From: Arachis hypogaea | Lineage: Eukaryota; Streptophyta; Magnoliopsida; Fabales; Fabaceae | DNA: 64,000 nt | Direction of reading: 5' to 3' | NCBI RefSeq assembly: GCF_003086295.3 | Contig: NC_092046.1 | Location: 109,409,363 to 109,473,362 of the forward strand | In this document: positions 1 to 64,000 of the stretch, one piece after another | How positions within the stretch are numbered: position 1 is the stretch's first letter | How the letters are laid out: every line of letters starts with the position of its first letter | Position numbers and translations under genes: made by a program | The notes under the pieces: model-generated | Database searches by the model: none | What the model was told of the DNA's origin: nothing | What the model saw: only the letters and a program-made list of their open reading frames with translations

Positions 1-1
1 A

Positions 2-262
2 GAGTTCAGATCTGGGGAGCTAGTTCTCCTTTACAACTCAAGGCTGAGGCTCATGCCAGGCAAGCTGAGATCACGGTGGGAAGGCCCCTATAGAGTAGAA
101 AAGGCAGAGCCATACGGAGTCTTCCACCTGAGTCATCCCTTAAGCTCCAATTTCATCATGGTCAATAGACATCACTTGAAGCTGTATCATGGTGAGAAGA
201 TGAAGCACAACAAGGAACTGGAGATCTTCCTCTTGGAGGATCCACAAATAGCAGAAGACTAA
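2..262 (+). CDS. Ty3/gypsy integrase C-terminal end (element F0, partial)
   Basis: The frame is open from the window edge to TAA at 260-262 and encodes the last 86 residues of a gypsy polyprotein. The segment GKLRSRWEGPYRV, followed by a short basic tail, is the GPY/F-type C-terminal module of integrase, which in this family helps integrase multimerise and bind DNA. The same module ends the pol of element A (about 14660-14710), with similar flanking text such as LYNSRLRL versus LFNSRLRL. No stop or frameshift is visible in the part present. The catalytic core lies outside the window, so activity cannot be judged. A covarying hairpin and a long untranslated spacer follow, then the env-position gene at 1780, the usual Athila-type order. 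Confidence 0.9.
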   Translation, partial: EFRSGELVLLYNSRLRLMPGKLRSRWEGPYRVEKAEPYGVFHLSHPLSSNFIMVNRHHLKLYHGEKMKHNKELEIFLLEDPQIAED

Positions 263-305
263 GGTTATGGTCCGTCCAACTTAATGACGTAAAAGCAAAG
301 TGCTA

Positions 306-323
306 GGTAGGAGAAAACCCACC
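306..323 (+). other. Post-pol RNA hairpin (F0 copy)
   Basis: GGTAGG, loop AGAAAA, CCCACC, lying 43 bases after the pol stop. One A-C mismatch breaks an otherwise 6-bp stem. Copies with intact stems occur at the same place in A, C and D. Confidence 0.6.
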
Positions 324-467
324 ATGGTATATATGATCGTCCCTTTTCATTCCTAGTTTTATATTATTTTATTTTTCACAGTATTCATTCACAATTTCTG
401 CATAATCATTCTGCATTCTACATTCTGCATTATGCATTCTACATAAAAAAAGGGGGGGTTCGACGCA

Positions 468-985
468 CAAGCGTCCCTCACGCGTGCGCGTCATGTGTGA
501 TTTCGCACCACCAAGGAATTGACCCGAGAGTTGGGCAAGAGTGGCGCTAGAAGTATGCTTTGCGCACAAGCAAGTCCACGTGTATGCGTCTCTCACGCAT
601 GCGCGTCGCTTGCGCTTTCAGCAGCCCACCCGTAAACGTCCCTGACGCGTACGCGTGACCCTAGAAATCGGCATAAATAGGTGTTTGGCCAGAGAGTTGT
701 GTTGGTGTGGGGCTAGAACTGTGCTGGAGGCATAAACCCCCATCACACGTACGCGTCCCTAACGCGTGCGCGTCATTTTCCCTTAATAACCACCGACGCG
801 TGCGCGTACTTGACGCACACGCGTCGTATGCATTTTTGGCTCTCGTGCGTTTCAACCCGAGAGTTGTGCGTGCGGAGGGCTTCCTTCGCGCGATTGGCAC
901 AATCCACTATCACGCGTATGCATCCCAGACGCGTACGCGTCGCTTAAAACTTGCGCGACTCACGCGTACGCGTCGCATGGGACGC
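468..985 (+). repeat. CpG-rich palindromic motif cluster (F0 spacer)
   Basis: About ten irregularly spaced copies of ACGCGTACGCGT or GACGCGTGCGCGTC-like motifs, often paired with spacers such as CCCTGACG. They are self-complementary and stand out from the AT-rich surroundings. Overlapping open frames here on both strands come from the repeats and look non-coding. Confidence 0.75.
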
Positions 986-1755
986 ACAATTAAACAAGTA
1001 CTCCGCCTAATTTCATTCCTTCCCTCCCCCAATCCTAATTCTTTTTCATTCCTAACTCTTTTTTCTTTCTTCCTTATTCCTTCTTCCTCCCTTTTTCATC
1101 TTCTACATCAGGTTTCTTTCTCCCCTCTCCTCAACTTTGTCATTGTTTTTTAATTATTGCATTTACTTATTTTTCTTTTTTCTCAAGTTTTCTTTTAGCT
1201 TAATTATTTATGGTTTCTTTTTCATTCTTTTCTCATGCATTTTTATATTGGTGTTGAAATTTTATTTGGGTACTACTTTTAAGCTTGTGGATACTATGAG
1301 GAGTGATTTGACAATTGACATTTAATTTTGGCTCTCATATACATTTGGATACATTATTTTCATTCCTATTTTAACTTGCACACCAAGTGTTTGTGAAAAA
1401 GCTTTTATGGCATTTTGAATCCTATTTTATTTTACTATTACACTTTAATGCCTCTTTTTCACAACACTTGTACTCCACATGTATTTGGAATTATCATTCA
1501 CAATTGTCATCATAAAAATTGCTCTTTCCTTGGTGCATTTAATACTTGATGCTTGAGTTATGCCTCTCATGCCTGTTACTTGCATGCTTTTACCCTCTTG
1601 CATCTAATTATTCTGAATTATCTTCTTGATCTTAATTGATGTCTTACCTACATGTTGTAGCTACCATGTATTTAAGCTATTTTCTTTTCTTTGGCATTCA
1701 TTATCACTTGAAATTTTCTTCCTCTGGTTTTTCGTTATATATATATTTCACAGTC
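986..1755 (+). other. Untranslated spacer between pol and env-position gene (F0)
   Basis: T- and TC-rich sequence without a convincing coding frame. The short frames in it are pyrimidine runs translated as Phe/Leu/Ser. Elements B, C and D have the same kind of spacer before their ORF2. Confidence 0.6.
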
Positions 1756-1777
1756 TTCCTCTTTCTTTCTTCCTTAG
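1756..1777 (+). promoter_or_regulatory. Putative 3' splice site before env-position ORF (F0)
   Basis: A pyrimidine tract ends in CCTTAG at 1772-1777, two bases before the ATG at 1780. B, C and D have the same tract plus TTTTAG one base before their ORF2 start. This would suit a spliced subgenomic RNA; usage is inferred. Confidence 0.45.
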
Positions 1778-1779
1778 GC

Positions 1780-3029
1780 ATGGGCACCAAGAAAGGCAAA
1801 GAGAAAGCCACTGACAAGCCACCGACAAGAAGAGGAACCAAGAGAGCACCGGCTAAGGCGCTTCCATCTACAAGCGTAAAGCCGCCAACAAAGCGGGTGA
1901 AGAGGATCATTAAAGTTGATGAATCAGAGAAAGCCTTTCCCGCACGGGACTCCACACGGTTCACTAACCACTACTGCGAACAGATGTTCCCCATCCTAGC
2001 CGAGAGGAACTACAACAATGAGCACCTACTCATTATTCCAGCACACTTTGTCAATTTTGTGGAGCCCCGCATAGAGAGGAGACAGTGGGGATTTTTGAAG
2101 AGGCAGTCGCGAGAGGCCAACTTATCATGGGTAGTTGAATTCTACTCCAACTTCTACTCGTCTACACTGCAGACTGTCTATATTCGCCAACAGCAAGTCC
2201 CTATCTCTGAGAGTGCCATACAGCGAGCACTGGATCTTCCACCTAGCTCAGAGGGATTGGATGCATATCAACAAGCCTCTCTTAAGCGCCAGACATATCA
2301 GTTCGACTGGGATAGCGTCCTTGGAGTTATAGCCCAACCTGGTAGTACCTGGATCTATGGGCCGCATCGGTCAAAACCCAAGAGCATCTCAGCCCAGTCA
2401 CTTACCTTGGAGGCTCGTGTGTGGGTACAGATTATGTCCCACTATATCTTTCCGAGCACTCACGAGTCCACCTTCACAGTGGACATGGCTTTCCTCAACC
2501 TGCCCCGACACATCCGGCAAGCAATGGGACATGTATAGATTGCGGGTAACCTGCCTTCCCCGCCTTGGTTTCAGATTTAGTCTCTGCAGCAGGTGTGTCC
2601 TATCGGGCAGGTGACACAAAGGTCATGATCCCTAGGGCCGACCAATACGTCCCGAACGGGAAGTACATCCGGCCACCAGTTTCCTCTGCGAGCCGGCCTG
2701 CAGGCCCATCTTTGGATACTCCTCCTTCTCCTACTCCACCATCATCCACACCACAAGCACCATCCACCCATTAGATGTTCCTTCAGATCCTTGAGAGGTT
2801 CGACCAGCAAGACCGGCGAATGGAGCATTTGGAGCGCCACAACAAGCGCCGATATAACTACCTGAAGGAACTCATTGTTGGTACTCACCCACCTCCAGAA
2901 CAGAAGCACACCCCAAATTCCCCTTCATCCAGTAGCACAGAAAGCCATGGCAAACCAGAGAGCGGAGGCAATGCTTCCAGCGCTACCTTGCTCCTTACTG
3001 ATGGCACGGAGGACCGTGCCAAGCCTTAA
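1780..3029 (+). pseudogene. Env-position ORF, plant transposon protein-like (F0)
   Basis: It starts at ATG 1780, with MGTKKGKEKATDK and a Lys/Arg/Pro-rich basic head of about 50 residues. A globular region follows (ARDSTRFTNHYCEQMFPILAE; WVVEFYSNFYSSTL; PISESAIQRALDLP). In layout it resembles what I remember as the 'putative plant transposon protein' domain found after pol in Athila-type elements. The C-terminal part is Pro/Ser-rich, then charged and probably helical (RMEHLERHNKRRYNYLKEL). Damage: TAG at 2536-2538, a frameshift near 2555 (frame 1 to frame 0), and TAG at 2772-2774 where CAG is likely original. The tail ends at TAA 3027-3029, inside a conserved hairpin and purine tract. No signal peptide or membrane span is obvious, so calling it an envelope gene rests on position only. 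Confidence 0.75.
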
Positions 3030-3042
3030 GTGTGGGGAGGTC
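3003..3042 (+). other. AGGA-loop hairpin plus internal PPT-like tract (F0)
   Basis: GGCACGG (3003-3009), loop AGGA, CCGTGCC (3014-3020), then AAGTGTGGGGAGGTC at 3028-3042. The tract is almost the same as the terminal polypurine tract of this group. It overlaps the end of the post-pol gene. Confidence 0.7.
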
Positions 3043-3417
3043 AGTCCTTGACTTCCGGAGGTAATCTCTCTCTCTTGACACCAACATTTTAGTTTTTCTT
3101 TTGTTAGATAGGATAGATTGCATGATAATAATTGCTTGCATGTATGTTTTGCTTGATTGAAGTAATGAGTTTCTTTTTAAGACCCCATTTTATAATATTT
3201 CACTAATTTAAATTAAAACTTTTTTGTTAAACTTATTTGAAGATTGTAATTTTGAACATGGTTTATAGCTAAGAACACACAACCTGTGAGATTTTGAGCT
3301 TAATTATATGGTTACATTATTTAACCATGATTTTTATTCTTGTGAGTTTTCTTCTCCATGATTACAATCTATAGTTTGTTCCATTCTGTATGTCTATTGT
3401 TTAGTGTATTTGCATGC
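3043..3417 (+). other. 3' untranslated region of F0, left part
   Basis: No coding frame. It matches the UTRs of B, C and D (for example AACATGGTTT, then AGCTAAGAACACA). It is cut at 3417 by the LTR of B and resumes at 22413 with ATATGATTGAGGCC. Confidence 0.7.
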
Positions 3418-5141
3418 TGATAAACCCCGATTTTATGGTTTATCTTGTGCTTATTTTGGGGGATTTTATCACCTTTTCTCACATTTATTCAATGAAATAG
3501 CATGGTTTTGTAATTCTCCCTTGATTTGTGCTTAAATGTGAAAACATGCTTTTTAGGCCCTAAAATAGCCAATTTTAATTCACTTTAATTCCATTCGATG
3601 CCTTGATATGTTTGTTGAGTGATTTCAGGTTCATAAGGCAACTATTGGATGGAAGAAGTGGGGATAAAAGCATGCAAAGTGGGAGAACTCATGAAGAAAT
3701 GAAGAAACCGTAAAGCTATCAAGCCCGACCTCCTGGCACTCAAACGATCATAACTTGAGCTACAGAGGTCCAAATGAGGCGGTTCTAGTTGCGTTGGAAA
3801 GCTAACATTTGGGGCTTCAAAATGATATAAATTTTGCCATATGTTGCTTCGCGTTCAGGGGCGCACACGTGCAGTTTGCTCGCGCGCGCCGATGCTGTTC
3901 GTGGCCCACTTTTATGAAATCGCCCCCAGCGATTTTGCAGCTCATTTTGGGCCCAATCCAACCCATTTATGATGCTATTGAACCCAAGGATTGAAGGGGG
4001 AATGATGGAAGTATTCATAGTTTTAGTTTTCATCATGTTTTAGGATAGAATTCTAGAGAGAGAAGCTCTCTCTTCTCTCTAGAATTTAGGGTAGTTTAGG
4101 TTTAATTTTCTTAAATCCAACTTTCAATTCTTGTTTTGATTTAGTTTTCCTTTTAATTTCTTGTTGTTACATCTTAATCTTCTTAGTTTCTCTTGTTCAT
4201 TTTCCTTTATTTTGTTACTTTTATGTTGATGAACCCTTGTTGGTTTTCCATTTTCCTTTAATGAAATTTATGTTTGATGTTCTTTTGTTGATGATTTGAA
4301 TTGTTAATTTACTTTTCTTGCAATTGGTAGTTGATAGATTTATTATTCTTGCACTTTTACCATGCTTTCCATTTACGCCTTCCAAGTGTTTGATAAAATG
4401 CTTGGAAGGATGTTAGAGTAGATTTTGAGCATTCTTGGCTTGGAAAGAGTAATTAGGCAATCTTGAGTCATGAAAACCCAACTTATGTTGGTGATCTAGA
4501 GTTGTTAGCTAGTATTGTTTCCATTGACGCTAATCTTTTGCTACTTTCATTAGTGAGTTGATTAGGACTTTTGGAATATTGTTTCCATTGACGCTAATCT
4601 TTTGCTAATTTAATTAGTAAGTTGGTTAGGACATTTGGATTGAGATTAGCTAGTCTCGTTAGACTTTCTCCCTATTTGTTGGAGTTGACGTAATGAGATA
4701 AATTCTTGTTATAATTGTGACATGATTAATTAGTCTTGTTTGACATTCTCCCTATTTGTTGGAGTTAACTAAATAAGATGAATTAATCATTGCATGACTA
4801 GGATAGAAAGCCTATGATCTCAATCTTTGCCATGAATGTCTCTCTTTATCACTTGCTTTCTTTAATTGCTCTCTTTATTTTTCTTGTCATTTATTTTATT
4901 GCCCCTTTTATCAACCAAACCCCCCCCTTGACCTTCATAGCCAATAATTGACCATTTCATTGCAACTCTTCGTGAGACGACCCGGAGTCTTAATACTTCG
5001 GTTAATTCTTATTGGGGATTGTTATTTGTGACAACCAATATTTTTTATTGGGAGGATTGTTTGTTGTGTAGAACTATACTTGCAACGAGAATTCATTCAT
5101 TTGAGGAAATTCTATACCAACACGACAATTTTCTTAAATGA
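3418..5141 (+). repeat. 5' LTR of element B
   Basis: Begins TGATAAACCCCG, as do related LTRs at 22095, 33008 and 44682. It holds the conserved GAGCTACAGAGG block (about 3748-3830), a GA/CT palindrome near 4051-4085, and the tail GACGACCCGGAGTC shared by this group. The right end is set by the primer site at 5145; the expected terminal CA is not preserved, so 5141 is approximate. Confidence 0.85.
4513..4640 (+). repeat. 64-bp tandem duplication in LTR B
   Basis: Two adjacent copies (4513-4576 and 4577-4640), both starting TATTGTTTCCATTGACGC. The related solo LTR at 44682 has one copy. Confidence 0.75.
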
Positions 5142-5144
5142 AAA

Positions 5145-5162
5145 TGGCACCGTTGTCGGGGA
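5145..5162 (+). other. Primer binding site of B (tRNA-Asp type)
   Basis: TGGCACCGTTGTCGGGGA differs at two places from TGGCGCCGTTGCCGGGGA, the complement of the plant tRNA-Asp 3' end. Both changes are G-to-A or C-to-T. Confidence 0.8.
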
Positions 5163-5289
5163 GTTGCAATGGTGTTATATTGTTGGCTATTGTATATATG
5201 TTAATATGCTTATTTGCTAGTTTTTGCTTATTTTAGGAGCTAGTTTTTATTAGTTCTTACTAGTCTTGTTTTTATTTTCTCTTGCTATT

Positions 5290-7041
5290 ATGAATTCTCA
5301 TCACTTTGGCTATGAGTTTGGTTTAAATTATGTTGTAGGGAATGAAAGCTACAATGAGGATGTGCATCAAGGATGGAACAATCAAAGGTGGGAGGAGCCT
5401 CAAGGGATTGATCAACCTTCTTGGCAACAACCCCCTCCGGATTCTTATGGGTATAACTCTAATCCTAATTCATATCAATCTAATGGATGTGGTGACCCTT
5501 ATTGTGATTGTCAACAACCACCACCACATGCCTATGAACCACCCCCTCAACATGACTTTGAACCACCTTACTCACAAGCCCCTTTTCACCAAACACCTCC
5601 ATATGACCCCAACCCATATCCACCATACCAACCACCTTATGAGCCATATGAACCATACATGGAACCACCACCATTCCAACACAATTACCCTCAAGAACCA
5701 CCTCAATATACACCAGCTCCATACCCTTACCAAGATGAACCAACTTCCGATTATGAATCTTTCCTCCCAAACAATGAACCTTCTCTCCCACCATCACCTC
5801 CCGATGAAGCCCCCACACATGAATTGAGAGATCTTGAATCTCATATCCTAAGGCGACAAGAGGAGGATGAAAAAAAGTTTAAGGAGCTAGGAGCCAAGAT
5901 GGCTATCCTAGTGGAAGTCGTTAGCAATATGGCCTCCTCCCAACTAAGCAATCAAGGAACTCCCATTGACGAATGTGGAGAAGCAACCAAGGAGCATAGT
6001 GAGGGAGTGAGTTTAGAGCTTCAAGGTGAAGAAGAGAAGTTGAAACAAGGATTGCCACAAGGGGAGAAAGTTGAGATAATTGAGCCGGAAGAAGTGGTTG
6101 AAGTCTTTGAAGAGGTTGACCAAGAGATGGATTCAATCATTGAAGAATTCTTATGTACAATTGAATTCTCTCTAATTGGGTTTGACATAGAGGATAAGGA
6201 AGAAGATACCTCACCTTCCATACCCTTGGTAAGCAATGAAGAATAGATTGAATTGAAAGGAAGCTACCAAGAGGAGAAGGTTGAGCAAGAAGCAAGCTCC
6301 ACCATTGAAGATGATTCCACACCAACTAATGAGTCTTTTGGAACTGATGAATCTCCCTCATTGTGTTATGAAATTAATGACAAGGAGGACCGTGCACAAC
6401 CTCCAACACATGGTTTGAGCAATGAAGGGTGCATAGAAGAAGTTGGTGAGCAAGGAATTGAAATTGAAAAAGCTTGCAAAGAGGTGGAAGATGCAAAGGA
6501 AGAGCACAAGAGAATGAATCTCACATTGGCTAAGTGTGGGGAGGTCCCCCTTCCTAAGTCACCATCATCCAACACAACATTCAAGTGGATAAAATTTCTA
6601 TCCCTAAGCTTCACTTTCTCACTTGAATATGGTTTGATTGAAAATGATGGTCAACTTAGAGCTCTTTGTGGAATTAAGAGTAAGAGAGAGTTGTGTAGTG
6701 GTTGGAAACACCATTCTAAGTTCATGATGGTTGCATGCTCAAAGTTGAATGGCAATGTTTGGTGTGGAGCTAAATTGTGTGGGTCTAGGAGAATGTTTGG
6801 ATGCTTCTTTGAGAATTCCAAGGCTAAACCACCCAAGCAGAATCATGATAATCAATTAGAAGATGGGTGTGAAAATAAGATATGGGATCCCAGATCACAA
6901 CATGAAGACCAATTTTGGGAGCTCATATCTTGGGAAGAATCTCACCCAAGCTTGGTGGAAATGGTTGGAAATTCTGACAACCAATTGAGGAGCAAGCATT
7001 CTTGGGGGATCAAGGATGAATACAAGCATAAGCCACCATGA
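5290..7041 (+). pseudogene. ORF1 of element B: Pro/Tyr-rich then acidic protein, one stop
   Basis: It starts at ATG 5290 (MNSHHFGYEFGLNYVVGNES), a start matched in D. The 583-codon frame runs to TGA 7039-7041 with one internal TAG at 6244-6246; D has GAG at the matching site. Residues about 30-170 are rich in Pro, Tyr, Gln and His with PPPQHDFEPP-like units. Next comes a short helical stretch (LRDLESHILRRQEEDEKKF), then a long Glu-rich region. The C-terminal part is conserved in C and D: FKWIKFLSLSF, DGQLRALCG, KSKRE, GSRRMFGCF and a closing KHKPP. It sits where gag-pol normally begins. No zinc knuckle, gag, protease, RT or integrase motif is visible. I do not recognise the family. It may be a degenerate gag-like or captured host sequence; the function is unknown. 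Confidence 0.75.
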
Positions 7042-7090
7042 CAAGGAGCCTCCCAAATGTCCAACTTAAGGACTTAAACTAAAAGTGCTA

Positions 7091-7108
7091 AGTGGGAGAC
7101 ACCCCACC
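7091..7108 (+). other. Post-ORF1 RNA hairpin (B copy)
   Basis: GTGGG (7092-7096), loop AGACAC, CCCAC (7103-7107), 50 bases after the ORF1 stop and followed by CATGG. Same position and loop as in C and D. Confidence 0.65.
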
Positions 7109-7627
7109 ATGGTAAACTCTTTCCACTCTCTTTTAGATTTGGTTAATAAGTGATTTGAGTTGGCATTATAGGTAGTTTTTGTTATTTTCTATACTCTTAT
7201 ACATTTTTCTTTGATTGATTGGTTGTTTATTAGTTTGTTTTGATTAGTTTAGATTGTTGTTAAAGTAGGTTGCTTGAAGTACAAGTTTTGTTTGTTTTGT
7301 CTTTGAAAATTTTTCAAAAAGTTACAGATTTTTGTTAAATTTGAATTTTGGTTGCTTTGGAATGTTTATAGGTTAGGAGAGTGTTAAATTCTGTTTTTAT
7401 GTTTCTAAAAAAAAAAAAAAATGAGCATCGGCGCCCAAGCGCGCACTACGCGCGCGCGCCGTTGTGGTTTCACAACTCCTAGTACTAAAACCCGAGAGTT
7501 GTGCCCACTTTATGCCTACTTTGTGCCAGGCGATCCGCGCGTAAGCACGCAAGATTGTCCCTGTCGCATCCATGCCCAAGCACGCATGGCGCGCGCGCAC
7601 GGATTGTCCGTGCTGCATCCGCGCCTG
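7109..7627 (+). other. Spacer of element B, left of the A insertion
   Basis: T-rich untranslated sequence, then from about 7424 GC-rich palindromic motifs (GCGCGCGCGCC, AAGCGCGCACTACGCGCG). Open frames on both strands here reflect the repeats. Element A interrupts it at 7633. Confidence 0.65.
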
Positions 7628-7632
7628 AGCAC
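7628..7632 (+). repeat. Target site duplication of A, left copy
   Basis: AGCAC, identical to 19632-19636 just outside the other LTR. Confidence 0.9.
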
Positions 7633-8964
7633 TGATGAGCAGATATTTTATACGCTTTTTGGGGTTAATTTCTTATAGATTTTAGTATGTTTTAGTTGGT
7701 TTTTAGTTTATTTTCATTAGTTTCTAGGAAAAATTCATATTTCTGGACTTTACTATGAGTTTGTGTGTTTTTCTGTAATTTCAGGTATTTTCTGGCTGAA
7801 ATTGAGGGAGCTGAGCAAAAATCTGATTCAGGCTGAAAAAGGACTGCTGATGCTGTTGGATTCTGACCTCCCTGCACTCAAAATGGATTTTCTGGAGCTA
7901 CAGGACTCCAAATGGCGTGCTTCTAATTGCGTTGGAAAGTAGACATCCAGAGCTTTCCAGCAATATATAATAGTCCATACTTTGCTTAAGGATAGATGAC
8001 GTAAACTGGCGTTCAACGCCAGTTCTCTGCCCAATTCTGGCGTCCAGCGCCAGAAACAAGTTGCAAGTTGGAGTTCAACGCTAGAAAAGGATCCAAAGCT
8101 GGCGTTGAACACCCAAAACAGCCCCAGGCACGTGAAAGCTTTAGTCTCAGTCCCAGCACACACCAAGTAGGCCCCAGAAGTGGATTTCTGCACTATCTGT
8201 TATAGTTTACTCATTTTCTGTAAACCTAGGTTACTAGTTTAGTATTTAAACAACTTTTAGAGATTTATTTTGTATCTCATGACATTTTAGATCTGAACTT
8301 TGTACTCTTTGACGGCATGAGTCTCTAAACTCCATTGTTGGGGGTGAGGAGCTCTGCTGTGTCTCGATGAATTAATGCAAGTATTTCTGTTTTCTATTCA
8401 AACATGCGTGTTCCAATCTAAGATATCCATTCGCGCCTAAATATGGAGAAGATGATGATCAGTGACACTCATCACCGTTCTACATCAGATTGAATGAATA
8501 TCTCTTAGATTCCCTAATCAGAATCTCCGTGGTATAAGCTAGATTAATAGCGTCATTCATGAGAATCCGGAAAGTCTAAACCTTGTCTGTGGTATTCCGA
8601 GTAGGATTCTGGAATTGGATGGCTGTGACGAACTTCAAACTCGCGAGTGCTGGGCGTAGTGACAGACGCAAAAGGATAGTAAATCCTATTTCGGTACGAT
8701 TGAGAACCTGCAAGATGATTAGCCGTGCGGTGACAGCGCATTTGGACCCTTTTCACTGGAAGGATGGATGGTAGCCATTGACAACGGTGATCCACCTACA
8801 CACAGCTTGCCATAGGAGGACGTGCGTGCGTGAATCATAAAACAGAGGAAAGCAACAATCTCTGTGGGATCGACCCTTACTCACGTAAGGTATTACTTGG
8901 ACGACCCAGTGCACTTGCTGGTTAGTTGTGCAGAATTACATTGTGAAGTAATTTTCGTGCACCA
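7633..8964 (+). repeat. 5' LTR of A (1332 bp)
   Basis: Starts TGATGAGCAGATATTTTATA and ends TTTTCGTGCACCA. Closely similar to the 3' LTR but about 208 bp shorter, mainly from two deletions: one near 8472 (between ATCACC and GTTCTACATC) and one near 8853 (after GAGGAAAGCA). It carries the GAGCTACAG block (about 7891-7975) and palindromes CTGGCGTTCAACGCCAG from 8006 to about 8118. Confidence 0.95.
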
Positions 8965-8970
8965 AGTTTT

Positions 8971-8988
8971 TGGCGCCGTTGCCGGGGA
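8971..8988 (+). other. Primer binding site of A (tRNA-Asp)
   Basis: TGGCGCCGTTGCCGGGGA, complementary over 18 bases to the plant tRNA-Asp 3' end, 6 bases after the LTR. Confidence 0.95.
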
Positions 8989-9732
8989 TTCTTTGAGTTT
9001 GGACAACTGACGGCTTATTTTTTTGCTTAGATTAGGAAAAAAATTTCTTTTTGGTTTAGAGTCTTTTATTATTTATACATTGTTAAAACACTTTAAATTT
9101 ATAGCTCAATTAGTTAGAGCGTGGTGCTTATGTTCTTGGTAATTGGCTATCCTATTTTTAAAATCTTTTTCAAAAATAATTTTTCTTTGAATAAATCTTG
9201 TGCCAAACTCTAAGTTTGGTGTTTTCTTGTTGATTTTTCTTTGTTTTTCGAAAATTTTAGATTGGTTTTCTAAAAATTTTAAGTTTGGTGTTCTTTCTTC
9301 ATGTTCTTGTGAGTCTTCAAAGTGTTCTTGAGTTTTCCTTGTGTCCTGATCTTAAAATTTTAAGTTTGGTGTTCCTTGCTGTTTTCCCTCCAAAATTTTC
9401 GAAAACAAGGAGCATTAGATCTAAAAATTTTAAATCTTGTGATATTTTATTGTTTTTCTCTTTCCTCACTAAATTCAAAAATATCTTTTCTCTCTAATTT
9501 TAAAACAAATTTTTTAAAATTATTTTTAAAAATTTAGATTTTTTTTCAAAATTTAAAATCTTTTCCAAATCATATCTTTTTCAAAACTTCCTTACCACTT
9601 TCTCTCCCCTCATTTTTTTCAAAAATCTTCACCTATTTTTATTTATTTTATTTTAATTTATTTTATTTTTGAAATAAATAAATAAATAAATAAAAATAAA
9701 AATTTTTTTTACATCATCTCCCTTTCTCCATC
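8989..9732 (+). other. AT-rich leader of A
   Basis: Non-coding, T-rich. AAGTTTGGTGTT occurs at 9212, 9281 and 9362, the same string as the polypurine-tract region at 18079. At 9203-9219, CCAAACT and AGTTTGG form an inverted repeat. Confidence 0.7.
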
Positions 9733-11285
9733 ATGGATCTAAGTGGAAATGAACAGTCCAGGAGGACTTTGGGGTCATATGCTAACCCCTCTACTGCTTC
9801 ATATGGGAGTAGTATCTGCATACCCTCCATTGGAGTCAGTAGCTTCGAGTTGAATCCTCAGCTCATTATCATGGTGCAGCAAAGTTGCCAGTATTTCGGT
9901 CTTCCACAGGAAGAGCCTACAGAGTTTCTGGCACAATTTTTACAAATTGCTGACACAGTACATGATAAGGAAATAGATCAGGATGTCTACAGACTATTAC
10001 TGTTTCCATTTGCTGTAAAAGATCAAGCTAAGAGGTGGTTAAATAACCAACCTAAGGCCAGCATAAGGACATGGAAACAGCTGACAGAAAAATTCCTGAA
10101 TCAATACTTTCCCCCAAAACGGATGACACAGCTTAGGCTGGACATCCAAGGCTTTAAACAAGGAGATAAGGAATCTCTTTATGATGCCTGGGAGAGATAC
10201 AGAGAGATGCTATGAAAATTCCCCTCTGAATGTTTTCAGAGTGGGTTCAGTTAGACATCTTCTATTATGGGCTTGCAGAAGGAGCTCAGATGTCTCTAGA
10301 TTACTCAGCTGGTGGATCTATCCACATGAGAAAGACAATTGAAGAGGCTCAAGAGATCATTGATACAGTTGCCAGGAATTAGTATCTGTACCTAAGCAGT
10401 GAGCCTTCCATGAAAGAAGAGGTTAAAACAGTAACTGTTGAACTCAGCCCTGTAAAACAAGCTGCTGAATTCAATCAGCAATTGGACTTTCTAACAAAGC
10501 AGTTAGCCGAATTCAAGGATAAACTACAAGAGACAAGGATGGCTAATATAAATATGGAAGAACAATTGAAGTAAACAAAGCAGCAGCTGTCAAGACAAAA
10601 AACAGAAGAATGCCAAGCAGTTCAATTAAGAAGTGGGAAAACATTAAATACCCCACCTCAAGGCAGCAAAGAGTTAAGGAATGAGCAAACCACCCAAAAT
10701 TCACCTGAGGACAGTAAGAGCCCAGGGAAAAGTAATTCTGGCGTTAAAACGCCAGCAATCTGGTGGAAGGCTGGCGCTGAACGCCCAGACCATGCCCAAG
10801 ACTGGCATTCAATGCCAGTAACAAGCAAAGACTGGCGTTCAACGCCAGAAACAAGCAAGGATCTGGCGTTGAACGCCCAAAATGGGCAAGATCTGGCGCT
10901 AAACGCCCAAAATGGGCACAGTTCTGGCGTTCAGACGCCAGGAATAGACAAGGAGTTGGCGTCTCACATCACTCCAGCTTCTAACTCTGGCACTCAATTG
11001 CCAGTGAGGGATCAGACACACACAAGTGCTGATGACAACCCCTCTAAAAAGGCTTCTTTAGCCACTTCTGTAGGCAATAAACCTACAACAACTAAGGTTG
11101 AGGAATATAAAGCCAAGATACCTTATCCTCAAAAACTCCGGAAAGAGGAACAGGATAAGCAATTTGCTCGCTTTGCAGATTATCTCAGGACTCTTGAAAT
11201 AAAGATTCCATTTGCAGAGGCACTTGAGCAAATACCTTCTTATGCCAAGTTCATGAAAGAGATCTTGAGTCATAAAAAGGATTAG
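9733..11285 (+). pseudogene. gag of element A, broken
   Basis: It starts at ATG 9733 (MDLSGNEQSRRTLGS). A retrotransposon gag domain covers roughly residues 30-160: QQSCQYFGLP, FLAQFLQIADTV, VKDQAKRWLN, FLNQYFPPKR, ESLYDAWERY. Lesions: TGA 10213-10215 (CGA likely), a 1-base deletion near 10231 moving the frame to that of pol, TAG 10380-10382, TAA 10572-10574 and TAG 11283-11285 (TGG likely). After the gag domain come a helical Gln-rich stretch, the AVQLRSGK motif that typically precedes protease in this group, and a linker built from the CTGGCGTT palindromes. No CCHC zinc knuckle is visible between gag and LRSGK, so that part may be deleted or absent in the lineage. Confidence 0.9.
10737..10952 (+). 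repeat. Palindrome cluster inside the gag-protease linker (A)
   Basis: At least six copies of CTGGCGTTnnAACGCCAG-like units in both orientations (for example CTGGCGTTCAACGCCAG at about 10831). They keep an open frame that reads as LALNAQNG and WRSTPETSKD repeats. The same palindrome is in both LTRs and after pol. Confidence 0.85.
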
Positions 11286-14200
11286 AGAGAAACAGAAAGA
11301 GTTCTCCTCACTGAAGAATGCAGTGCAGTCATTCTAAAAAGCTTTCCTGAAAAGCATAAAGACCCTGGGAGTTTTCTGATACCATGCATATTAGAAGGTA
11401 ACTGCACCAAGACAGCTTTGTGCGATCTTGGGGCAAGCATCAACCTAATACCTGCATCCACTATCAGAAAGCTTGGCTTAACTGAAGAAGTTAAACCAAC
11501 CCGAATATGTCTCCAACTTGCTGATGGCTCCACTAAATACCCATCAGGCGTGATTGAAGACATGATTGTCAGAGTTGGGCCATTCGCCTTTCCCACTGAC
11601 TTTGTAGTGCTGGAAATGGAGGAGCACAAGAGTGCTACTCTCATTCTAGGAAGACCCTTCCTAGCAACTGGACGAACCCTCATTGATGTCCAACAAGGGG
11701 AAATAACCCTGAGAGTCAATGATGATGAGTTTAAGTTGAATGCTGTCAAAGCCATGCAGCATCCAGACACATCAAAAGACTGCATAAAAGTTGATCTTAT
11801 TAACTCTTTGGTAGAAGAGATCAACATGGCTAAGAGTCTCGAATCAGAGTTGGAAGACATCTTTAAAGATGTTCAGCCTGATCTGGAGGATTCAGAGGAG
11901 ATTAAAGAGCCTCTGAAATTTTCTCTGGAAGAGGAAAAACCTCCTAAACCTGAGCTCAAACCATTACCACCATCCCTGAAATATGTATTTCTGAGAGAAG
12001 GTGACACTTTTCCAGTGATCATAAGCTCTGCTTTAAACCCACAGGAAGAGGAAGCACTTATTCAAGTGCTAAGGACACACAAGACAGCTCTTGGGTGGTC
12101 CATAGGTGACCTTAAGGGCATAAGCCCAGCTAAATGCATGCACAAAATCTTATTGGAGGATAATGCTAAACCAGTGGTTCAACCACAGAGGCGGCTAAAT
12201 CCAGCCATGAAGGAAGTGGTGCAGAAGGAGGTCACCAAATTACTAGAGGCTGGGATTATTTATCCTATTTCTGACAGCCCCTGGGTGAGCCCTGTCCAAG
12301 TCGTCCCAAAAAAGGGAGGCATGACAGTGATTCATAATGAAAAAAATGAACTGGTTCCTACAAGAACAGTTACAGGATGGCGCATGTGTATTGACTACAG
12401 AAGGCTCAATACAGCCACCAGAAAGGATCATTTTCCTTTACCATTCATAGACCAGATGCTAGAAAGACTGGCAGGTCATGATTATTACTGCTTTCTGGAT
12501 GGCTACTCTGGCTATAACCAGATTGCAGTAGATCCCCAAGATCAAGAGAAAACAGTATTCACATGTCCATCTAGAGTGTTTACTTATAGAAGGATGCCAT
12601 TTGGGCTGTGTAATGCGCCTGCTACCTTCCAGAGATGCATGCTCTCTATTTTCTCTGATATGGTGGAAAAATTTCTGGAAGTCTTCATGGATGACTTCTC
12701 AGTATATGGAGACTCATTCAGCTCCTGTCTTGATCACCTGAAACTTGTTCTGAAGAGATGCCAAGAGACCAACCTAGTTTTAAACTGGGAAAAATGTCAC
12801 TTCATGGTGACTGAAGGGATTGTCCTTGGGCATAAAATCTCAAACAAGGGGATAGAGGTGGATCAAGCAAAAATAGAGGTAATTGAAAAATTACCACCAC
12901 CTGCCAATGTTAAGGCAATCAGAAGCTTTCTGGGGCATGCAGGATTCTATAGGAGGTTTATAAAGGATTTTTCAAAAATCGCAAAACCTCTAAGCAATCT
13001 GCTAGCTGCTGACACACCATTTGTGTTTGACACAGAGTGTCTGCAGGCGTTTGAAACACTGAAAGCTAAGCTGGTCACAGCACCAGTTATTTCTGCACCA
13101 GACTGGACAGTACCATTTGAGCTAATGTGTGATGTCAGTGATCACGCCATTGGTGCAGTATTGGGACAGAGGCATGACAAGCTTCTGCACGTCATTTATT
13201 ACGCTAGTCGCATTTTAAATGATGCCCAGAAAAATTACACAACCACAGAAAAAGAATTACTTGCAGTGGTTTATGCCATTGACAAGTTCAGATCATACTT
13301 AGTAGGATTAAAAGTGATTATGTATACTGACCATGCTACTCTTAAATATCTACTCACAAAGCAGGATTCAAAGCCCAGGCTCATCAGATGGGTGTTGCTT
13401 CTGCAAGAGTTTGATATAGAAATAAGAGACAGAAAAGGGACAGAGAACCAAGTGGCTGATCATCTGTCCCGGATAGAGCCAGTAGAAGGGACGTTCCTCC
13501 CCTCTCTTGAGATCTCTGAGACTTTTCCGGATGAGCATTTATTTGCCATTCAGGAAACACCATGGTTTGCCGATATTGCAAACTATAAAGCTGCAAGGTT
13601 CATACACAAAGAGTACAACAGGCAACAAAAGAAAAAATTAATCACTGATGCAAAGTACTACTTGTGGGATGAACCCTATCTCTTTAAGAGATGTGCAGAC
13701 GGAATAATCCGTAGGTGTGTTCCTAGAGAAGAAGCACAGAGGATCCTATGGCATTGCCATGGATCTCAATATGGAGGCCATTTTGGAGGTGAGCGAACAG
13801 CCACCAAGGTCCTCCAATGTGGCTTCTATTGGCCCACACTCTATAAAGATTCCCGAGAGTTTGTACGTAACTGTGACAGTTGCCAAAGAGCTGGTAATCT
13901 GCCTCATGGTTACGCCATGCCTCAACAAGGAATCTTGGAGATTGAGTTGTTTGACGTATGGGGAATTGACTTCATGGGACCTTTCCCACCATCATTCTCA
14001 AACACTTATATTCTGGTGGCAGTTGACTATGTATCAAAATGGGTTGAGGCCATTGCCACACCCACCAATGATACTAAAACAGTGCTGAAGTTCCTCCAGA
14101 AATATATCTTCAGCAGGTTTGGGGTCCCTAGAGTACTAATCAGTGATGGAGGCACTCACTTCTGCAACAAACAGCTTTACTCTGCCATGGTCCGGTATGG

Positions 14201-14840
14201 GATTCGCCACAAGGTGGCGACTCCATATCATCCACAGACTAATGGACAAGCTGAAGTCTCTAACAGAGAGCTAAAAAGAATCCTAGAACGGACTGTAAAT
14301 ACCCGTAGAAAAGATTGGGCAAGAAGCTTAGATGATGCTCTGTGGGCATACAGAACAGCATTCAAGACTCCTATAGGGACCTCTCCATACCAACTGGTCT
14401 ATGGTAAGGCATGTCACCTGCCCGTGGAACTGGAACATAAAGCCTACTGGGCAACCAGATTCCTGAACTTTGATGCCAAATTAGCTGGAAAAAAAAGATT
14501 GCTCCAGCTAAATGAGCTAGAGGAACTCAGATTCACTACTTTCGAAAATGCCAAGCTTTATAAAGAAAAATAAAAAAAGTGGCATGATAGAAAGCTGTCA
14601 TCTAGAATCTTTGAACCAGGACAAAAGGTTCTGTTGTTCAACTCTAGGCTCAGGCTATTCCCCGGGAAACTGAAGTCCCGGTTGAGGGGACCATATGTGA
14701 TTACAAGTGTATCACCATATGGTTATGTGGAGCTGCAAGATATTGATTCTGATAAGAAGTTCATTATCAATGGACAGAGAATCAAGCACTATCTTGAAGG
14801 CAATGTTGAGCAAGAGTGCTCAAGGCTGAAGCTAGACTAA
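11286..14840 (+). pseudogene. pol of element A: protease, RT, RNase H, integrase
   Basis: One frame continuous with the downstream gag frame; the only internal stop is TAA at 14571-14573. Protease: DLGAS at 11424-11438, where the usual motif is D-T/S-G-A, then the [12 protein letters not shown] region. [12 protein letters not shown] at 12381, LPFIDQML, the catalytic box FMDD at 12684-12695 (YxDD family). RNase H: catalytic-type Asp at 13131, TEKEL at 13245-13259, TDH at 13326-13334. Integrase: HHCC zinc site with His at 13752 and 13758 and the CxxC at 13872-13883; DDE residues Asp 13968, Asp 14145, Glu 14253; a GPY/F module (LRGPYVI) after the stop. About 1,180 codons, close to full length for this lineage. 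Reading through the stop would be needed to keep the integrase tail. Confidence 0.96.
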
Positions 14841-14881
14841 AAGCTCAGCAAGGTCCAGCTAAAGACAATAAAGAAGCGCTT

Positions 14882-14899
14882 GCTGGGAGGCAACCCAGC
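14882..14899 (+). other. Post-pol RNA hairpin (A copy)
   Basis: GCTGGG, loop AGGCAA, CCCAGC, 42 bases after the pol stop, in the context GCGCTTGCTGGGAGGC. The second pair is C-G where F0, C and D have G-C. Confidence 0.75.
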
Positions 14900-15054
14900 C
14901 ATGGGGCATCAATCCTCTAAGCATTTTGCCCTATTTTTATTTTTATTTGTTTATATAAAGTTCACTGATCCTAAGGTAAAGAGTCAATTGTATAAGTTCA
15001 CAGGGTTACAGAAGGATTCTGCATACAAAACAAAGAAAAAGAGCTCACTGGCAA

Positions 15055-15320
15055 GAAAACGCCAGTAAAAGTCTGTTTTGGGCGTTGAATGCCAGTGAGG
15101 ATAACCATCTGGGCGTTAAACGCCAGAAAGAAGCTCTTTCTGGGCGTTTAACGCCAGATTTACAGCATTCTAGGCGTTCAGAAAAACGCCCAGCAACAAA
15201 GGACTTCCTGGCGTACAACGCCAGAAAGAAGCAGCAGCTGGGCGTTGAACGTCCAGGAGAGGCAGCATTTGGGCGCTGAACGCCCAAAACATGCAGCGTT
15301 TGGGCGTTCAAACGCCAGGA
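15055..15320 (+). repeat. Palindrome cluster after pol (A)
   Basis: About eleven GGCGTTnAACGCC-type units in alternating orientation (for example GGGCGTTTAACGCCAGA near 15142). Open frames on both strands here are products of the repeat. Confidence 0.85.
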
Positions 15321-15818
15321 TGGTGAGGAGGAGGTAAATTCATTTTTTCTTCATATTTTTTCATTCTAATCTTAATTTTCATGCTTCAATTCATGATTTC
15401 TTGCATAAACATGTTAAGAACCCTGATTTCTAAAATCCCTAATTTCTAAAAACCCTACCTTAAAAATATCAAATATATCTTAATCCATAAGCACAAACCC
15501 TCTTTTTCAATTCAATTCAACTCTTTTTTAAATTTTCAAAACAAATCTATCTTTTCAACTAATATCTTTTTCAAATCTCCACATTATCTTTTACAAAATC
15601 TAGATTTATCTTTTTCAAAAATTTTTCATATCTTTTCAATTTTAAACTATATCCTCTCTTATCATATCTTCTATCTTATCTTTTCCAAATCAATCTTTTT
15701 TATCATATCTTTTCTAAATTTTCGAACCCACCCCCTCCCTTTAAATAAGGGTTCGGCCTCCCCCCCCTCCATCAACAATTGCACCTAGCTCTCCTTCTAT
15801 CCCTCTCCTTTCTTTTCT
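15321..15818 (+). other. Untranslated spacer of A before the env-position gene
   Basis: AT- and pyrimidine-rich, no coding frame. It ends in a long pyrimidine tract (about 15735-15820). Confidence 0.6.
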
Positions 15819-15855
15819 TTTGCTTGAGGACAAGCAAACCTCTAAGTTTGGTGTG
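15819..15855 (+). other. AGGA-loop hairpin plus internal PPT-like tract (A)
   Basis: TTTGCTTG (15819-15826), loop AGGA, CAAGCAAA (15831-15838), then AAGTTTGGTGTG at 15844-15855. Same order as the terminal copy at 18055-18091. Confidence 0.75.
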
Positions 15856-15877
15856 TTTATCCGTGATCACTAAGATC

Positions 15878-17011
15878 ATGGCCCCTAAGGGAAAACAACC
15901 CACTTCAAGAGGCAAGAAAGAGAGCGTTCCAAAACCACTTTAGAATCAAGGGAAGTTCTTATCTAAAGAACATTCAGACCATTATTACAAAATAATGGGT
16001 CTTAGATCAGTGATCCCGGAAGTTAGATTCGATCTGAAAGAAGACGAATATCCGGAGATCCAGGAGCAAATTCGAATCAGGAACTGGGAGGTCCTAGCTA
16101 ATCCTGAGACGAAAGTGGGAAGGAATATGGTCCAGGAGTTCTATGCTAATATGTGGCAGACTGACAAGCAAAAACTATCTGGAACTGCTTTCTATGAATA
16201 TCGGACCATGGTCAGAGGAAAGATTGTTCATACCATCCCTGACAAGATCAGAGAGATCTTAAAGCTACTTCAGCTGAAAGATGATCCAGACTCTTTCAAC
16301 AGGAGAATGATGAGAATAGACAAGGGCCTGGATAAGATTCTAGAGGATATATGTATCCCTGGAGCAAGGTGGACCACTAGCACGAAGGGTGTCCCAAATC
16401 AACTCAAAAGGGAAGATCTCAAACCAGTCGCCAGAGGATGGCTGGACTTCATTGGGCATTCTCTGCTGCCCGCTAGCAACCGTTCTGAAGTCACTGTTAA
16501 AAGAGCAGTGATGATCCATTGCATCATGATGGGAAAAGAAGTGGAAGTTCATCAACTAATTTCAACTGAATTCTACAAAATTGCTAATAAAAATTCTAAA
16601 GAGGCCAGGTTGGCTTACCCAAGCTTGATTTCTCTGCTCTGCAAGGACGCTGGAGTAAGGATGGGAATAACTGAGTATATCTCAATTGAGAAACCAATCA
16701 CCAAAGCATCAATGGAAAAACAACAAGCACAGGATGACCCCATCAAGAAGAAAACACAGGAATTTCTCCCAGAAATCCCTCAATCTGAATACTGGGAGTA
16801 TCTTGAAACATCAGTTACCAAGATGCAAGAAGCTATGGAACAAATAATAAAGGAACAGAAGGAACAAAGTCAAATTCTTTGCTTTTTGATTAAAGAACAG
16901 GAAGAGCAAGGGCGTGACTTGAGGGAATTGAAGCGCCAGAAGTTATCTCTTGAAGGACCAAGCACCCCACAGATCCGAGGAACATCCACTTCCCAGAACA
17001 AAGGTTGTTAA
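15878..17011 (+). pseudogene. Env-position ORF, plant transposon protein-like (A)
   Basis: ATG 15878 gives a basic head (MAPKGKQPTSRGKKES), as in the F0 gene. The only lesion seen is TAG at 15941-15943, where CAG is likely; after it the frame is open to TAA 17009-17011, 377 codons in all. The core (WEVLANPETKVGRNMVQEFY, IREILKLLQL, LKREDLKPVARGWLDFIGHS, VMIHCIMMGKEVEVHQLIS) matches in layout the 'putative plant transposon protein' family I recall from legume elements. The last third is a likely coiled coil (MQEAMEQIIKEQKEQSQ; EEQGRDLRELKRQK). No signal peptide or membrane span is seen. Role unknown; a structural, nucleic-acid-binding or vestigial envelope role are all possible. Confidence 0.8.
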
Positions 17012-18054
17012 ATTCCAATTTCTGCTTTAACTCTGTGATAGTTGTCGTTATAGGAGTTTACCTTAGGAGTCATATAGTAGTAATTAGTGTCTATTTTGAT
17101 TTTACCTCCAATTAAGTTATAGTCTATTTTTCTCATCATCAGCAAACATGAATAAAATAGTAGATCTTTTGGATAAGAGGCAATAAAATTCAAGTTTTTA
17201 ATAAGAAAAATTCTAATTAGTAACATGTGGTGGCAATGCTTTCTGTCTTCTGAATGAATGCTTGAACAGTGCATATGTCTTTTGAATTTGTTGTTTAAGA
17301 CTGTTAAATATGTTGGCTCTTGAAAGAATGATGAACATGAGACATGTTATTGATAATCTAAAAAATCATAAAAATGATTCTTGAAGCAAGAAAAAGCAGC
17401 AAAGAACAAAGCTTGCAGAAAAAAAAAGAGAGAAAGAAAGAAAAAGCAAGCAGAAAAAGCCAAAGCTCTTAAAACCAAAAGGAAAGGGTAAAAGAAAGGA
17501 TCCCAAGGCTTTGAGCATCAGTGGATAGGAGGGCCTAAAGGAATAAAATCCTGGCCTAAGCGGCTAAACCAAGTTGTCCCTAGCCATGTGCTTGTGGCGT
17601 GAAGGTGTCAAGTGAAAACTTGAGACTGAACGGTTAAAGTCAAGGTCCAAAGCAAAAAGAAGAGTGTGCTTAAGAACCCTGGACACCTCTAATTGGGGAC
17701 TTTAGCAAGGCTGAGTCACAATCTAAAAGGGTTCACCCAATTATGTGTCTGTGGCATTTATGTATCCGGTGGTAATACTGGAAAACAAAGTGCTTAGGGC
17801 CACGGCCAAGACTCATAAAGTAGCTGTGTTCAAGAATCATCATACTGAAATAGGAGAATCAATAACACTATCTGAATTCTAAGTTCCTATAGATGCCAAT
17901 CACTCTGAGCTTCAATGGATAAAGTGAGATGCCAAAACTGTTCGGAAGCAAAAAGCTACTAGTCCCGCTCATCTAATTAGAATCTGAGCTTCACTCAAAA
18001 ACTCTGAGATATTATTGCTTCTTGACTTATTAGTCTTCTATTTTATTTGTCTAG
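17012..18054 (+). other. 3' untranslated region of A
   Basis: No coding frame. A purine-rich stretch near 17390-17500 (AG-rich, encoding Lys/Glu/Arg in any frame) is low complexity. Confidence 0.7.
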
Positions 18055-18091
18055 TTGCTTGAGGACAAGCAATAGTTCAAGTTTGGTGTTG
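18055..18091 (+). other. AGGA-loop hairpin and polypurine-tract region of A
   Basis: TTGCTTG (18055-18061), loop AGGA, CAAGCAA (18066-18072), then AAGTTTGGTGTTG (18079-18091) directly against the LTR start. The tract is G/T-rich, not a classic polypurine run, but its position fits plus-strand priming. Confidence 0.75.
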
Positions 18092-19631
18092 TGATGAGCG
18101 GATATTTTATACGCTTTTTGGGGTTAATTTCATATAGATTTTAGTATGTTTTAGTTGGTTTTTAGTTTATTTTCATTAGTTTCTAGGAAAAATTCATATT
18201 TCTGGACTTTACTATGAGTTTGTGTGTTTTTCTGTAATTTCAGGTATTTTCTGGCTGAAATTGAGGGAGCTAAGCAAAAATCTGATTCAGGCTGAAAAAG
18301 GACTGCTGATGCTGTTGGATTCTGACCTCCCTGCACTCAAAATGGATTTTCTGGAGCTACAGAACTCCAAATGGCGTGCTTCCAATTGCGTTGGAAAGTA
18401 GACATCCAGGGATTTCCAGAAATATATAATAGTCCATACTTTGCTCAAGGATAGACGACGTAAATTGGCGTTCAACGCCAGTTCTCTGCCCAATTCTGGC
18501 GTCCAGCGCCAGAAACAAGTTGCAAGTTGGAGTTCAACGCCAGAAAAGGATCCAAAGCTGGCGTTGAATGCCCAAAACAGCTCCAGGCACGTGAAAGCTT
18601 TAGTCTCAGCCCCAGCACACACCAAGTGGGCCCCATAAGTGGATTTCTGCACTATCTGTTATAATGTACTCATTTTCTGTAAACCTAGGTTACTAGTTTA
18701 GTATTTAAACAACTTTTAGAGATTTATTTTGTATCTCATGACATTTTAGATCTGAACTTTGTACTCTTTGAAGGCATGAGTCTCTAAACTCCATTGTTGG
18801 GGGTGAGGAGCTCTGCTGTGTCTCGATGAAGTAATGCAAGTATTTCTGTTTTTCATTCAAACATGCGTGTTCCTATCTAAGATATCCATTCGCGCCTAAA
18901 TATGGAGAAGGTGATGATCAGTGACACTCATCACCTTCCTCAATCCATGAACGTGTGTCTGACAATCACTTCCATTCTACATCAGATTGAATGAATATCT
19001 CTTAGATTCCCTAATCAGAATCTCCGTGGTATAAGCTAGATTGATGGCGGCATTCATGAGAATCCGGAAAGTCTAAACCTTGTCTGTGGTATTCCAAGTA
19101 GGATTCTGGGATTGGATGGCTGTGACAAACTTCAAACTCGCGAGTGCTGGGCGTAGTGACAGACGCAAAAGGATAGTAAATCCTATTCCGGTACAATTGA
19201 GAACCTGCAAGATGATTAGCCGTGCGGTGACAGCGCATTTGGACCCTTTTCACTGGAAGGATGGATGGTAGCCATTGACAACGGTGATCCACCTACACAC
19301 AGCTTGCCATAGGAGGACGTGCGTGCGTGAATCAGAAAACAAAGGAAAGCAGAATTTCAGAAGACAAAGCATCTCCAAAACTCCAACATATTCTCCATCA
19401 TTGCATACAAGTATAATTTGTGTTCTGCCCTTTTATTCCTTGCAATCAAATTTGATAAGTGAATTATTTTATTGTTTTCCTGACTAAGGGTTACAAGATA
19501 ACCATAGATTGCTTCAAACCAACAATCTCCGTGGGATCGACCCTTACTCACGTAAGGTATTACTTGGACGACCCAATGCACTTGCTGGTTAGTTGTGCGG
19601 AATTACATTGTGAAGTAATTTTCGTGCACCA
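18092..19631 (+). repeat. 3' LTR of A (1540 bp)
   Basis: TGATGAGCGG to CGTGCACCA. It keeps two segments missing from the 5' LTR (about 18935-18973 and 19352-19520), so it is the better guide to the full LTR. Palindromes CTGGCGTT/AACGCCAG from 18465 to about 18575; conserved block about 18350-18434. Confidence 0.95.
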
Positions 19632-19636
19632 AGCAC
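19632..19636 (+). repeat. Target site duplication of A, right copy
   Basis: AGCAC, matching 7628-7632. Confidence 0.9.
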
Positions 19637-20395
19637 GCATGGCACATATGCGCGGATTTGCACTATGTTTTTCTCCTTTCTCCTTTCTCCTTCTTTCTTC
19701 TTTTCTTCTTCTTTCTTTCTATTTTTTTTCTTTCTTTCTTTTTTTTTCTTCTTTCTCTCTTGGAAATTTTTTTTCTTCAAAAAAAAAAAAAATTAAAAAA
19801 AAAATTTAAAAAAATAATAATAATAAAAATGATCTCTTTTCTTTCATCTTCTTTTATTGCATTTCCTTATTTTCAGTCATTGCATTTTAATTTTATTTTT
19901 TGTAACTTGTTTTCCTTTTTATTTTCTAAGTTTCTTATTTTAATAATGGTGTTGAATTCTCTTACTCAATTGTTGAGATTTTCTTGGTTAATCTTGGTGC
20001 TTTGTGACTTGTTTGGCATTAATTGTAATATTTGCTCTACACACAAGATTAGTGCTTTAGTTCTTCCTAACTCATGATCCCCTGTTTATGTACCTCATCA
20101 TCATTGAGTTAGGATGGGACCAAATGCTCTCATGCTTATCACTAATCTTGTTTGTGTCAATTATTGATTAAGCTTGATGCAACATGCTCTTCATGACATA
20201 TACCCATGCTTTGACTTTTCCTTTGCATCAAGTATTAATTGATATGCCCTTTGCCTATACTGTTTTCTCACTTACATGCGTAGCTAACATGTGGTGAGAA
20301 CCTTATTCTTATTTGGCATTATCCCCCGCCTATGTTTTATTGCTTTGATATCTTTGTTGTAGGCTTAATTCCCTTTCTTTCTCTTTCCTTTTAGG
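19637..20395 (+). other. Spacer of element B, right of the A insertion
   Basis: Resumes the GC motif (GCACGCATGG), then a long TC-rich tract (19665-19770), an A-rich run (19777-19830) and T-rich sequence ending in the pyrimidine tract and TTTTAG at 20389-20394, a putative splice acceptor. No coding frame supported. Confidence 0.6.
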
Positions 20396-20545
20396 TTGGC
20401 CACCAAGAAGGAAAGGGATGGAAAAGCTTCTAAATGGGGCAACAAACAAGTTCACCCGCACAACCTTTTGAAGAAACTCATCAATTGTAGCAACTCATCC
20501 ACATTGCTCTTCTTTGCATGCACCGAGGACGGTGCAAATTTCTAA
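20396..20545 (+). pseudogene. ORF2 stub of element B
   Basis: A 49-codon frame with TTG where C and D have ATG (context AGG-TTG-GCC-ACC versus AGG-ATG-GCC-ACC), ending at TAA 20543-20545. It begins with basic residues (ATKKERDGKASKWGNKQVH) and ends FFACTEDGANF. The N-terminus parallels the start of the F0 env-position protein (GTKKGKEKATDK) and the C-terminus its end (LLTDGTEDRAKP). It therefore looks like the two ends of that gene joined after loss of the middle. The same short stub is in C and D, so the loss predates these copies. Whether it is translated is unknown. Confidence 0.6.
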
Positions 20546-20558
20546 GTGTGGGGAGGTC
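20519..20558 (+). other. AGGA-loop hairpin plus internal PPT-like tract (B)
   Basis: TGCACCG (20519-20525), loop AGGA, CGGTGCA (20530-20536), then AAGTGTGGGGAGGTC (20544-20558). Two pairs differ from the F0 hairpin with compensation on both strands of the stem. Confidence 0.75.
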
Positions 20559-22057
20559 GTCCGACCGATCTCCATGGGTAACAACTTCATTTTTCAACAC
20601 CAATTTTTAATTTTTGTCTTTCATAGATTAGTTGTTGCATTGCATGATAGATTGCATGTTAGTTAGAATTTGTACATATTTTTTTTTACCACTTCCTTTT
20701 TATGTTAGGACTACTTGGTTAGGGTGATGATTTCTTTTCCAAAAAAAATTGTTTTTAGGGCACCCTACCAATTTGAAAATTTTTTTGTGTTAAACTTGCT
20801 TGAAGAATTTATTTTGGAACATGGTTTTTGAGCTAAGAACACAAGCATGTGAGTTTTGAGCCCAATGGTGTGGTTACATCTTATAACCACTTATTTTCAT
20901 TCTTGTGTGCATTGTTCTCTCTCTATGATTGTAATCTTTGATTTGTTTGATTCTTTATATCCATTATTCCATGTATACATGTATTTATATGATTGAGGCC
21001 ATCATTTTATTTAGCTCACTTACCCAAATAGCCTACCTTTCATCAACCATTGTTAGCCGATTTGAGCCTATTTAATCCCTTTTGTTCTTAATATTAGCAC
21101 ATCACTACCCCTAAGTGAAAAATAATAAATGTCCTTAATTTGGATCTTTGATTAGCTTAGGCTAGTGAGAGTGTGTATCATTTGGGTATGGGAAACTTGG
21201 GACATTGGTTGAGAGAAAAAAATGTGTTTTTGTATTTTATTGAATATTTTTGGGAGTTGGGTACATGCTTATGCATTAAATATGTAAAACCATATGCGTT
21301 GATACGTTTGTATATACTTTAGAAAAAAAAATATATGATAAAAAAATATAAAAAAAGAAAAAAATATAGAAAAAAAATATAGAAAAAGAGAAAAGAAATA
21401 AAAAGGGGACAAAATGCCCCAAAGTAAAGTTCAATAAAAAATCAATGCATATGGAATGTTAATTAAAGAGAATGCATGAGTATGTGAAAAAGTGGGAATC
21501 ATGGGTAGCTAGATTGAGTATTAGAATTGTATAGGTTGTTACATGTGTTAGGTAAGAGCTTAGGTTAATCAAAGATACAAATTTCAAGCTCACTTGACCA
21601 TATGCATCCTTACCTTTACCCAAGCCCCATTACAACCTATGAATAAGTCCTCATGATGAATGTATGCCTGCATTGAATAATTGTTGATTGTTAGATGAAA
21701 AACAAATCTTGGAAAGCATGAGTAGAAGAGAATTGAGTGAATCGACCCTATACACTTGAGCGACTAGAGCGGATACACATCCGGTGAGGGTTCGATGCTC
21801 AATTTCTTGTTCTCGGCTTTCATGAGCGTTCTTCTTGCAAGTCTATTTGTACTTTATTTTGATATTCAAATTGGTAGGATTCATGAATCATCATACTACT
21901 TAGCCCTACTTGTTCATACATGCTCTTGGAGATTGATTTGCTTTTGACCAAGTAGGTAGAATCATTTTACATTTAGTTGCATTCATATAGATAGGTTTAT
22001 ATAGTTTATTTGCATTGAATAAATGTTCATACCCTTTTCTTGTCCTTCTCTATTCTT
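20559..22057 (+). other. 3' untranslated region of B
   Basis: No coding frame. It includes an A-rich run (about 21325-21420) and the GGGGACAAAATGCCCC inverted repeat near 21406 that recurs in C and D. Confidence 0.65.
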
Positions 22058-22094
22058 AGCATGAGGACATGCTTGGTTTAAGTGTGGGGATATT
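22058..22094 (+). other. AGGA-loop hairpin and PPT of B
   Basis: AGCATG (22058-22063), loop AGGA, CATGCT (22068-22073), then AAGTGTGGGGATAT running into the LTR at 22095. Confidence 0.8.
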
Positions 22095-22412
22095 TGATAA
22101 ACCCCGATTTTGTGGTTTATCTTGTGCTTATTTTGGGGGATTTTATCACCTTTTCTCACATTTATTCAATGAAATAGCATGGTTTTGTAATTCTCCCTTG
22201 ATTTGTGCTTAAATGTGAAAACATGCTTTTTAGGCCCTAAAATAGCCAATTTTAATTCACTTTAATTCCATTCGATGCCTTGATATGTTTGTTGAGTGAT
22301 TTCAGGTTAATAAGGCAAGTATTGGATGGAAGAAGTGAGGAGAAAAGCATGCAAAGTGGGAGAACTCATGAAGAAATGAAGGAACCGTAGAGCTGTCAAG
22401 CCCGACCTCCTG
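22095..22412 (+). repeat. Truncated 3' LTR of B
   Basis: Only the first 318 bp are left, closely matching 3418-3735 of the 5' LTR. It stops after CCCGACCTCCTG and the F0 UTR starts at once with CATACATATGATTGAGG. Confidence 0.85.
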
Positions 22413-23434
22413 CATACATATGATTGAGGCCATCATTTGTTATTAGCTCACTTATCCTAAACAGCCTACATTCCAATTACCTCTGTTTGCCACTTTGAGC
22501 CTTTTAATCCTCATTTGTTCTATATTTTACCACATCACTAGCCTTAAGCAGAAAAATAATTAATTACCTTATGTGAATCTTTGGTTAGCTTAAGATAGTA
22601 TGTTAACTAAGTATGGGAAATTGTGGGAACCTGGGTTAATGGGAATGTATTATGTTTCTACTTTATTTGAATATTGGAAATTTGGGTGCATACTCATGTG
22701 AGACCAGAAAAACCATGTGCATTCGATATGTTATGTTTATTTTTATGTTTAAAAAAATATATTAAATAAATAAATAGTACAATATAAATAAATAAATAAA
22801 TAGGGGATAAAATTACCCCAATGTTAAGTTTAATAAAAAGATCAATGCATATGTGGTGAAATCAAAGAAAATTTGGTACATGAGTATGTGATGCAAAAGT
22901 GGGAATTTTGGGTAGCTATGCATGATTTTAGAATTACATAGAGTGTGTGTGTGTGTGTTAGGTGAGAGCTTAGGTTAGTCAAAGATTCATATTATAGCTC
23001 ACTTGGCCATACATATATCCTCACTCTTACCTTAGCCCCATTACAACTTTGAAAAGACCTCATGATGTTTGCATTGGTATACTAAATATTTGTTGATTGG
23101 TTATATGAAGAACAAAGTTTTAAAAAGCATGGCTAAAGAAGAGTAGAGTGATTAACCCTAGACACTTGAGCGATTAGAGTGCATATACACTACCAGCGAG
23201 GGTTCAATGCTTGATTCTATGTTCCCTGCTTTCATGAGCTATCTTCTTACAAGTTTACTTGTCTTTTATTGTGTGATTTGAATTAGTGGAATCTGATTTA
23301 TGGTTGTCTTGGAGAACTTGTTTACTCTTAACCAAGTAGATAGAAACATCTTAGCATATAGTTGCATTTGCATACATAGGTTGCATCTCATGAGTCTTAC
23401 TTTCCCCCATTCACTCCTTTTATCTCCTTGAGCT
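22413..23434 (+). other. 3' untranslated region of F0, right part
   Basis: No coding frame. Continues the UTR broken at 3417. Contains AT-rich runs near 22750-22800 and a short (GT)n at about 22942-22958. Confidence 0.65.
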
Positions 23435-23472
23435 TAGCATGAGGACATGCTAGTGTTTAAGTGTGGGAAGAT
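23435..23472 (+). other. AGGA-loop hairpin and PPT at the F0 3' LTR
   Basis: TAGCATG (23435-23441), loop AGGA, CATGCTA (23446-23452), then AAGTGTGGGAAGAT up to the LTR start at 23473. Confidence 0.8.
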
Positions 23473-24982
23473 TGATAAACCACTATTTTATGGTTTATCT
23501 TGTGCTCAATCGAGTGGTTTTTATCAAGTCTTTGCACACTTATTCATACAATTTGCATAATTTTACAATTCCTTCCCAATTTTGTTCTATGGTTGAAAAC
23601 TTACTTCCTAAACCTTTAAATTGTGTATTTTAATTCCCCTTTATACCATTCGATGCCGTGATCTGTGTGTTAAGTGTTTTCAGGCTATATAGGGATGGAA
23701 TGACTTATAGGATGGAGAGGAAGCTTGCAAAAATGGAAGGAGCACAAGAAATAAAGGAGATAACCAGCGAGGAGCGACGCGCACGCATGGCTCACACGTG
23801 CGCGTGATTTGGAGATTCGCACAGCGACGCGTGCGCGTACCTGACGCCTTCGCGTGACAAGCGAGATTGCAGATCGACGCGTATGCGTGACTAACGTGTA
23901 CGCGTGACTAACGTGTACGCGTGACTAACGCGTACGTGTGACATGTGCCACGTGCAGAAAACGCAGAAGACATTGGGGGCAATTTTGGGCTGAGTTTGGA
24001 CCCAGTTTTCGGCCCAGAAACGCAGACTAGAGCCAGGGGACAAGCAGAGACTCAACATACATTCTCATTTGCATAGTTTTTAGTTTTGGTTTTTGAATCT
24101 TAGAGAGAGACACTACTTCCTCTAGGTTTTCTTCACATTCATAGTTTTAGAGTTTATTGCTTTTGATTTGGATATTGAGAAGAGTTACTACCTCCGTTGA
24201 AGTCTCCATTATTCTAGTTTGTTTCCTTATTCTTTTAGTCTTTCAATCACCTATTAACCCTGTTCAGATATGGATGTTTATGATTTTGGGATTTATTAAT
24301 GCAAAGAACTAATTTTAGCTTTAATTAATTTTCAGTTATTATTTTATTTAATTTATCATGTCTTCTTTCTATTCCCTTTATATGCCTGTGAAAGTGGTAT
24401 TCATGTCAATGGAGTAGACTCCTAACTTGACTTGGGAGTTGATTAAAAGGAGACCCTTGAGTTGGAATACTCAAGTGTAATTAGGAATTAGAAGTTGTTG
24501 GCTGGCTCTCTAGTCACTAACGCTAATCCTTCCATAGGAGAGGATTAGGACTTGTGAATTGGAGCCGGTTAAGTTACTTGACTTTCCTTTATTCGGTAAA
24601 GGATAACTAAGTAGAAGCAAAAATCTCTTACCATTACACTTGGGGAAATTTAACAAGGATAGAACTTCCAATTAATCTTCTCCCGGTCAAGACTTTTATT
24701 TTAATTATATAAATTCTCTTGCTAATTTTCATTGCTTTAATTTACAATCATTTATTTTTCTGTTCTCCAACTCTAAAAATTCTCAAAAAATTCTCGTCTA
24801 ATAAAATAGCATTCTTTTATCAACTCGTTGGGAGATGACCTGGGATTTCTACTCCCAGTATTTTATTTCCAATTTGTGACAATTCTTTTTAAATTGATAA
24901 GCAGAATTTTTGTCAGTTAAGAACTGTACTTGCAACGCTATTTTCACTATAAATTCTTAATCGGCAATCTTTCGCCACGTCA
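23473..24982 (+). repeat. LTR (F0 type), shared by two internal regions
   Basis: TGATAAACCACTATTTTATG to CGCCACGTCA, 1510 bp. It has a PPT on its left and a primer site on its right, so it is a 3' LTR for the left region and a 5' LTR for the right one. A CpG palindrome cluster (ACGCGTACGCGT type) lies at about 23771-23945. The GAGCTACAGAGG block of B, C and D is absent. Confidence 0.85.
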
Positions 24983-24987
24983 ATTTT

Positions 24988-25005
24988 TGGCGCCGTTGCC
25001 GGGGA
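24988..25005 (+). other. Primer binding site (tRNA-Asp)
   Basis: TGGCGCCGTTGCCGGGGA, a perfect match to the complement of the tRNA-Asp 3' end. Confidence 0.9.
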
Positions 25006-25114
25006 GTTGCAATAGTGTGCTAAATTATTGGTTGGTGTAAATATTTTTTTTATTTTACATATTTGCATATTTTATTTTATTTTATTACCATGAGTTGTAT
25101 GTTTCTTTCATTGA

Positions 25115-25334
25115 ATGACGCGTTCACTGCCTAATCCGAGCTTAGCCGCGTTTGATCCTGAAATTGAAAGAACTATTTCACGTATTAGGCGAGCTCGGCA
25201 TCGGTTAGCCTCTGAGGGTAGTGAAGTGGTTACTACCAATTTACCAGTATTATCTGAGAGCAAATCTGAAGCGCCATTTAAGGAAGAAACAAGCTCCTCT
25301 TCTACTGATTATATTGATTCACGTGCAGGTAAAA
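25115..25334 (+). pseudogene. gag N-terminal stub, fused to a 3' UTR
   Basis: ATG 25115 opens about 73 codons (FDPEIERTISRIRRARHRLA, then an acidic Ser/Glu-rich stretch). The start resembles the N-termini of Athila-type gag proteins I remember (DPEIERT followed by Arg-rich text). At about 25332-25336 the coding text ends abruptly and turns into GGTTGCATGTTAGTTAGAA, which in C (31571) and B (20650) belongs to the 3' UTR. All of gag-pol between these points is lost. The small frame reads 17 bases into the UTR before stopping. Confidence 0.6.
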
Positions 25335-26734
25335 GGTTGCATGTTAGTTAGAATCTGTACATATTTTACCACTTCTTTCTTATTAGGACTACTTGGTTAG
25401 GATGATAGTTTTTTTTCCAAGAAAACTGTTTTTAGGGCACCCTAGCAATTTGAAAAAAAAAATTTGTTGAAGTTTCATGAAGAATTTATTTTGGAACATG
25501 GTTTTTGAGCTAAGAACACAAGCATGTGAGTTTTGAACCCAATTGTGTGTTTACATCATATAACCACTTATTTCTATTCTTGTGTACATTATTCTGTTTC
25601 TATGATTGCAATCCTTGATTTGTTTGATTCTTTATGTCTATTATTCCATGTATACATGCACTTATATGATTGAGGCCATCATTTCATTTAGCTCACTTAC
25701 CCAAATAGCCTACCTTTCATCAACCATCGTTAGCCAACTTTGAGCCTATTTTAACCCCTTTATTCTTAATTTTAGCACATTACAAGCTTTAAAGCAAAAA
25801 AACAATAAAGGAACTTTATTTTGATCTTTTATTAGCTTAGGCTAGTGAGTGTGTATCATTTAAGTGTGGGGAAACTTGGGACATTGGTTGAGGTAAAAGT
25901 ATGTTTTGTATTTTCATTGAAGATCTTGGGAATTGGGTACATACTCATACATTAAATATGTAAAACCATATGCATTGATATGTTTGTATGTACTTTGTTG
26001 AAAAAAATGTGAAAAAATGTAGAAAAAGAAATAGAAAAATAAAAAAAAACAAACAAATATATAGAAAAAAGAAATGTAATAAAAAGGGGACAAAAATGCC
26101 CCAAAGTAAAGTAATAATAACAATGCATATGGAATGTGAATTAAAGAGAATGCATGAGTATGTGAAAAAGTGGGAATCATGGGTAGCTAGGTATGTATTA
26201 GAATTGTATAGGTTGTTATATGTGTTTGATGAGAGTTTAGGTTATTCAAAGATTTAAATTTCAAGCTAACTTGACCATATGCATCCCTACCTTTATCCTA
26301 GCCCCATTACAACCTATGAATAAGACCTCATGATAAATGTATGCATGCATTGAATAATTGTTGATTGTGAGATGAAAAAAAAATCATGGAAAGCATGATT
26401 AGAAGAGAATTGAGTGATCAACCCTGTACACTTGAGCGACTAGAGAGGATACACTTCTGGTGAGGGTTCGATGCTCAATTCCTTGTTCCCGGCTTTCATG
26501 AGCTTTCTTCTTGCAAGTCTATTTGAACTTCATTTTTGTATTTGAATTGGTAGGATTTATGAATCATCATACTATGTTAGCCCTACTTGTTCATATATGT
26601 TCTTGGAGATTGATTTACTTTTAACTAAGTAGGTAGAATCATTTTGCCTTTAGTTGCATGCATGAAGATAGGTTTATATAGTTTCTTTGCATTGAATAAA
26701 TTTTCATACCCCCTTTTCTAGTCTTTCTTGATTT
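25335..26734 (+). other. C-type 3' untranslated region (left copy)
   Basis: Highly similar to about 31571-32970, with the same A-rich run and GGGGACAAAAATGCCCC inverted repeat. No coding frame. Confidence 0.75.
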
Positions 26735-26771
26735 AGCATGAGGACATGCTTGGTTTAAGTGTGGGGAGATT
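26735..26771 (+). other. AGGA-loop hairpin and PPT before the C 5' LTR
   Basis: AGCATG (26735-26740), loop AGGA, CATGCT (26745-26750), AAGTGTGGGGAGATT (26757-26771). A PPT directly upstream of a 5' LTR marks the recombinant structure. Confidence 0.8.
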
Positions 26772-28314
26772 TGATAAACTCCACTTTTGTGGTTTATCTT
26801 GTGCTGAATTTAGGAGATTTTATCAACTTTTCCCACATTTCACTAAAATAGCATGGTTTTGTAAATTCTCCTTAAATTGTGCATAAGAGTGAAAACATGC
26901 TTTTTAGACCTAAAAATTGATAAATTTCATTCACTTTAATTCCATTCGATGCCTTGATATGTTTGTTAAGTGATTTCAGGTTTAGAAGGAAAAGATTGGA
27001 TTCAAGGAATGAAGAAAAAGCATGCAAAAATGGAGAACTCATGAAGAAATGAAAGAATTGCTAAGCTGTCAATCCTGACCTCTTCGTACTTCATCGATCA
27101 TAACTTGAGCTACAGAGGTCCAATTGAGGCGGATCTAGTTGCGTTGGAAAGCTAACTTCCAGGGCTTCAAAATGATATAAAATTTGCCATGGTTGCTTTG
27201 CACGTGACCCGTATGCATCACCCATGCATGTGCGTTGCAGAATCAGTATGGGCTATTTTAGGAGAAAATGTGGCCAGCGATTTCTAGCTCATTTTGGGCC
27301 CAATCCAACTCATTTATGATGCTTTTGAACCCAAGGATTGCAGGGGGATGAACCAAGTAGTCATAGTGGAGTTTTGATCATGTTTTAGATGTAGGTTTCT
27401 AGAGAGAGGGGCTCTCTCCTCTCTCGAGATTTTAGGGTTTTCATCTCCATTTCTTCTTAGATCTAGATTTCAGTCTTCCTTGAATTTAGTTTTCCTTTAC
27501 ATCTTTTATTGTTCTAGCACTTTAGTTCATTCTATTTCTCTTATTAATTTTCTTTATTTTGTCAATTTTTGTTTATGAACTCTTTTGTTGATTTTCATTT
27601 TCTTTTAATGCAATTTATGATTTCCATGCCTTTTTATAATTTGTTTAGTTTCCTATTGATCTCTTGCCTTTGTAGTTATAGCTTTCTTTAATTCTTACAA
27701 TTTATGATGTTTATTTTTATTGTCCTCTATGTGTTTGATAAAATATCTCTTTTAGTTATGAGCTAGATTCTTCTCCTCTTGGCTTGAGTTGAGTAATTGG
27801 AGACACTTGAGTTATCAAACTCTCTTGTTGATTGATAATTGGAAGTTGCAAGTTGATTTGAATGCCACTAAAGCTAGTCTTTCCTTAGGATTTGACTAGG
27901 ACTTATGGATTCAAGTTGATTGTATCCACTTGACTTTCCTTCATAGTTAGAGGTTAACTAAGTGGGAGCAATGGACAATTCTTGTCACAATTGATGATGA
28001 TAATGAGGATAGGATTTCTAATTCTCATTCCTTGCCAAGAGCTTTCTTAGTTATTAGCTTATTTCTCTTGTTATTTACATTCCTTGTCTCTTATTATAAA
28101 AACCCCAAAACATTCCTTCATAGCCACTAACAAAACCCTTCATTGTAATTTCTAGGGAGATGACCCGAGGTTTAAATACTTCGGTTATTTTTATTGGGGT
28201 TTGTACTTGTGATAAACGAATTTTTGATTGAGGATTGTTTGTTGGTTTAGAACTATTCTTACAACGTAACAATTAATTTTGTGAAATTCTATACCGACAA
28301 AATACCATTCATCA
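26772..28314 (+). repeat. LTR, 5' side of element C
   Basis: TGATAAACTCCAC to ATACCATTCATCA, 1543 bp, followed by a primer site. It holds the conserved GAGCTACAGAGG block (about 27098-27180) and a GA/CT palindrome near 27399-27426. Confidence 0.85.
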
Positions 28315-28317
28315 AAA

Positions 28318-28335
28318 TGGTGCTGTTTCCGGGGA
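28318..28335 (+). other. Primer binding site of C (degraded)
   Basis: TGGTGCTGTTTCCGGGGA, three differences from the tRNA-Asp complement. Confidence 0.7.
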
Positions 28336-28484
28336 ATTGCAAAGGTGTTACATTATTGGCTATTGTGAATATGTTCATATTGTGAATATCTTGCTTTTTG
28401 GTTAATTCTTGGTTTTGCTAGTATTTAGGAGTTTACTTTCTCTTTGCCTTTTTGAGATTTTTGTTTTGATTTCCTCTTTTCCAT

Positions 28485-30016
28485 TTAAATTTTCATCCTT
28501 GTGGTTTTGGATATGGTTATGACTATGTTGTAGGTAATGAAAACTTTAATGATGACTCACAATATGGGAGAGATGAATTCTTGAGAAGGGAGCCATATCC
28601 ATAAGAGCAATCACCATGGCAACCTCCTCAACCAAGCTACTATGATTGTAACCCCTCCTATGATGCATATCATTCCAATGGATATGATGGTTCTTATCAT
28701 GATTATGCCACTCAACCACCATCATTCCATGCACCTTACTCTCAACATAGTCCTCAAATACCACCATTCCAACCACCATACTCCCAATCCACATCCTATT
28801 TCTATCAATCACCTCCACATAATCGTAATCCATATCCTCCATATGCACACACTTATAACCATTATGAACAAGCAACCATGGAACCACCACCACTTCAACA
28901 TCATTACCCTCACAATCCTTCTTTTTCCTCCAACCAAGCCTCTATGGATGATACACTTGATATCATTTCTCAAGAGCAAGAAGAGTTCCAAACCGCACTC
29001 ACCGGTTTCACCTCCGCCTTCCAAGAGCTTATATCCCGTATACCTCTATCTTATACCAACAACCAAAGCACCTTCTAACCTCCAAGCTTTAATGCATCTC
29101 CTCTTCAACCGCATGAAAAATGTGAGAAATCAATCGAGGAGAGGAGCATGAAGGAGATTTTGGATTCTCAACTTGAGAACAAGGAAATGGACTGTGTTTT
29201 GCAACAAGTAGAAGGGAGGAAGATTGTTGAAGATGAAGAAGTGGAAGAAAATCTAGGGGAGGTTGAACAAGAAGAAAGTTTCATCATTGAAGACAACTCT
29301 ACACCAAGTGACAATGGTGACCTTGTTGAAGCCTCTTCCATGAGATGTGAGACCGATGTTGAGAAGGAATGTGCACAACCTCCAATGCATATTTTGATTA
29401 ATGAGAAAGAGTTGGAAAAAGTTAGCGAACAAGAGGAAATTGAAGAAAGTTGTCAAAAGATGGAAGTCGTTAAGGAAGAACCAAAGGAAGTGGAGCCTAC
29501 AATGTCAAGACCATTGGATATCTTCCTTACTAAGTTACCATCCAAATTACAAGTTGAACAGGTAACCATCTCATTCTTTAATTTCCTTGGCCCATATTAA
29601 TATGCATTGTTAGAAACAGATGGTCAACTTAGAGCTTTGTGTGGGTTAGTAAGTAAAAAGAGTTGGGTGTTGGTTGGAAACAAGAATCAAGGTGTATAGT
29701 GGAAGGAAGCTCAAATTTTGGGATTCATGGTTGGAGTGAAGCTCAATTGAAGGGATCTAGGATGATGATTAGGAGTTACAAGTAGAATTCAATCAGTTTG
29801 TCAACCAATTAGAAGCATGAAGTTCAAGAAGAAAGAGGGTTGACAAACAAAGTATAGGACCCCGGAATATACATAGATAATCATCAACTTTGGGGCCTTG
29901 GTACTTGCTTGAGATCTCTTGGTAGCTTGACGCGCTTAGTTTGGGATCCCTGAGGCTATTGGAAATGCAAGCATTGGTGGGGATTTAAGGAAGAGTTCAA
30001 GCATAAGCCATCCTAG
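28485..30016 (+). pseudogene. ORF1 of element C, decayed
   Basis: Homologous to ORF1 of B and D. The start codon is lost (TTA at 28485 where B and D have ATG), followed by GFGYGYDYVVGNENF. The frame holds to 29600 with stops at 28602-28604, 29076-29078 and 29598-29600; beyond that it shifts. Recognisable parts: the Pro/Tyr/His-rich section (28640-28910), a short helical stretch (EEFQTALTGFTSAFQELIS), the acidic section, ECAQPPMHILINEKE, then LETDGQLRALCG after 29600 and the closing YWKCKHWW and EFKHKP near 29955-30010. This is the most damaged of the three ORF1 copies, and it shows which parts the family shares. No enzyme motif is present. Confidence 0.75.
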
Positions 30017-30065
30017 TAAGGACCCCACCAAACGTCCAACTTAAGGACTTAAAATAAAAGTGCTA

Positions 30066-30083
30066 GGTGGGAGACACCCCACC
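30066..30083 (+). other. Post-ORF1 RNA hairpin (C copy)
   Basis: GGTGGG, loop AGACAC, CCCACC; perfect 6-bp stem 49 bases after ORF1. Confidence 0.7.
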
Positions 30084-30716
30084 ATAGTAAACTCTTTCCA
30101 TTCTCATGTAAATATAATCAATGAGTGATTTGGGTTGCCATTGTAGGTAGTTTTTTTTTTATTTTCTATATTCTTATACATTTTGCTTTTATTGATAGGT
30201 TGTTTGTTAAATTCATGTTTTGATTAGAATAGTTGTTGTTAGATTGTATTTCGCTTGAAGTGAAAGTTTGTTTGTTTTGTATTTGAAAATTTTTCAAAAA
30301 CCAAAAGATTTGTTGTTAAATTTGAATTTTGGGTGATTTAGAATGTTTATAAGTTAGGAGAGTGTTAAATTCTGTTTTAGGCTTCTTTAGAAATAAAGGG
30401 TCAACCCACGCTTAAGCGTGGGCGACGCTTATGCGTCGTTTGCCATATGGGGACTCTTGGTACAAAAACCAGAGAGTTGTGCCTACTTTGTGTTAAATTT
30501 GTGCCAGCGGCACAATTGCAATCTAGGCGTAAGCATGGGCGACGCTTACGCGTTGATTGTCCCTCCTGCAATCCATGCTTAAGCGTAAGCGTCGCCTTGC
30601 GCCCTGTTTTTCTCCTTTCTCCTATTTTCTTCTTTCTTCTTTCCTTCTTCTTTCTTTCTACCTTTCTTCTTCTTTCTTCTTCCTTTCTTACTTTCTTTTT
30701 TTTTCCTCTCTTCAAA

Positions 30717-30766
<50 letters not shown>

Positions 30767-31322
30767 CAAAAACAAAAATAAAAGTAAAAATAAAATTATT
30801 AAAAAATTCCTTTTCTCATCTTTCCTTTTCTTTTATTGTATTAGCATACTTTTATTCGTTGCATTTCAATTTTGTTCTTATAGCTTATTCTTCTTTTACT
30901 TTCTAAGTTTCTTATTTTAATAATGGTGTTGAATTCTCTTACTCAATTGTTGAGAATTTCTTGGCTATATTAGTGCTTCTTGACTTGTTTGGTATGGTTG
31001 GGTGATGAAATTTTTAGGTCAATGCTTAATCTTTGATGACTCTTGCATCCTTTGTACATTGATATAAACTCATATTGTCTTTCATGACCTGCTCTTTCTT
31101 GTTCGGACTTGATGCTTTTGAGTACCCTTCATGCTTTGATTTCACTCTTGCATCAAGTATTAGTTGATATGCTTTAGCTTACATTGTTTTCTCACTCACA
31201 TGGGTAGCTAACATGTAGTTGAGAACCATATTCTTATTTGGCATTAGCCCCCGCGTATGTTCTATTTGCTTTGCCATCTTTGTTGTAGGCTTAATTTTCT
31301 TTCTTTTTCCTCTTCTTTTAGG
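30084..31322 (+). other. Spacer of element C
   Basis: T-rich, with short motifs like GCTTAAGCGTGGGCGACGCTTACGCG cut into pieces around 30405-30600, then a TC tract and an AAT microsatellite. It ends in a pyrimidine tract and TTTTAG (31316-31321), a putative splice acceptor just before ORF2. No coding frame supported. Confidence 0.6.
30717..30762 (+). repeat. (AAT)n microsatellite
   Basis: About fifteen uninterrupted AAT units, followed by A-rich AAACAAA variants. Confidence 0.9.
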
Positions 31323-31472
31323 ATGACCACCGAAAGAAAAAGGAAAGGCTTTTTAAATGGGGCAACAAACAAGTTCACTCGAACAATCTTTTGAAGGAGC
31401 TCATCAGTTGTAGCGACTCGTCCACCTTGCTCTTCTTTGCATCTACCGAGGACGGTGCAATCTTAAAGTGTG
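31323..31472 (+). pseudogene. ORF2 stub of element C
   Basis: ATG 31323 after AGG gives MTTERKRKGF, then a stop within 30 codons. Compared with B, a small indel near 31343 shifts the frame. In the B frame the text keeps NKQVHSNNLLKELISCSDSS-like and FFASTEDGAI sections. Same short product as in B and D, here broken. Confidence 0.5.
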
Positions 31473-31480
31473 GGGAGGTT
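31445..31480 (+). other. Decayed AGGA-loop hairpin plus internal PPT-like tract (C)
   Basis: ACCG, loop AGGA (31449-31452), CGGT, one further T-G wobble, then a C-C mismatch. AAGTGTGGGGAGGTT at 31466-31480. Confidence 0.55.
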
Positions 31481-32970
31481 CGGTCGATGACCGACCTCCA
31501 TGGATAACCACTTCCTTTTTCAACACCAATTTTTAATTTTCTTTGTTAGTTAGTTGTCGCATTGCATGATAGGTTGCATGTTAGTTAGAATCTGTACATA
31601 TTTTACCACTTCTTACTTATTAGGTCTACTTGGTTAGGGTGATGGTTTCTTTTCCAAGAAAACTATTTTTAGGGTACCTTACCAATTTGAAAAAAAAAAA
31701 TTGTTGAACTTGCTTGAAGAATTTATTTTGGAACATGGTTTTTGAGCTAAGAACACAAGCATGTGAGTTTTGAGCCCAATTGTGTGGTTACATCATATAA
31801 CCACTTATTTCCATTCTTGTGTGCATTGTCCTCTTTCTATGATTGCAATCCTTGATTTGTTTGATTCTTTATGTCCATTATTCCATGTATACATGCACTT
31901 ATATTATTGAGGCCATCATTTCATTTAGCTCACTTACCCAAATAGCCTACCTTTCATCAACCATTGTTAGTCAACTTTGAGCCTATTTTAACCCCTTTGT
32001 TCTTAATTTTAGCACATTACAAGCCTTAAAGAGAAAAACAATAAAGGACCTTTATTTGGATCTTTGATTAGCTTAGGCTAGTGAGTGTGTATCATTCAAG
32101 TATGAGGAAACTTGGGACATTAGTTGAGGTAAAAGTATGTTTTGTATTTTTATTGAAGATCTTGGGAATTGGGTACATACTCATGCATTAAATATGTAAA
32201 ACCATATGCATTGATACATTTGTATGTACTTTGTTGAAAAAAATGTGAAAAAAAATGTAAAAAAAGAAATAGAAAAATAAAAGAAACAAAAAAATATATA
32301 GAAAAAAGAAATGCAATAAAATGGGGACAAAAATGCCCCAAAGTAAAGTAATAATAACAATGCATATGGAATGTGAATTAAAGAGAACGCACGAGTATGT
32401 GAAAAAGTGGGAATCATGGGTAGATAGGTATGTATTAGAATTGTATAGGTTGTTATACGTGTTTGGGGAGAGCTTAGGTTAATCAAAGATTCAAATTTCA
32501 AGCTCACTTGACCATATGCATCCTTACCTTTACCCTAGCCCCATTACAACCTATGACTAAGACCTCATGATAAATGTGTGCATGCATTGAATAATTGTTA
32601 ATTGTTAGATGCAAAACAAATCATGGAAAGCATGATTAGAAGAGAATTGAGTGATCAACCCTATACACTTGAGCGACTAGAGCGGATACACTTCCGGTGA
32701 GGGTTCGATGCTCATTTTCTTGTTCCCAACTTTCATGAGCTTTCTTCCTGCAAGTCTATTTGAACTTCATTTTTGTATTTGAATTGGTAGGATTTATGAA
32801 TCATCATACTATGTTAGCCCTACTTGTTCATATATGTTCTTGGAGATTGATTTACTTTTAACCAAGTAGGTAGAATCATTTTGCCTTTAGTTGCATGCAT
32901 GTAGATAGGTTTATATAGTTTCTTTGCATTGAATAAATGTTCATACCCCTTTTCTAGTCTTTCTTGGTTT
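31481..32970 (+). other. 3' untranslated region of C
   Basis: No coding frame; near-copy of 25335-26734. Confidence 0.7.
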
Positions 32971-33007
32971 AGCATGAGGACATGCTTGGTTTAAGTGTGG
33001 AGAGATT
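32971..33007 (+). other. AGGA-loop hairpin and PPT of C
   Basis: AGCATG (32971-32976), loop AGGA, CATGCT (32981-32986), AAGTGTGGAGAGATT (32993-33007). Confidence 0.8.
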
Positions 33008-34408
33008 TGATAAACCCCACTTTTGTGGTTTATCTTGTGCTGAATTTAGGGGATTTTATCAACTTTTCCCATATTTATTCACTAAAATAGTATGGTTTTG
33101 TAAATTCTCCTTAAATTGTGCTTAAGAGTAAAAACATACATTTTAGACCCAAAAATTGATAAATTTAATTCACTTTAATTCCATTCGATGCCTTGATATA
33201 TTTGTTAAACGATTTCAGGTTTAGAAGGCAAAGATTCGATTGAGGAATGAAGAAAAAGCATGCAAAATGATATAAAATTTACCATAGTTGCCTTTCAGTT
33301 AAGCGACGCGCACGCGTCACCTATGCGTGCGCGTCGCAGAATCAGCATGGCCTATTTTAGGGGAAAACGTGGCCAGTGATTTCTAGCTCATTTTGGGCCT
33401 AATCCAACTCATTTATGATGCTTTTCAACCCAAGGATTGAAGGGGGATCAACCAAGTAGTCATAGTGGAGTTTTGATTTTATTTTAGATGTAGGTTTCTA
33501 GAGAGAGAGGCTCTCTCCTCTCTTTAGATTTTAGGGTTATCATCTCCATTTCTTCATAGATTTAGATTTCAATCTTCCTTGAATTTAGTTTTCCTTTACA
33601 TCTTTTATTGTTCTAGCACTTTAGTTCATTCTACTTCTCTTGTTAATTTTCTTTATTTTGTCAATTTTAGTTTATGAACTCTTTTGTTGATTTTTATTTC
33701 CTTTTAATGCAATTTATGATTTCCATGCCTTTTTATAATTGCTTTAGTTTTCTATTGTTGATCTCTTGCCTTTGTAGTTATAGCTTCCTTTAATTCTTGC
33801 AATTTAAGATGTTTATTTTTATTGCCCTCTATGTGTTTGATAAAATGTCTCTTTTAGTTGATTTTTCTCCTTTTGGCTTGAGTTGAGTAATTGGAGATAC
33901 TTGAGTTATCAAACTCTCTTGTTGATTGATAATTGGAAGTTGCAAGTTGATTTGCATGCCACTAAAGCTAGTCTTTCCATAGGATTTGACTAGGACTTGT
34001 GGACTCAAGTTGATTGTATCCACTTGACTTTCCTTCATAGTTAGAGGTTAGCTAAGTGGGAACAATGGACAATTCTTGTCACAATTGATGATGATAATGA
34101 GGATAGGATTTCTAATTTTCATTCCTTGCCAAGATCTTTCTTAGTTATTAGCTTATTTCTCTTGTTATTTATATTCCTTGTCTCTTATTACAAAAACCCC
34201 AAAACATTCCTTTATAGCCAATAACAAAATATTTCATTGTAATTTCTAGGGAGATGACTCGATGTTTAAATACTTCAGTTATTTTTATTGGACTTTGTAC
34301 TTGTGACAAACGAATTTTTGATTTAGGATTGTTTGTTGGTTTAGAACTGTACTTACAACGTAACAATTATTTTTGTGAAATTCTATACCGACAAAATATT
34401 ATTCATCA
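33008..34408 (+). repeat. 3' LTR of element C
   Basis: TGATAAACCCCAC to ATTATTCATCA, 1401 bp. It closely matches 26772-28314 but lacks about 170 bp near 33268, including the conserved GAGCTACAGAGG block. Confidence 0.85.
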
Positions 34409-34564
34409 ATTCTCGGCTTTTGAGCTTATTTCTTCATCGGGCTTCTAGAATTATCAATTCCTTTCTATATATATTTTTATGTATAAGACTTAGGATTGTC
34501 GTAACCTTTGATTAACCTTTGCTTTACGGCATGAGGTAAGGCTTAGGATAATTATTGTGTTACA
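34409..34564 (+). repeat. 3' end fragment of a chromovirus-type LTR
   Basis: Matches the last part of the E 5' LTR (about 37385-37535): TATTTCTTCATCGGGCTTCT to GTGTTACA. Confidence 0.75.
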
Positions 34565-34896
34565 TTAATCACTTACAGTTTGCCATAGAATGAATCATTC
34601 ATTGTTAAAATAGTTGATAAGAAGCTTTTATCCGAAAAGATAAACATCTCTGAGACCTTAACTATTTTCTCATCATTGTTTTACACCAAACCTTCTATTG
34701 CTTTTCTTATTTATTTGTTTATGCATTTTCAACAAAAACCATCTTTTACTATTTAACTGACTAAGTCGAACAGGATAACTATTGCTTGCTCAATCCGACA
34801 ATCCTCGTAGGATCGACCCTCACTCACCGGAGGTATTACTTGGATGACCCAATGCACTTGCTGGTTAAGTTGTGCGAGTTCTAATTTTGCGCACCA
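34565..34896 (+). repeat. 3' end fragment of an A/I-type LTR
   Basis: Ends GGATCGACCCTCACTC, GACCCAATGCACTTGCTGG and GCGCACCA, the pattern at the ends of the A and I LTRs. The 5' part is absent. Confidence 0.7.
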
Positions 34897-37535
34897 GTTT
34901 TCTCTATATAATATGTAATATTTTTAGACACTTAAGCTAGTGGACCTTAGGATAGGATTGGATTGATTGTTGATAATTGTTGAAATGAGGTCGTCGCTCA
35001 TAAATGTGTTGATTTTGAGTTAATGTTGCATGATGATGAATTATTGATGTTGAGATATGAATGGTGGTGGATGACTATTATGATGATGATGGGTGGTAAG
35101 TGGTGAATTCATGTATGAAAAATTATTGATGTGTGATGTTGTTGCATATTATTTGAGATATTAATAAATTGAATGATGATTAGGTGTGAAAATGATGAAA
35201 ATGTGAATTGGTAGGTTATGGAATGAATTGAAAGATATATGAATATAATATAGATACATTAGGACTGGTTTGGATGTAGAGCAATTGGTTTTGAGAGATT
35301 TGGTAAAATTGAGCTTTTAAGCTTTTTTTGGTAAAAATAGATTTTGGGCCAACTTTAGCGGATCATATCGCGAGCTACAGTTTTTGAATGTGATTGAATT
35401 TTGTATCAAATTAATGATAATTCAAAGAGTTTTGAATTGGTATAGATTTTGTGAAAATCTAAATTTTGTAGAAAAAGATATGATCGTTGGAAGTTGGTGT
35501 CAAAAATCTGAATTCTGTGATGTTGCAAGAATTGTGAGTTTTGGTTTGGGTGCCCATGCACACTGTTGTGCGCGTGCTCCGAGCAGGGGCCATGTTTTCA
35601 CTTGTGCGTGCATGCACACCCTATGATTTTCAGAAAACATGCATACACACACTCTGGTCCACACGCACACATAGGGATATGCCTACTGTTGAGAGCATTC
35701 GCACACTCTGGTGCGCACACACACCCTGCGAAAGTTGCAAGTTGTGCGTGTGCACAACATCATGCGTATGCACACGCTGGGAAGTGAATTTTATTGAGGG
35801 CGTCTGCATGTATTCATGCGTGCATACAAAATGAAAAATTTTACTTGGTGTGCATACGCACACCTTTATGCGTACACACACGTTGAGAAAACTCTTCTGG
35901 GCATGCGTACGCACAATCCTATGCGTATGCACACTGCCCTATTTTTCAATGAAAACCTTGTTTTAATTGTTTTTACCTTCCTGGCAAGCTTGCAAACTTC
36001 CATAACGCTTGTTTAAGATCCTTTAGCTTGTTTTTAGGCTTTGAAACATAGAGAATGCCATTAGTGAGTATAACTAGATATTTTGTGGTAAAAAGTTTAG
36101 AAGACAGAGACTTAGGTTTCTAGAGTTCTGAGGATGGATTAGTTGAGTGAGATAGCAGAGTACTGTAATGATGATGAATGTGATGAGTTATGGAATTATG
36201 GACCGATGATAGTTATGACGAGTCTGGGACTCGAAGAGAAATGATGAATTATTGAATGTTGAAAGTGATCACTGAATGAGATATGGATATGGTATTATAA
36301 TGATATTGTTGAGACGCTATGCACTTGGCAGGGACGGTAGGTTAATCCCGCCTGTTGAGGTCGCGGCAGCGACGTAAGGGCGGTGGTTAATCCCGCTTAC
36401 ATTGAGATGTGAGGTCTGTGGTTGAGTATCCCGCTCGCATCTTTCGAAATCACAAGAGTGTGCACAGGCTCTATATCTCTGGACCATGTGCCGGACACGA
36501 TATCCCTGTGGGTACCTATTTTATTCGTGATCGAAAGGCGACATTCCCATGGGAATGTGTTGGGTTGGCGGTTAAACCGACAATGTGATATCACAACCAA
36601 TGGGATAGGCATTCATCATGTGTATTTTCTATGTAATTGTTTGCTTTGTTTACTTGCATACTATGCTTATTTGTATAACATGCTTAATTGCTTTTTGATT
36701 TACTTGCTATACTTGATCATTTCTTATGTATTGCTTGTATGCAATTATATGTGTTTTCTACTGGGATTGAGGTGGTTCGGTAGGTGATGGCGATGGGATC
36801 TCATGGAGGTTAGACTGGTGAAGGCTGTGGAAAAGCAGTGAACTGATAGTTTAGAAATCCTCTAAGTTTGTTAACCTGTTTAAGGATTTATTTATCTATT
36901 TTATAAGCTTGAATATTATGATGATGCGAAGTTCTAGGATTGCCTCTGGCGTCCTGGAATCTTATATCTTACATTACTGGGCACTGTTACCATACTGAGA
37001 ACCTCTGGTTCTCATACCATATTCTATTGTTATTTTTTAGATGAAGGTGATAACCAACCTCGGTGAGTTATGTGATAGTGACAGGGCAGAGAATCTTTAT
37101 CGTATTTTGGAGTCATTTTGGATATTATGTTTAGTACTCTCACTTTTGTATCTTTATTTGCCTTAGAGACTAACTTTGAGAGAGATGATGTATATGCTGT
37201 CTTAACTTTCAAAACTCTGTATGTTTATATATAACTAGTCGGCCTAAATTCCGCGGGCTGAGGCTAGTATCTTATGACTATTATACTCTTATATCTACAT
37301 ATGCCTTATTATCTTGTATCTATACCTTGTACCTTTAAGCTTGTAGCTTTGTGTGAACATTTCGCGCTTTTGTACCTCTGTTTTTTAGTTTATTTCTTCA
37401 TCGGGCTTCTAGAATTACTATCTCTTTCTATATATATACACATATATTATCATATAAGCCTTAAAACTGTCGTGGCACTTAGTTATCCTTTGCTTTACAG
37501 CTAAAGGTAAGGCTTAGGGTAATTAGGGTGTTACA
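34897..37535 (+). repeat. 5' LTR of chromovirus-like element E (5' truncated)
   Basis: Matches the E 3' LTR from about 44406 on, so roughly the first 935 bp are missing. It ends GGGTGTTACA, followed by a tRNA-iMet primer site. Within it are a cluster of TGCGTATGCACAC-like motifs (35541-35935) and a T/C- and GC-mixed region (36300-36610) with open frames that I do not take as genes. Confidence 0.8.
35541..35935 (+). repeat. GTGCATACGCAC motif cluster in LTR E
   Basis: Many copies of GCGTATGCACAC/GTGTGCATACGC and shorter CACACGCACACA variants, open on both strands because of the repeat. The 3' LTR of E is cut just after the first units (46650-46671). Confidence 0.75.
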
Positions 37536-37540
37536 TTTAG

Positions 37541-37551
37541 TGGTATCAGAG
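37541..37551 (+). other. Primer binding site of E (tRNA-iMet)
   Basis: TGGTATCAGAG, the complement of the initiator tRNA-Met 3' end for 11 bases, 5 bases after the LTR end. Confidence 0.85.
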
Positions 37552-37758
37552 TGGTTCATCCTCGTGAGCCTGAGGGATGGACCGATTAAGCTTCATTGCA
37601 TACTCTTGTCTTTTTCTTTCATGCTATTTAGGTTATCTGTTTGATATATGCATAGCATACTTGTTTGTGAGTGCCTTTTGGGATAATTGAAGCACTAGAA
37701 TTTTGATATTGAGACTGATCACTTTGATATCGATTATTTGGTGTAGACGGAAACCCTA

Positions 37759-38928
37759 ATGGCTACTCGCGGATGAGGTCGTACATGTACACATGGAGAA
37801 ACTAAGAATGACCGACCGGTCGACAACCATGCCGAGTTCATGGCGTCAATGACCAATTTGGAAAATACCATGCAAGCCAACGCTGTTGCGACCATGCAAG
37901 CCATGGAAAAGGATGGGTCAACCGGCTGGGAATGGTAATGGAAACGAAAACGGAAATGGAAATGGAGAAGGAGACAGTAATAACTTGGGTGGTGCTCTGA
38001 TGACTTTAGCTTTGTTTCTCAAGGTTCACCGCCAAATTTTTGCAAAACGACAAACTCCACTGAAGCAGACAATTAGTTTAGAGCTATGGAGTCCGCACTA
38101 CAAACTCAGCATGTCCCGGCTAACCAATACGTAGAGTTTGCGGCCTATCAAATGATGGGAGTGGCACAACATTGGTGGCAAGGAAAGTTCCAGTTGCTGT
38201 GACTTTCGAATGCTGAAATTCCTTGGGATACGTTTCAAACAGCATTTTATAGGAAGTATTTCCTGGAGTCAGTGAGAGAAGCTAAAGAGTTAGAGCTTAT
38301 GTAGCTGAAGCAAGGCTCGTTATCTATGGCCGATTACACTAGTTGGTTCAAAGAGCTCTGTAGGTTCTCTAGGGTATGTCAAGGTGCCCCAGAGTCCTTT
38401 GAGCATTGGAAGTGCATCAAGTATCAAGGAGGTTAGAGGGATACCATTATGACTGCTGTGGCTCCTTTGGAGATCCAAGTGTTTTCCGAGCTTGTGAACA
38501 AGGCGAGGGTTATGGAGGAGTGTGCGAAGGAAGTGGCATTAGCAAGAGATACTCGTGGGGAAAGCAACAACTGTGGGTGTGAAAAGTACTTTCAACCAAG
38601 AGCTCAGAACTTTAAGAAGGGAGGACATGTACCTCAAGGTCAAGGAAACATTAGGAGACCCATTTTTTATCAGTATCACCCGGTGAGAGGAAGATGTGAT
38701 TGCTTTAATTGCAGATTGCCTGGTCACATGGCAAGAGATTGTACTCATGGGAGGAACTCGAATGCGGGAAGAAATCAACACCAAGGAAGAGTATTCGCTG
38801 TGAACACCAATAATGCTGCTAAGGCGGATCCTTTGATGAGTGGTAAGTGTGTAATTGGTGACAAAGCTTTGGCTATATGGTATGATTTTCTAACCCGACA
38901 TTTATTCGTAACTTATTGTGGTGGACTC
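37759..38928 (+). pseudogene. gag of element E, with zinc knuckle
   Basis: ATG 37759 (MATRG, then TGA). Several stops and shifts follow, but the gag domain reads as EFAAYQMMGVAQHWWQGKF, AFYRKYFLESVREAKELEL, LKQGSLSMADYTSWFKELCR. From 38449 a clean 160-codon frame gives LVNKARVMEECAKEV, a Gly/Gln/Arg-rich stretch, and a CCHC knuckle CFNCRLPGHMARDC at about 38701-38742. The start of protease (GKCVIGDKALA) follows, then sequence is lost and the solo LTR J begins. Gag style and primer site fit Tekay/Del-type chromoviruses, a different clade from A to D. Confidence 0.85.
38924..38928 (+). repeat. Target site duplication of J, left copy
   Basis: GACTC, identical to 41272-41276. Confidence 0.85.
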
Positions 38929-41271
38929 TGATGCGTGCGCATCATGTGTGTTTTTCTATGCTTTTTCACATAAAAAATTAGTTCATAATGTCCAAATGTT
39001 GAGCATTGTTGTGCTTAAGTCATATAGCTTTGAGCCCTTCGACTTGGTTAATTTTGTAGGAAATTTTAGAAAAAGAAGCAAAACGCATAAAATAAGCTCA
39101 AAAGAAGAAAACAGGTGGAGAAGAGATAAATAGCAACAATAAGCGTGATTCACACTCACTTTGTAAGTGAGTCACGCTCACTTTGGGCAACAAACGCTAC
39201 ATTGAACAAGCAACTCTAACCTGGACCTGTTCATACTCCAACAAGGATAACTTGAGCTACAAAGCTCCAAATGAGGTGATTTCAGTGGCATTGGAAAGTA
39301 GGATTCTAGAGCGTTCCAAGAATATATGGCACTATATGGTGGACACTAAATCTGAGGGAGAAAACTTGCCTCGAAAGTGCAAAGATGAACATAGTATCAA
39401 CCTGTAGTAAGGCCAGCTGACCTCTTCACCTTCCATGGAGTATAACTTGAGCTGTAGTACTTCAAATGATGCATCCCCAAATGCATTAGAAAGTAGACAT
39501 CCAGAGCATTCCAACAATATACAATAGTACGGGATGGACATTCAATTAGAGCCTCAAAAACCGGCGTTGAAATGGAACCTGGAGTAAGCCCTGGGAGCAA
39601 TAGCATGATTCACGCTCACGTCCAAAGTGATTCACGCTATGCACAAAAAGGCGACCCCTGACAGCATGACCTTGTCCTCTTCAAAGGGGCATAACTTGAG
39701 CTATAGAGGTCTAATTGATGCACTTTCAATTGCGTTAGAAAGCTGACATTTAGAGCTTTTTAACGATATATAATACTCGATAGTAGGAATGACATTGGAG
39801 CATAAACAATAGGCATATTTAAGCCCAAAAACACTTAGCAAGAGCTAGTCTTAGCGCAAATCACGCTAACGTTATCCCAAGAGCGCCTGCGATAGTAAAG
39901 TTGGAAAATTTCGCCGGCGACTCGTACGCATGGGCGACGCACATGGGTGAGAGTGATATTCTGCAAGGCGATGCGTATGCATGGGCGATGCATACGCGTG
40001 AAGGTGATATTTCTGAAGGCCATACGTACACGTGGGCAACGCGTACGCGTGAGTGCACAAGCGCTAACTTTGAAGAAAATGCTACGTGAAGCATTGGAAG
40101 CAAATTTCATTGTGGAGTGAATCACGCTAACGTTACCTCATTCATGCCAAGTGACTCTTAGAAGCCTCAATTTGATTTACTTCTCTCCCCCAAGTCCACT
40201 CAAACTTCAAGCAAACAAGCCCACAATTGTCAACCAATCAAGGCCACAAGAATCATCTATAATAGTTAATTTTTATTTGATTGTAATTTGTTTTTAATTT
40301 CATTTCAATTTGTAATTTATGCTAGCTTATAAATAGGCTTTAGTTCATCATTGGACTGGAGGACTCTTGGCTAGGAATTTCACTAGGAGGGGTCTTCGAA
40401 CCCTTGCTTCTCACCCACACTTCTCTCCTCTTCCACTTTCTTACTTGTAAATATTTTAGTTATGAATTACTAACTCTTTCCACTGGGAAAGAGAGCTCTA
40501 TTGCTATTTGATGGATTAAATTGTTTTTATTCTTATTGTTTTATACATCTCTCTTTGATTTTCTTGAAGGATTTTCATTCTTCATTCAAGAACTCAATTA
40601 TCTTGGGAAAGATATTGAGTTCATATGGATTCTATGTGAGCCTTGGGAAAGGGGATCATAGAATCATGCTTGAAAATTCTTCTCACACTTGAGTAGATTT
40701 GGGTATGGATGGAATATTGTGACATTTAATCTATCTATTATTTAGATAAAGGAAAGTGTGTGGTATAATCAGGGACCAATCTTCATCTCTTCTCATGAGC
40801 AACTAGATCAAGGAATTGGAATTTGTTCAAGGGTAGAGAGATTGAATCACCAAGGGATTGGGGTTCAATCTCTCATGATTGCCAAGAGATCAGTGAGTTG
40901 CATCATTGAAGATGAGATGAAAGCAACTGATCCGGAGAATTCAATATCTCTTTATCCCAATGCTTATTTTATCTTTCTTTCTTATATTTATTTTCTAGTC
41001 ATTTACTTTCCAGCACTTTACTTTCTTGTACTTTACATTTATGTTATTTACTTTCTTGCACTTTATTGCTTTCTTTTACTTTCAAGTCATTTACATTTCC
41101 TGTTGCTTATCACTCAATTATGCTTGTCTAACTAGAATAATCAATTAACTATTGATTACTTAATCCTTTAACCTTTGTGGGATTCGACTTCACTCTTTGT
41201 GAGTTTTTACTTGACGACAATTTGGTATACTTGCCGAAGGAAGATTGTAGTGATATAAAATTCTGCGATCA
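38929..41271 (+). repeat. Solo LTR J (2343 bp)
   Basis: TGATGCGTGCGCATCA at the left, TTCTGCGATCA at the right, flanked by a perfect GACTC duplication, with no internal coding region. It carries three diverged copies of the ACTTGAGCTACAGAG block (about 39249-39330, 39441-39528, 39690-39778), repeated TCACGCT motifs, a CpG palindrome cluster (39915-40055) and a TATA-like box at 40328. Confidence 0.85.
40328..40335 (+). promoter_or_regulatory. TATA-like box in LTR J
   Basis: TATAAATA within the LTR, followed by GGCTTTAG; the likely core promoter, by position and sequence only. Confidence 0.5.
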
Positions 41272-41276
41272 GACTC
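41272..41276 (+). repeat. Target site duplication of J, right copy
   Basis: GACTC. Confidence 0.85.
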
Positions 41277-42400
41277 AGCAGAGAGTATCAGGTTTAGCGT
41301 TAGGCCTATGACCCAACATACTTGTGCCATATGTAATGTCCCTGTTAGGACTTGAAGAATTGAGGGTTTATTTATCAAAATAGATTGACTAATCCGACCA
41401 AGTATTTTCGTGTGAAACACCAGTGATATTACTATGGAAAGTTATGACAATGTGAGGCATGATATGAGAAAGAGAGTGCGAGTACCAATAAATCCTGGCA
41501 ACCTAATCTATTTTTCGTTTTGTAAATTACATCGAAGTTCTTTATTCCGAGTTTCTTCTTGATGATTAATTTGAACGTTTCCTAAATCAAACCCTTGCTT
41601 TCCTGTGTCCTTGCATGAAACTCGTACTCCTTGACAGGAGCCTAAACCCGTTTTGACCTAATCAAGTTTGAGGGAGCTGTTGAGATAAACCATCTTTATG
41701 GTTTCCTGCAAAGATTTTTAATTTGGAATTCTTTTTTTGAGGTGCACTCTAGTTCTCTTTTTGGTACATTTTCATTTTTTTTACAACCTTGTATGATTAC
41801 AACATAACGTATCTTTTTAATTTCTTACGGATACCATTCGAAATTGTTTGCTCTCTTTTGAGCTTGGTATTCCTTCAGATAACTTGAGCTTAATTTGACA
41901 TCGCATGCAATCCTTAGATGAAACCATTGATATGTTAGTTCCTTAGGATAAAAATTATGAACATGAGGGATGAACTTGTGAGTGTGAGACATCACGAGGA
42001 GTTGTGAAGCTTTGTTTTTGCCAATGGTGTTACCTATAACTAAACTGACACACAACGATGCCCCATTGGTATGGATGTCAAATTGTGGGGAAAATTCCTC
42101 AAGAACTTGAAAGAAAGATTAACTACAGAGCCAATGTTTGTGTTGCTGGAACCCTGTGAACTAGTTGGGATATACGATGACGCTTCATTAAAAATCTTGG
42201 AGTGCGTTCTGATGTAACATTAGGAGGTAGTGGTTTATGCGTCACAGCGATTGAGGCCCTACGAAGTGAATTCTCTGATGCATGATCTGGAGCCTACTAC
42301 ATTTGTGCTTATATTAAAGATGTGGAGCAGGAGGAAATTACCTCCATGGAGATGGATGAAATTACTAAAAGACTAAGATTTTGAGTTAAGCTACCACATA
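41277..42400 (+). pseudogene. Decayed pol of element E (RNase H remnant)
   Basis: Most of this stretch gives no readable frame. At 42227-42325 one frame reads VVVYASQRLRPYEVNSLMHD and continues LEPTTFVLILKMW. This matches the RNase H segment of chromoviruses (usually VVAYASRQL, then NYPTHDLELAAVVFALKIW), with the Glu of the DLEL motif kept. Protease, RT and integrase are not recognisable, and the distance between LTRs is too short for a full pol. Polarity agrees with the E gag and LTRs. Confidence 0.65.
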
Positions 42401-43432
42401 GAGATATCGACATTTGATTTTTGTTTTTAAATGTAGATTCTAGGATGATTGATATAACATTTGGTACCTAGTGAGTTATTTAAGAGTGGAAGCAAGTAGG
42501 AAAGGAGAAAAAAATAAGTGAGAATAAATTTAGGCTTGAATTTTTGGCTGAGTTTAACATTTGATTTTAGTTATGATAAGTAAAAATTCATTAGTTGTTT
42601 AGTATGTCTAAAGGAGGTTGAATTGTATACATTGGTGAAATTGTAAATAAATTGAATAATTAAAGGTGGAACAAACGGTATGGTGGTATTGTGGAACTTG
42701 GGATTTTGTTGAATGAGTAAAGAAAATAGAGAATAGAATATTTTAGGTGTTGGAATGATTGAGTGTGTTATGAGTGTGATTGTGTGGATGGTATTGAAAT
42801 TGTGGTTAGTATATGAACTGTTGTTAGACTTTGAAAGTGTTGGATGGTTGGAAATTGATGGATATTGTACTTGGGACAATGGAAAATTGTTTAAGGTTAG
42901 AATTGGTACGGTTGCGAATAGAAGTAGTAGAATGGTGACTAAAAATATTTTAGGCTTGAATATTGGATGAGTTTGGTAGGTAATGTATACAAATAATACA
43001 TTCCCAAAAACTAAGTTTAATTGTGGCTGTAAGATTAGAATGATTTAGGATAGGTTGTGGACATGAGGGTAGGAGAATAATTTGGATTTGGGTGGTAGGT
43101 GTGTGCAATTGTCATGTTTGGAAGATAAGGATTGTGATAATTGATCATGATGACTTTGGATTTAGATTGAAATAGGAAATGATTTATTTGAAAGATGAAT
43201 TTGGAACATATTGAGTTGAAATGATGATGTGGTATTGAGGTTGAATTGAGAGAAGCTAAGAGTAAGGAGGATAAGTACAGCAGAGGCTTGAATTCGGTTA
43301 AAATAGTGCATTATAAATAAGAATGAAGGGTGTAGATAGGAATTTGAGCTGACATGGAGGGATGAAAAGAAGAATGGTGAGAGATAGATTTAAGTTGAGG
43401 GAACATTTAATGGTGATGATGATGGGTAAACC
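42401..43432 (+). other. Non-coding remainder of element E
   Basis: AT- and GA-rich, no supported coding frame. It may hold decayed integrase or 3' UTR sequence, but I could not recognise any. Confidence 0.5.
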
Positions 43433-43470
43433 AAATTTTGAGGGCAAAATTTTCTATTTGGTGGGAAGAA
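43433..43470 (+). other. Tetraloop hairpin and PPT of E
   Basis: AAATTTTG (43433-43440), loop AGGG, CAAAATTT (43445-43452), then GGTGGGAAGAA (43460-43470) against the LTR start TGTAAGAACTGCG. Confidence 0.8.
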
Positions 43471-44681
43471 TGTAAGAACTGCGATTAATTAGCCACTTAA
43501 TTAAAATAATTTAATTTCCCAAAATAAGATAAAAAAATTTAGAATATTAATTAGAAAATTTAAATGTGATTTTTGAACTCAGTAGTTATGAGTTGGAAAG
43601 TGTAATTTTCTGCAGAAAATTGCGTAAAAATGCGTACCAGTAAATTAGCCGGCAGTACCGGCTTAAATGTATCTGGTACTGTGTGAGAGCAGTAAAAATT
43701 GTAGAAAAACTTAGAAAAATAATTAAAGTTAAAAACTGGGCGCTAATTTTAAAGGGTTGCTTAAAGTTGGGCCAAACGGGCCAAAAATACTAACGATTGG
43801 ACTGGACCCAAGTTGGACCCAAGCCAAACATATAAATACTCTCATTAAAGGCCATTTCAGCCACTTCACCCTTCATAACTTAAAAACATAGCTGCATAGA
43901 GAGAAGTGAGAGAAGAGAGCAAAAGGGGGAAGATTACTATTTGTTCTCCACTTTTGGTGGCCATAATTCAAGCTACGGTGCTTTGATTTGTGTGCCATTT
44001 GTGGCTACTGAAAGCTCTCGCCGAGCCCGTTAATTTCATCTAACTTTTGTTGGTAAGATTTCAAAATTTCTTCTCCATTCTGCAGCCCTAAGAAATTCAA
44101 AATTTAAGGTTTTGGTTTTGAGTAGATTTTATGTTTTCAATTGATTATGTGGTCTCTAAGGTTGGGCTATTGGTGGTTTGTGCCTCAAACACCATTGAGA
44201 AAGGTAAAGAAACTCTTTTCCCTTCTGAAATTATGTATTTAGGAACCCTTGTTATTGATTTGTGGTAATTTAATTTGTATAGCTTGGAAAATTAAATTAT
44301 TGATGCTAGTTGGAGTTGATTGGTGAATTGGTTGGTGATTGGAGGCTTGGTTTGGACTCAAATTGGTGTATTGTGCATATTGGGAATCGGCCAATGTATG
44401 ATTTCAGTTTCCTCTATGTAATATATAATATTTCTGGACACTTAAGCTAGTGGACCTTAAGATAGGATTGGATTGATTATTGATAATTATTGAAATGAGG
44501 TTGTTGCTCATAAATGGTAGTTGATTTTGAGTTAATGTTGCACAATGATGAATTATTGATATTGAGCTATGATTGGTGGTGGATGACTATCATGATGATG
44601 ATGGGTGGTAAGTGATGAATTCATGTATGAAAAATTATTGATGTGTGATGTTGTTGCATATTGTTTGATCGATTAATAAAT
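43471..44681 (+). repeat. 3' LTR of E, first part
   Basis: Begins TGTAAGAACTGCGATTAATT. From about 44406 it matches the E 5' LTR at 34905 onward. Confidence 0.85.
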
Positions 44682-46355
44682 TGATAAACCCCAATTTTGT
44701 GGTTTATCTTGTGCTTATTTTGGGAGATTTTATCACCTTTTCCCACATTTATTCAATGAAATAGCATGGTTTTGTAATTCTCCCTTGAATTATGCTTAAG
44801 TGTAAAAACATGCTTTTTAGGCTCTAAAATTGGTGATTTTATCTCACTTTAATTCCATTCGATGCCTTGATGTGTTTGTTGAGTGATCTCAGGTTCATAA
44901 GGCAAGTATTGGATGGAATAAATGAGGAGAAAATCATACAAAGTAGAGAATGCACGAAGAAACAAAGATTGGGAATACTTCAACGGACACGCATGCATAC
45001 AAGGTACGCACGCGCAGAAGTGGCATCGCATGGCGCGTACGCGTATGTGGCGCGTATGCGCAGATGAGAAAAGTTGGCCAAGCGACGCGCATGCGCACAT
45101 GGCGCGTACGCGCCGTTACTCGCACGTGACCCACTTAAAGGGAAAACGCTGGGAGCGATTTCTGAGCTGCACAGGCCCAAATCCAGCTTGTTTCTGACTG
45201 TATTTCATGCAGAATTGAAGCCCAAGCAAAAGGAGGAGCAATTGTTTGTAGCTTAGCATCATGTAGTTTAGTTTCTAGAGAGAGAAGCTCCCTCTTCTCT
45301 CTAGAATTAGGGTTCTTAGGATATTTCCATCTTAGATCTAGGTCCAAATTCATGATTTCATCTTGTTTCTTTTATGATTTCTTGTTTCTACAGTCTAATT
45401 CTCTTATTTCTCTTGTTAATTTTACTTTTATGCCTCTTTTATGTTCATGCACTCATGTTGGATTTGGTTTACATTTAATGCAATTTGATGTTTGATGTTT
45501 CTTTTATTGATGATTTGACTCATTGATTTACTTTTCTTGCAATTGGTAGTTGGTAGATTTATTATTCTTGCACATTTACCATGTTTTCCATTTGTACCCA
45601 CCAAGTGTTTGACAAAATGCTTGGTTAGGCTTTAGAGTAGATTTTGAGCATTCTTGGCTTGGAAAGAGTAATTAGGCAATCTTGAGTCATGAAAACCCAA
45701 CTCATGTTGGTGATCTAGAGTTGTTAGCTAGTATTGTTTCCATTAACTCTAATCTCTTGCTAATTCACTTAGTGAGTCTATTAGGACCTTTGGATTGAGA
45801 TTAGCTAGTCTTGTTAGACTTTCTTGGAGTGTGAAGATAATATGATACCTTCTTCCATCTTTGGGGATGACGTAATGAGATAAATTCTTGTTTATTATTG
45901 TGACATGATTAACTAGTTTTGTTTGACATTCTCCCTATGTGAAGATGACATGATACCTTCTTCCATTTGTTGGAGTTGACTAAATAAGATGAATTGATCA
46001 TTGCATGACTAGGATAGAAAGCCTATGTTCTCAACCCTTGCCATGAATGTCTCTCCTTATTAATTGCTTTCTTTAATTGCTTACTTGATTTACCTTTCTT
46101 GCACATTTAATTTCTTGGCCTTTATAAATCAAACCTCCTTGCCCCCTTCATAGCCAATAAGCATACACTTCATTGCAATTCCTCGTGAGACGACCCAGAG
46201 TTTAAATACTTCGGTTAATTCTTATTGGGGTTTGTACATGTGACAACTCAAATTTTTGATTGGGAGGATTGTTTGTTAGTTTGGAAGCTATACTTGCAAC
46301 GAAGAAATTATTTCTATAAGAGAAATTCTAAATTGACACAATAATTTGCTCATCA
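44682..46355 (+). repeat. Solo LTR of B type inside the E 3' LTR
   Basis: TGATAAACCCCAATTTTGTG to TTGCTCATCA, 1674 bp, most similar to the LTR of B. It has a CpG palindrome cluster at about 44985-45125 and a GA/CT palindrome near 45273-45306. No clear target duplication; about 41 bp of the E LTR are missing at the site. Confidence 0.85.
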
Positions 46356-46671
46356 GTAGGTTGTGGAATAAATTGGAAGATATATGAATATAATTTAGAT
46401 ACATTAGGACTGGTTTTTGGTAAAAACAGATTTTAGGCCAACTTTAGCGGATCATATCTCGAGCTAGAATTTTTGAAATTGATTGAATTTTGTATCAAAT
46501 TAAAGCTAATTCAAAGAGCTTTAAAATGGTATAGATTTCATGGAAATCGAAATTTTGTAGAAAAAGATCTGATCGTTGGAAGTTGGTGTCAAAAATCTAA
46601 ATTCTGTGATGTTGCAGAAATTGTGAGTTCTAGTTTGTTTGGCGATGCACACTCTTGTGTGCGTGCTCCGA
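46356..46671 (+). repeat. 3' LTR of E, second part (cut)
   Basis: Matches 35211 to about 35581 of the E 5' LTR, with internal gaps, then stops at GCGTGCTCCGA, where minus-strand element G begins. Confidence 0.75.
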
Positions 46672-48134
46672 CAAGGCGACTCGTAACCAAAGTTTAGATT
46701 AGAGATGTCATAATTTAAAACCAATTTAAACCGGGTGTAGAATCTCGGGTCTTCTTCCCAAGGAGCTAGTGACCAATAGTGCACAATTTCAGTTGTGATA
46801 ATCAAAGGGTTTTAAATAAAGAAATGAACAATTAAAGGAATAAAAGAACAATCAAAATTTCAATTAATGAACTAATAAAGGAATTAAAGAACTAGCTACG
46901 TAATATGAACAAGTAAGATGTAAAAGTGATTGATGTGTGTGTATGTAATTCAAAGCATAAATGGCATCTTAGCTTGGGATGAGCTAGGAGATCATTTCCT
47001 TGTTGTAACCACAACTATAACAATTATGATGGATTAATCTCACTTAGTTTACCCTTAACATCGAAGGAGAGGTCAAGTGAGCATAATTGTTCTTAATCCA
47101 TAAATCCTAGCTTACTTACTAATTACCTTAGTAAAAAGCTAGCGTTAGCGGAAATAAAAACAATTAACAATCTAAGAATTATCACTAAATGTTGGACATT
47201 CCAACTCTAGTACCCATATGCTCATTTTCCCCAAGCCAAAAGGTAGAAATTTATCTCATAATCAAAGTTGACATTTCCACAAATACTTGGTGGACATAAA
47301 CATAAAACATGACAAAATTGAGAAAATGTTTGAAACTATGAGCAATAAATGATCAAAAGCAACAATAGCAACTCAACCAAGCATATAATAATCATCAATC
47401 ATCAAATTCATCAACAAGGAATCAAAATTGCAAAAAGTATATATATTAACAATATGTCTTTAACTACAAGAAAGAGTACCAAAATTGTCGCAATAAAAGA
47501 GAGCAATTAAGAAATACTTACAATGGAGGCAAGCAAAAATCCAAGATCAAAAATGGAAATATCACTTGGAATATAAACCCTAATGAAAATCCTAAGAGAG
47601 TTGAGAGAAAACTTAGAGAAAACTAAAACCTAAAGCCTCCTAAAACTATCTAACACTACTCCTAATGATATGCTATGTTTCCTCAAGTGTTGCCCCCTCC
47701 ATATGAGCTCTAGGCCATCAGATTTGGGCCTTCAAAGCCTTTCAAACGCGAGTCACGTGACTTTTAAATGAAGGCACGCGCTGGTACCTATGCGTACGCA
47801 CACTTGACCGAATCTCAGGTTGTGCGCACACTTCGCAAAGCTTTTTTCCTTTGTTTTCTTCATGTTTCCTCCCTTTTCCATCCTTCTCTTCCATTCTTAC
47901 CTAGCCATTCCTACCTATTACATCTAAAATCACTCACCAAAAATATCAAGGTATCGAATGGAATGCAAATGGAATAAAATTGATTAAATTAAGAACAAAA
48001 GAGCATGTTTTCGTAATCAAGCATAATTTGGGAGGAAAACTCAAAAGCATGCTATTTAAAGGAATAAATGTAGGTTTGCATGATGAAATCCACTCAATTC
48101 CGACAAAAAATTACCATTAAATATGGATTCATCA
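46672..48134 (-). repeat. 3' LTR of minus-strand element G
   Basis: Read on the minus strand it starts TGATGAATCCAT at 48134, right after a PPT. Near its end is the text GACCCGAGATTCTACACC, similar to the tails of the B/D LTRs. A putative palindromic GCGTACGCAC motif is at about 47790. The far end at 46672 is approximate. Confidence 0.75.
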
Positions 48135-48172
48135 ATTCCCCCACACTTAAACACTAGCATGTCCTCATGCTA
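48135..48172 (-). other. AGGA-loop hairpin and PPT of G
   Basis: Minus strand: TAGCATG, loop AGGA, CATGCTA (48172 down to 48155), then AAGTGTGGGGGAAT ending at 48135. Confidence 0.8.
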
Positions 48173-49740
48173 ATCTCAATGAAAGGAGAAAGGTTAAAGG
48201 GCAATGACTTATTTAATGTACTAACTACATGCATGCAACTAAGCAAAATATTGACTACCTATTTCTACACTATGGTTTCCTATTGAGTTTTGCAAAAGAA
48301 ACAAACAAGAGATCTCCAATTAATTCAAGATAGATCATTAGGGCCAAGGTAAGGAATCAATGCAATATGATCAACATCCAAAGATTGATTTAAGGTTTTC
48401 AAAAATCAATTCCACAACTTGTGAAAAACACAATGTAAAATATGGAAGCATAAAATTGAGCAATCGAACCCCTCACCGGATGTGTATACACTCTAACCGC
48501 TCAGTGTGTGGGGCTTAATCACTTAATGCTCCTTTAATAATGTTTTTCTAGGATTTGCTAATCATCTAACAATCAACAAATATTGATGCATGAATACAAA
48601 TATCATGAGGTCTTTGGAGGGTGGTAATGGGGCTAAGGTAAGGGTAGGATTAATATAGTTAAGTGGACTAGTAAATTGGTTCTTTGATTAGCTCAAGCAA
48701 CCCACCTAATCCTATATCATCCTATTTTACACATAAGAAAAACACCCTAATTCCCATTTATCTATTTTCTCACATTCGCTCATGCATTTTCTTTCCAAGA
48801 TACATACATATGCATTCTTTATTTAACTCTTTATTTCAAATGGTATTATGCCCAAGATTGATGATGATTTTTTTTTTCAAATCAAAATTTCTTTGTATTT
48901 GTCAACAAAAAAAATTGCATATATTTTAAATGATGAATGCATGAGTGTTCACCCATTTTTCAAATTTTTTTCTTAATGGAAACCGAATGTAATTTCATCA
49001 CCAATGATTCCCAATAAATTCCCCCCTCCCCCCACACTTGAGTAACACACACTACTCAACCCAAGCTAATCAAAGAAGCAATCCAGGGACATTAATGATT
49101 TTTTGCTTTAGGGAGAATGATGTGCTTAAAATCAAAACAAAAAGGGAAATTAAAAGGCTCAAAAGTGGGTTACAATGGTACTTGTAAGGGTTGGCTATAT
49201 AGGCTAAGTGAGTTAAATTTCAAAAAAAGGACTCAATCATACTAAATGTATTTAAAACATCAAATATAGGACATAAAGATTCAAGCAAATCTAAGATCGC
49301 AATCATAAAGGAGTATAACACACAAGAACAAATTTTTGTTGTTGAAAATGTGCAACCACACAATTAAAGCTCAAATCTCACTAGGTGTTTTGTTCTAGCT
49401 CTTTTCTATGTTCCCTAAGAAGTATATTTCAACCAAGTTGAAAAATAAGTTCTCAAATCTAATTAATGGAATGCCCTAAGAGATTTCTTGAAAATTTCTT
49501 GTTTTCACCAAACTTATTTCCTATTCCATGCAACATGCAAATGCAAATATTTACTGCCATAGAGCTACAATTAACTAAGATATATGTATAGACAATCTAA
49601 GTAAAGTGCAATAAAATTGAAATTCTAATCAATATTCACAAAAGACCTAATTACTAAAGACTAGAAAGTATTGCAAAGTATTAAGAAAGAGAATTTTACC
49701 TCCCCAAAGTTACGGATCCTCCCCCACACTTAATTGTTGC
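48173..49740 (-). other. 3' untranslated region of minus-strand element G
   Basis: No coding frame. The features run in reverse order to those in B and D, ending near 49720 with the minus-strand AAGTGTGGGGGAGG tract and GTGCAA, half of the internal hairpin that D split. Confidence 0.65.
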
Positions 49741-49745
49741 ACGGT
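49741..49745 (+). repeat. Target site duplication of D, left copy
   Basis: ACGGT; the right copy is ATGGT (57099-57103), one C-to-T difference at a CpG. Confidence 0.75.
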
Positions 49746-51208
49746 TGATGCACCACTATTTTGTGGTATATTTTGTACTTAATCGAGTGGATTTTATCCA
49801 CTATTCTCACACTTGTTAATTGAATTCGCATGTTTTACATTTTCCTTCCTAATTCTGTGCTTTGATTGAAAACATGCTTCTTTGGCCTTAAATTACTAAT
49901 TTTAATTCTCTCTTATTATCATTCGATGCCATGATATGTGTGTTAAGTGTTTTCAGAGATTACAGGACAAGAATGACTTAGAGGATGGAATGGAAGCATG
50001 CAAAAGTGGAAGGAATACAAGAAGCTGAAGGAACTACAAAGCTGTCAGCCCTGATCTCTTTGCACTCAATCGATCATAACTTGAGCTACAGAGGTCTAAA
50101 TGAGGTGGTTCTAGTTACGTTGGAAAGCTAACATCCGGGGGCTTCAAAATGATATATAATTTTTCATAGTGGCCATACAGCTAGGTGATGCGCACGTACA
50201 CTTGACGCACACATGCACATTGGCGAAAAGTCCATCGGCGCGCACGTGCACCTGGCACGTACGCGCGACATGCATGACGTACTGCAACTGTAGAAATCGC
50301 TGGGGGTGATTTCTGGGCTGTTTTTGACCAATTTTTCGGCCCAAAAAACACATATTAGAGGCTACAGAGTGGGAGAATCAACTCATTCATCGAGACACCA
50401 TTCATTATTCACAATTTAGGTTTTAGATGTAGTTTCTAGAGAGAGAGGCTCTCTCCTCTCTCTAGGTTTTAGGATTTCTCCTTCTCAGTTCCAGGTTTAA
50501 TGTTCCTTTAATTTAGTTTCTCTTCTACTTTTATTTGTTCTAGCATTCTAGTTTATTTATTTTCCCAATTTGGTTTATGAACTCCATGTTAGATTTGATA
50601 TCTTTATTTAATGAAATTTGAGGCATTTCATATTTATGATTTTAATTCAGCTTTTTACATTCTTAGCTTGAATTGATTAATTGGAGATGCTTGAGTTATC
50701 AAACTCCTTTGTTGATTGTTAATTGAAAGTTGCTAATCGACTTGAATTCCACTGAATCTAGTCTTTCCTTGGGAGTTGACTTGGACCTGAGGATTCATAT
50801 TGATTTATCCACTTGACCTTCCTTCATAGTTAGAGGATAACTAAGTGGGAGCAACGAACAATTCTCATCACAATTGATAAGGATAACTAGGATAGGACTT
50901 CCAATTTTTATACCTTGTCAAGAGTTTTCTTTGTTATTAATTTGATTTCTTGCAATTTACTTTTCTTATTCCTAATTCAAAATCCCAAAAATATACTATC
51001 TCATAACCAATAATAACTACACCTCCCAGCAATTTCTTGAGAGACGACCCGAGGTTTAAATACTTCAGTTATTAATTGTATTAGGGGTTTGTTACTTGTG
51101 ACAACAAAATTTTTGTTTGTACAAAAGGATTTTCTGTTAGTTTAGAAACTATACTTGCAACTAGAATATATTGTGAATTCTTTACCAGCAAAAAAAATCT
51201 ATTTGTCA
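49746..51208 (+). repeat. 5' LTR of D
   Basis: TGATGCACCACTATTTTGTG to ATCTATTTGTCA. Conserved block at about 50074-50160, CpG palindromes 50185-50275, GA/CT palindrome 50436-50465. Confidence 0.93.
50436..50465 (+). repeat. GA/CT palindrome in LTR D
   Basis: CTAGAGAGAG (50436-50445) and CTCTCTCTAG (50456-50465) form a 10-bp inverted repeat. Matching palindromes occur in the B, C, D and solo LTRs (about 4051, 27399, 33497, 45273, 56309). Confidence 0.8.
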
Positions 51209-51211
51209 AAA

Positions 51212-51229
51212 TGGCGCCGTTGCTGGGGA
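51212..51229 (+). other. Primer binding site of D (tRNA-Asp)
   Basis: TGGCGCCGTTGCTGGGGA, one C-to-T difference from the tRNA-Asp complement. Confidence 0.9.
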
Positions 51230-51318
51230 ATTGCAAACGTGTGCCTTATTTTTGGTTATTGTAAATATTTACTTTTTGCTTGTTTATTTGTTTTTGTTTT
51301 TAATTTTTATTAGTTACT

Positions 51319-53134
51319 ATGAATTCTCACCCCTGTCGCTATGAGTTTGGTTCCAATTATGTTGTAGGGAATGGAAGCTATAATGAGAACATGCATCAAG
51401 GTTAGAACAATCAAAGATGGGAGGAGTCACAAGGATTTCATCAACCCTCTTGGCAACAATCCCCTCCAATGCGCTATAACCAACAACCATTCTATGATGC
51501 ATACCAAGACAATAGTTATGGTGGACCTCTTCGTGACAACCAACCTCCACCAAATTACTATGGTCAAGAGCCATTCCAAGATGCGTACCAAGATGATGAA
51601 TATGGTGGACCCTCTTATAGTTACCAACAAGCCCACCATATGCTTATGAACCACCTCCTCAACATAACTTTGAACCCCACACTCACAAGCCCATTTCCAC
51701 CATTCACCTCCATATGACCCTAATCCTTATCCATCACACCAACCACCATACGAGCCTTATGAACCATACATAGAACCACCTCAATTCCAAAACAATTGCT
51801 CTCCTCCATCTTCCTATGACGAGATGCTTCAATCTCTTGCACAAGGACAAAAGGCCATGGAAAGCACACTTAACTCCACCCAAAACGGTCTGACCTCTGT
51901 TGTACAAGCTCTTGCCTCACAGATTGGATCAATGAATACCTCCAACAATCAACCCTCAAGCTCTAGTGCACCCCCTTTTCAACCCCATAATGATCTCTCC
52001 ATCCCATCACCACCCTCCATGGAAGAGCACCCACATCCATCAATCCAAGAACAACATGATCCCAATGATGCTACTGACCCAGAACAAGAGAGAAATAATC
52101 ATCTTAGGGACGCAATAGATCGGTTACACGCAGTTTTATTTCCAGAGGAGCAAGAGGAGGCCCAAAATGTGGAGGTAGGAGAGACCCTTGAAGATGAAGG
52201 AATAGTTGAAAGGAGTTGTCATGGAAAGGAAATCATCAAGGAGGAGTACGATTTTATACTAAAACAACTGGATAAAGCAGTAATTATTGAAGAGGAAGAA
52301 ATGGTTGCAGACTTAGGAGATGCGAAACCTCCATGGGAAAGTCCAGTCATAGAGCCTCCTACCAAGGTGTTTGATGTTGATGTTGAGGAGGGTGTACAAC
52401 CTCCAAGGCATATCATGGTTGAAGACTGTGCAGAGGTTGATCAAGAGATGGATATTAAAGAAGAAGAAGCACAATCTCCCATGCCCTTGGTAAGTAATGA
52501 AGAAGAGAATGAATTGGAAGAAAGCTACCAAGAGGAAGAGGTTGAAATTGAAGAAGCTTGCAAAGAGGTGGAAGTTGTCAAGCAAGAGCTCAAGGAAATG
52601 GAGCTGGAAATCACCTTGCCAAAGTTATTGGAGACTTTGCCCCTAAAGCCATCACCATCCATTCCATCATTCAAGTGGATAAATCTTTTATCTCTAAGCT
52701 TAATTAGCCCACTTGAATATGCTTTGCTTGAGACGGATGGGCAACTTAGAGCTCTTTGTGGCTATAAGAGTAAGAAGGAGATGGTTAGTGGTAAGAGTTG
52801 TCATGCAAGGTTCAATATGGTTGCACGCTCCAAGTTGAAGTGCAAGGCTTGGTGTAGAGCTCGATTAAATGGGTCTAGGAGGTTGTTTGGATGTCTCAGT
52901 GAAAATTCCAATTGCTCACCACCCAAGTGGAAAAATGATGATCAACAAGAAGACGGGAGCAAAAGCAAGGTTTGGGACCCTGGAATTCATTCTAACAATC
53001 AACACTCCCAGAGCCATGTCACTTGCTTTAACTAGCTCGAAGGCTTTATGTGCCTAGTTTGGGACCCCGGAGGCTATTGGAATTGCAAACATTGGTGGAG
53101 ATTTCTGGATGAGTTCAAGCACAAGCCACCATGA
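51319..53134 (+). pseudogene. ORF1 of element D: Pro/Tyr-rich then acidic protein
   Basis: It starts MNSHPCRYEFGSNYVVGNGS at ATG 51319. TAG at 51403-51405 replaces a TGG kept in B. Frameshifts lie between about 51630 and 51820. From 51824 the frame is open for 403 codons to TAG 53033-53035, and the same frame then continues to TGA 53132-53134 (LVWDPGGYWNCKHWWRFLDE, ending FKHKPP), so that TAG is probably also a nonsense change. Sections: Tyr/Pro/Gln-rich (QDNSYGGPLRDNQPPPNYYG), a helical segment (MLQSLAQGQKAMESTLNS), a long Glu-rich region with VQPPRHIMVED, then the shared module FKWINLLSLSL, LETDGQLRALCG, GSRRLFGCL. No gag, protease, RT or integrase motif. Function not known; it occupies the gag-pol position. 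Confidence 0.8.
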
Positions 53135-53183
53135 CAAGGAGCTCACCAAATATCCAACTTAAGGACATAAAAGCAAAGTGCTA

Positions 53184-53201
53184 GGTGGGAGACAACCCAC
53201 C
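53184..53201 (+). other. Post-ORF1 RNA hairpin (D copy)
   Basis: GGTGGG, loop AGACAA, CCCACC; perfect 6-bp stem, 49 bases after the ORF1 stop. Confidence 0.75.
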
Positions 53202-54084
53202 ATGGTATAATCGTTCCTCTTTATTCTTAGTCTTATTTTATTTTATTTTTACTAGTGTTCATTCATAATTTCTGCATAATCATCTGCATTCTGCATTTTG
53301 CACTCTGCATAAAAAAAGAAGGGGATCGACGCGCCAGCACCTAGTGCACATCCACATCCTTTGTGGATGCGAAATGGGTTAGGTTAAACAGAGAGTGGCG
53401 TGGGAGCTGGGCGAGAAATGTGCCTTAGGCACAATCCCGCCCACGTGCAAGCACATTGTACGCATGCGCGCCGTTTCCACTTTTGGCGACCCACGCGTCC
53501 GCGTGGTTTGGAAAATCGGCGGAAAACCTCGTCTTACCCGAGCGTTATGCTGGACTGGGGCTGGTACTGTGCTCAAGGCACAAATTCACCGACGTGTACG
53601 CGTCCATGACGCGTGCGCGTCCTTTTCCACACATGGCCACCTACGTGTCTGCGCACTGTGTGCCTCCGTGCCCTTTCTTTTCTCTCAATGCACGCGTACA
53701 CGTACCGTACGCGTGCGCGTCGATTGCGCTGCCAGCTTTCAAATTTCTCTCCTCCCTTCTCCTCCTTATGCTCTTTCTTTCTCTTTTGTTTATTCCATTT
53801 GCATACTCGCATTCATGGCATTTTAACTTTGTTGTTTCCTCTCCTTTTCTCTTTATATCTCTTATTTTCACATTGGTGTTAAATTTCCTTACTCATCTGC
53901 TGCATATTTCCTACATTGTAATGGGTGCTTCTTAACTTGTTTGCTATCTAGTTGACACACCCTGTGCTTCTATTATTTTCTCACTTACATGTTGTAGCTA
54001 CCATGTAGTTGAGCACCTTACTATTTGGCATTAGCCTACCTATGTTCTATTTCTTTTTATATCTTTGCTTGTGGGTTCTTTTCC
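53202..54084 (+). other. Spacer of element D with CpG palindromes
   Basis: About 53325-53735 holds GACGCGTGCGCGTCC, GTACACGTACCGTACGCGTG and similar motifs. The remainder is pyrimidine-rich. Long overlapping frames on both strands across the motif cluster are not taken as genes. Confidence 0.7.
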
Positions 54085-54105
54085 TTCCTTTTTCTCTTCT
54101 TTTAG
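54085..54105 (+). promoter_or_regulatory. Putative 3' splice site before ORF2 (D)
   Basis: A pyrimidine tract ends in TTTTAG at 54100-54105, one base before ATG 54107. Confidence 0.5.
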
Positions 54106-54106
54106 G

Positions 54107-54250
54107 ATGGCCACCAAGAGGGAAAAGGAAAACTTTTCAACCTGGAGCAATAAACAAGTCTGCGGCACAATCTTTGGAGAAAAAGCATCAGTTGGAGCCA
54201 CCCGCCCACTTGCGCATCTTTGCATGCACCGAGGACAGTGCAATCTTTAA
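54107..54250 (+). CDS. ORF2 stub of element D (47 aa)
   Basis: ATG 54107 to TAA 54248-54250, 47 residues. The basic start MATKREKENF matches the ORF2 starts of B and C and the head of the F0 env-position gene. Downstream the frame differs from B: text like LRIFACTEDSAI, which ends the B product, lies in another frame here, so a frameshift has occurred and the printed C-terminus (HLCMHRGQCNL) is probably not the original one. It ends within the internal hairpin and purine tract. It may be a remnant rather than a working gene; its value is as a positional marker of the lost env-position gene. Confidence 0.4.
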   Translation: MATKREKENFSTWSNKQVCGTIFGEKASVGATRPLAHLCMHRGQCNL

Positions 54251-54263
54251 GTGTGGGGAGGTC
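54225..54263 (+). other. AGGA-loop hairpin plus internal PPT-like tract (D)
   Basis: TGCACCG (54225-54231), loop AGGA, CAGTGCA with one mismatch (G to A at a former CpG), then AAGTGTGGGGAGGTC (54249-54263). Confidence 0.7.
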
Positions 54264-55596
54264 GATACCGATCTCCGTGGGTTAGTTACTCTCTTTTCAA
54301 CACCAATGTTTAGTTTTCGTTGTTACTGAGTTGTTGCATTGCATAGTAGATTGCATGTGTAGTTAATTACTTGCATGTATGTACTACTTGGTTGAAGTAA
54401 TATTTTCTTTTTCAAGAAACTAATTTGAAATAATACAGCATTTCACTAATTTGAATTAAAATTTTTGTTAAATTTGTTTGAAGAAATTTATTTTTGGAAC
54501 ATGGTTCTAGAGCTCGAACACACAAAACCAGTGAGATTTTGAGCCTAATTGATTGGTTGCATCTTATCAACTAATATTTTATTTTTGGTGTGTGTTGTTT
54601 TCTCTAAAATTATGATCTTTGTCTTGCTTAATTCTATATTTCCATTATTTGATGTATGCATACACTTACATGATTGAGGCCTTATTTCACCAAGCTTACA
54701 TACCCATATGGCCTTACCTTTCATTATCCCTTGCAAACCAATTTTGAGCCTATTTTACCCCTTTGTTCTTTACTTTAGCACATCATTAACTCTAAGCAGA
54801 AAACAATAATGTCCTTAATTTGAATCCTTGGTTAGCTTGGACTAGTGAGAGTGCTCACGAATTAAGTGTGGGGAAATTGGGATTGAAAACATTTGGTTTG
54901 AGAATTGGGTGTTGTATATTCTTGAGAAAATGTGAAAAAGAATTTTGAGGACATGTTTATGCGTTCCATACCTTAATTATATGCAGTGAAAAAAAAAACA
55001 TAGAACAAAAGAAAAAAAATAATAATAATAAAATACAAACAAAAAAAAGAGAAAAAGAAAAGAAAAAGAGCAAACAATAAAAAGGGGACAAAATGCCCCA
55101 AAGTAAATAATATCAATGCATATGAGTTGTACTCAAATTCGGATGCATGAATATGTGGAAAACATAGTTAATGAGTAGTTAGATTTTATATTCTGATTAC
55201 ATGGATTGTCTTAAGTTAGGTGGGAAGTTTAGGTTAATTAAGGATTCAGATTTTTGTTGATTGTTAGATGAAGAGCAAGCCTTAGAAAGCAAGATTAGTA
55301 GAGAATTGAGAGATCGAACCTTAAACACCTAAGCGATTAGAGTGCATACAATTTCAGTGAGGGTTCGATACGCAATTCTTTGTTCCCGGCTTTCACGAGC
55401 TAATTTCTTTTGCAAGTTTACTTGTACCTTATTTTATGATTTGAATTAGTGAGATCTAGTTCATATTTCTTCTTGAAGGATTTGTTTACTTTTAACCAAG
55501 TAGGTAGAAACATTTTGCATGTAGTTGCATTCATATAGATAGGTTGCATTTCGTACCTTCTACCATTCCTCTTCACTCTTATAGTTTCTCTTGAGC
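54264..55596 (+). other. 3' untranslated region of D
   Basis: No coding frame. A-rich run 54985-55085 and the GGGGACAAAATGCCCC inverted repeat near 55084. Confidence 0.7.
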
Positions 55597-55636
55597 TTAG
55601 CATGAGGACATGCTAATGTTTAAGTGTGGGGAGATT
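55597..55636 (+). other. AGGA-loop hairpin and PPT of D
   Basis: TTAGCATG (55597-55604), loop AGGA, CATGCTAA (55609-55616): 8-bp perfect stem. PPT AAGTGTGGGGAGATT (55622-55636). Confidence 0.85.
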
Positions 55637-57098
55637 TGATACACCACTATTTTGTGGTATATTTTGTACTTAATTGAGTGGATTTTATCCACTATTCTCA
55701 CACTTGTTAATTGAATTCGCATGTTTTACATTTTTCTTCCTAATTCTGTGCTTTGATTAAAAACATGCTTCTTTGGCCTTAAATTACTAATTTTAATTCT
55801 CTCTTATTATCATTCGATGCCATGATATGTGTGTTAAGTGTTTTCAGAGATTACAGGGTAGGAATGACTTAGAGGATAGAAAGGAAACATACAAAAGTGG
55901 AAGGAATACAAGAAGCTGAAGGAACTACAAAGCTGTCAGCCCTGATCTCTTTGCACTCAATCAATCATAACTTGAGCTACAGAGGTCCAAATGAGGCTGT
56001 TTCAGTTGCGTTCGAAAGCTAACATCTGGGGCTTCGAAATGATATATAATTTTTCATTGTGGTCCTACATCTAGGCGACACACACGCGTACTTGACGCCC
56101 ACGCGCACATTGGAGAAAAGTCCATCGGCGCGTACGCGCGACATGCGCGATGTACTGCAACTGTAGAAATCACTGGGGGCGATTTCTGGGCTATTTTTGA
56201 CCCAATTTTCGACCTAAAAAACATAGATTAGAGGCTACAGAGTGGGGAAATTAACTCATTCATCGAGACACAATTCATTATTCATAATTTAGGTTATAGA
56301 TGTAGCTTCTAGAGAGAGAGGCTCTCTCCTCTCTCTATGTTTTAGGATTTCTCTTAGTTTTAGGATTACTTCTTCTCAGTTCCAGGTTCAACGTTCCTTT
56401 AATTTATTTTCTCTTCTACTTTTATTTGTTCTAGCATTCTAGTTTATTTATTTTCCCAATTTGGTTAATGAACTCCATGTTAGATTTGATTTCTTTATTT
56501 AATGAAATTAAAGGCATTTCATATTTATGATTTTAATTCAGCTTTTTACATTCTTAGCTTGAATTGATTAATTGGAGATGCTTGAGTTATCAAACTCCTT
56601 TGTTGATTGTTAATTGAAAGTTGCTAATCGACTTGAATTCCACTGACTCTAGTCTTTCCTTGGGAGTTGACTAGGACTTGAGGATTCATATTGATTTATC
56701 CACTTGACCTTCCTTCATAGTTAGAGGATAACTAAGTGGGAGCAACGAATAATTTTCATCACAATTGATAAGGATAACTAGGATAGGACTTCTAATTTTC
56801 ATACCTTTCCAAGAGTTTTCTAAGTTATTAATTTAATTTCTTGCAATTTACTTTTCTTGTTCCTTATTCAAAACCCCAAAAATATACTATCTCATAACCA
56901 ATAATAACCACACCTCCCTTCAATTCCTTGAGAGACGACCCGAGGTTTAAATACTTCGGTTATCAATTTTATTAGGGGTTTGTTACTTATGACAACCAAA
57001 TTTTTGTTTGTACGAAAGGATTTTCTGTTAGTTTAGAAACTATACTTGCAACAAGAATATACTGTGAATTCTTTACCAGCAAAAAAATCCGTTCGTCA
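55637..57098 (+). repeat. 3' LTR of D
   Basis: TGATACACCACTATTTTGTG to AATCCGTTCGTCA, 1462 bp, closely similar to the 5' LTR. Conserved block at about 55965-56052, GA/CT palindrome near 56309-56336. Confidence 0.93.
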
Positions 57099-57103
57099 AT
57101 GGT
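57099..57103 (+). repeat. Target site duplication of D, right copy
   Basis: ATGGT, against ACGGT at 49741-49745. Confidence 0.75.
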
Positions 57104-57228
57104 CTTCTGTGCATACATGCAATCTGGGAGATGAGGATCTAAGAAGCTCCACAACTGTAATCCTCTATAACCGGCTCAGGTGATGCCGCTGGAATTGGGC
57201 CAGGATCTCTTTCTTCTAGCCTTGTCAC
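57104..57228 (-). other. Continuation of minus-strand element G
   Basis: On the minus strand it ends GCATGTATGCACAGAAGACC, the left half of the internal hairpin whose right half is at 49740. Nothing else recognisable. Confidence 0.55.
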
Positions 57229-59047
57229 TGATGTGTATTTTTGGAAAAAGAATTCCAAACACACAAAACTCACCGGCAAGTGCACCGGGTCGTATCAAGT
57301 AATAATAACTCACGTGAGTGAGGTCGATCCCACAGGGATTGAAGGATTGAGCAATTTCAGTTTAGTGGTTGATTTAGTCAAGCGAATCAAGATTTGGTTG
57401 AGTGATTTGTGATTAACAGAATTTAAATTGCATGGAAAGTAAAGGGAATGGGTAAATTGCATGAAATTAAAGAGAATAGAAAATAAAGTGCTGAATCTTA
57501 AAGAACAAGAAATTAAATGGCAGAAACTTAGAACGCAAGAAATGTAAATTGCAGAATCTTAAAGTGCAAGAAATGTAAATGGCTTGAATTGTAAAGGGAA
57601 TTGGGAATTGGATTTGCAGAAATTAAACAAGGAAAAGAAAAATTCAACAAACAGGAATGTAAAAGATGGATTCAATTAAACCGGATCTTAAATGAAAATG
57701 AGAATAAGCTTGGTGTGACAACGAAACAAGGAAATTGAAGTTGGAAGCTATAGATCTCAGGACTCGAGACTAGATAGCCAAGTCTAGATCTCACTGCCTT
57801 CCTAGATCCAGCAAGAACAATTGCAAAGGAAATAAAGAAATGTAAATTGCAGAAGAGTAGAAGCCGAAGCAGTTAACAGAAATGGAAATTCAATTATGCA
57901 GAAAATTAAACGAGATCTCAAGGTGAGATTGAAACGGAAGTTCTTCAATTCTCCACCCAAGATCCGAAACAAGAAAAGTAAAAAGTGCTCAAACAAGAAC
58001 AAGGAAGAAGAGAGATCAATTCTCCTCCCTAATTCTCTTGAATTCTAAAAACAACAATGCAAAAAAATGTCAAGGTGCTCTCCACTGTAAGTGTTCTGAA
58101 AATTCTCTCAAGAAAAGCTCCCTTTAAAACTTAAATCCTAAGCTATTTATACACTTTCTTCAAATGGTCTTCAAGCCTTGAATTGGGCCTTTGCTCTTGA
58201 TGGAATTGGGTTGATAAGAGCCTCTGTTGATTGCTCTTGGAGTTGGAGAGAAACCCATTATGAACCGGGTCAAGAATCATAAAAGTTTGAGTAAAAGTTT
58301 GAGGCAAACTTTTACTCAAACTTTTTATACCAGATGGCTTCACTTGCTGCTACCAACGTTTGGGCTAAAGTTTGAGGTCAAACTTTTGCTCAAACGTTGG
58401 TCCCCTTGTGTTGTGTATATGTGTGGCGCCAACGTTTGCCAAAAAGCTTGAGGCAAACGTTGGCGCAAGCTTTTCTCCTCCAGGGTTTGCAAGTGTGGCG
58501 CCAACGTTTGCCAAAAAGTTTGAGGCAAACGTTGGCGCAAGCTTTTCTCCTCCAGGGTGTAGGTTTTGTGATGCCAACGTTTGCCAAAAAGTTTGAGGCA
58601 AACGTTGGCTTAAGCTTTTTTCCCAAAAGTTTGAGCTAAAGTTTGAGGCAAACTTTGGCTCAAGCTTTTTTCCTCTGGGGTGTTTTCAATTCTTCCAAAA
58701 GTTTGAGCCAAAGTTTGAGGCAAACTTTGGCTCAAGCTTTTTGTTCTCTCTTGCTCCTAGCCATTCCTTCTTTCTTCAACCTTCTTCAAAACTCTTTTCA
58801 CCTATCATCAATCAATCAAAACAATCAAAGCTATGCCCCAAATCATGAGATTGTGTTTCTTTCATAATATATGACAATTATAGCATAAAATCTCATGAAA
58901 GTGCATGAATTCATCCATGGTTGATTGAATCAAAGGAAACATGGAAATCTACCAAATTGGCTTGCTTATGGCTTAAGAAAGTGCATAAAATCAATTGAAA
59001 ACAAAAGAAAAAGGCTAGTGAAACTAGGCTAAGATGACTTGTCATCA
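57229..59047 (-). repeat. 3' LTR of minus-strand element H
   Basis: Minus strand: starts TGATGACAAGTCATC at 59047 after a PPT-like tract and ends ATACACATCA at 57229, 1819 bp. Near the end is the text GGGATCGACCTCACTCACGT that marks A/I-type LTRs. It contains the tandem foldback array 58281-58741. GTCAC at 57224-57228 is the expected target duplication on its outer side; the partner is outside the window. Confidence 0.8.
58281..58741 (-). repeat. Seven tandem foldbacks in LTR H
   Basis: Inverted repeats at 58281-58325 (21-bp perfect arms, 3-base loop), 58353-58400 (22-bp arms, two mismatches), 58426-58466 and 58498-58538 (15-bp perfect arms GCGCCAACGTTTGCC), 58573-58609 (13-bp), 58625-58669 and 58697-58741 (21-bp arms, few mismatches). 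The core alternates CCAACGTTTG and AAAGTTTGAG. Open frames on both strands here result from the repeat. Confidence 0.9.
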
Positions 59048-59084
59048 CAACACCAAACTTAAAGCTTGCTTGTCCCCAAGCAAG
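59048..59084 (-). other. GGGA-loop hairpin and PPT region of H
   Basis: Minus strand: CTTGCTTG, loop GGGA, CAAGCAAG (59084 down to 59065), then AAGTTTGGTGTTG (59060-59048). Confidence 0.8.
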
Positions 59085-59176
59085 AAAAGAATTATTGAGA
59101 AGAAAGAATGAAATGGAAGAGGATGTTCATGCTAGCAGAGTATTATTGGTAGTTCATGGGGTTTCATGTGGATAAG
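59085..59176 (-). other. Internal 3' end of element H, cut by element I
   Basis: Purine-rich on the plus strand, no coding frame. ATAAG at 59172-59176 should be the left target duplication of I. Confidence 0.6.
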
Positions 59177-60861
59177 TGATGAGCGGATAATTTATACGCT
59201 TTTTGACATTGTTTTTAGTATGTTTTTAGTAGGATCTAGTTACTTTTAGGGATGTTTTTAATAGATTTTGTGTTAAATTCACATTTCTGGACTTTACTAT
59301 GAGTTTGTGTGTTTTTCTGTGATTTCAGGTATTTTCTGGCTGAAATTGAGGGACTTGAGCAGAAATCAGATTCAGAGGTTGAAAAAGGACTGCTGATGCT
59401 GTTGGATTCTGACCTCCCTGCACTCAAAGTGGATTTTCTGGAGCTACAGAACTCGCAATGGCGCGCTTCTAATTGCGTTGGAAAGTAGACATCCAGGGCT
59501 TTCCAGCAATATATAATAGTCCATACTTTGGCCAAAAATTGACGACGTAAACTGGCGTTCAACACCAGCCTTCTGCCCAAATCTGGCGTCCAGCGCCAGA
59601 AAAGGATCCAAAACCAGAGTTGAACGCCCAAACTGGCATAAAAACTGGCGTTCAACTCCACAAATGGCCTCTGCACGTGCAACACTCAGGCTCAGCCCAA
59701 ACACACACCAAGTGGGCCCAGGAAGTGGATTTATGCATCAATTACTTACTCATGTAAACCCTAGTGACTAGTTTATTATAAATAGGACCTCTTACTATTG
59801 TATTAGGCATCTTTGGTCTCAGTTTTATTTCATTATTCATCTTAGGAGACTATTGATCTCGTTTAGGGGGCTGGCCATCTCGGCCATGCCTGGACCTTCA
59901 CTTATGTATTTTCATACGGTAGAGTTTCTACACTCCATAGATTAAGGTGTGGAGCTCTGCTGTTCCTCAAAGATTAATGCAAAGTACTACTGTTTTCTAT
60001 TCAATTCTTCTTATTTCGCTTCTAAGATATCCATTCGCACCCAAGAACGTGATGAAGGTGATGATTATGTGTGACGCTCATCATCCTTCCCCCTTATGAA
60101 CGCGTGCCTGACAAACACTTCTGTTCTACATGAATTAAGCTATAATGAGTATCTCTTAGATCTCCTAACCAGAATCTTCGTGGCGTAAGCTAGAATGATG
60201 GCGGCATTCAAGAGAATCCGGAAGGTCTAAACCTTGTCTGTGGTATTCTGAGTAGGATTCAATGATTGAATGACTGTGACGAGCTTCAAACTCGCGAGTG
60301 CTGGGCGTTAGTGACAGACGCAAAAGGAGGGTGAATCCTATTCCAGCATGATCGGGAACCGACAGATGAATAGCCGTGCCGTGACAGGGTGCGTGAGCAT
60401 AAGATTCACTGAGAGGAGGGGATGTAGCCACTGACAACGGTGATGCCCTTGCATACAGCCAGCCATGGAAAGGAGTAAGACTGATTGGATGAAGATAGCA
60501 GGAAAGCAGAGGTTCAGAGGAACGAAAAGCATCTCCATTCGCTTATCTGAATTCCCTGCCAATGAATCTACATAAGTATCTCTATCCCTTTTATTTTTTA
60601 TTTTAATCTAATAAAATATCATGTTTAAATCCGCCTGACTGAGATTTGCAAGGTGACCATAGCTTGCTTCAAGCCAACAATCTCTGTGGGATCGACCCTT
60701 ACTCACGTAAGGTTTATTACTTGGACGACCCAGTACACTTGCTGGTTAGTTGAACGGAGTTGTGTCCACACATACATAGAGCCACAATGAGGATTCAATA
60801 CAATTATATATTGTTACTCTCACACAAGTACAAAGAACATGGAACACAATTTCGTGCACCA
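59177..60861 (+). repeat. 5' LTR of I
   Basis: TGATGAGCGGATAATTTATA to TTTCGTGCACCA, 1685 bp. Conserved block about 59437-59521; CTGGCGTT/AACGCCAG palindromes 59552-59662. Compared with A it has about 95 extra bases before the end (about 60755-60850). Confidence 0.93.
59777..59784 (+). promoter_or_regulatory. TATA-like box in LTR I
   Basis: TATAAATA followed by GGACCTC. The matching place in the A LTRs reads TATTTAAA, so I may keep the better promoter. Confidence 0.55.
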
Positions 60862-60867
60862 AGTTTT

Positions 60868-60885
60868 TGGCGCCGTTGCCGGGGA
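60868..60885 (+). other. Primer binding site of I (tRNA-Asp)
   Basis: TGGCGCCGTTGCCGGGGA, 6 bases after the LTR, perfect over 18 bases. Confidence 0.95.
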
Positions 60886-62607
60886 TTGTTTGAGTTTGGA
60901 CAACTGACGGTTCATCTTGTTGCTCAGATTAGGTAATTTTCTTTTCGTTTTGTTTTCAAAAATATTTCAAAAATATTTTCAAAAATCTCTCATCTATTTT
61001 CGAAAAAAAAAAATAAATAAAAATGTTTTCAAAAATATATTTTTTTTAAAATTTTTGAGAATGAATTCTAGTGTCTCATATAACATGTTTTAGCTTGGCT
61101 GGCTATTAAGCCATATCTAATTCCCAGGATTTTGATTGAGGACTATGAATTTATTGCTTCCTTTTTCCCAAATATTTTCGAAAAAATTAAAAGAAAATAC
61201 AAAAAAATTAGAAAATCATAAAAATCAAAAATATTTTTGTGTTTCTTGTTTGAGTCTTGAGTCAGGTTATAAGTTTGGTGTCAATTGCATATGCATCTTG
61301 CATTTTTTCGAAAATATCATGCATTCATAGTGTTCTTCATGATCTTCAAGTTGTTCTTGGTAAGTCTTCTTGTTTGATCTTGATGATTTTTTGTTTTGTG
61401 TCTTTTCATGTTTTTCATATGCATTCTTGAATTCTTAGTGCGTAAGCATTAAAGAATTCTAAGTTTGGTGTCTTGCATGTTTTCTTTGCAAAAAAAATTT
61501 TTCAAAAATATGTTCTTGATGTTCATCATGACATTCAAAGTGTTCTTGGTGTTCATCTTGACATTCATAGCATTCTTGCATGCATCACATGTTTTGATTT
61601 AAAAAATTTTCATGCATTGCATCTTTTTAGTGTTTTTCTCTTGCATCATAAAAATTTCAAAAATCAAAAAAATACCTTTCCCTTTTTCTCTCATCAAATT
61701 CAAAAATTTGGATTGACTTTTTCAAAATTTTTTAAAATCAAGTTGTTTCTTATGAGTCAAATCAAATTTTCAATTTGAAAATCTTATCTTTTTCAAAATC
61801 TCTTTCAAAAATCAAATCTTTTTCAAAATTTTAGTTATTTTCGAAAATTCAAAAAAATATTTTTCAAAAATCTTTTTCTTATTTTTCCATCAAATTTTCG
61901 AAAATAACATAGTCAATTAATGTTTTGGTTCAAAAATTTGAAGTTTGTTACTTGCTTGTTAAGAAAGATTCAAACTTTAAGTTCTAGAATCATATCTTGT
62001 GATTTCTTATGGATCAAGTCATTAATTGTGATTTTAAAAATCAAATCTTTTTCAAAAACTAATTTCTATCATATCTTTTCAAAAAAAAAAAAATATCTTC
62101 TTATCTTATCTTTTTCAAAATTTGATTTCAAAATATCTTCTCTAACTTCCCAACTTCTTATCTTTTCAAATTTGTTTCAACTAACTAACTAACTTTTTGT
62201 TTGTCTCTTAACTTTTTCAAAACTACCTAACTAACTCTCTCTCTCTAATTTTCGAAATTATCTTCCCTCTTTTTCAAAAATTTCTTTTTTATTAACTAAT
62301 TATTTTTATTTTTTATTTTTGAATTCAAAAATTTTCAAAAAATACTAACTAATTTTCAAAAACCAATTTTCAAAAATCACTAACTCTTTTTCAAAATAAT
62401 TTTCGAAAATTATTCCTCCCCCATCTCATTCTATTTATTCATTCATGTCCTAACATCTCATCTCACATTCCAATCCTCACAGTTGTGTTTCTTCCTTTAC
62501 ATCACATCCTTTATCTCCCCATCTTCTTCTACTTACAAAGGGATCCCTATACTGTGGTATAAAGGATCTCTATTATTATTATTATTTTTCTGTCCATTCT
62601 TCCTTGT
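60886..62607 (+). other. AT-rich leader of I
   Basis: Low-complexity TTTTCAAAAAT-type sequence with AAGTTTGGTGTC at 61271 and 61461. Short frames here have no coding character. Confidence 0.7.
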
Positions 62608-64000
62608 ATGAGCAGGAGCAAGGATAAGAACATTCTTGTGGAAGCAGATCCAGAACCTGAAAGGACTCTGAAGAGAAAATTAAGAGAAGCTAAAATACAA
62701 CAATCCAGAGATAACCTTTCAGAAATTTTTGAACAGACAGAGGAGATGGCAGCCGAAAATAATAATAATGCAAGGAGGATGCTTGGTGACTTTACTGCAC
62801 CTAATTCCAATTTACATGGAAGAAGCATCTCCATTCCTGCCATTGGAGCAAACAACTTTGAGCTGAAACCTCAATTAGTTTCTCTAATGCAGCAGAACTG
62901 CAAGTTTCATGGACTTCCATCTGAAGATCCTTTTCAGTTCTTAACTGAATTCTTGCAGATATGTGATACTGTTAAGACTAATGGAATAGATCCTGAAGTC
63001 TACAGGCTCATGCTTTTCCCTTTTCCTGTAAGAGACAGAGCTAGATTATGGTTGGATTCTCAACCTAAAGACAGCCTGAACTCTTGGGATAAGCTGGTCA
63101 CGGCTTTCTTAGCCAAGTACTTTCCTCCTCAAAAGCTGAGCAAGCTTAGAGCTGATGTTCAAACCTTCAGACAGAAAGAAGGTGAATCCCTCTATGAAGC
63201 TTGGGAAAGATACAAACAGTTGACCAAAAAGTGTCCTTCTGACATGCTTTCAGAATGGACCATCCTGGATATATTCTATGATGGTCTGTCTGAGCTATCA
63301 AAGATGTCACTGGACACTTCTGCAGGTGGATCCATTCACCTAAAGAAAACGCCTGCAGAAGCTCAAGAACTCATTGACATGGTTGCTAATAACCAGTTCA
63401 TGTACACTTCTGAAAGGAACCCTGTGAATAATGGGACGCCTATGAAGAAGGGAGTTCTTGAGATTGATACTCTGAATGCCATATTGGCTCAGAACAAAAA
63501 ATTGACTCAGCAAGTCAATATGATATCACAGAGTCTGCATGGAATGCAAGCTGCATCCAACAGTACTCAAGAGGCTTCTTCTGAAGAAGAAGTTTATGAT
63601 CCTGAGAACCCTGCAATAGCAGAGGTAAATTACTTAAGTGAACCTTATGGAAACACCTATAACTCAACATGGAGAAATCATCCAAATTTCTCATGGAAGG
63701 ATCAAAAGCCTCAACAAGGCTTTAATAATGGTGGAAGAAACAGGTTTAGCAATAGCAAACCTTTTCCATCATCAACTCAGCAACAGACAGAGAACTCTGA
63801 ACAAAATGCTTCTAATTTAGCAAATCTAGTCTCTGATCTATCCAAGGCCACTGTAAGTTTCATGAATGAAACAAGATCTTCCATTAGAAATCTGGAAGCA
63901 CAAGTGGGCCAGCTGAGTAAAAGGATCACTGAAATCCCTCCTAGTACTCTCCCGAGCAATACAGAAGAGAATCCAAAAGGAGAGTGCAAGGCCATTGACA
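62608..64000 (+). CDS. gag of element I (partial, intact as far as seen)
   Basis: ATG 62608 (MSRSKDKNILVEADPEPERT) opens a frame with no stop for 464 codons to the window edge. Residues about 1-80 are a charged head. The gag domain follows at about 85-260: FELKPQLVSLMQQNCKFHG, PFQFLTEFLQICDTV, VRDRARLWLDSQP, LAKYFPPQKLSKL, ESLYEAWERYKQL, then GGSIHLKKTPAEAQELID. After it come a helical Gln/Asn-rich part and the NHPNFSWK motif common in this lineage, then a helix (SFMNETRSSIRNLEAQ) and VGQLSKRI. Gag would form the cytoplasmic virus-like particle. It is clearly homologous to the A gag but without that copy's stops. No zinc knuckle appears in the visible part. Protease and pol should follow outside the window. 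Confidence 0.93.
   Translation, partial: MSRSKDKNILVEADPEPERTLKRKLREAKIQQSRDNLSEIFEQTEEMAAENNNNARRMLGDFTAPNSNLHGRSISIPAIGANNFELKPQLVSLMQQNCKFHGLPSEDPFQFLTEFLQICDTVKTNGIDPEVYRLMLFPFPVRDRARLWLDSQPKDSLNSWDKLVTAFLAKYFPPQKLSKLRADVQTFRQKEGESLYEAWERYKQLTKKCPSDMLSEWTILDIFYDGLSELSKMSLDTSAGGSIHLKKTPAEAQELIDMVANNQFMYTSERNPVNNGTPMKKGVLEIDTLNAILAQNKKLTQQVNMISQSLHGMQAASNSTQEASSEEEVYDPENPAIAEVNYLSEPYGNTYNSTWRNHPNFSWKDQKPQQGFNNGGRNRFSNSKPFPSSTQQQTENSEQNASNLANLVSDLSKATVSFMNETRSSIRNLEAQVGQLSKRITEIPPSTLPSNTEENPKGECKAID

What the first reader, a model, noticed from the sequence alone, without database searches (positions are those of the whole stretch)
22058..55636. A covarying stem-loop with an AGGA-like tetraloop precedes every terminal polypurine tract
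Seen directly at eight terminal PPTs. AGCATG-AGGA-CATGCT (22058, 26735, 32971); TAGCATG-AGGA-CATGCTA (23435 and minus 48172); TTAGCATG-AGGA-CATGCTAA (55597); TTGCTTG-AGGA-CAAGCAA (18055); CTTGCTTG-GGGA-CAAGCAAG (minus 59084); and in the distant chromovirus E, AAATTTTG-AGGG-CAAAATTT (43433). Stem sequences differ between families but pairing is kept in all, while the loop and the short distance to the PPT (6-11 bases) are nearly constant. Compensatory change in unrelated stems argues for a selected RNA or DNA structure. Possible roles: protecting the PPT from RNase H, positioning RT or integrase, or marking the 3' end for packaging or polyadenylation. I do not know of a description.
Basis: partly seen in the sequence, partly recalled or inferred. 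Interest (0 to 1): 0.87.

Follow-up and report, generated by a model that had tools for sequence, protein, structure and literature searches.

The report
Covarying hairpin before retrotransposon polypurine tracts
In a peanut-like genome, several families of plant LTR retrotransposons carry a small hairpin whose sequence changes but whose pairing is kept, at nearly the same short distance before the purine stretch that primes second-strand DNA synthesis, which suggests an overlooked structural signal in how these elements copy themselves.

Summary
In detail: all nine reported hairpins are present; 13 perfect stems (6 bp or more) with an RGGR loop occur in the window against 0.5 expected. Three further intact units and two decayed ones lie at internal PPTs, so the hairpin belongs to the PPT, not to the 3' end. 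In the window's own genome (2.56 Gb, probably peanut), of 100 sites chosen by PPT sequence alone 61 have all seven inner pairs, all with RGGR loops; leader-type PPT-like copies have none (0 of 15). Among 27 distinct hairpins the covariation score is 0.83 against 0.21 shuffled, 0 of 500. The hairpin lies 17-20 nt before the LTR in 18 of 18 terminal units, in Athila-like and chromovirus-like elements. It is not universal: a gag-only Ty3-like family with a similar PPT lacks it (14 of 40 sites). Best explanation: a structural part of the plus-strand primer, probably a ruler that stalls reverse transcriptase so that RNase H meets the PPT/U3 junction; the mechanism is inferred. Ten paper searches found no description; the closest is the Ty1/copia inverted repeat with the PPT in its loop. 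One genome only.

The parts
22058..22094 (+). terminal unit B1: hairpin AGCATG-AGGA-CATGCT (22058-22073), PPT core at 22080, LTR starts 22095
23435..23472 (+). terminal unit B2: hairpin TAGCATG-AGGA-CATGCTA (23435-23452), PPT core 23459, LTR starts 23473
26735..26771 (+). terminal unit B3: hairpin AGCATG-AGGA-CATGCT, PPT core 26757, LTR starts 26772
32971..33007 (+). terminal unit B4: hairpin AGCATG-AGGA-CATGCT, PPT core 32993, LTR starts 33008
55597..55636 (+). terminal unit B5: hairpin TTAGCATG-AGGA-CATGCTAA (55597-55616), PPT core 55622, LTR starts 55637
48135..48172 (-). terminal unit B6: hairpin TAGCATG-AGGA-CATGCTA (48155-48172), PPT core 48148, LTR starts 48134 reading down
18055..18091 (+). 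terminal unit A1: hairpin TTGCTTG-AGGA-CAAGCAA (18055-18072), PPT core 18079, LTR starts 18092
59048..59084 (-). terminal unit A2: hairpin CTTGCTTG-GGGA-CAAGCAAG (59065-59084), PPT core 59060, LTR starts 59047 reading down
43433..43470 (+). terminal unit E (chromovirus-like): hairpin AAATTTTG-AGGG-CAAAATTT (43433-43452), PPT TTTGGTGGGAAGAA, LTR starts 43471 (start inferred from TG)
15819..15853 (+). internal unit of element A1, between the pol ORF (11286-14573) and the PF20167 ORF (15944-17011): TTTGCTTG-AGGA-CAAGCAAA, PPT core 15844
20519..20555 (+). internal unit of element B1: TGCACCG-AGGA-CGGTGCA, PPT core 20544
3002..3039 (+). internal unit, downstream of a PF20167 ORF (1636-2538): TGGCACGG-AGGA-CCGTGCCA, PPT core 3028
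31441..31476 (+). decayed internal unit of B4: ATCTACCG-AGGA-CGGTGCAA (one U-G, one C-C in the inner seven pairs), PPT core 31466
54224..54260 (+). decayed internal unit of B5: ATGCACCG-AGGA-CAGTGCAA (one C-A in the inner seven pairs), PPT core 54249
11286..14573 (+). pol ORF of element A1 (protease, RT, RNase H, integrase, in the Ty3/gypsy order); the only place in the window matched by the five RT proteins used
38437..38928 (+). gag/protease remnant of element E (zinc knuckle; weak RVP_2); all 36 relatives found are from Arachis

Best explanation
The hairpin is a cis-acting structure of the retrotransposon RNA that forms one unit with the polypurine tract and helps make the plus-strand primer. 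SHOWN: base pairing is kept while the stem sequence changes; the loop is nearly always RGGR closed by G-C (61 of 61 fully paired sites; 16 of 17 loops and 14 of 17 closing pairs); the loop ends 12-14 nt before the PPT core; the hairpin base lies 17-20 nt before the LTR; the same unit occurs at internal PPTs, and leader-type PPT-like copies lack it. INFERRED: during minus-strand synthesis RT copies the PPT and then meets the hairpin from its 3' side and stalls. Its RNase H site, which trails the polymerase site by roughly 13-18 bp, then sits at or just inside the PPT/U3 junction and cuts there (or the hairpin base sets the RNA 5' end from which RNase H measures). The hairpin would thus be a ruler for the primer's 3' end. 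At internal PPTs it would do the same for a second plus-strand start.
For: Covariation: 27 distinct hairpins, score 0.829 against 0.208 shuffled, 0 of 500; slid controls 0.10-0.16; these were selected for G[AG]GG[AG]C and PPT spacing, not for pairing of the other seven pairs. Of 427 inner pairs in 61 units so selected, 415 are Watson-Crick (the 61 closing pairs are G-C by selection). G[AG]GG[AG]C next to a PPT: 24 of 30 have a stem of 6 or more; away from a PPT: 1 of 164. In 37 prokaryote/viral chance matches to GAGGAC plus PPT: 0 of 37 reach 5 bp. 100 sites chosen by PPT sequence: 61 fully paired. Of those 100, A-family sites sorted by LTR start: 30 of 34; leader-type copies: 0 of 15. Spacing 17-20 nt in 18 of 18 terminal units; loop-to-PPT 13 nt in 17 of 17 fully paired chromovirus-type sites (PPT-to-LTR was fixed by the pattern there). 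Published: Ty3 RT active sites about 13 bp apart (PMC5371799, passages); RNA 5'-end-directed RNase H window 13-19 nt and pausing-induced RNase H cleavage for HIV-1 RT (PMC3185654, passages). Genome-wide for one stem pair: T-A 23,891, C-G 13,785, C-A mismatch 654 (T-G count not answered).
Against: No biochemical test. A gag-only Ty3-like family with nearly the same PPT/LTR start has no such hairpin (14 of 40 sites), so not every Ty3-type element in this genome needs it. Predicted folds of about 130 nt often pair the PPT itself with other sequence, and in 4 of 14 window units the mean inner-pair probability is below 0.5. Stems of 6-8 bp may stall RT only briefly. The wobble test for RNA on the sense strand is mixed: G-U against A-C 6:2, 6:3 (overlapping sites), 4:6 in chromovirus-type units. 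Stem conservation exceeds both flanks clearly only in the A terminal family. At control offsets 25 of 400 best-of-three windows are also fully paired.
Confidence: 0.45

Rival explanations
1. Insulator: the hairpin, together with a second hairpin that often starts right at the LTR, keeps the PPT as a defined single-stranded stretch between two stems and so makes it accessible and sharply bounded; no stall and no ruler.
For: Downstream stems of 5 bp or more in 62% of 48 distinct downstream sequences against 22% in shuffles, with changing stems (GATAAACC/GGTTTATC, GATGC/GCATC, GATGAC/GTCATC, AAAAGC/GCTTTT).
Against: No such stem at the LTR start in the three chromovirus-like units and in several others; the predicted unpaired probability of the PPT is low, 0.10-0.43.
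Confidence: 0.2
2. Gag binding: the purine loop with exposed GG is a nucleocapsid (zinc knuckle) site for packaging or annealing, placed near the 3' end and repeated inside.
For: In sites not selected for the loop it is RGGR in 61 of 61 and 16 of 17 fully paired cases; E has a zinc knuckle; B elements, where no RT was matched, keep it. That retroviral nucleocapsids bind G-rich loops is recalled, not from a call.
Against: It gives no reason for a fixed 12-14 nt distance to a PPT or for absence at leader-type PPT-like copies, where packaging signals would be expected.
Confidence: 0.17
3. Dyad DNA element or 3'-end/polyadenylation signal acting in the host nucleus.
For: Symmetric at the DNA level, next to the LTR.
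Against: Stem sequences share no motif across families, and internal copies away from the 3' end have it.
Confidence: 0.05
4. No selection: one inherited palindrome that drifted, with covariation produced by descent and chance.
For: Related copies inflate covariation counts; all data are from one genome.
Against: At least ten different fully paired inner stems; homologous units differ by matched changes, T-A against C-G at pair -2 and T-A against A-T at pair -8 in A internal units, A-T against T-A at pair -7 in B terminal units; C-A mismatch is 654 against 37,676 matched for one pair.
Confidence: 0.04

Closest known systems
[quoted passage not shown] abstract and passages seen)
   Same: A plant LTR-retrotransposon structure tied to the PPT, proposed by its authors to help RNase H form the correct primer.
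   Different: There the PPT lies in the loop, the right arm is inside the 3' LTR, Sirevirus arms average 28 bp, and upstream PPTs lack it. Here both arms lie upstream of the PPT, the loop is 4 nt, the stem 6-9 bp, it is in Ty3/gypsy-type elements, and internal PPTs have it.
Extra PPT in the linkers of Athila4 and Calypso (cited in PMC2829016; the original, PMC155253, is not held)
   Same: An internal PPT between pol and the 3' LTR in Athila-type elements.
   Different: No hairpin is mentioned in the passages I saw; the original was not seen.
U-box/T-box upstream of PPTs of retroviruses and Ty1, and TCTT before fission-yeast PPTs (PMC10085805, passages)
   Same: A feature just 5' of the PPT that matters for plus-strand priming.
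   Different: A linear T-rich sequence, not a covarying stem. Here pyrimidine-rich sequence lies upstream of the hairpin in A and B units, not in E.
PPT of yeast Ty3 (PMC11381356 and PMC5371799, passages)
   Same: Same superfamily; accurate RNase H cutting at the PPT/U3 junction.
   Different: [quoted passage not shown] the Ty3 PPT lies in a base-paired region of lower probability.

Membership tests
Plus-strand primer (PPT) region of a Ty3/gypsy LTR retrotransposon | Purine-rich tract directly before the 3' LTR | tested here: met
   17-20 nt between the hairpin and the LTR TG hold the PPT in 18 of 18 terminal units; in the window most LTR starts are supported by repeat copies, that of E is inferred from TG
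Plus-strand primer (PPT) region of a Ty3/gypsy LTR retrotransposon | Element encodes protease-RT-RNase H-integrase in the Ty3/gypsy order | tested here: met
   Element A1 only; B elements have no match to the five RT proteins used; E shows only a gag/protease remnant
Plus-strand primer (PPT) region of a Ty3/gypsy LTR retrotransposon | The tract really primes plus-strand DNA | not testable with these tools
   needs biochemistry
Sirevirus/Ty1-copia PPT inverted repeat | PPT lies in the loop between the arms, right arm inside the 3' LTR | tested here: not met
   Both arms lie upstream of the PPT
Described Rfam RNA family | Match at the family's gathering score | tested here: not met
   The only match in the window is snoR71 at 63142-63249, elsewhere
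AGNN-tetraloop hairpins (RNase III substrates; recalled) | Loop AGNN | tested here: not met
   12 of 61 loops are GGGA
Chromovirus (for element E) | Integrase with chromodomain | tested here: inconclusive
   The pol region of E is decayed; of five open pieces from E scanned, four gave no clear Pfam match and one a zinc knuckle and a weak RVP_2; various gag relatives carry PF03732, PF00098 or PF08284

The most novel reading that the evidence does not exclude
An old structural element of plant Ty3/gypsy retrotransposons, shared by Athila-like and chromovirus-like lineages: a hairpin ruler with free stem sequence before each functional PPT, terminal and internal, that positions reverse transcriptase to cut the plus-strand primer end.
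Probability: 0.33. Interest if true: 0.82.

Novelty: new variant of a known kind. Interest (0 to 1): 0.66.

Why it matters
How RT chooses the PPT/U3 junction, and why the PPT sequence alone is not enough (stated for Ty1 in PMC2829016), is an old question. A covarying hairpin at fixed distance, in tens of thousands of copies (26,398 exact copies of one stem; 23,891 and 13,785 of two others), gives a directly testable model with natural variants. It would also give annotation tools a marker for 3' ends and internal PPTs.

Tried and rejected
Rejected: chance; a mere companion of the PPT motif (leader-type and tandem PPT-like copies lack it); a known RNA family; AGNN loops; a 3'-end mark (internal copies). 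Led nowhere: plant elements in viral contigs (no relatives); genome contigs (30 stretches, none with the hairpin, used with the 7 as a null); a literature search for the motif letters (116 papers, 30 listed, none of those about retrotransposons by title); a further PPT-like site in the middle of B elements, where I saw no constant hairpin (by eye).

Results against my reading: 14 of 40 chromovirus-type PPT sites lack the hairpin. There, one fully paired site has a loop other than RGGR and three have a G-U closing pair. At control offsets 20-32 nt, 25 of 1,300 single windows, or 25 of 400 best-of-three, are also fully paired with G-U allowed, against 61 of 100 at the expected place. Wobble direction is mixed. 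Stem conservation is not uniformly above the flanks. The invariant GG and closing G-C in the 27- and 61-unit sets follow from how they were selected. The planned comparison T-G against C-A for one pair was not completed because the T-G count did not complete.
Full report
WHERE THE WINDOW IS. The window lies in a 2.557-Gb genome of 440 contigs, at G000:C11:109409363-109473362. All 36 protein relatives found for element E's gag piece are named from Arachis species. Cultivated peanut is published as 2.54 Gb with 20 pseudomolecules (PMC7188672, start of abstract in the listing). I take it as Arachis hypogaea; this is inference. The window is a nest of LTR retrotransposons. Element A1 has repeats at 7633 and 18092 and a pol ORF at 11286-14573 in the Ty3/gypsy order; I call it Athila-like by its layout (inference). 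Several B elements (LTR starts 3418, 22095, 23473, 26772, 33008, 49746, 55637 and, minus, 48134) show no match to five RT proteins. Element E (3' LTR from 43471) is called chromovirus-like; its pol is decayed and I could not confirm a chromodomain.

THE OBSERVATION. All nine reported hairpins are where stated. The window holds 13 perfect stems of 6 bp or more with a loop RGGR, against 0.52 expected; 12 of 13 stand right before a PPT-like sequence. Beyond the finding there are intact units at 3002, 15819 and 20519 and decayed ones at 31441 and 54224. All five lie at internal PPT-like sites; 15819 lies between pol and a PF20167 ORF. On the 14 window units the stem is paired in 92.9% of cells against 60.3% shuffled, covariation 0.815 against 0.195, 0 of 500 shuffles as high; seven of eight pairs show changes on both sides, against 5.3 in shuffles.

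BEYOND THE WINDOW. In 20 arbitrary 10-kb stretches of the same genome I found 13 such hairpins, 12 before a PPT, with new stems. Pooling these with the window, G[AG]GG[AG]C within 22 nt of a PPT core has a Watson-Crick stem of 6 or more in 24 of 30 cases, and elsewhere in 1 of 164. In 28 of the 30 the loop ends 12-14 nt before the PPT core; the other two (L053, L064 at 9441) I take as chance sites and left out of the spacing table. Of the 28, 18 are terminal, with 17-20 nt from the 8-bp arm to the LTR TG, and 10 internal. As an outside null, 37 prokaryote or viral sequences that hold GAGGAC and the PPT by chance have stems of 1-2, once 4.

PPT-ANCHORED SAMPLE. The pattern TTTAAGTKTGGKG occurs 189,598 times in the genome, against 8,147 for the reversed pattern. 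I fetched all 100 listed places, all on contig C1, so they were chosen without regard to a hairpin. 61 of 100 have all seven inner pairs (G-U allowed) at the expected place, all 61 with RGGR loops and a closing G-C. Of the other 39, nine are decayed copies of the unit by eye (six of these are among the eight sites with six pairs); the remaining 30 are leader-type copies or other sequence. At control offsets 20-32 nt, 25 of 400 best-of-three windows are fully paired. Sorted by the sequence after the PPT instead: A terminal family 30 of 34 paired, leader-type copies (named so by likeness to window 61271, which follows a 5' LTR) 0 of 15, A internal 11 of 17 and B terminal 5 of 8 at one fixed offset, which misses copies with one base more or less; 26 sites fell in no class. 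Across 27 distinct hairpins from 61 units (window, random stretches and the first 40 anchored sites; selected for G[AG]GG[AG]C and PPT spacing, not for stem pairing) the covariation score is 0.829 against 0.208, 0 of 500, and 415 of 427 inner pairs are Watson-Crick. Homologous units differ by matched changes: pair -2 T-A against C-G and pair -8 T-A against A-T in A internal units, pair -7 A-T against T-A in B terminal units, G-C against A-T at pair -7 in B-type internal units. Genome-wide for pair -2 of the TTGCTYG stem: T-A 23,891, C-G 13,785, C-A 654; the T-G count did not complete. The tool calls counts of large families lower bounds.

SECOND LINEAGE, AND A LINEAGE WITHOUT IT. AAGGTGGGDAGAATGTAA occurs 1,056 times, reversed control 0. 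Of the first 40 of 100 listed places, 17 have all seven pairs, 7 six and 2 five. All 17 have loop-to-PPT 13 nt; the arm-to-LTR distance of 18 nt follows, because the pattern fixes PPT-to-LTR. Of the 17, 16 have an RGGR loop and 14 a closing G-C. The other 14 sites form one family with no hairpin there. In two of three members examined, gag ORFs (PF03732, PF19259) lie upstream; no RT match was found with five Athila-type RT queries. So the feature is shared by two unlike lineages at the same distances, but not by every Ty3-like element.

WHAT IT MOST LIKELY DOES. It goes with the PPT, not with the 3' end: internal PPTs have it, leader-type PPT-like copies do not. Its stem sequence is free and its distance is fixed. 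It stands on the side that RT reaches just after copying the PPT. Ty3 RT's active sites are about 13 bp apart (PMC5371799); RNA 5'-end-directed RNase H cutting by HIV-1 RT falls 13-19 nt from the end, and pausing raises RNase H cutting (PMC3185654). A hairpin base 17-20 nt before the LTR TG, hence about 14-18 nt before a primer end that lies 2-3 nt upstream of TG (assumed by analogy), fits a ruler. This is inference; a gag-binding role and an insulating role remain open. A second hairpin at or near the LTR start is common in A and B units (stem of 5 bp or more in 62% of 48 downstream sequences, against 22% in shuffles) but was not seen at the LTR start of the three chromovirus-like units.

NOVELTY. 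Internal PPTs in Athila-type elements are known (PMC2829016 cites Athila4 and Calypso). A PPT-flanking inverted repeat is known in Ty1/copia, with a different layout. Ten searches of the open library (listings only, except for the papers named next) and the passages seen in PMC11963269, PMC1142308, PMC6317226, PMC2829016, PMC3185511, PMC11381356, PMC10085805 and PMC5371799 gave no description of this hairpin. The library lacks most subscription papers, including the Athila4/Calypso paper. I recall similar short palindromes at 3' ends of elements in other plants; that is a lead, not a test.

LIMITS. One genome only; PPT-anchored samples come from the first places listed (C1, and C1-C2), so families are uneven; covariation counts treat distinct rows as equal and are not tree-aware; the genome tool answered only part of the time.

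Noticed in passing
window 22095-22120, 23473-23500, 55637-55665, 59047-59030 (minus); L068, L093 and others: A second stem-loop often starts at the first bases of the LTR (GATAAACC/GGTTTATC, GATGC/GCATC, GATGAC/GTCATC; decayed at 55637), so the PPT sits between two hairpins; not seen there in the three chromovirus-like units.
   Followed up: partly
window 9212, 9281, 9362 and 61271, 61461; L078, L086 and others: PPT-like AAGTTTGGTGT copies repeat in what appears to be the 5' leader of A-type elements, without the RGGR hairpin; purpose unknown.
   Followed up: partly
L050 6562-6628; L057 7337-7403: Three PPT-like cores at 33-bp spacing inside A-type elements, without RGGR hairpins.
   Followed up: no
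window 25862, 54864, 49039 (minus): B elements have a third PPT-like AAGTGTGGGG between the internal and terminal units, with no constant hairpin seen.
   Followed up: partly
window 20544, 31466, 54249, 3028: After the internal B PPT, GGAGGTC can pair with a downstream CTCC or GACC stretch, so this PPT may itself be partly in a hairpin.
   Followed up: no
window 49731-49746 and about 57100: Element B5 appears to be inserted inside the internal hairpin unit of the minus-strand element B6, with imperfect 5-bp flanks (by eye).
   Followed up: partly
L175, L176, L179 and 11 more; L206-L208: A Ty3-like family (gag ORFs in two of three members examined, no RT match) whose PPT/LTR start resembles the chromovirus-like one but which lacks the hairpin.
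   Followed up: partly
the 40 bases before each hairpin, e.g. window 22016-22055, 18014-18053, 15779-15818: Pyrimidine fraction 0.57-0.88 in the 13 A and B units, 0.35 in E; 24% of all 40-base windows reach 0.6 and 7% reach 0.7.
   Followed up: partly
window 63142-63249 (minus): Rfam match to plant snoRNA snoR71, 43.5 bits against a cut-off of 40.
   Followed up: no
window 1636-2538 and 15944-17011: PF20167 ('putative plant transposon protein') ORFs, one before and one after an internal PPT unit.
   Followed up: no
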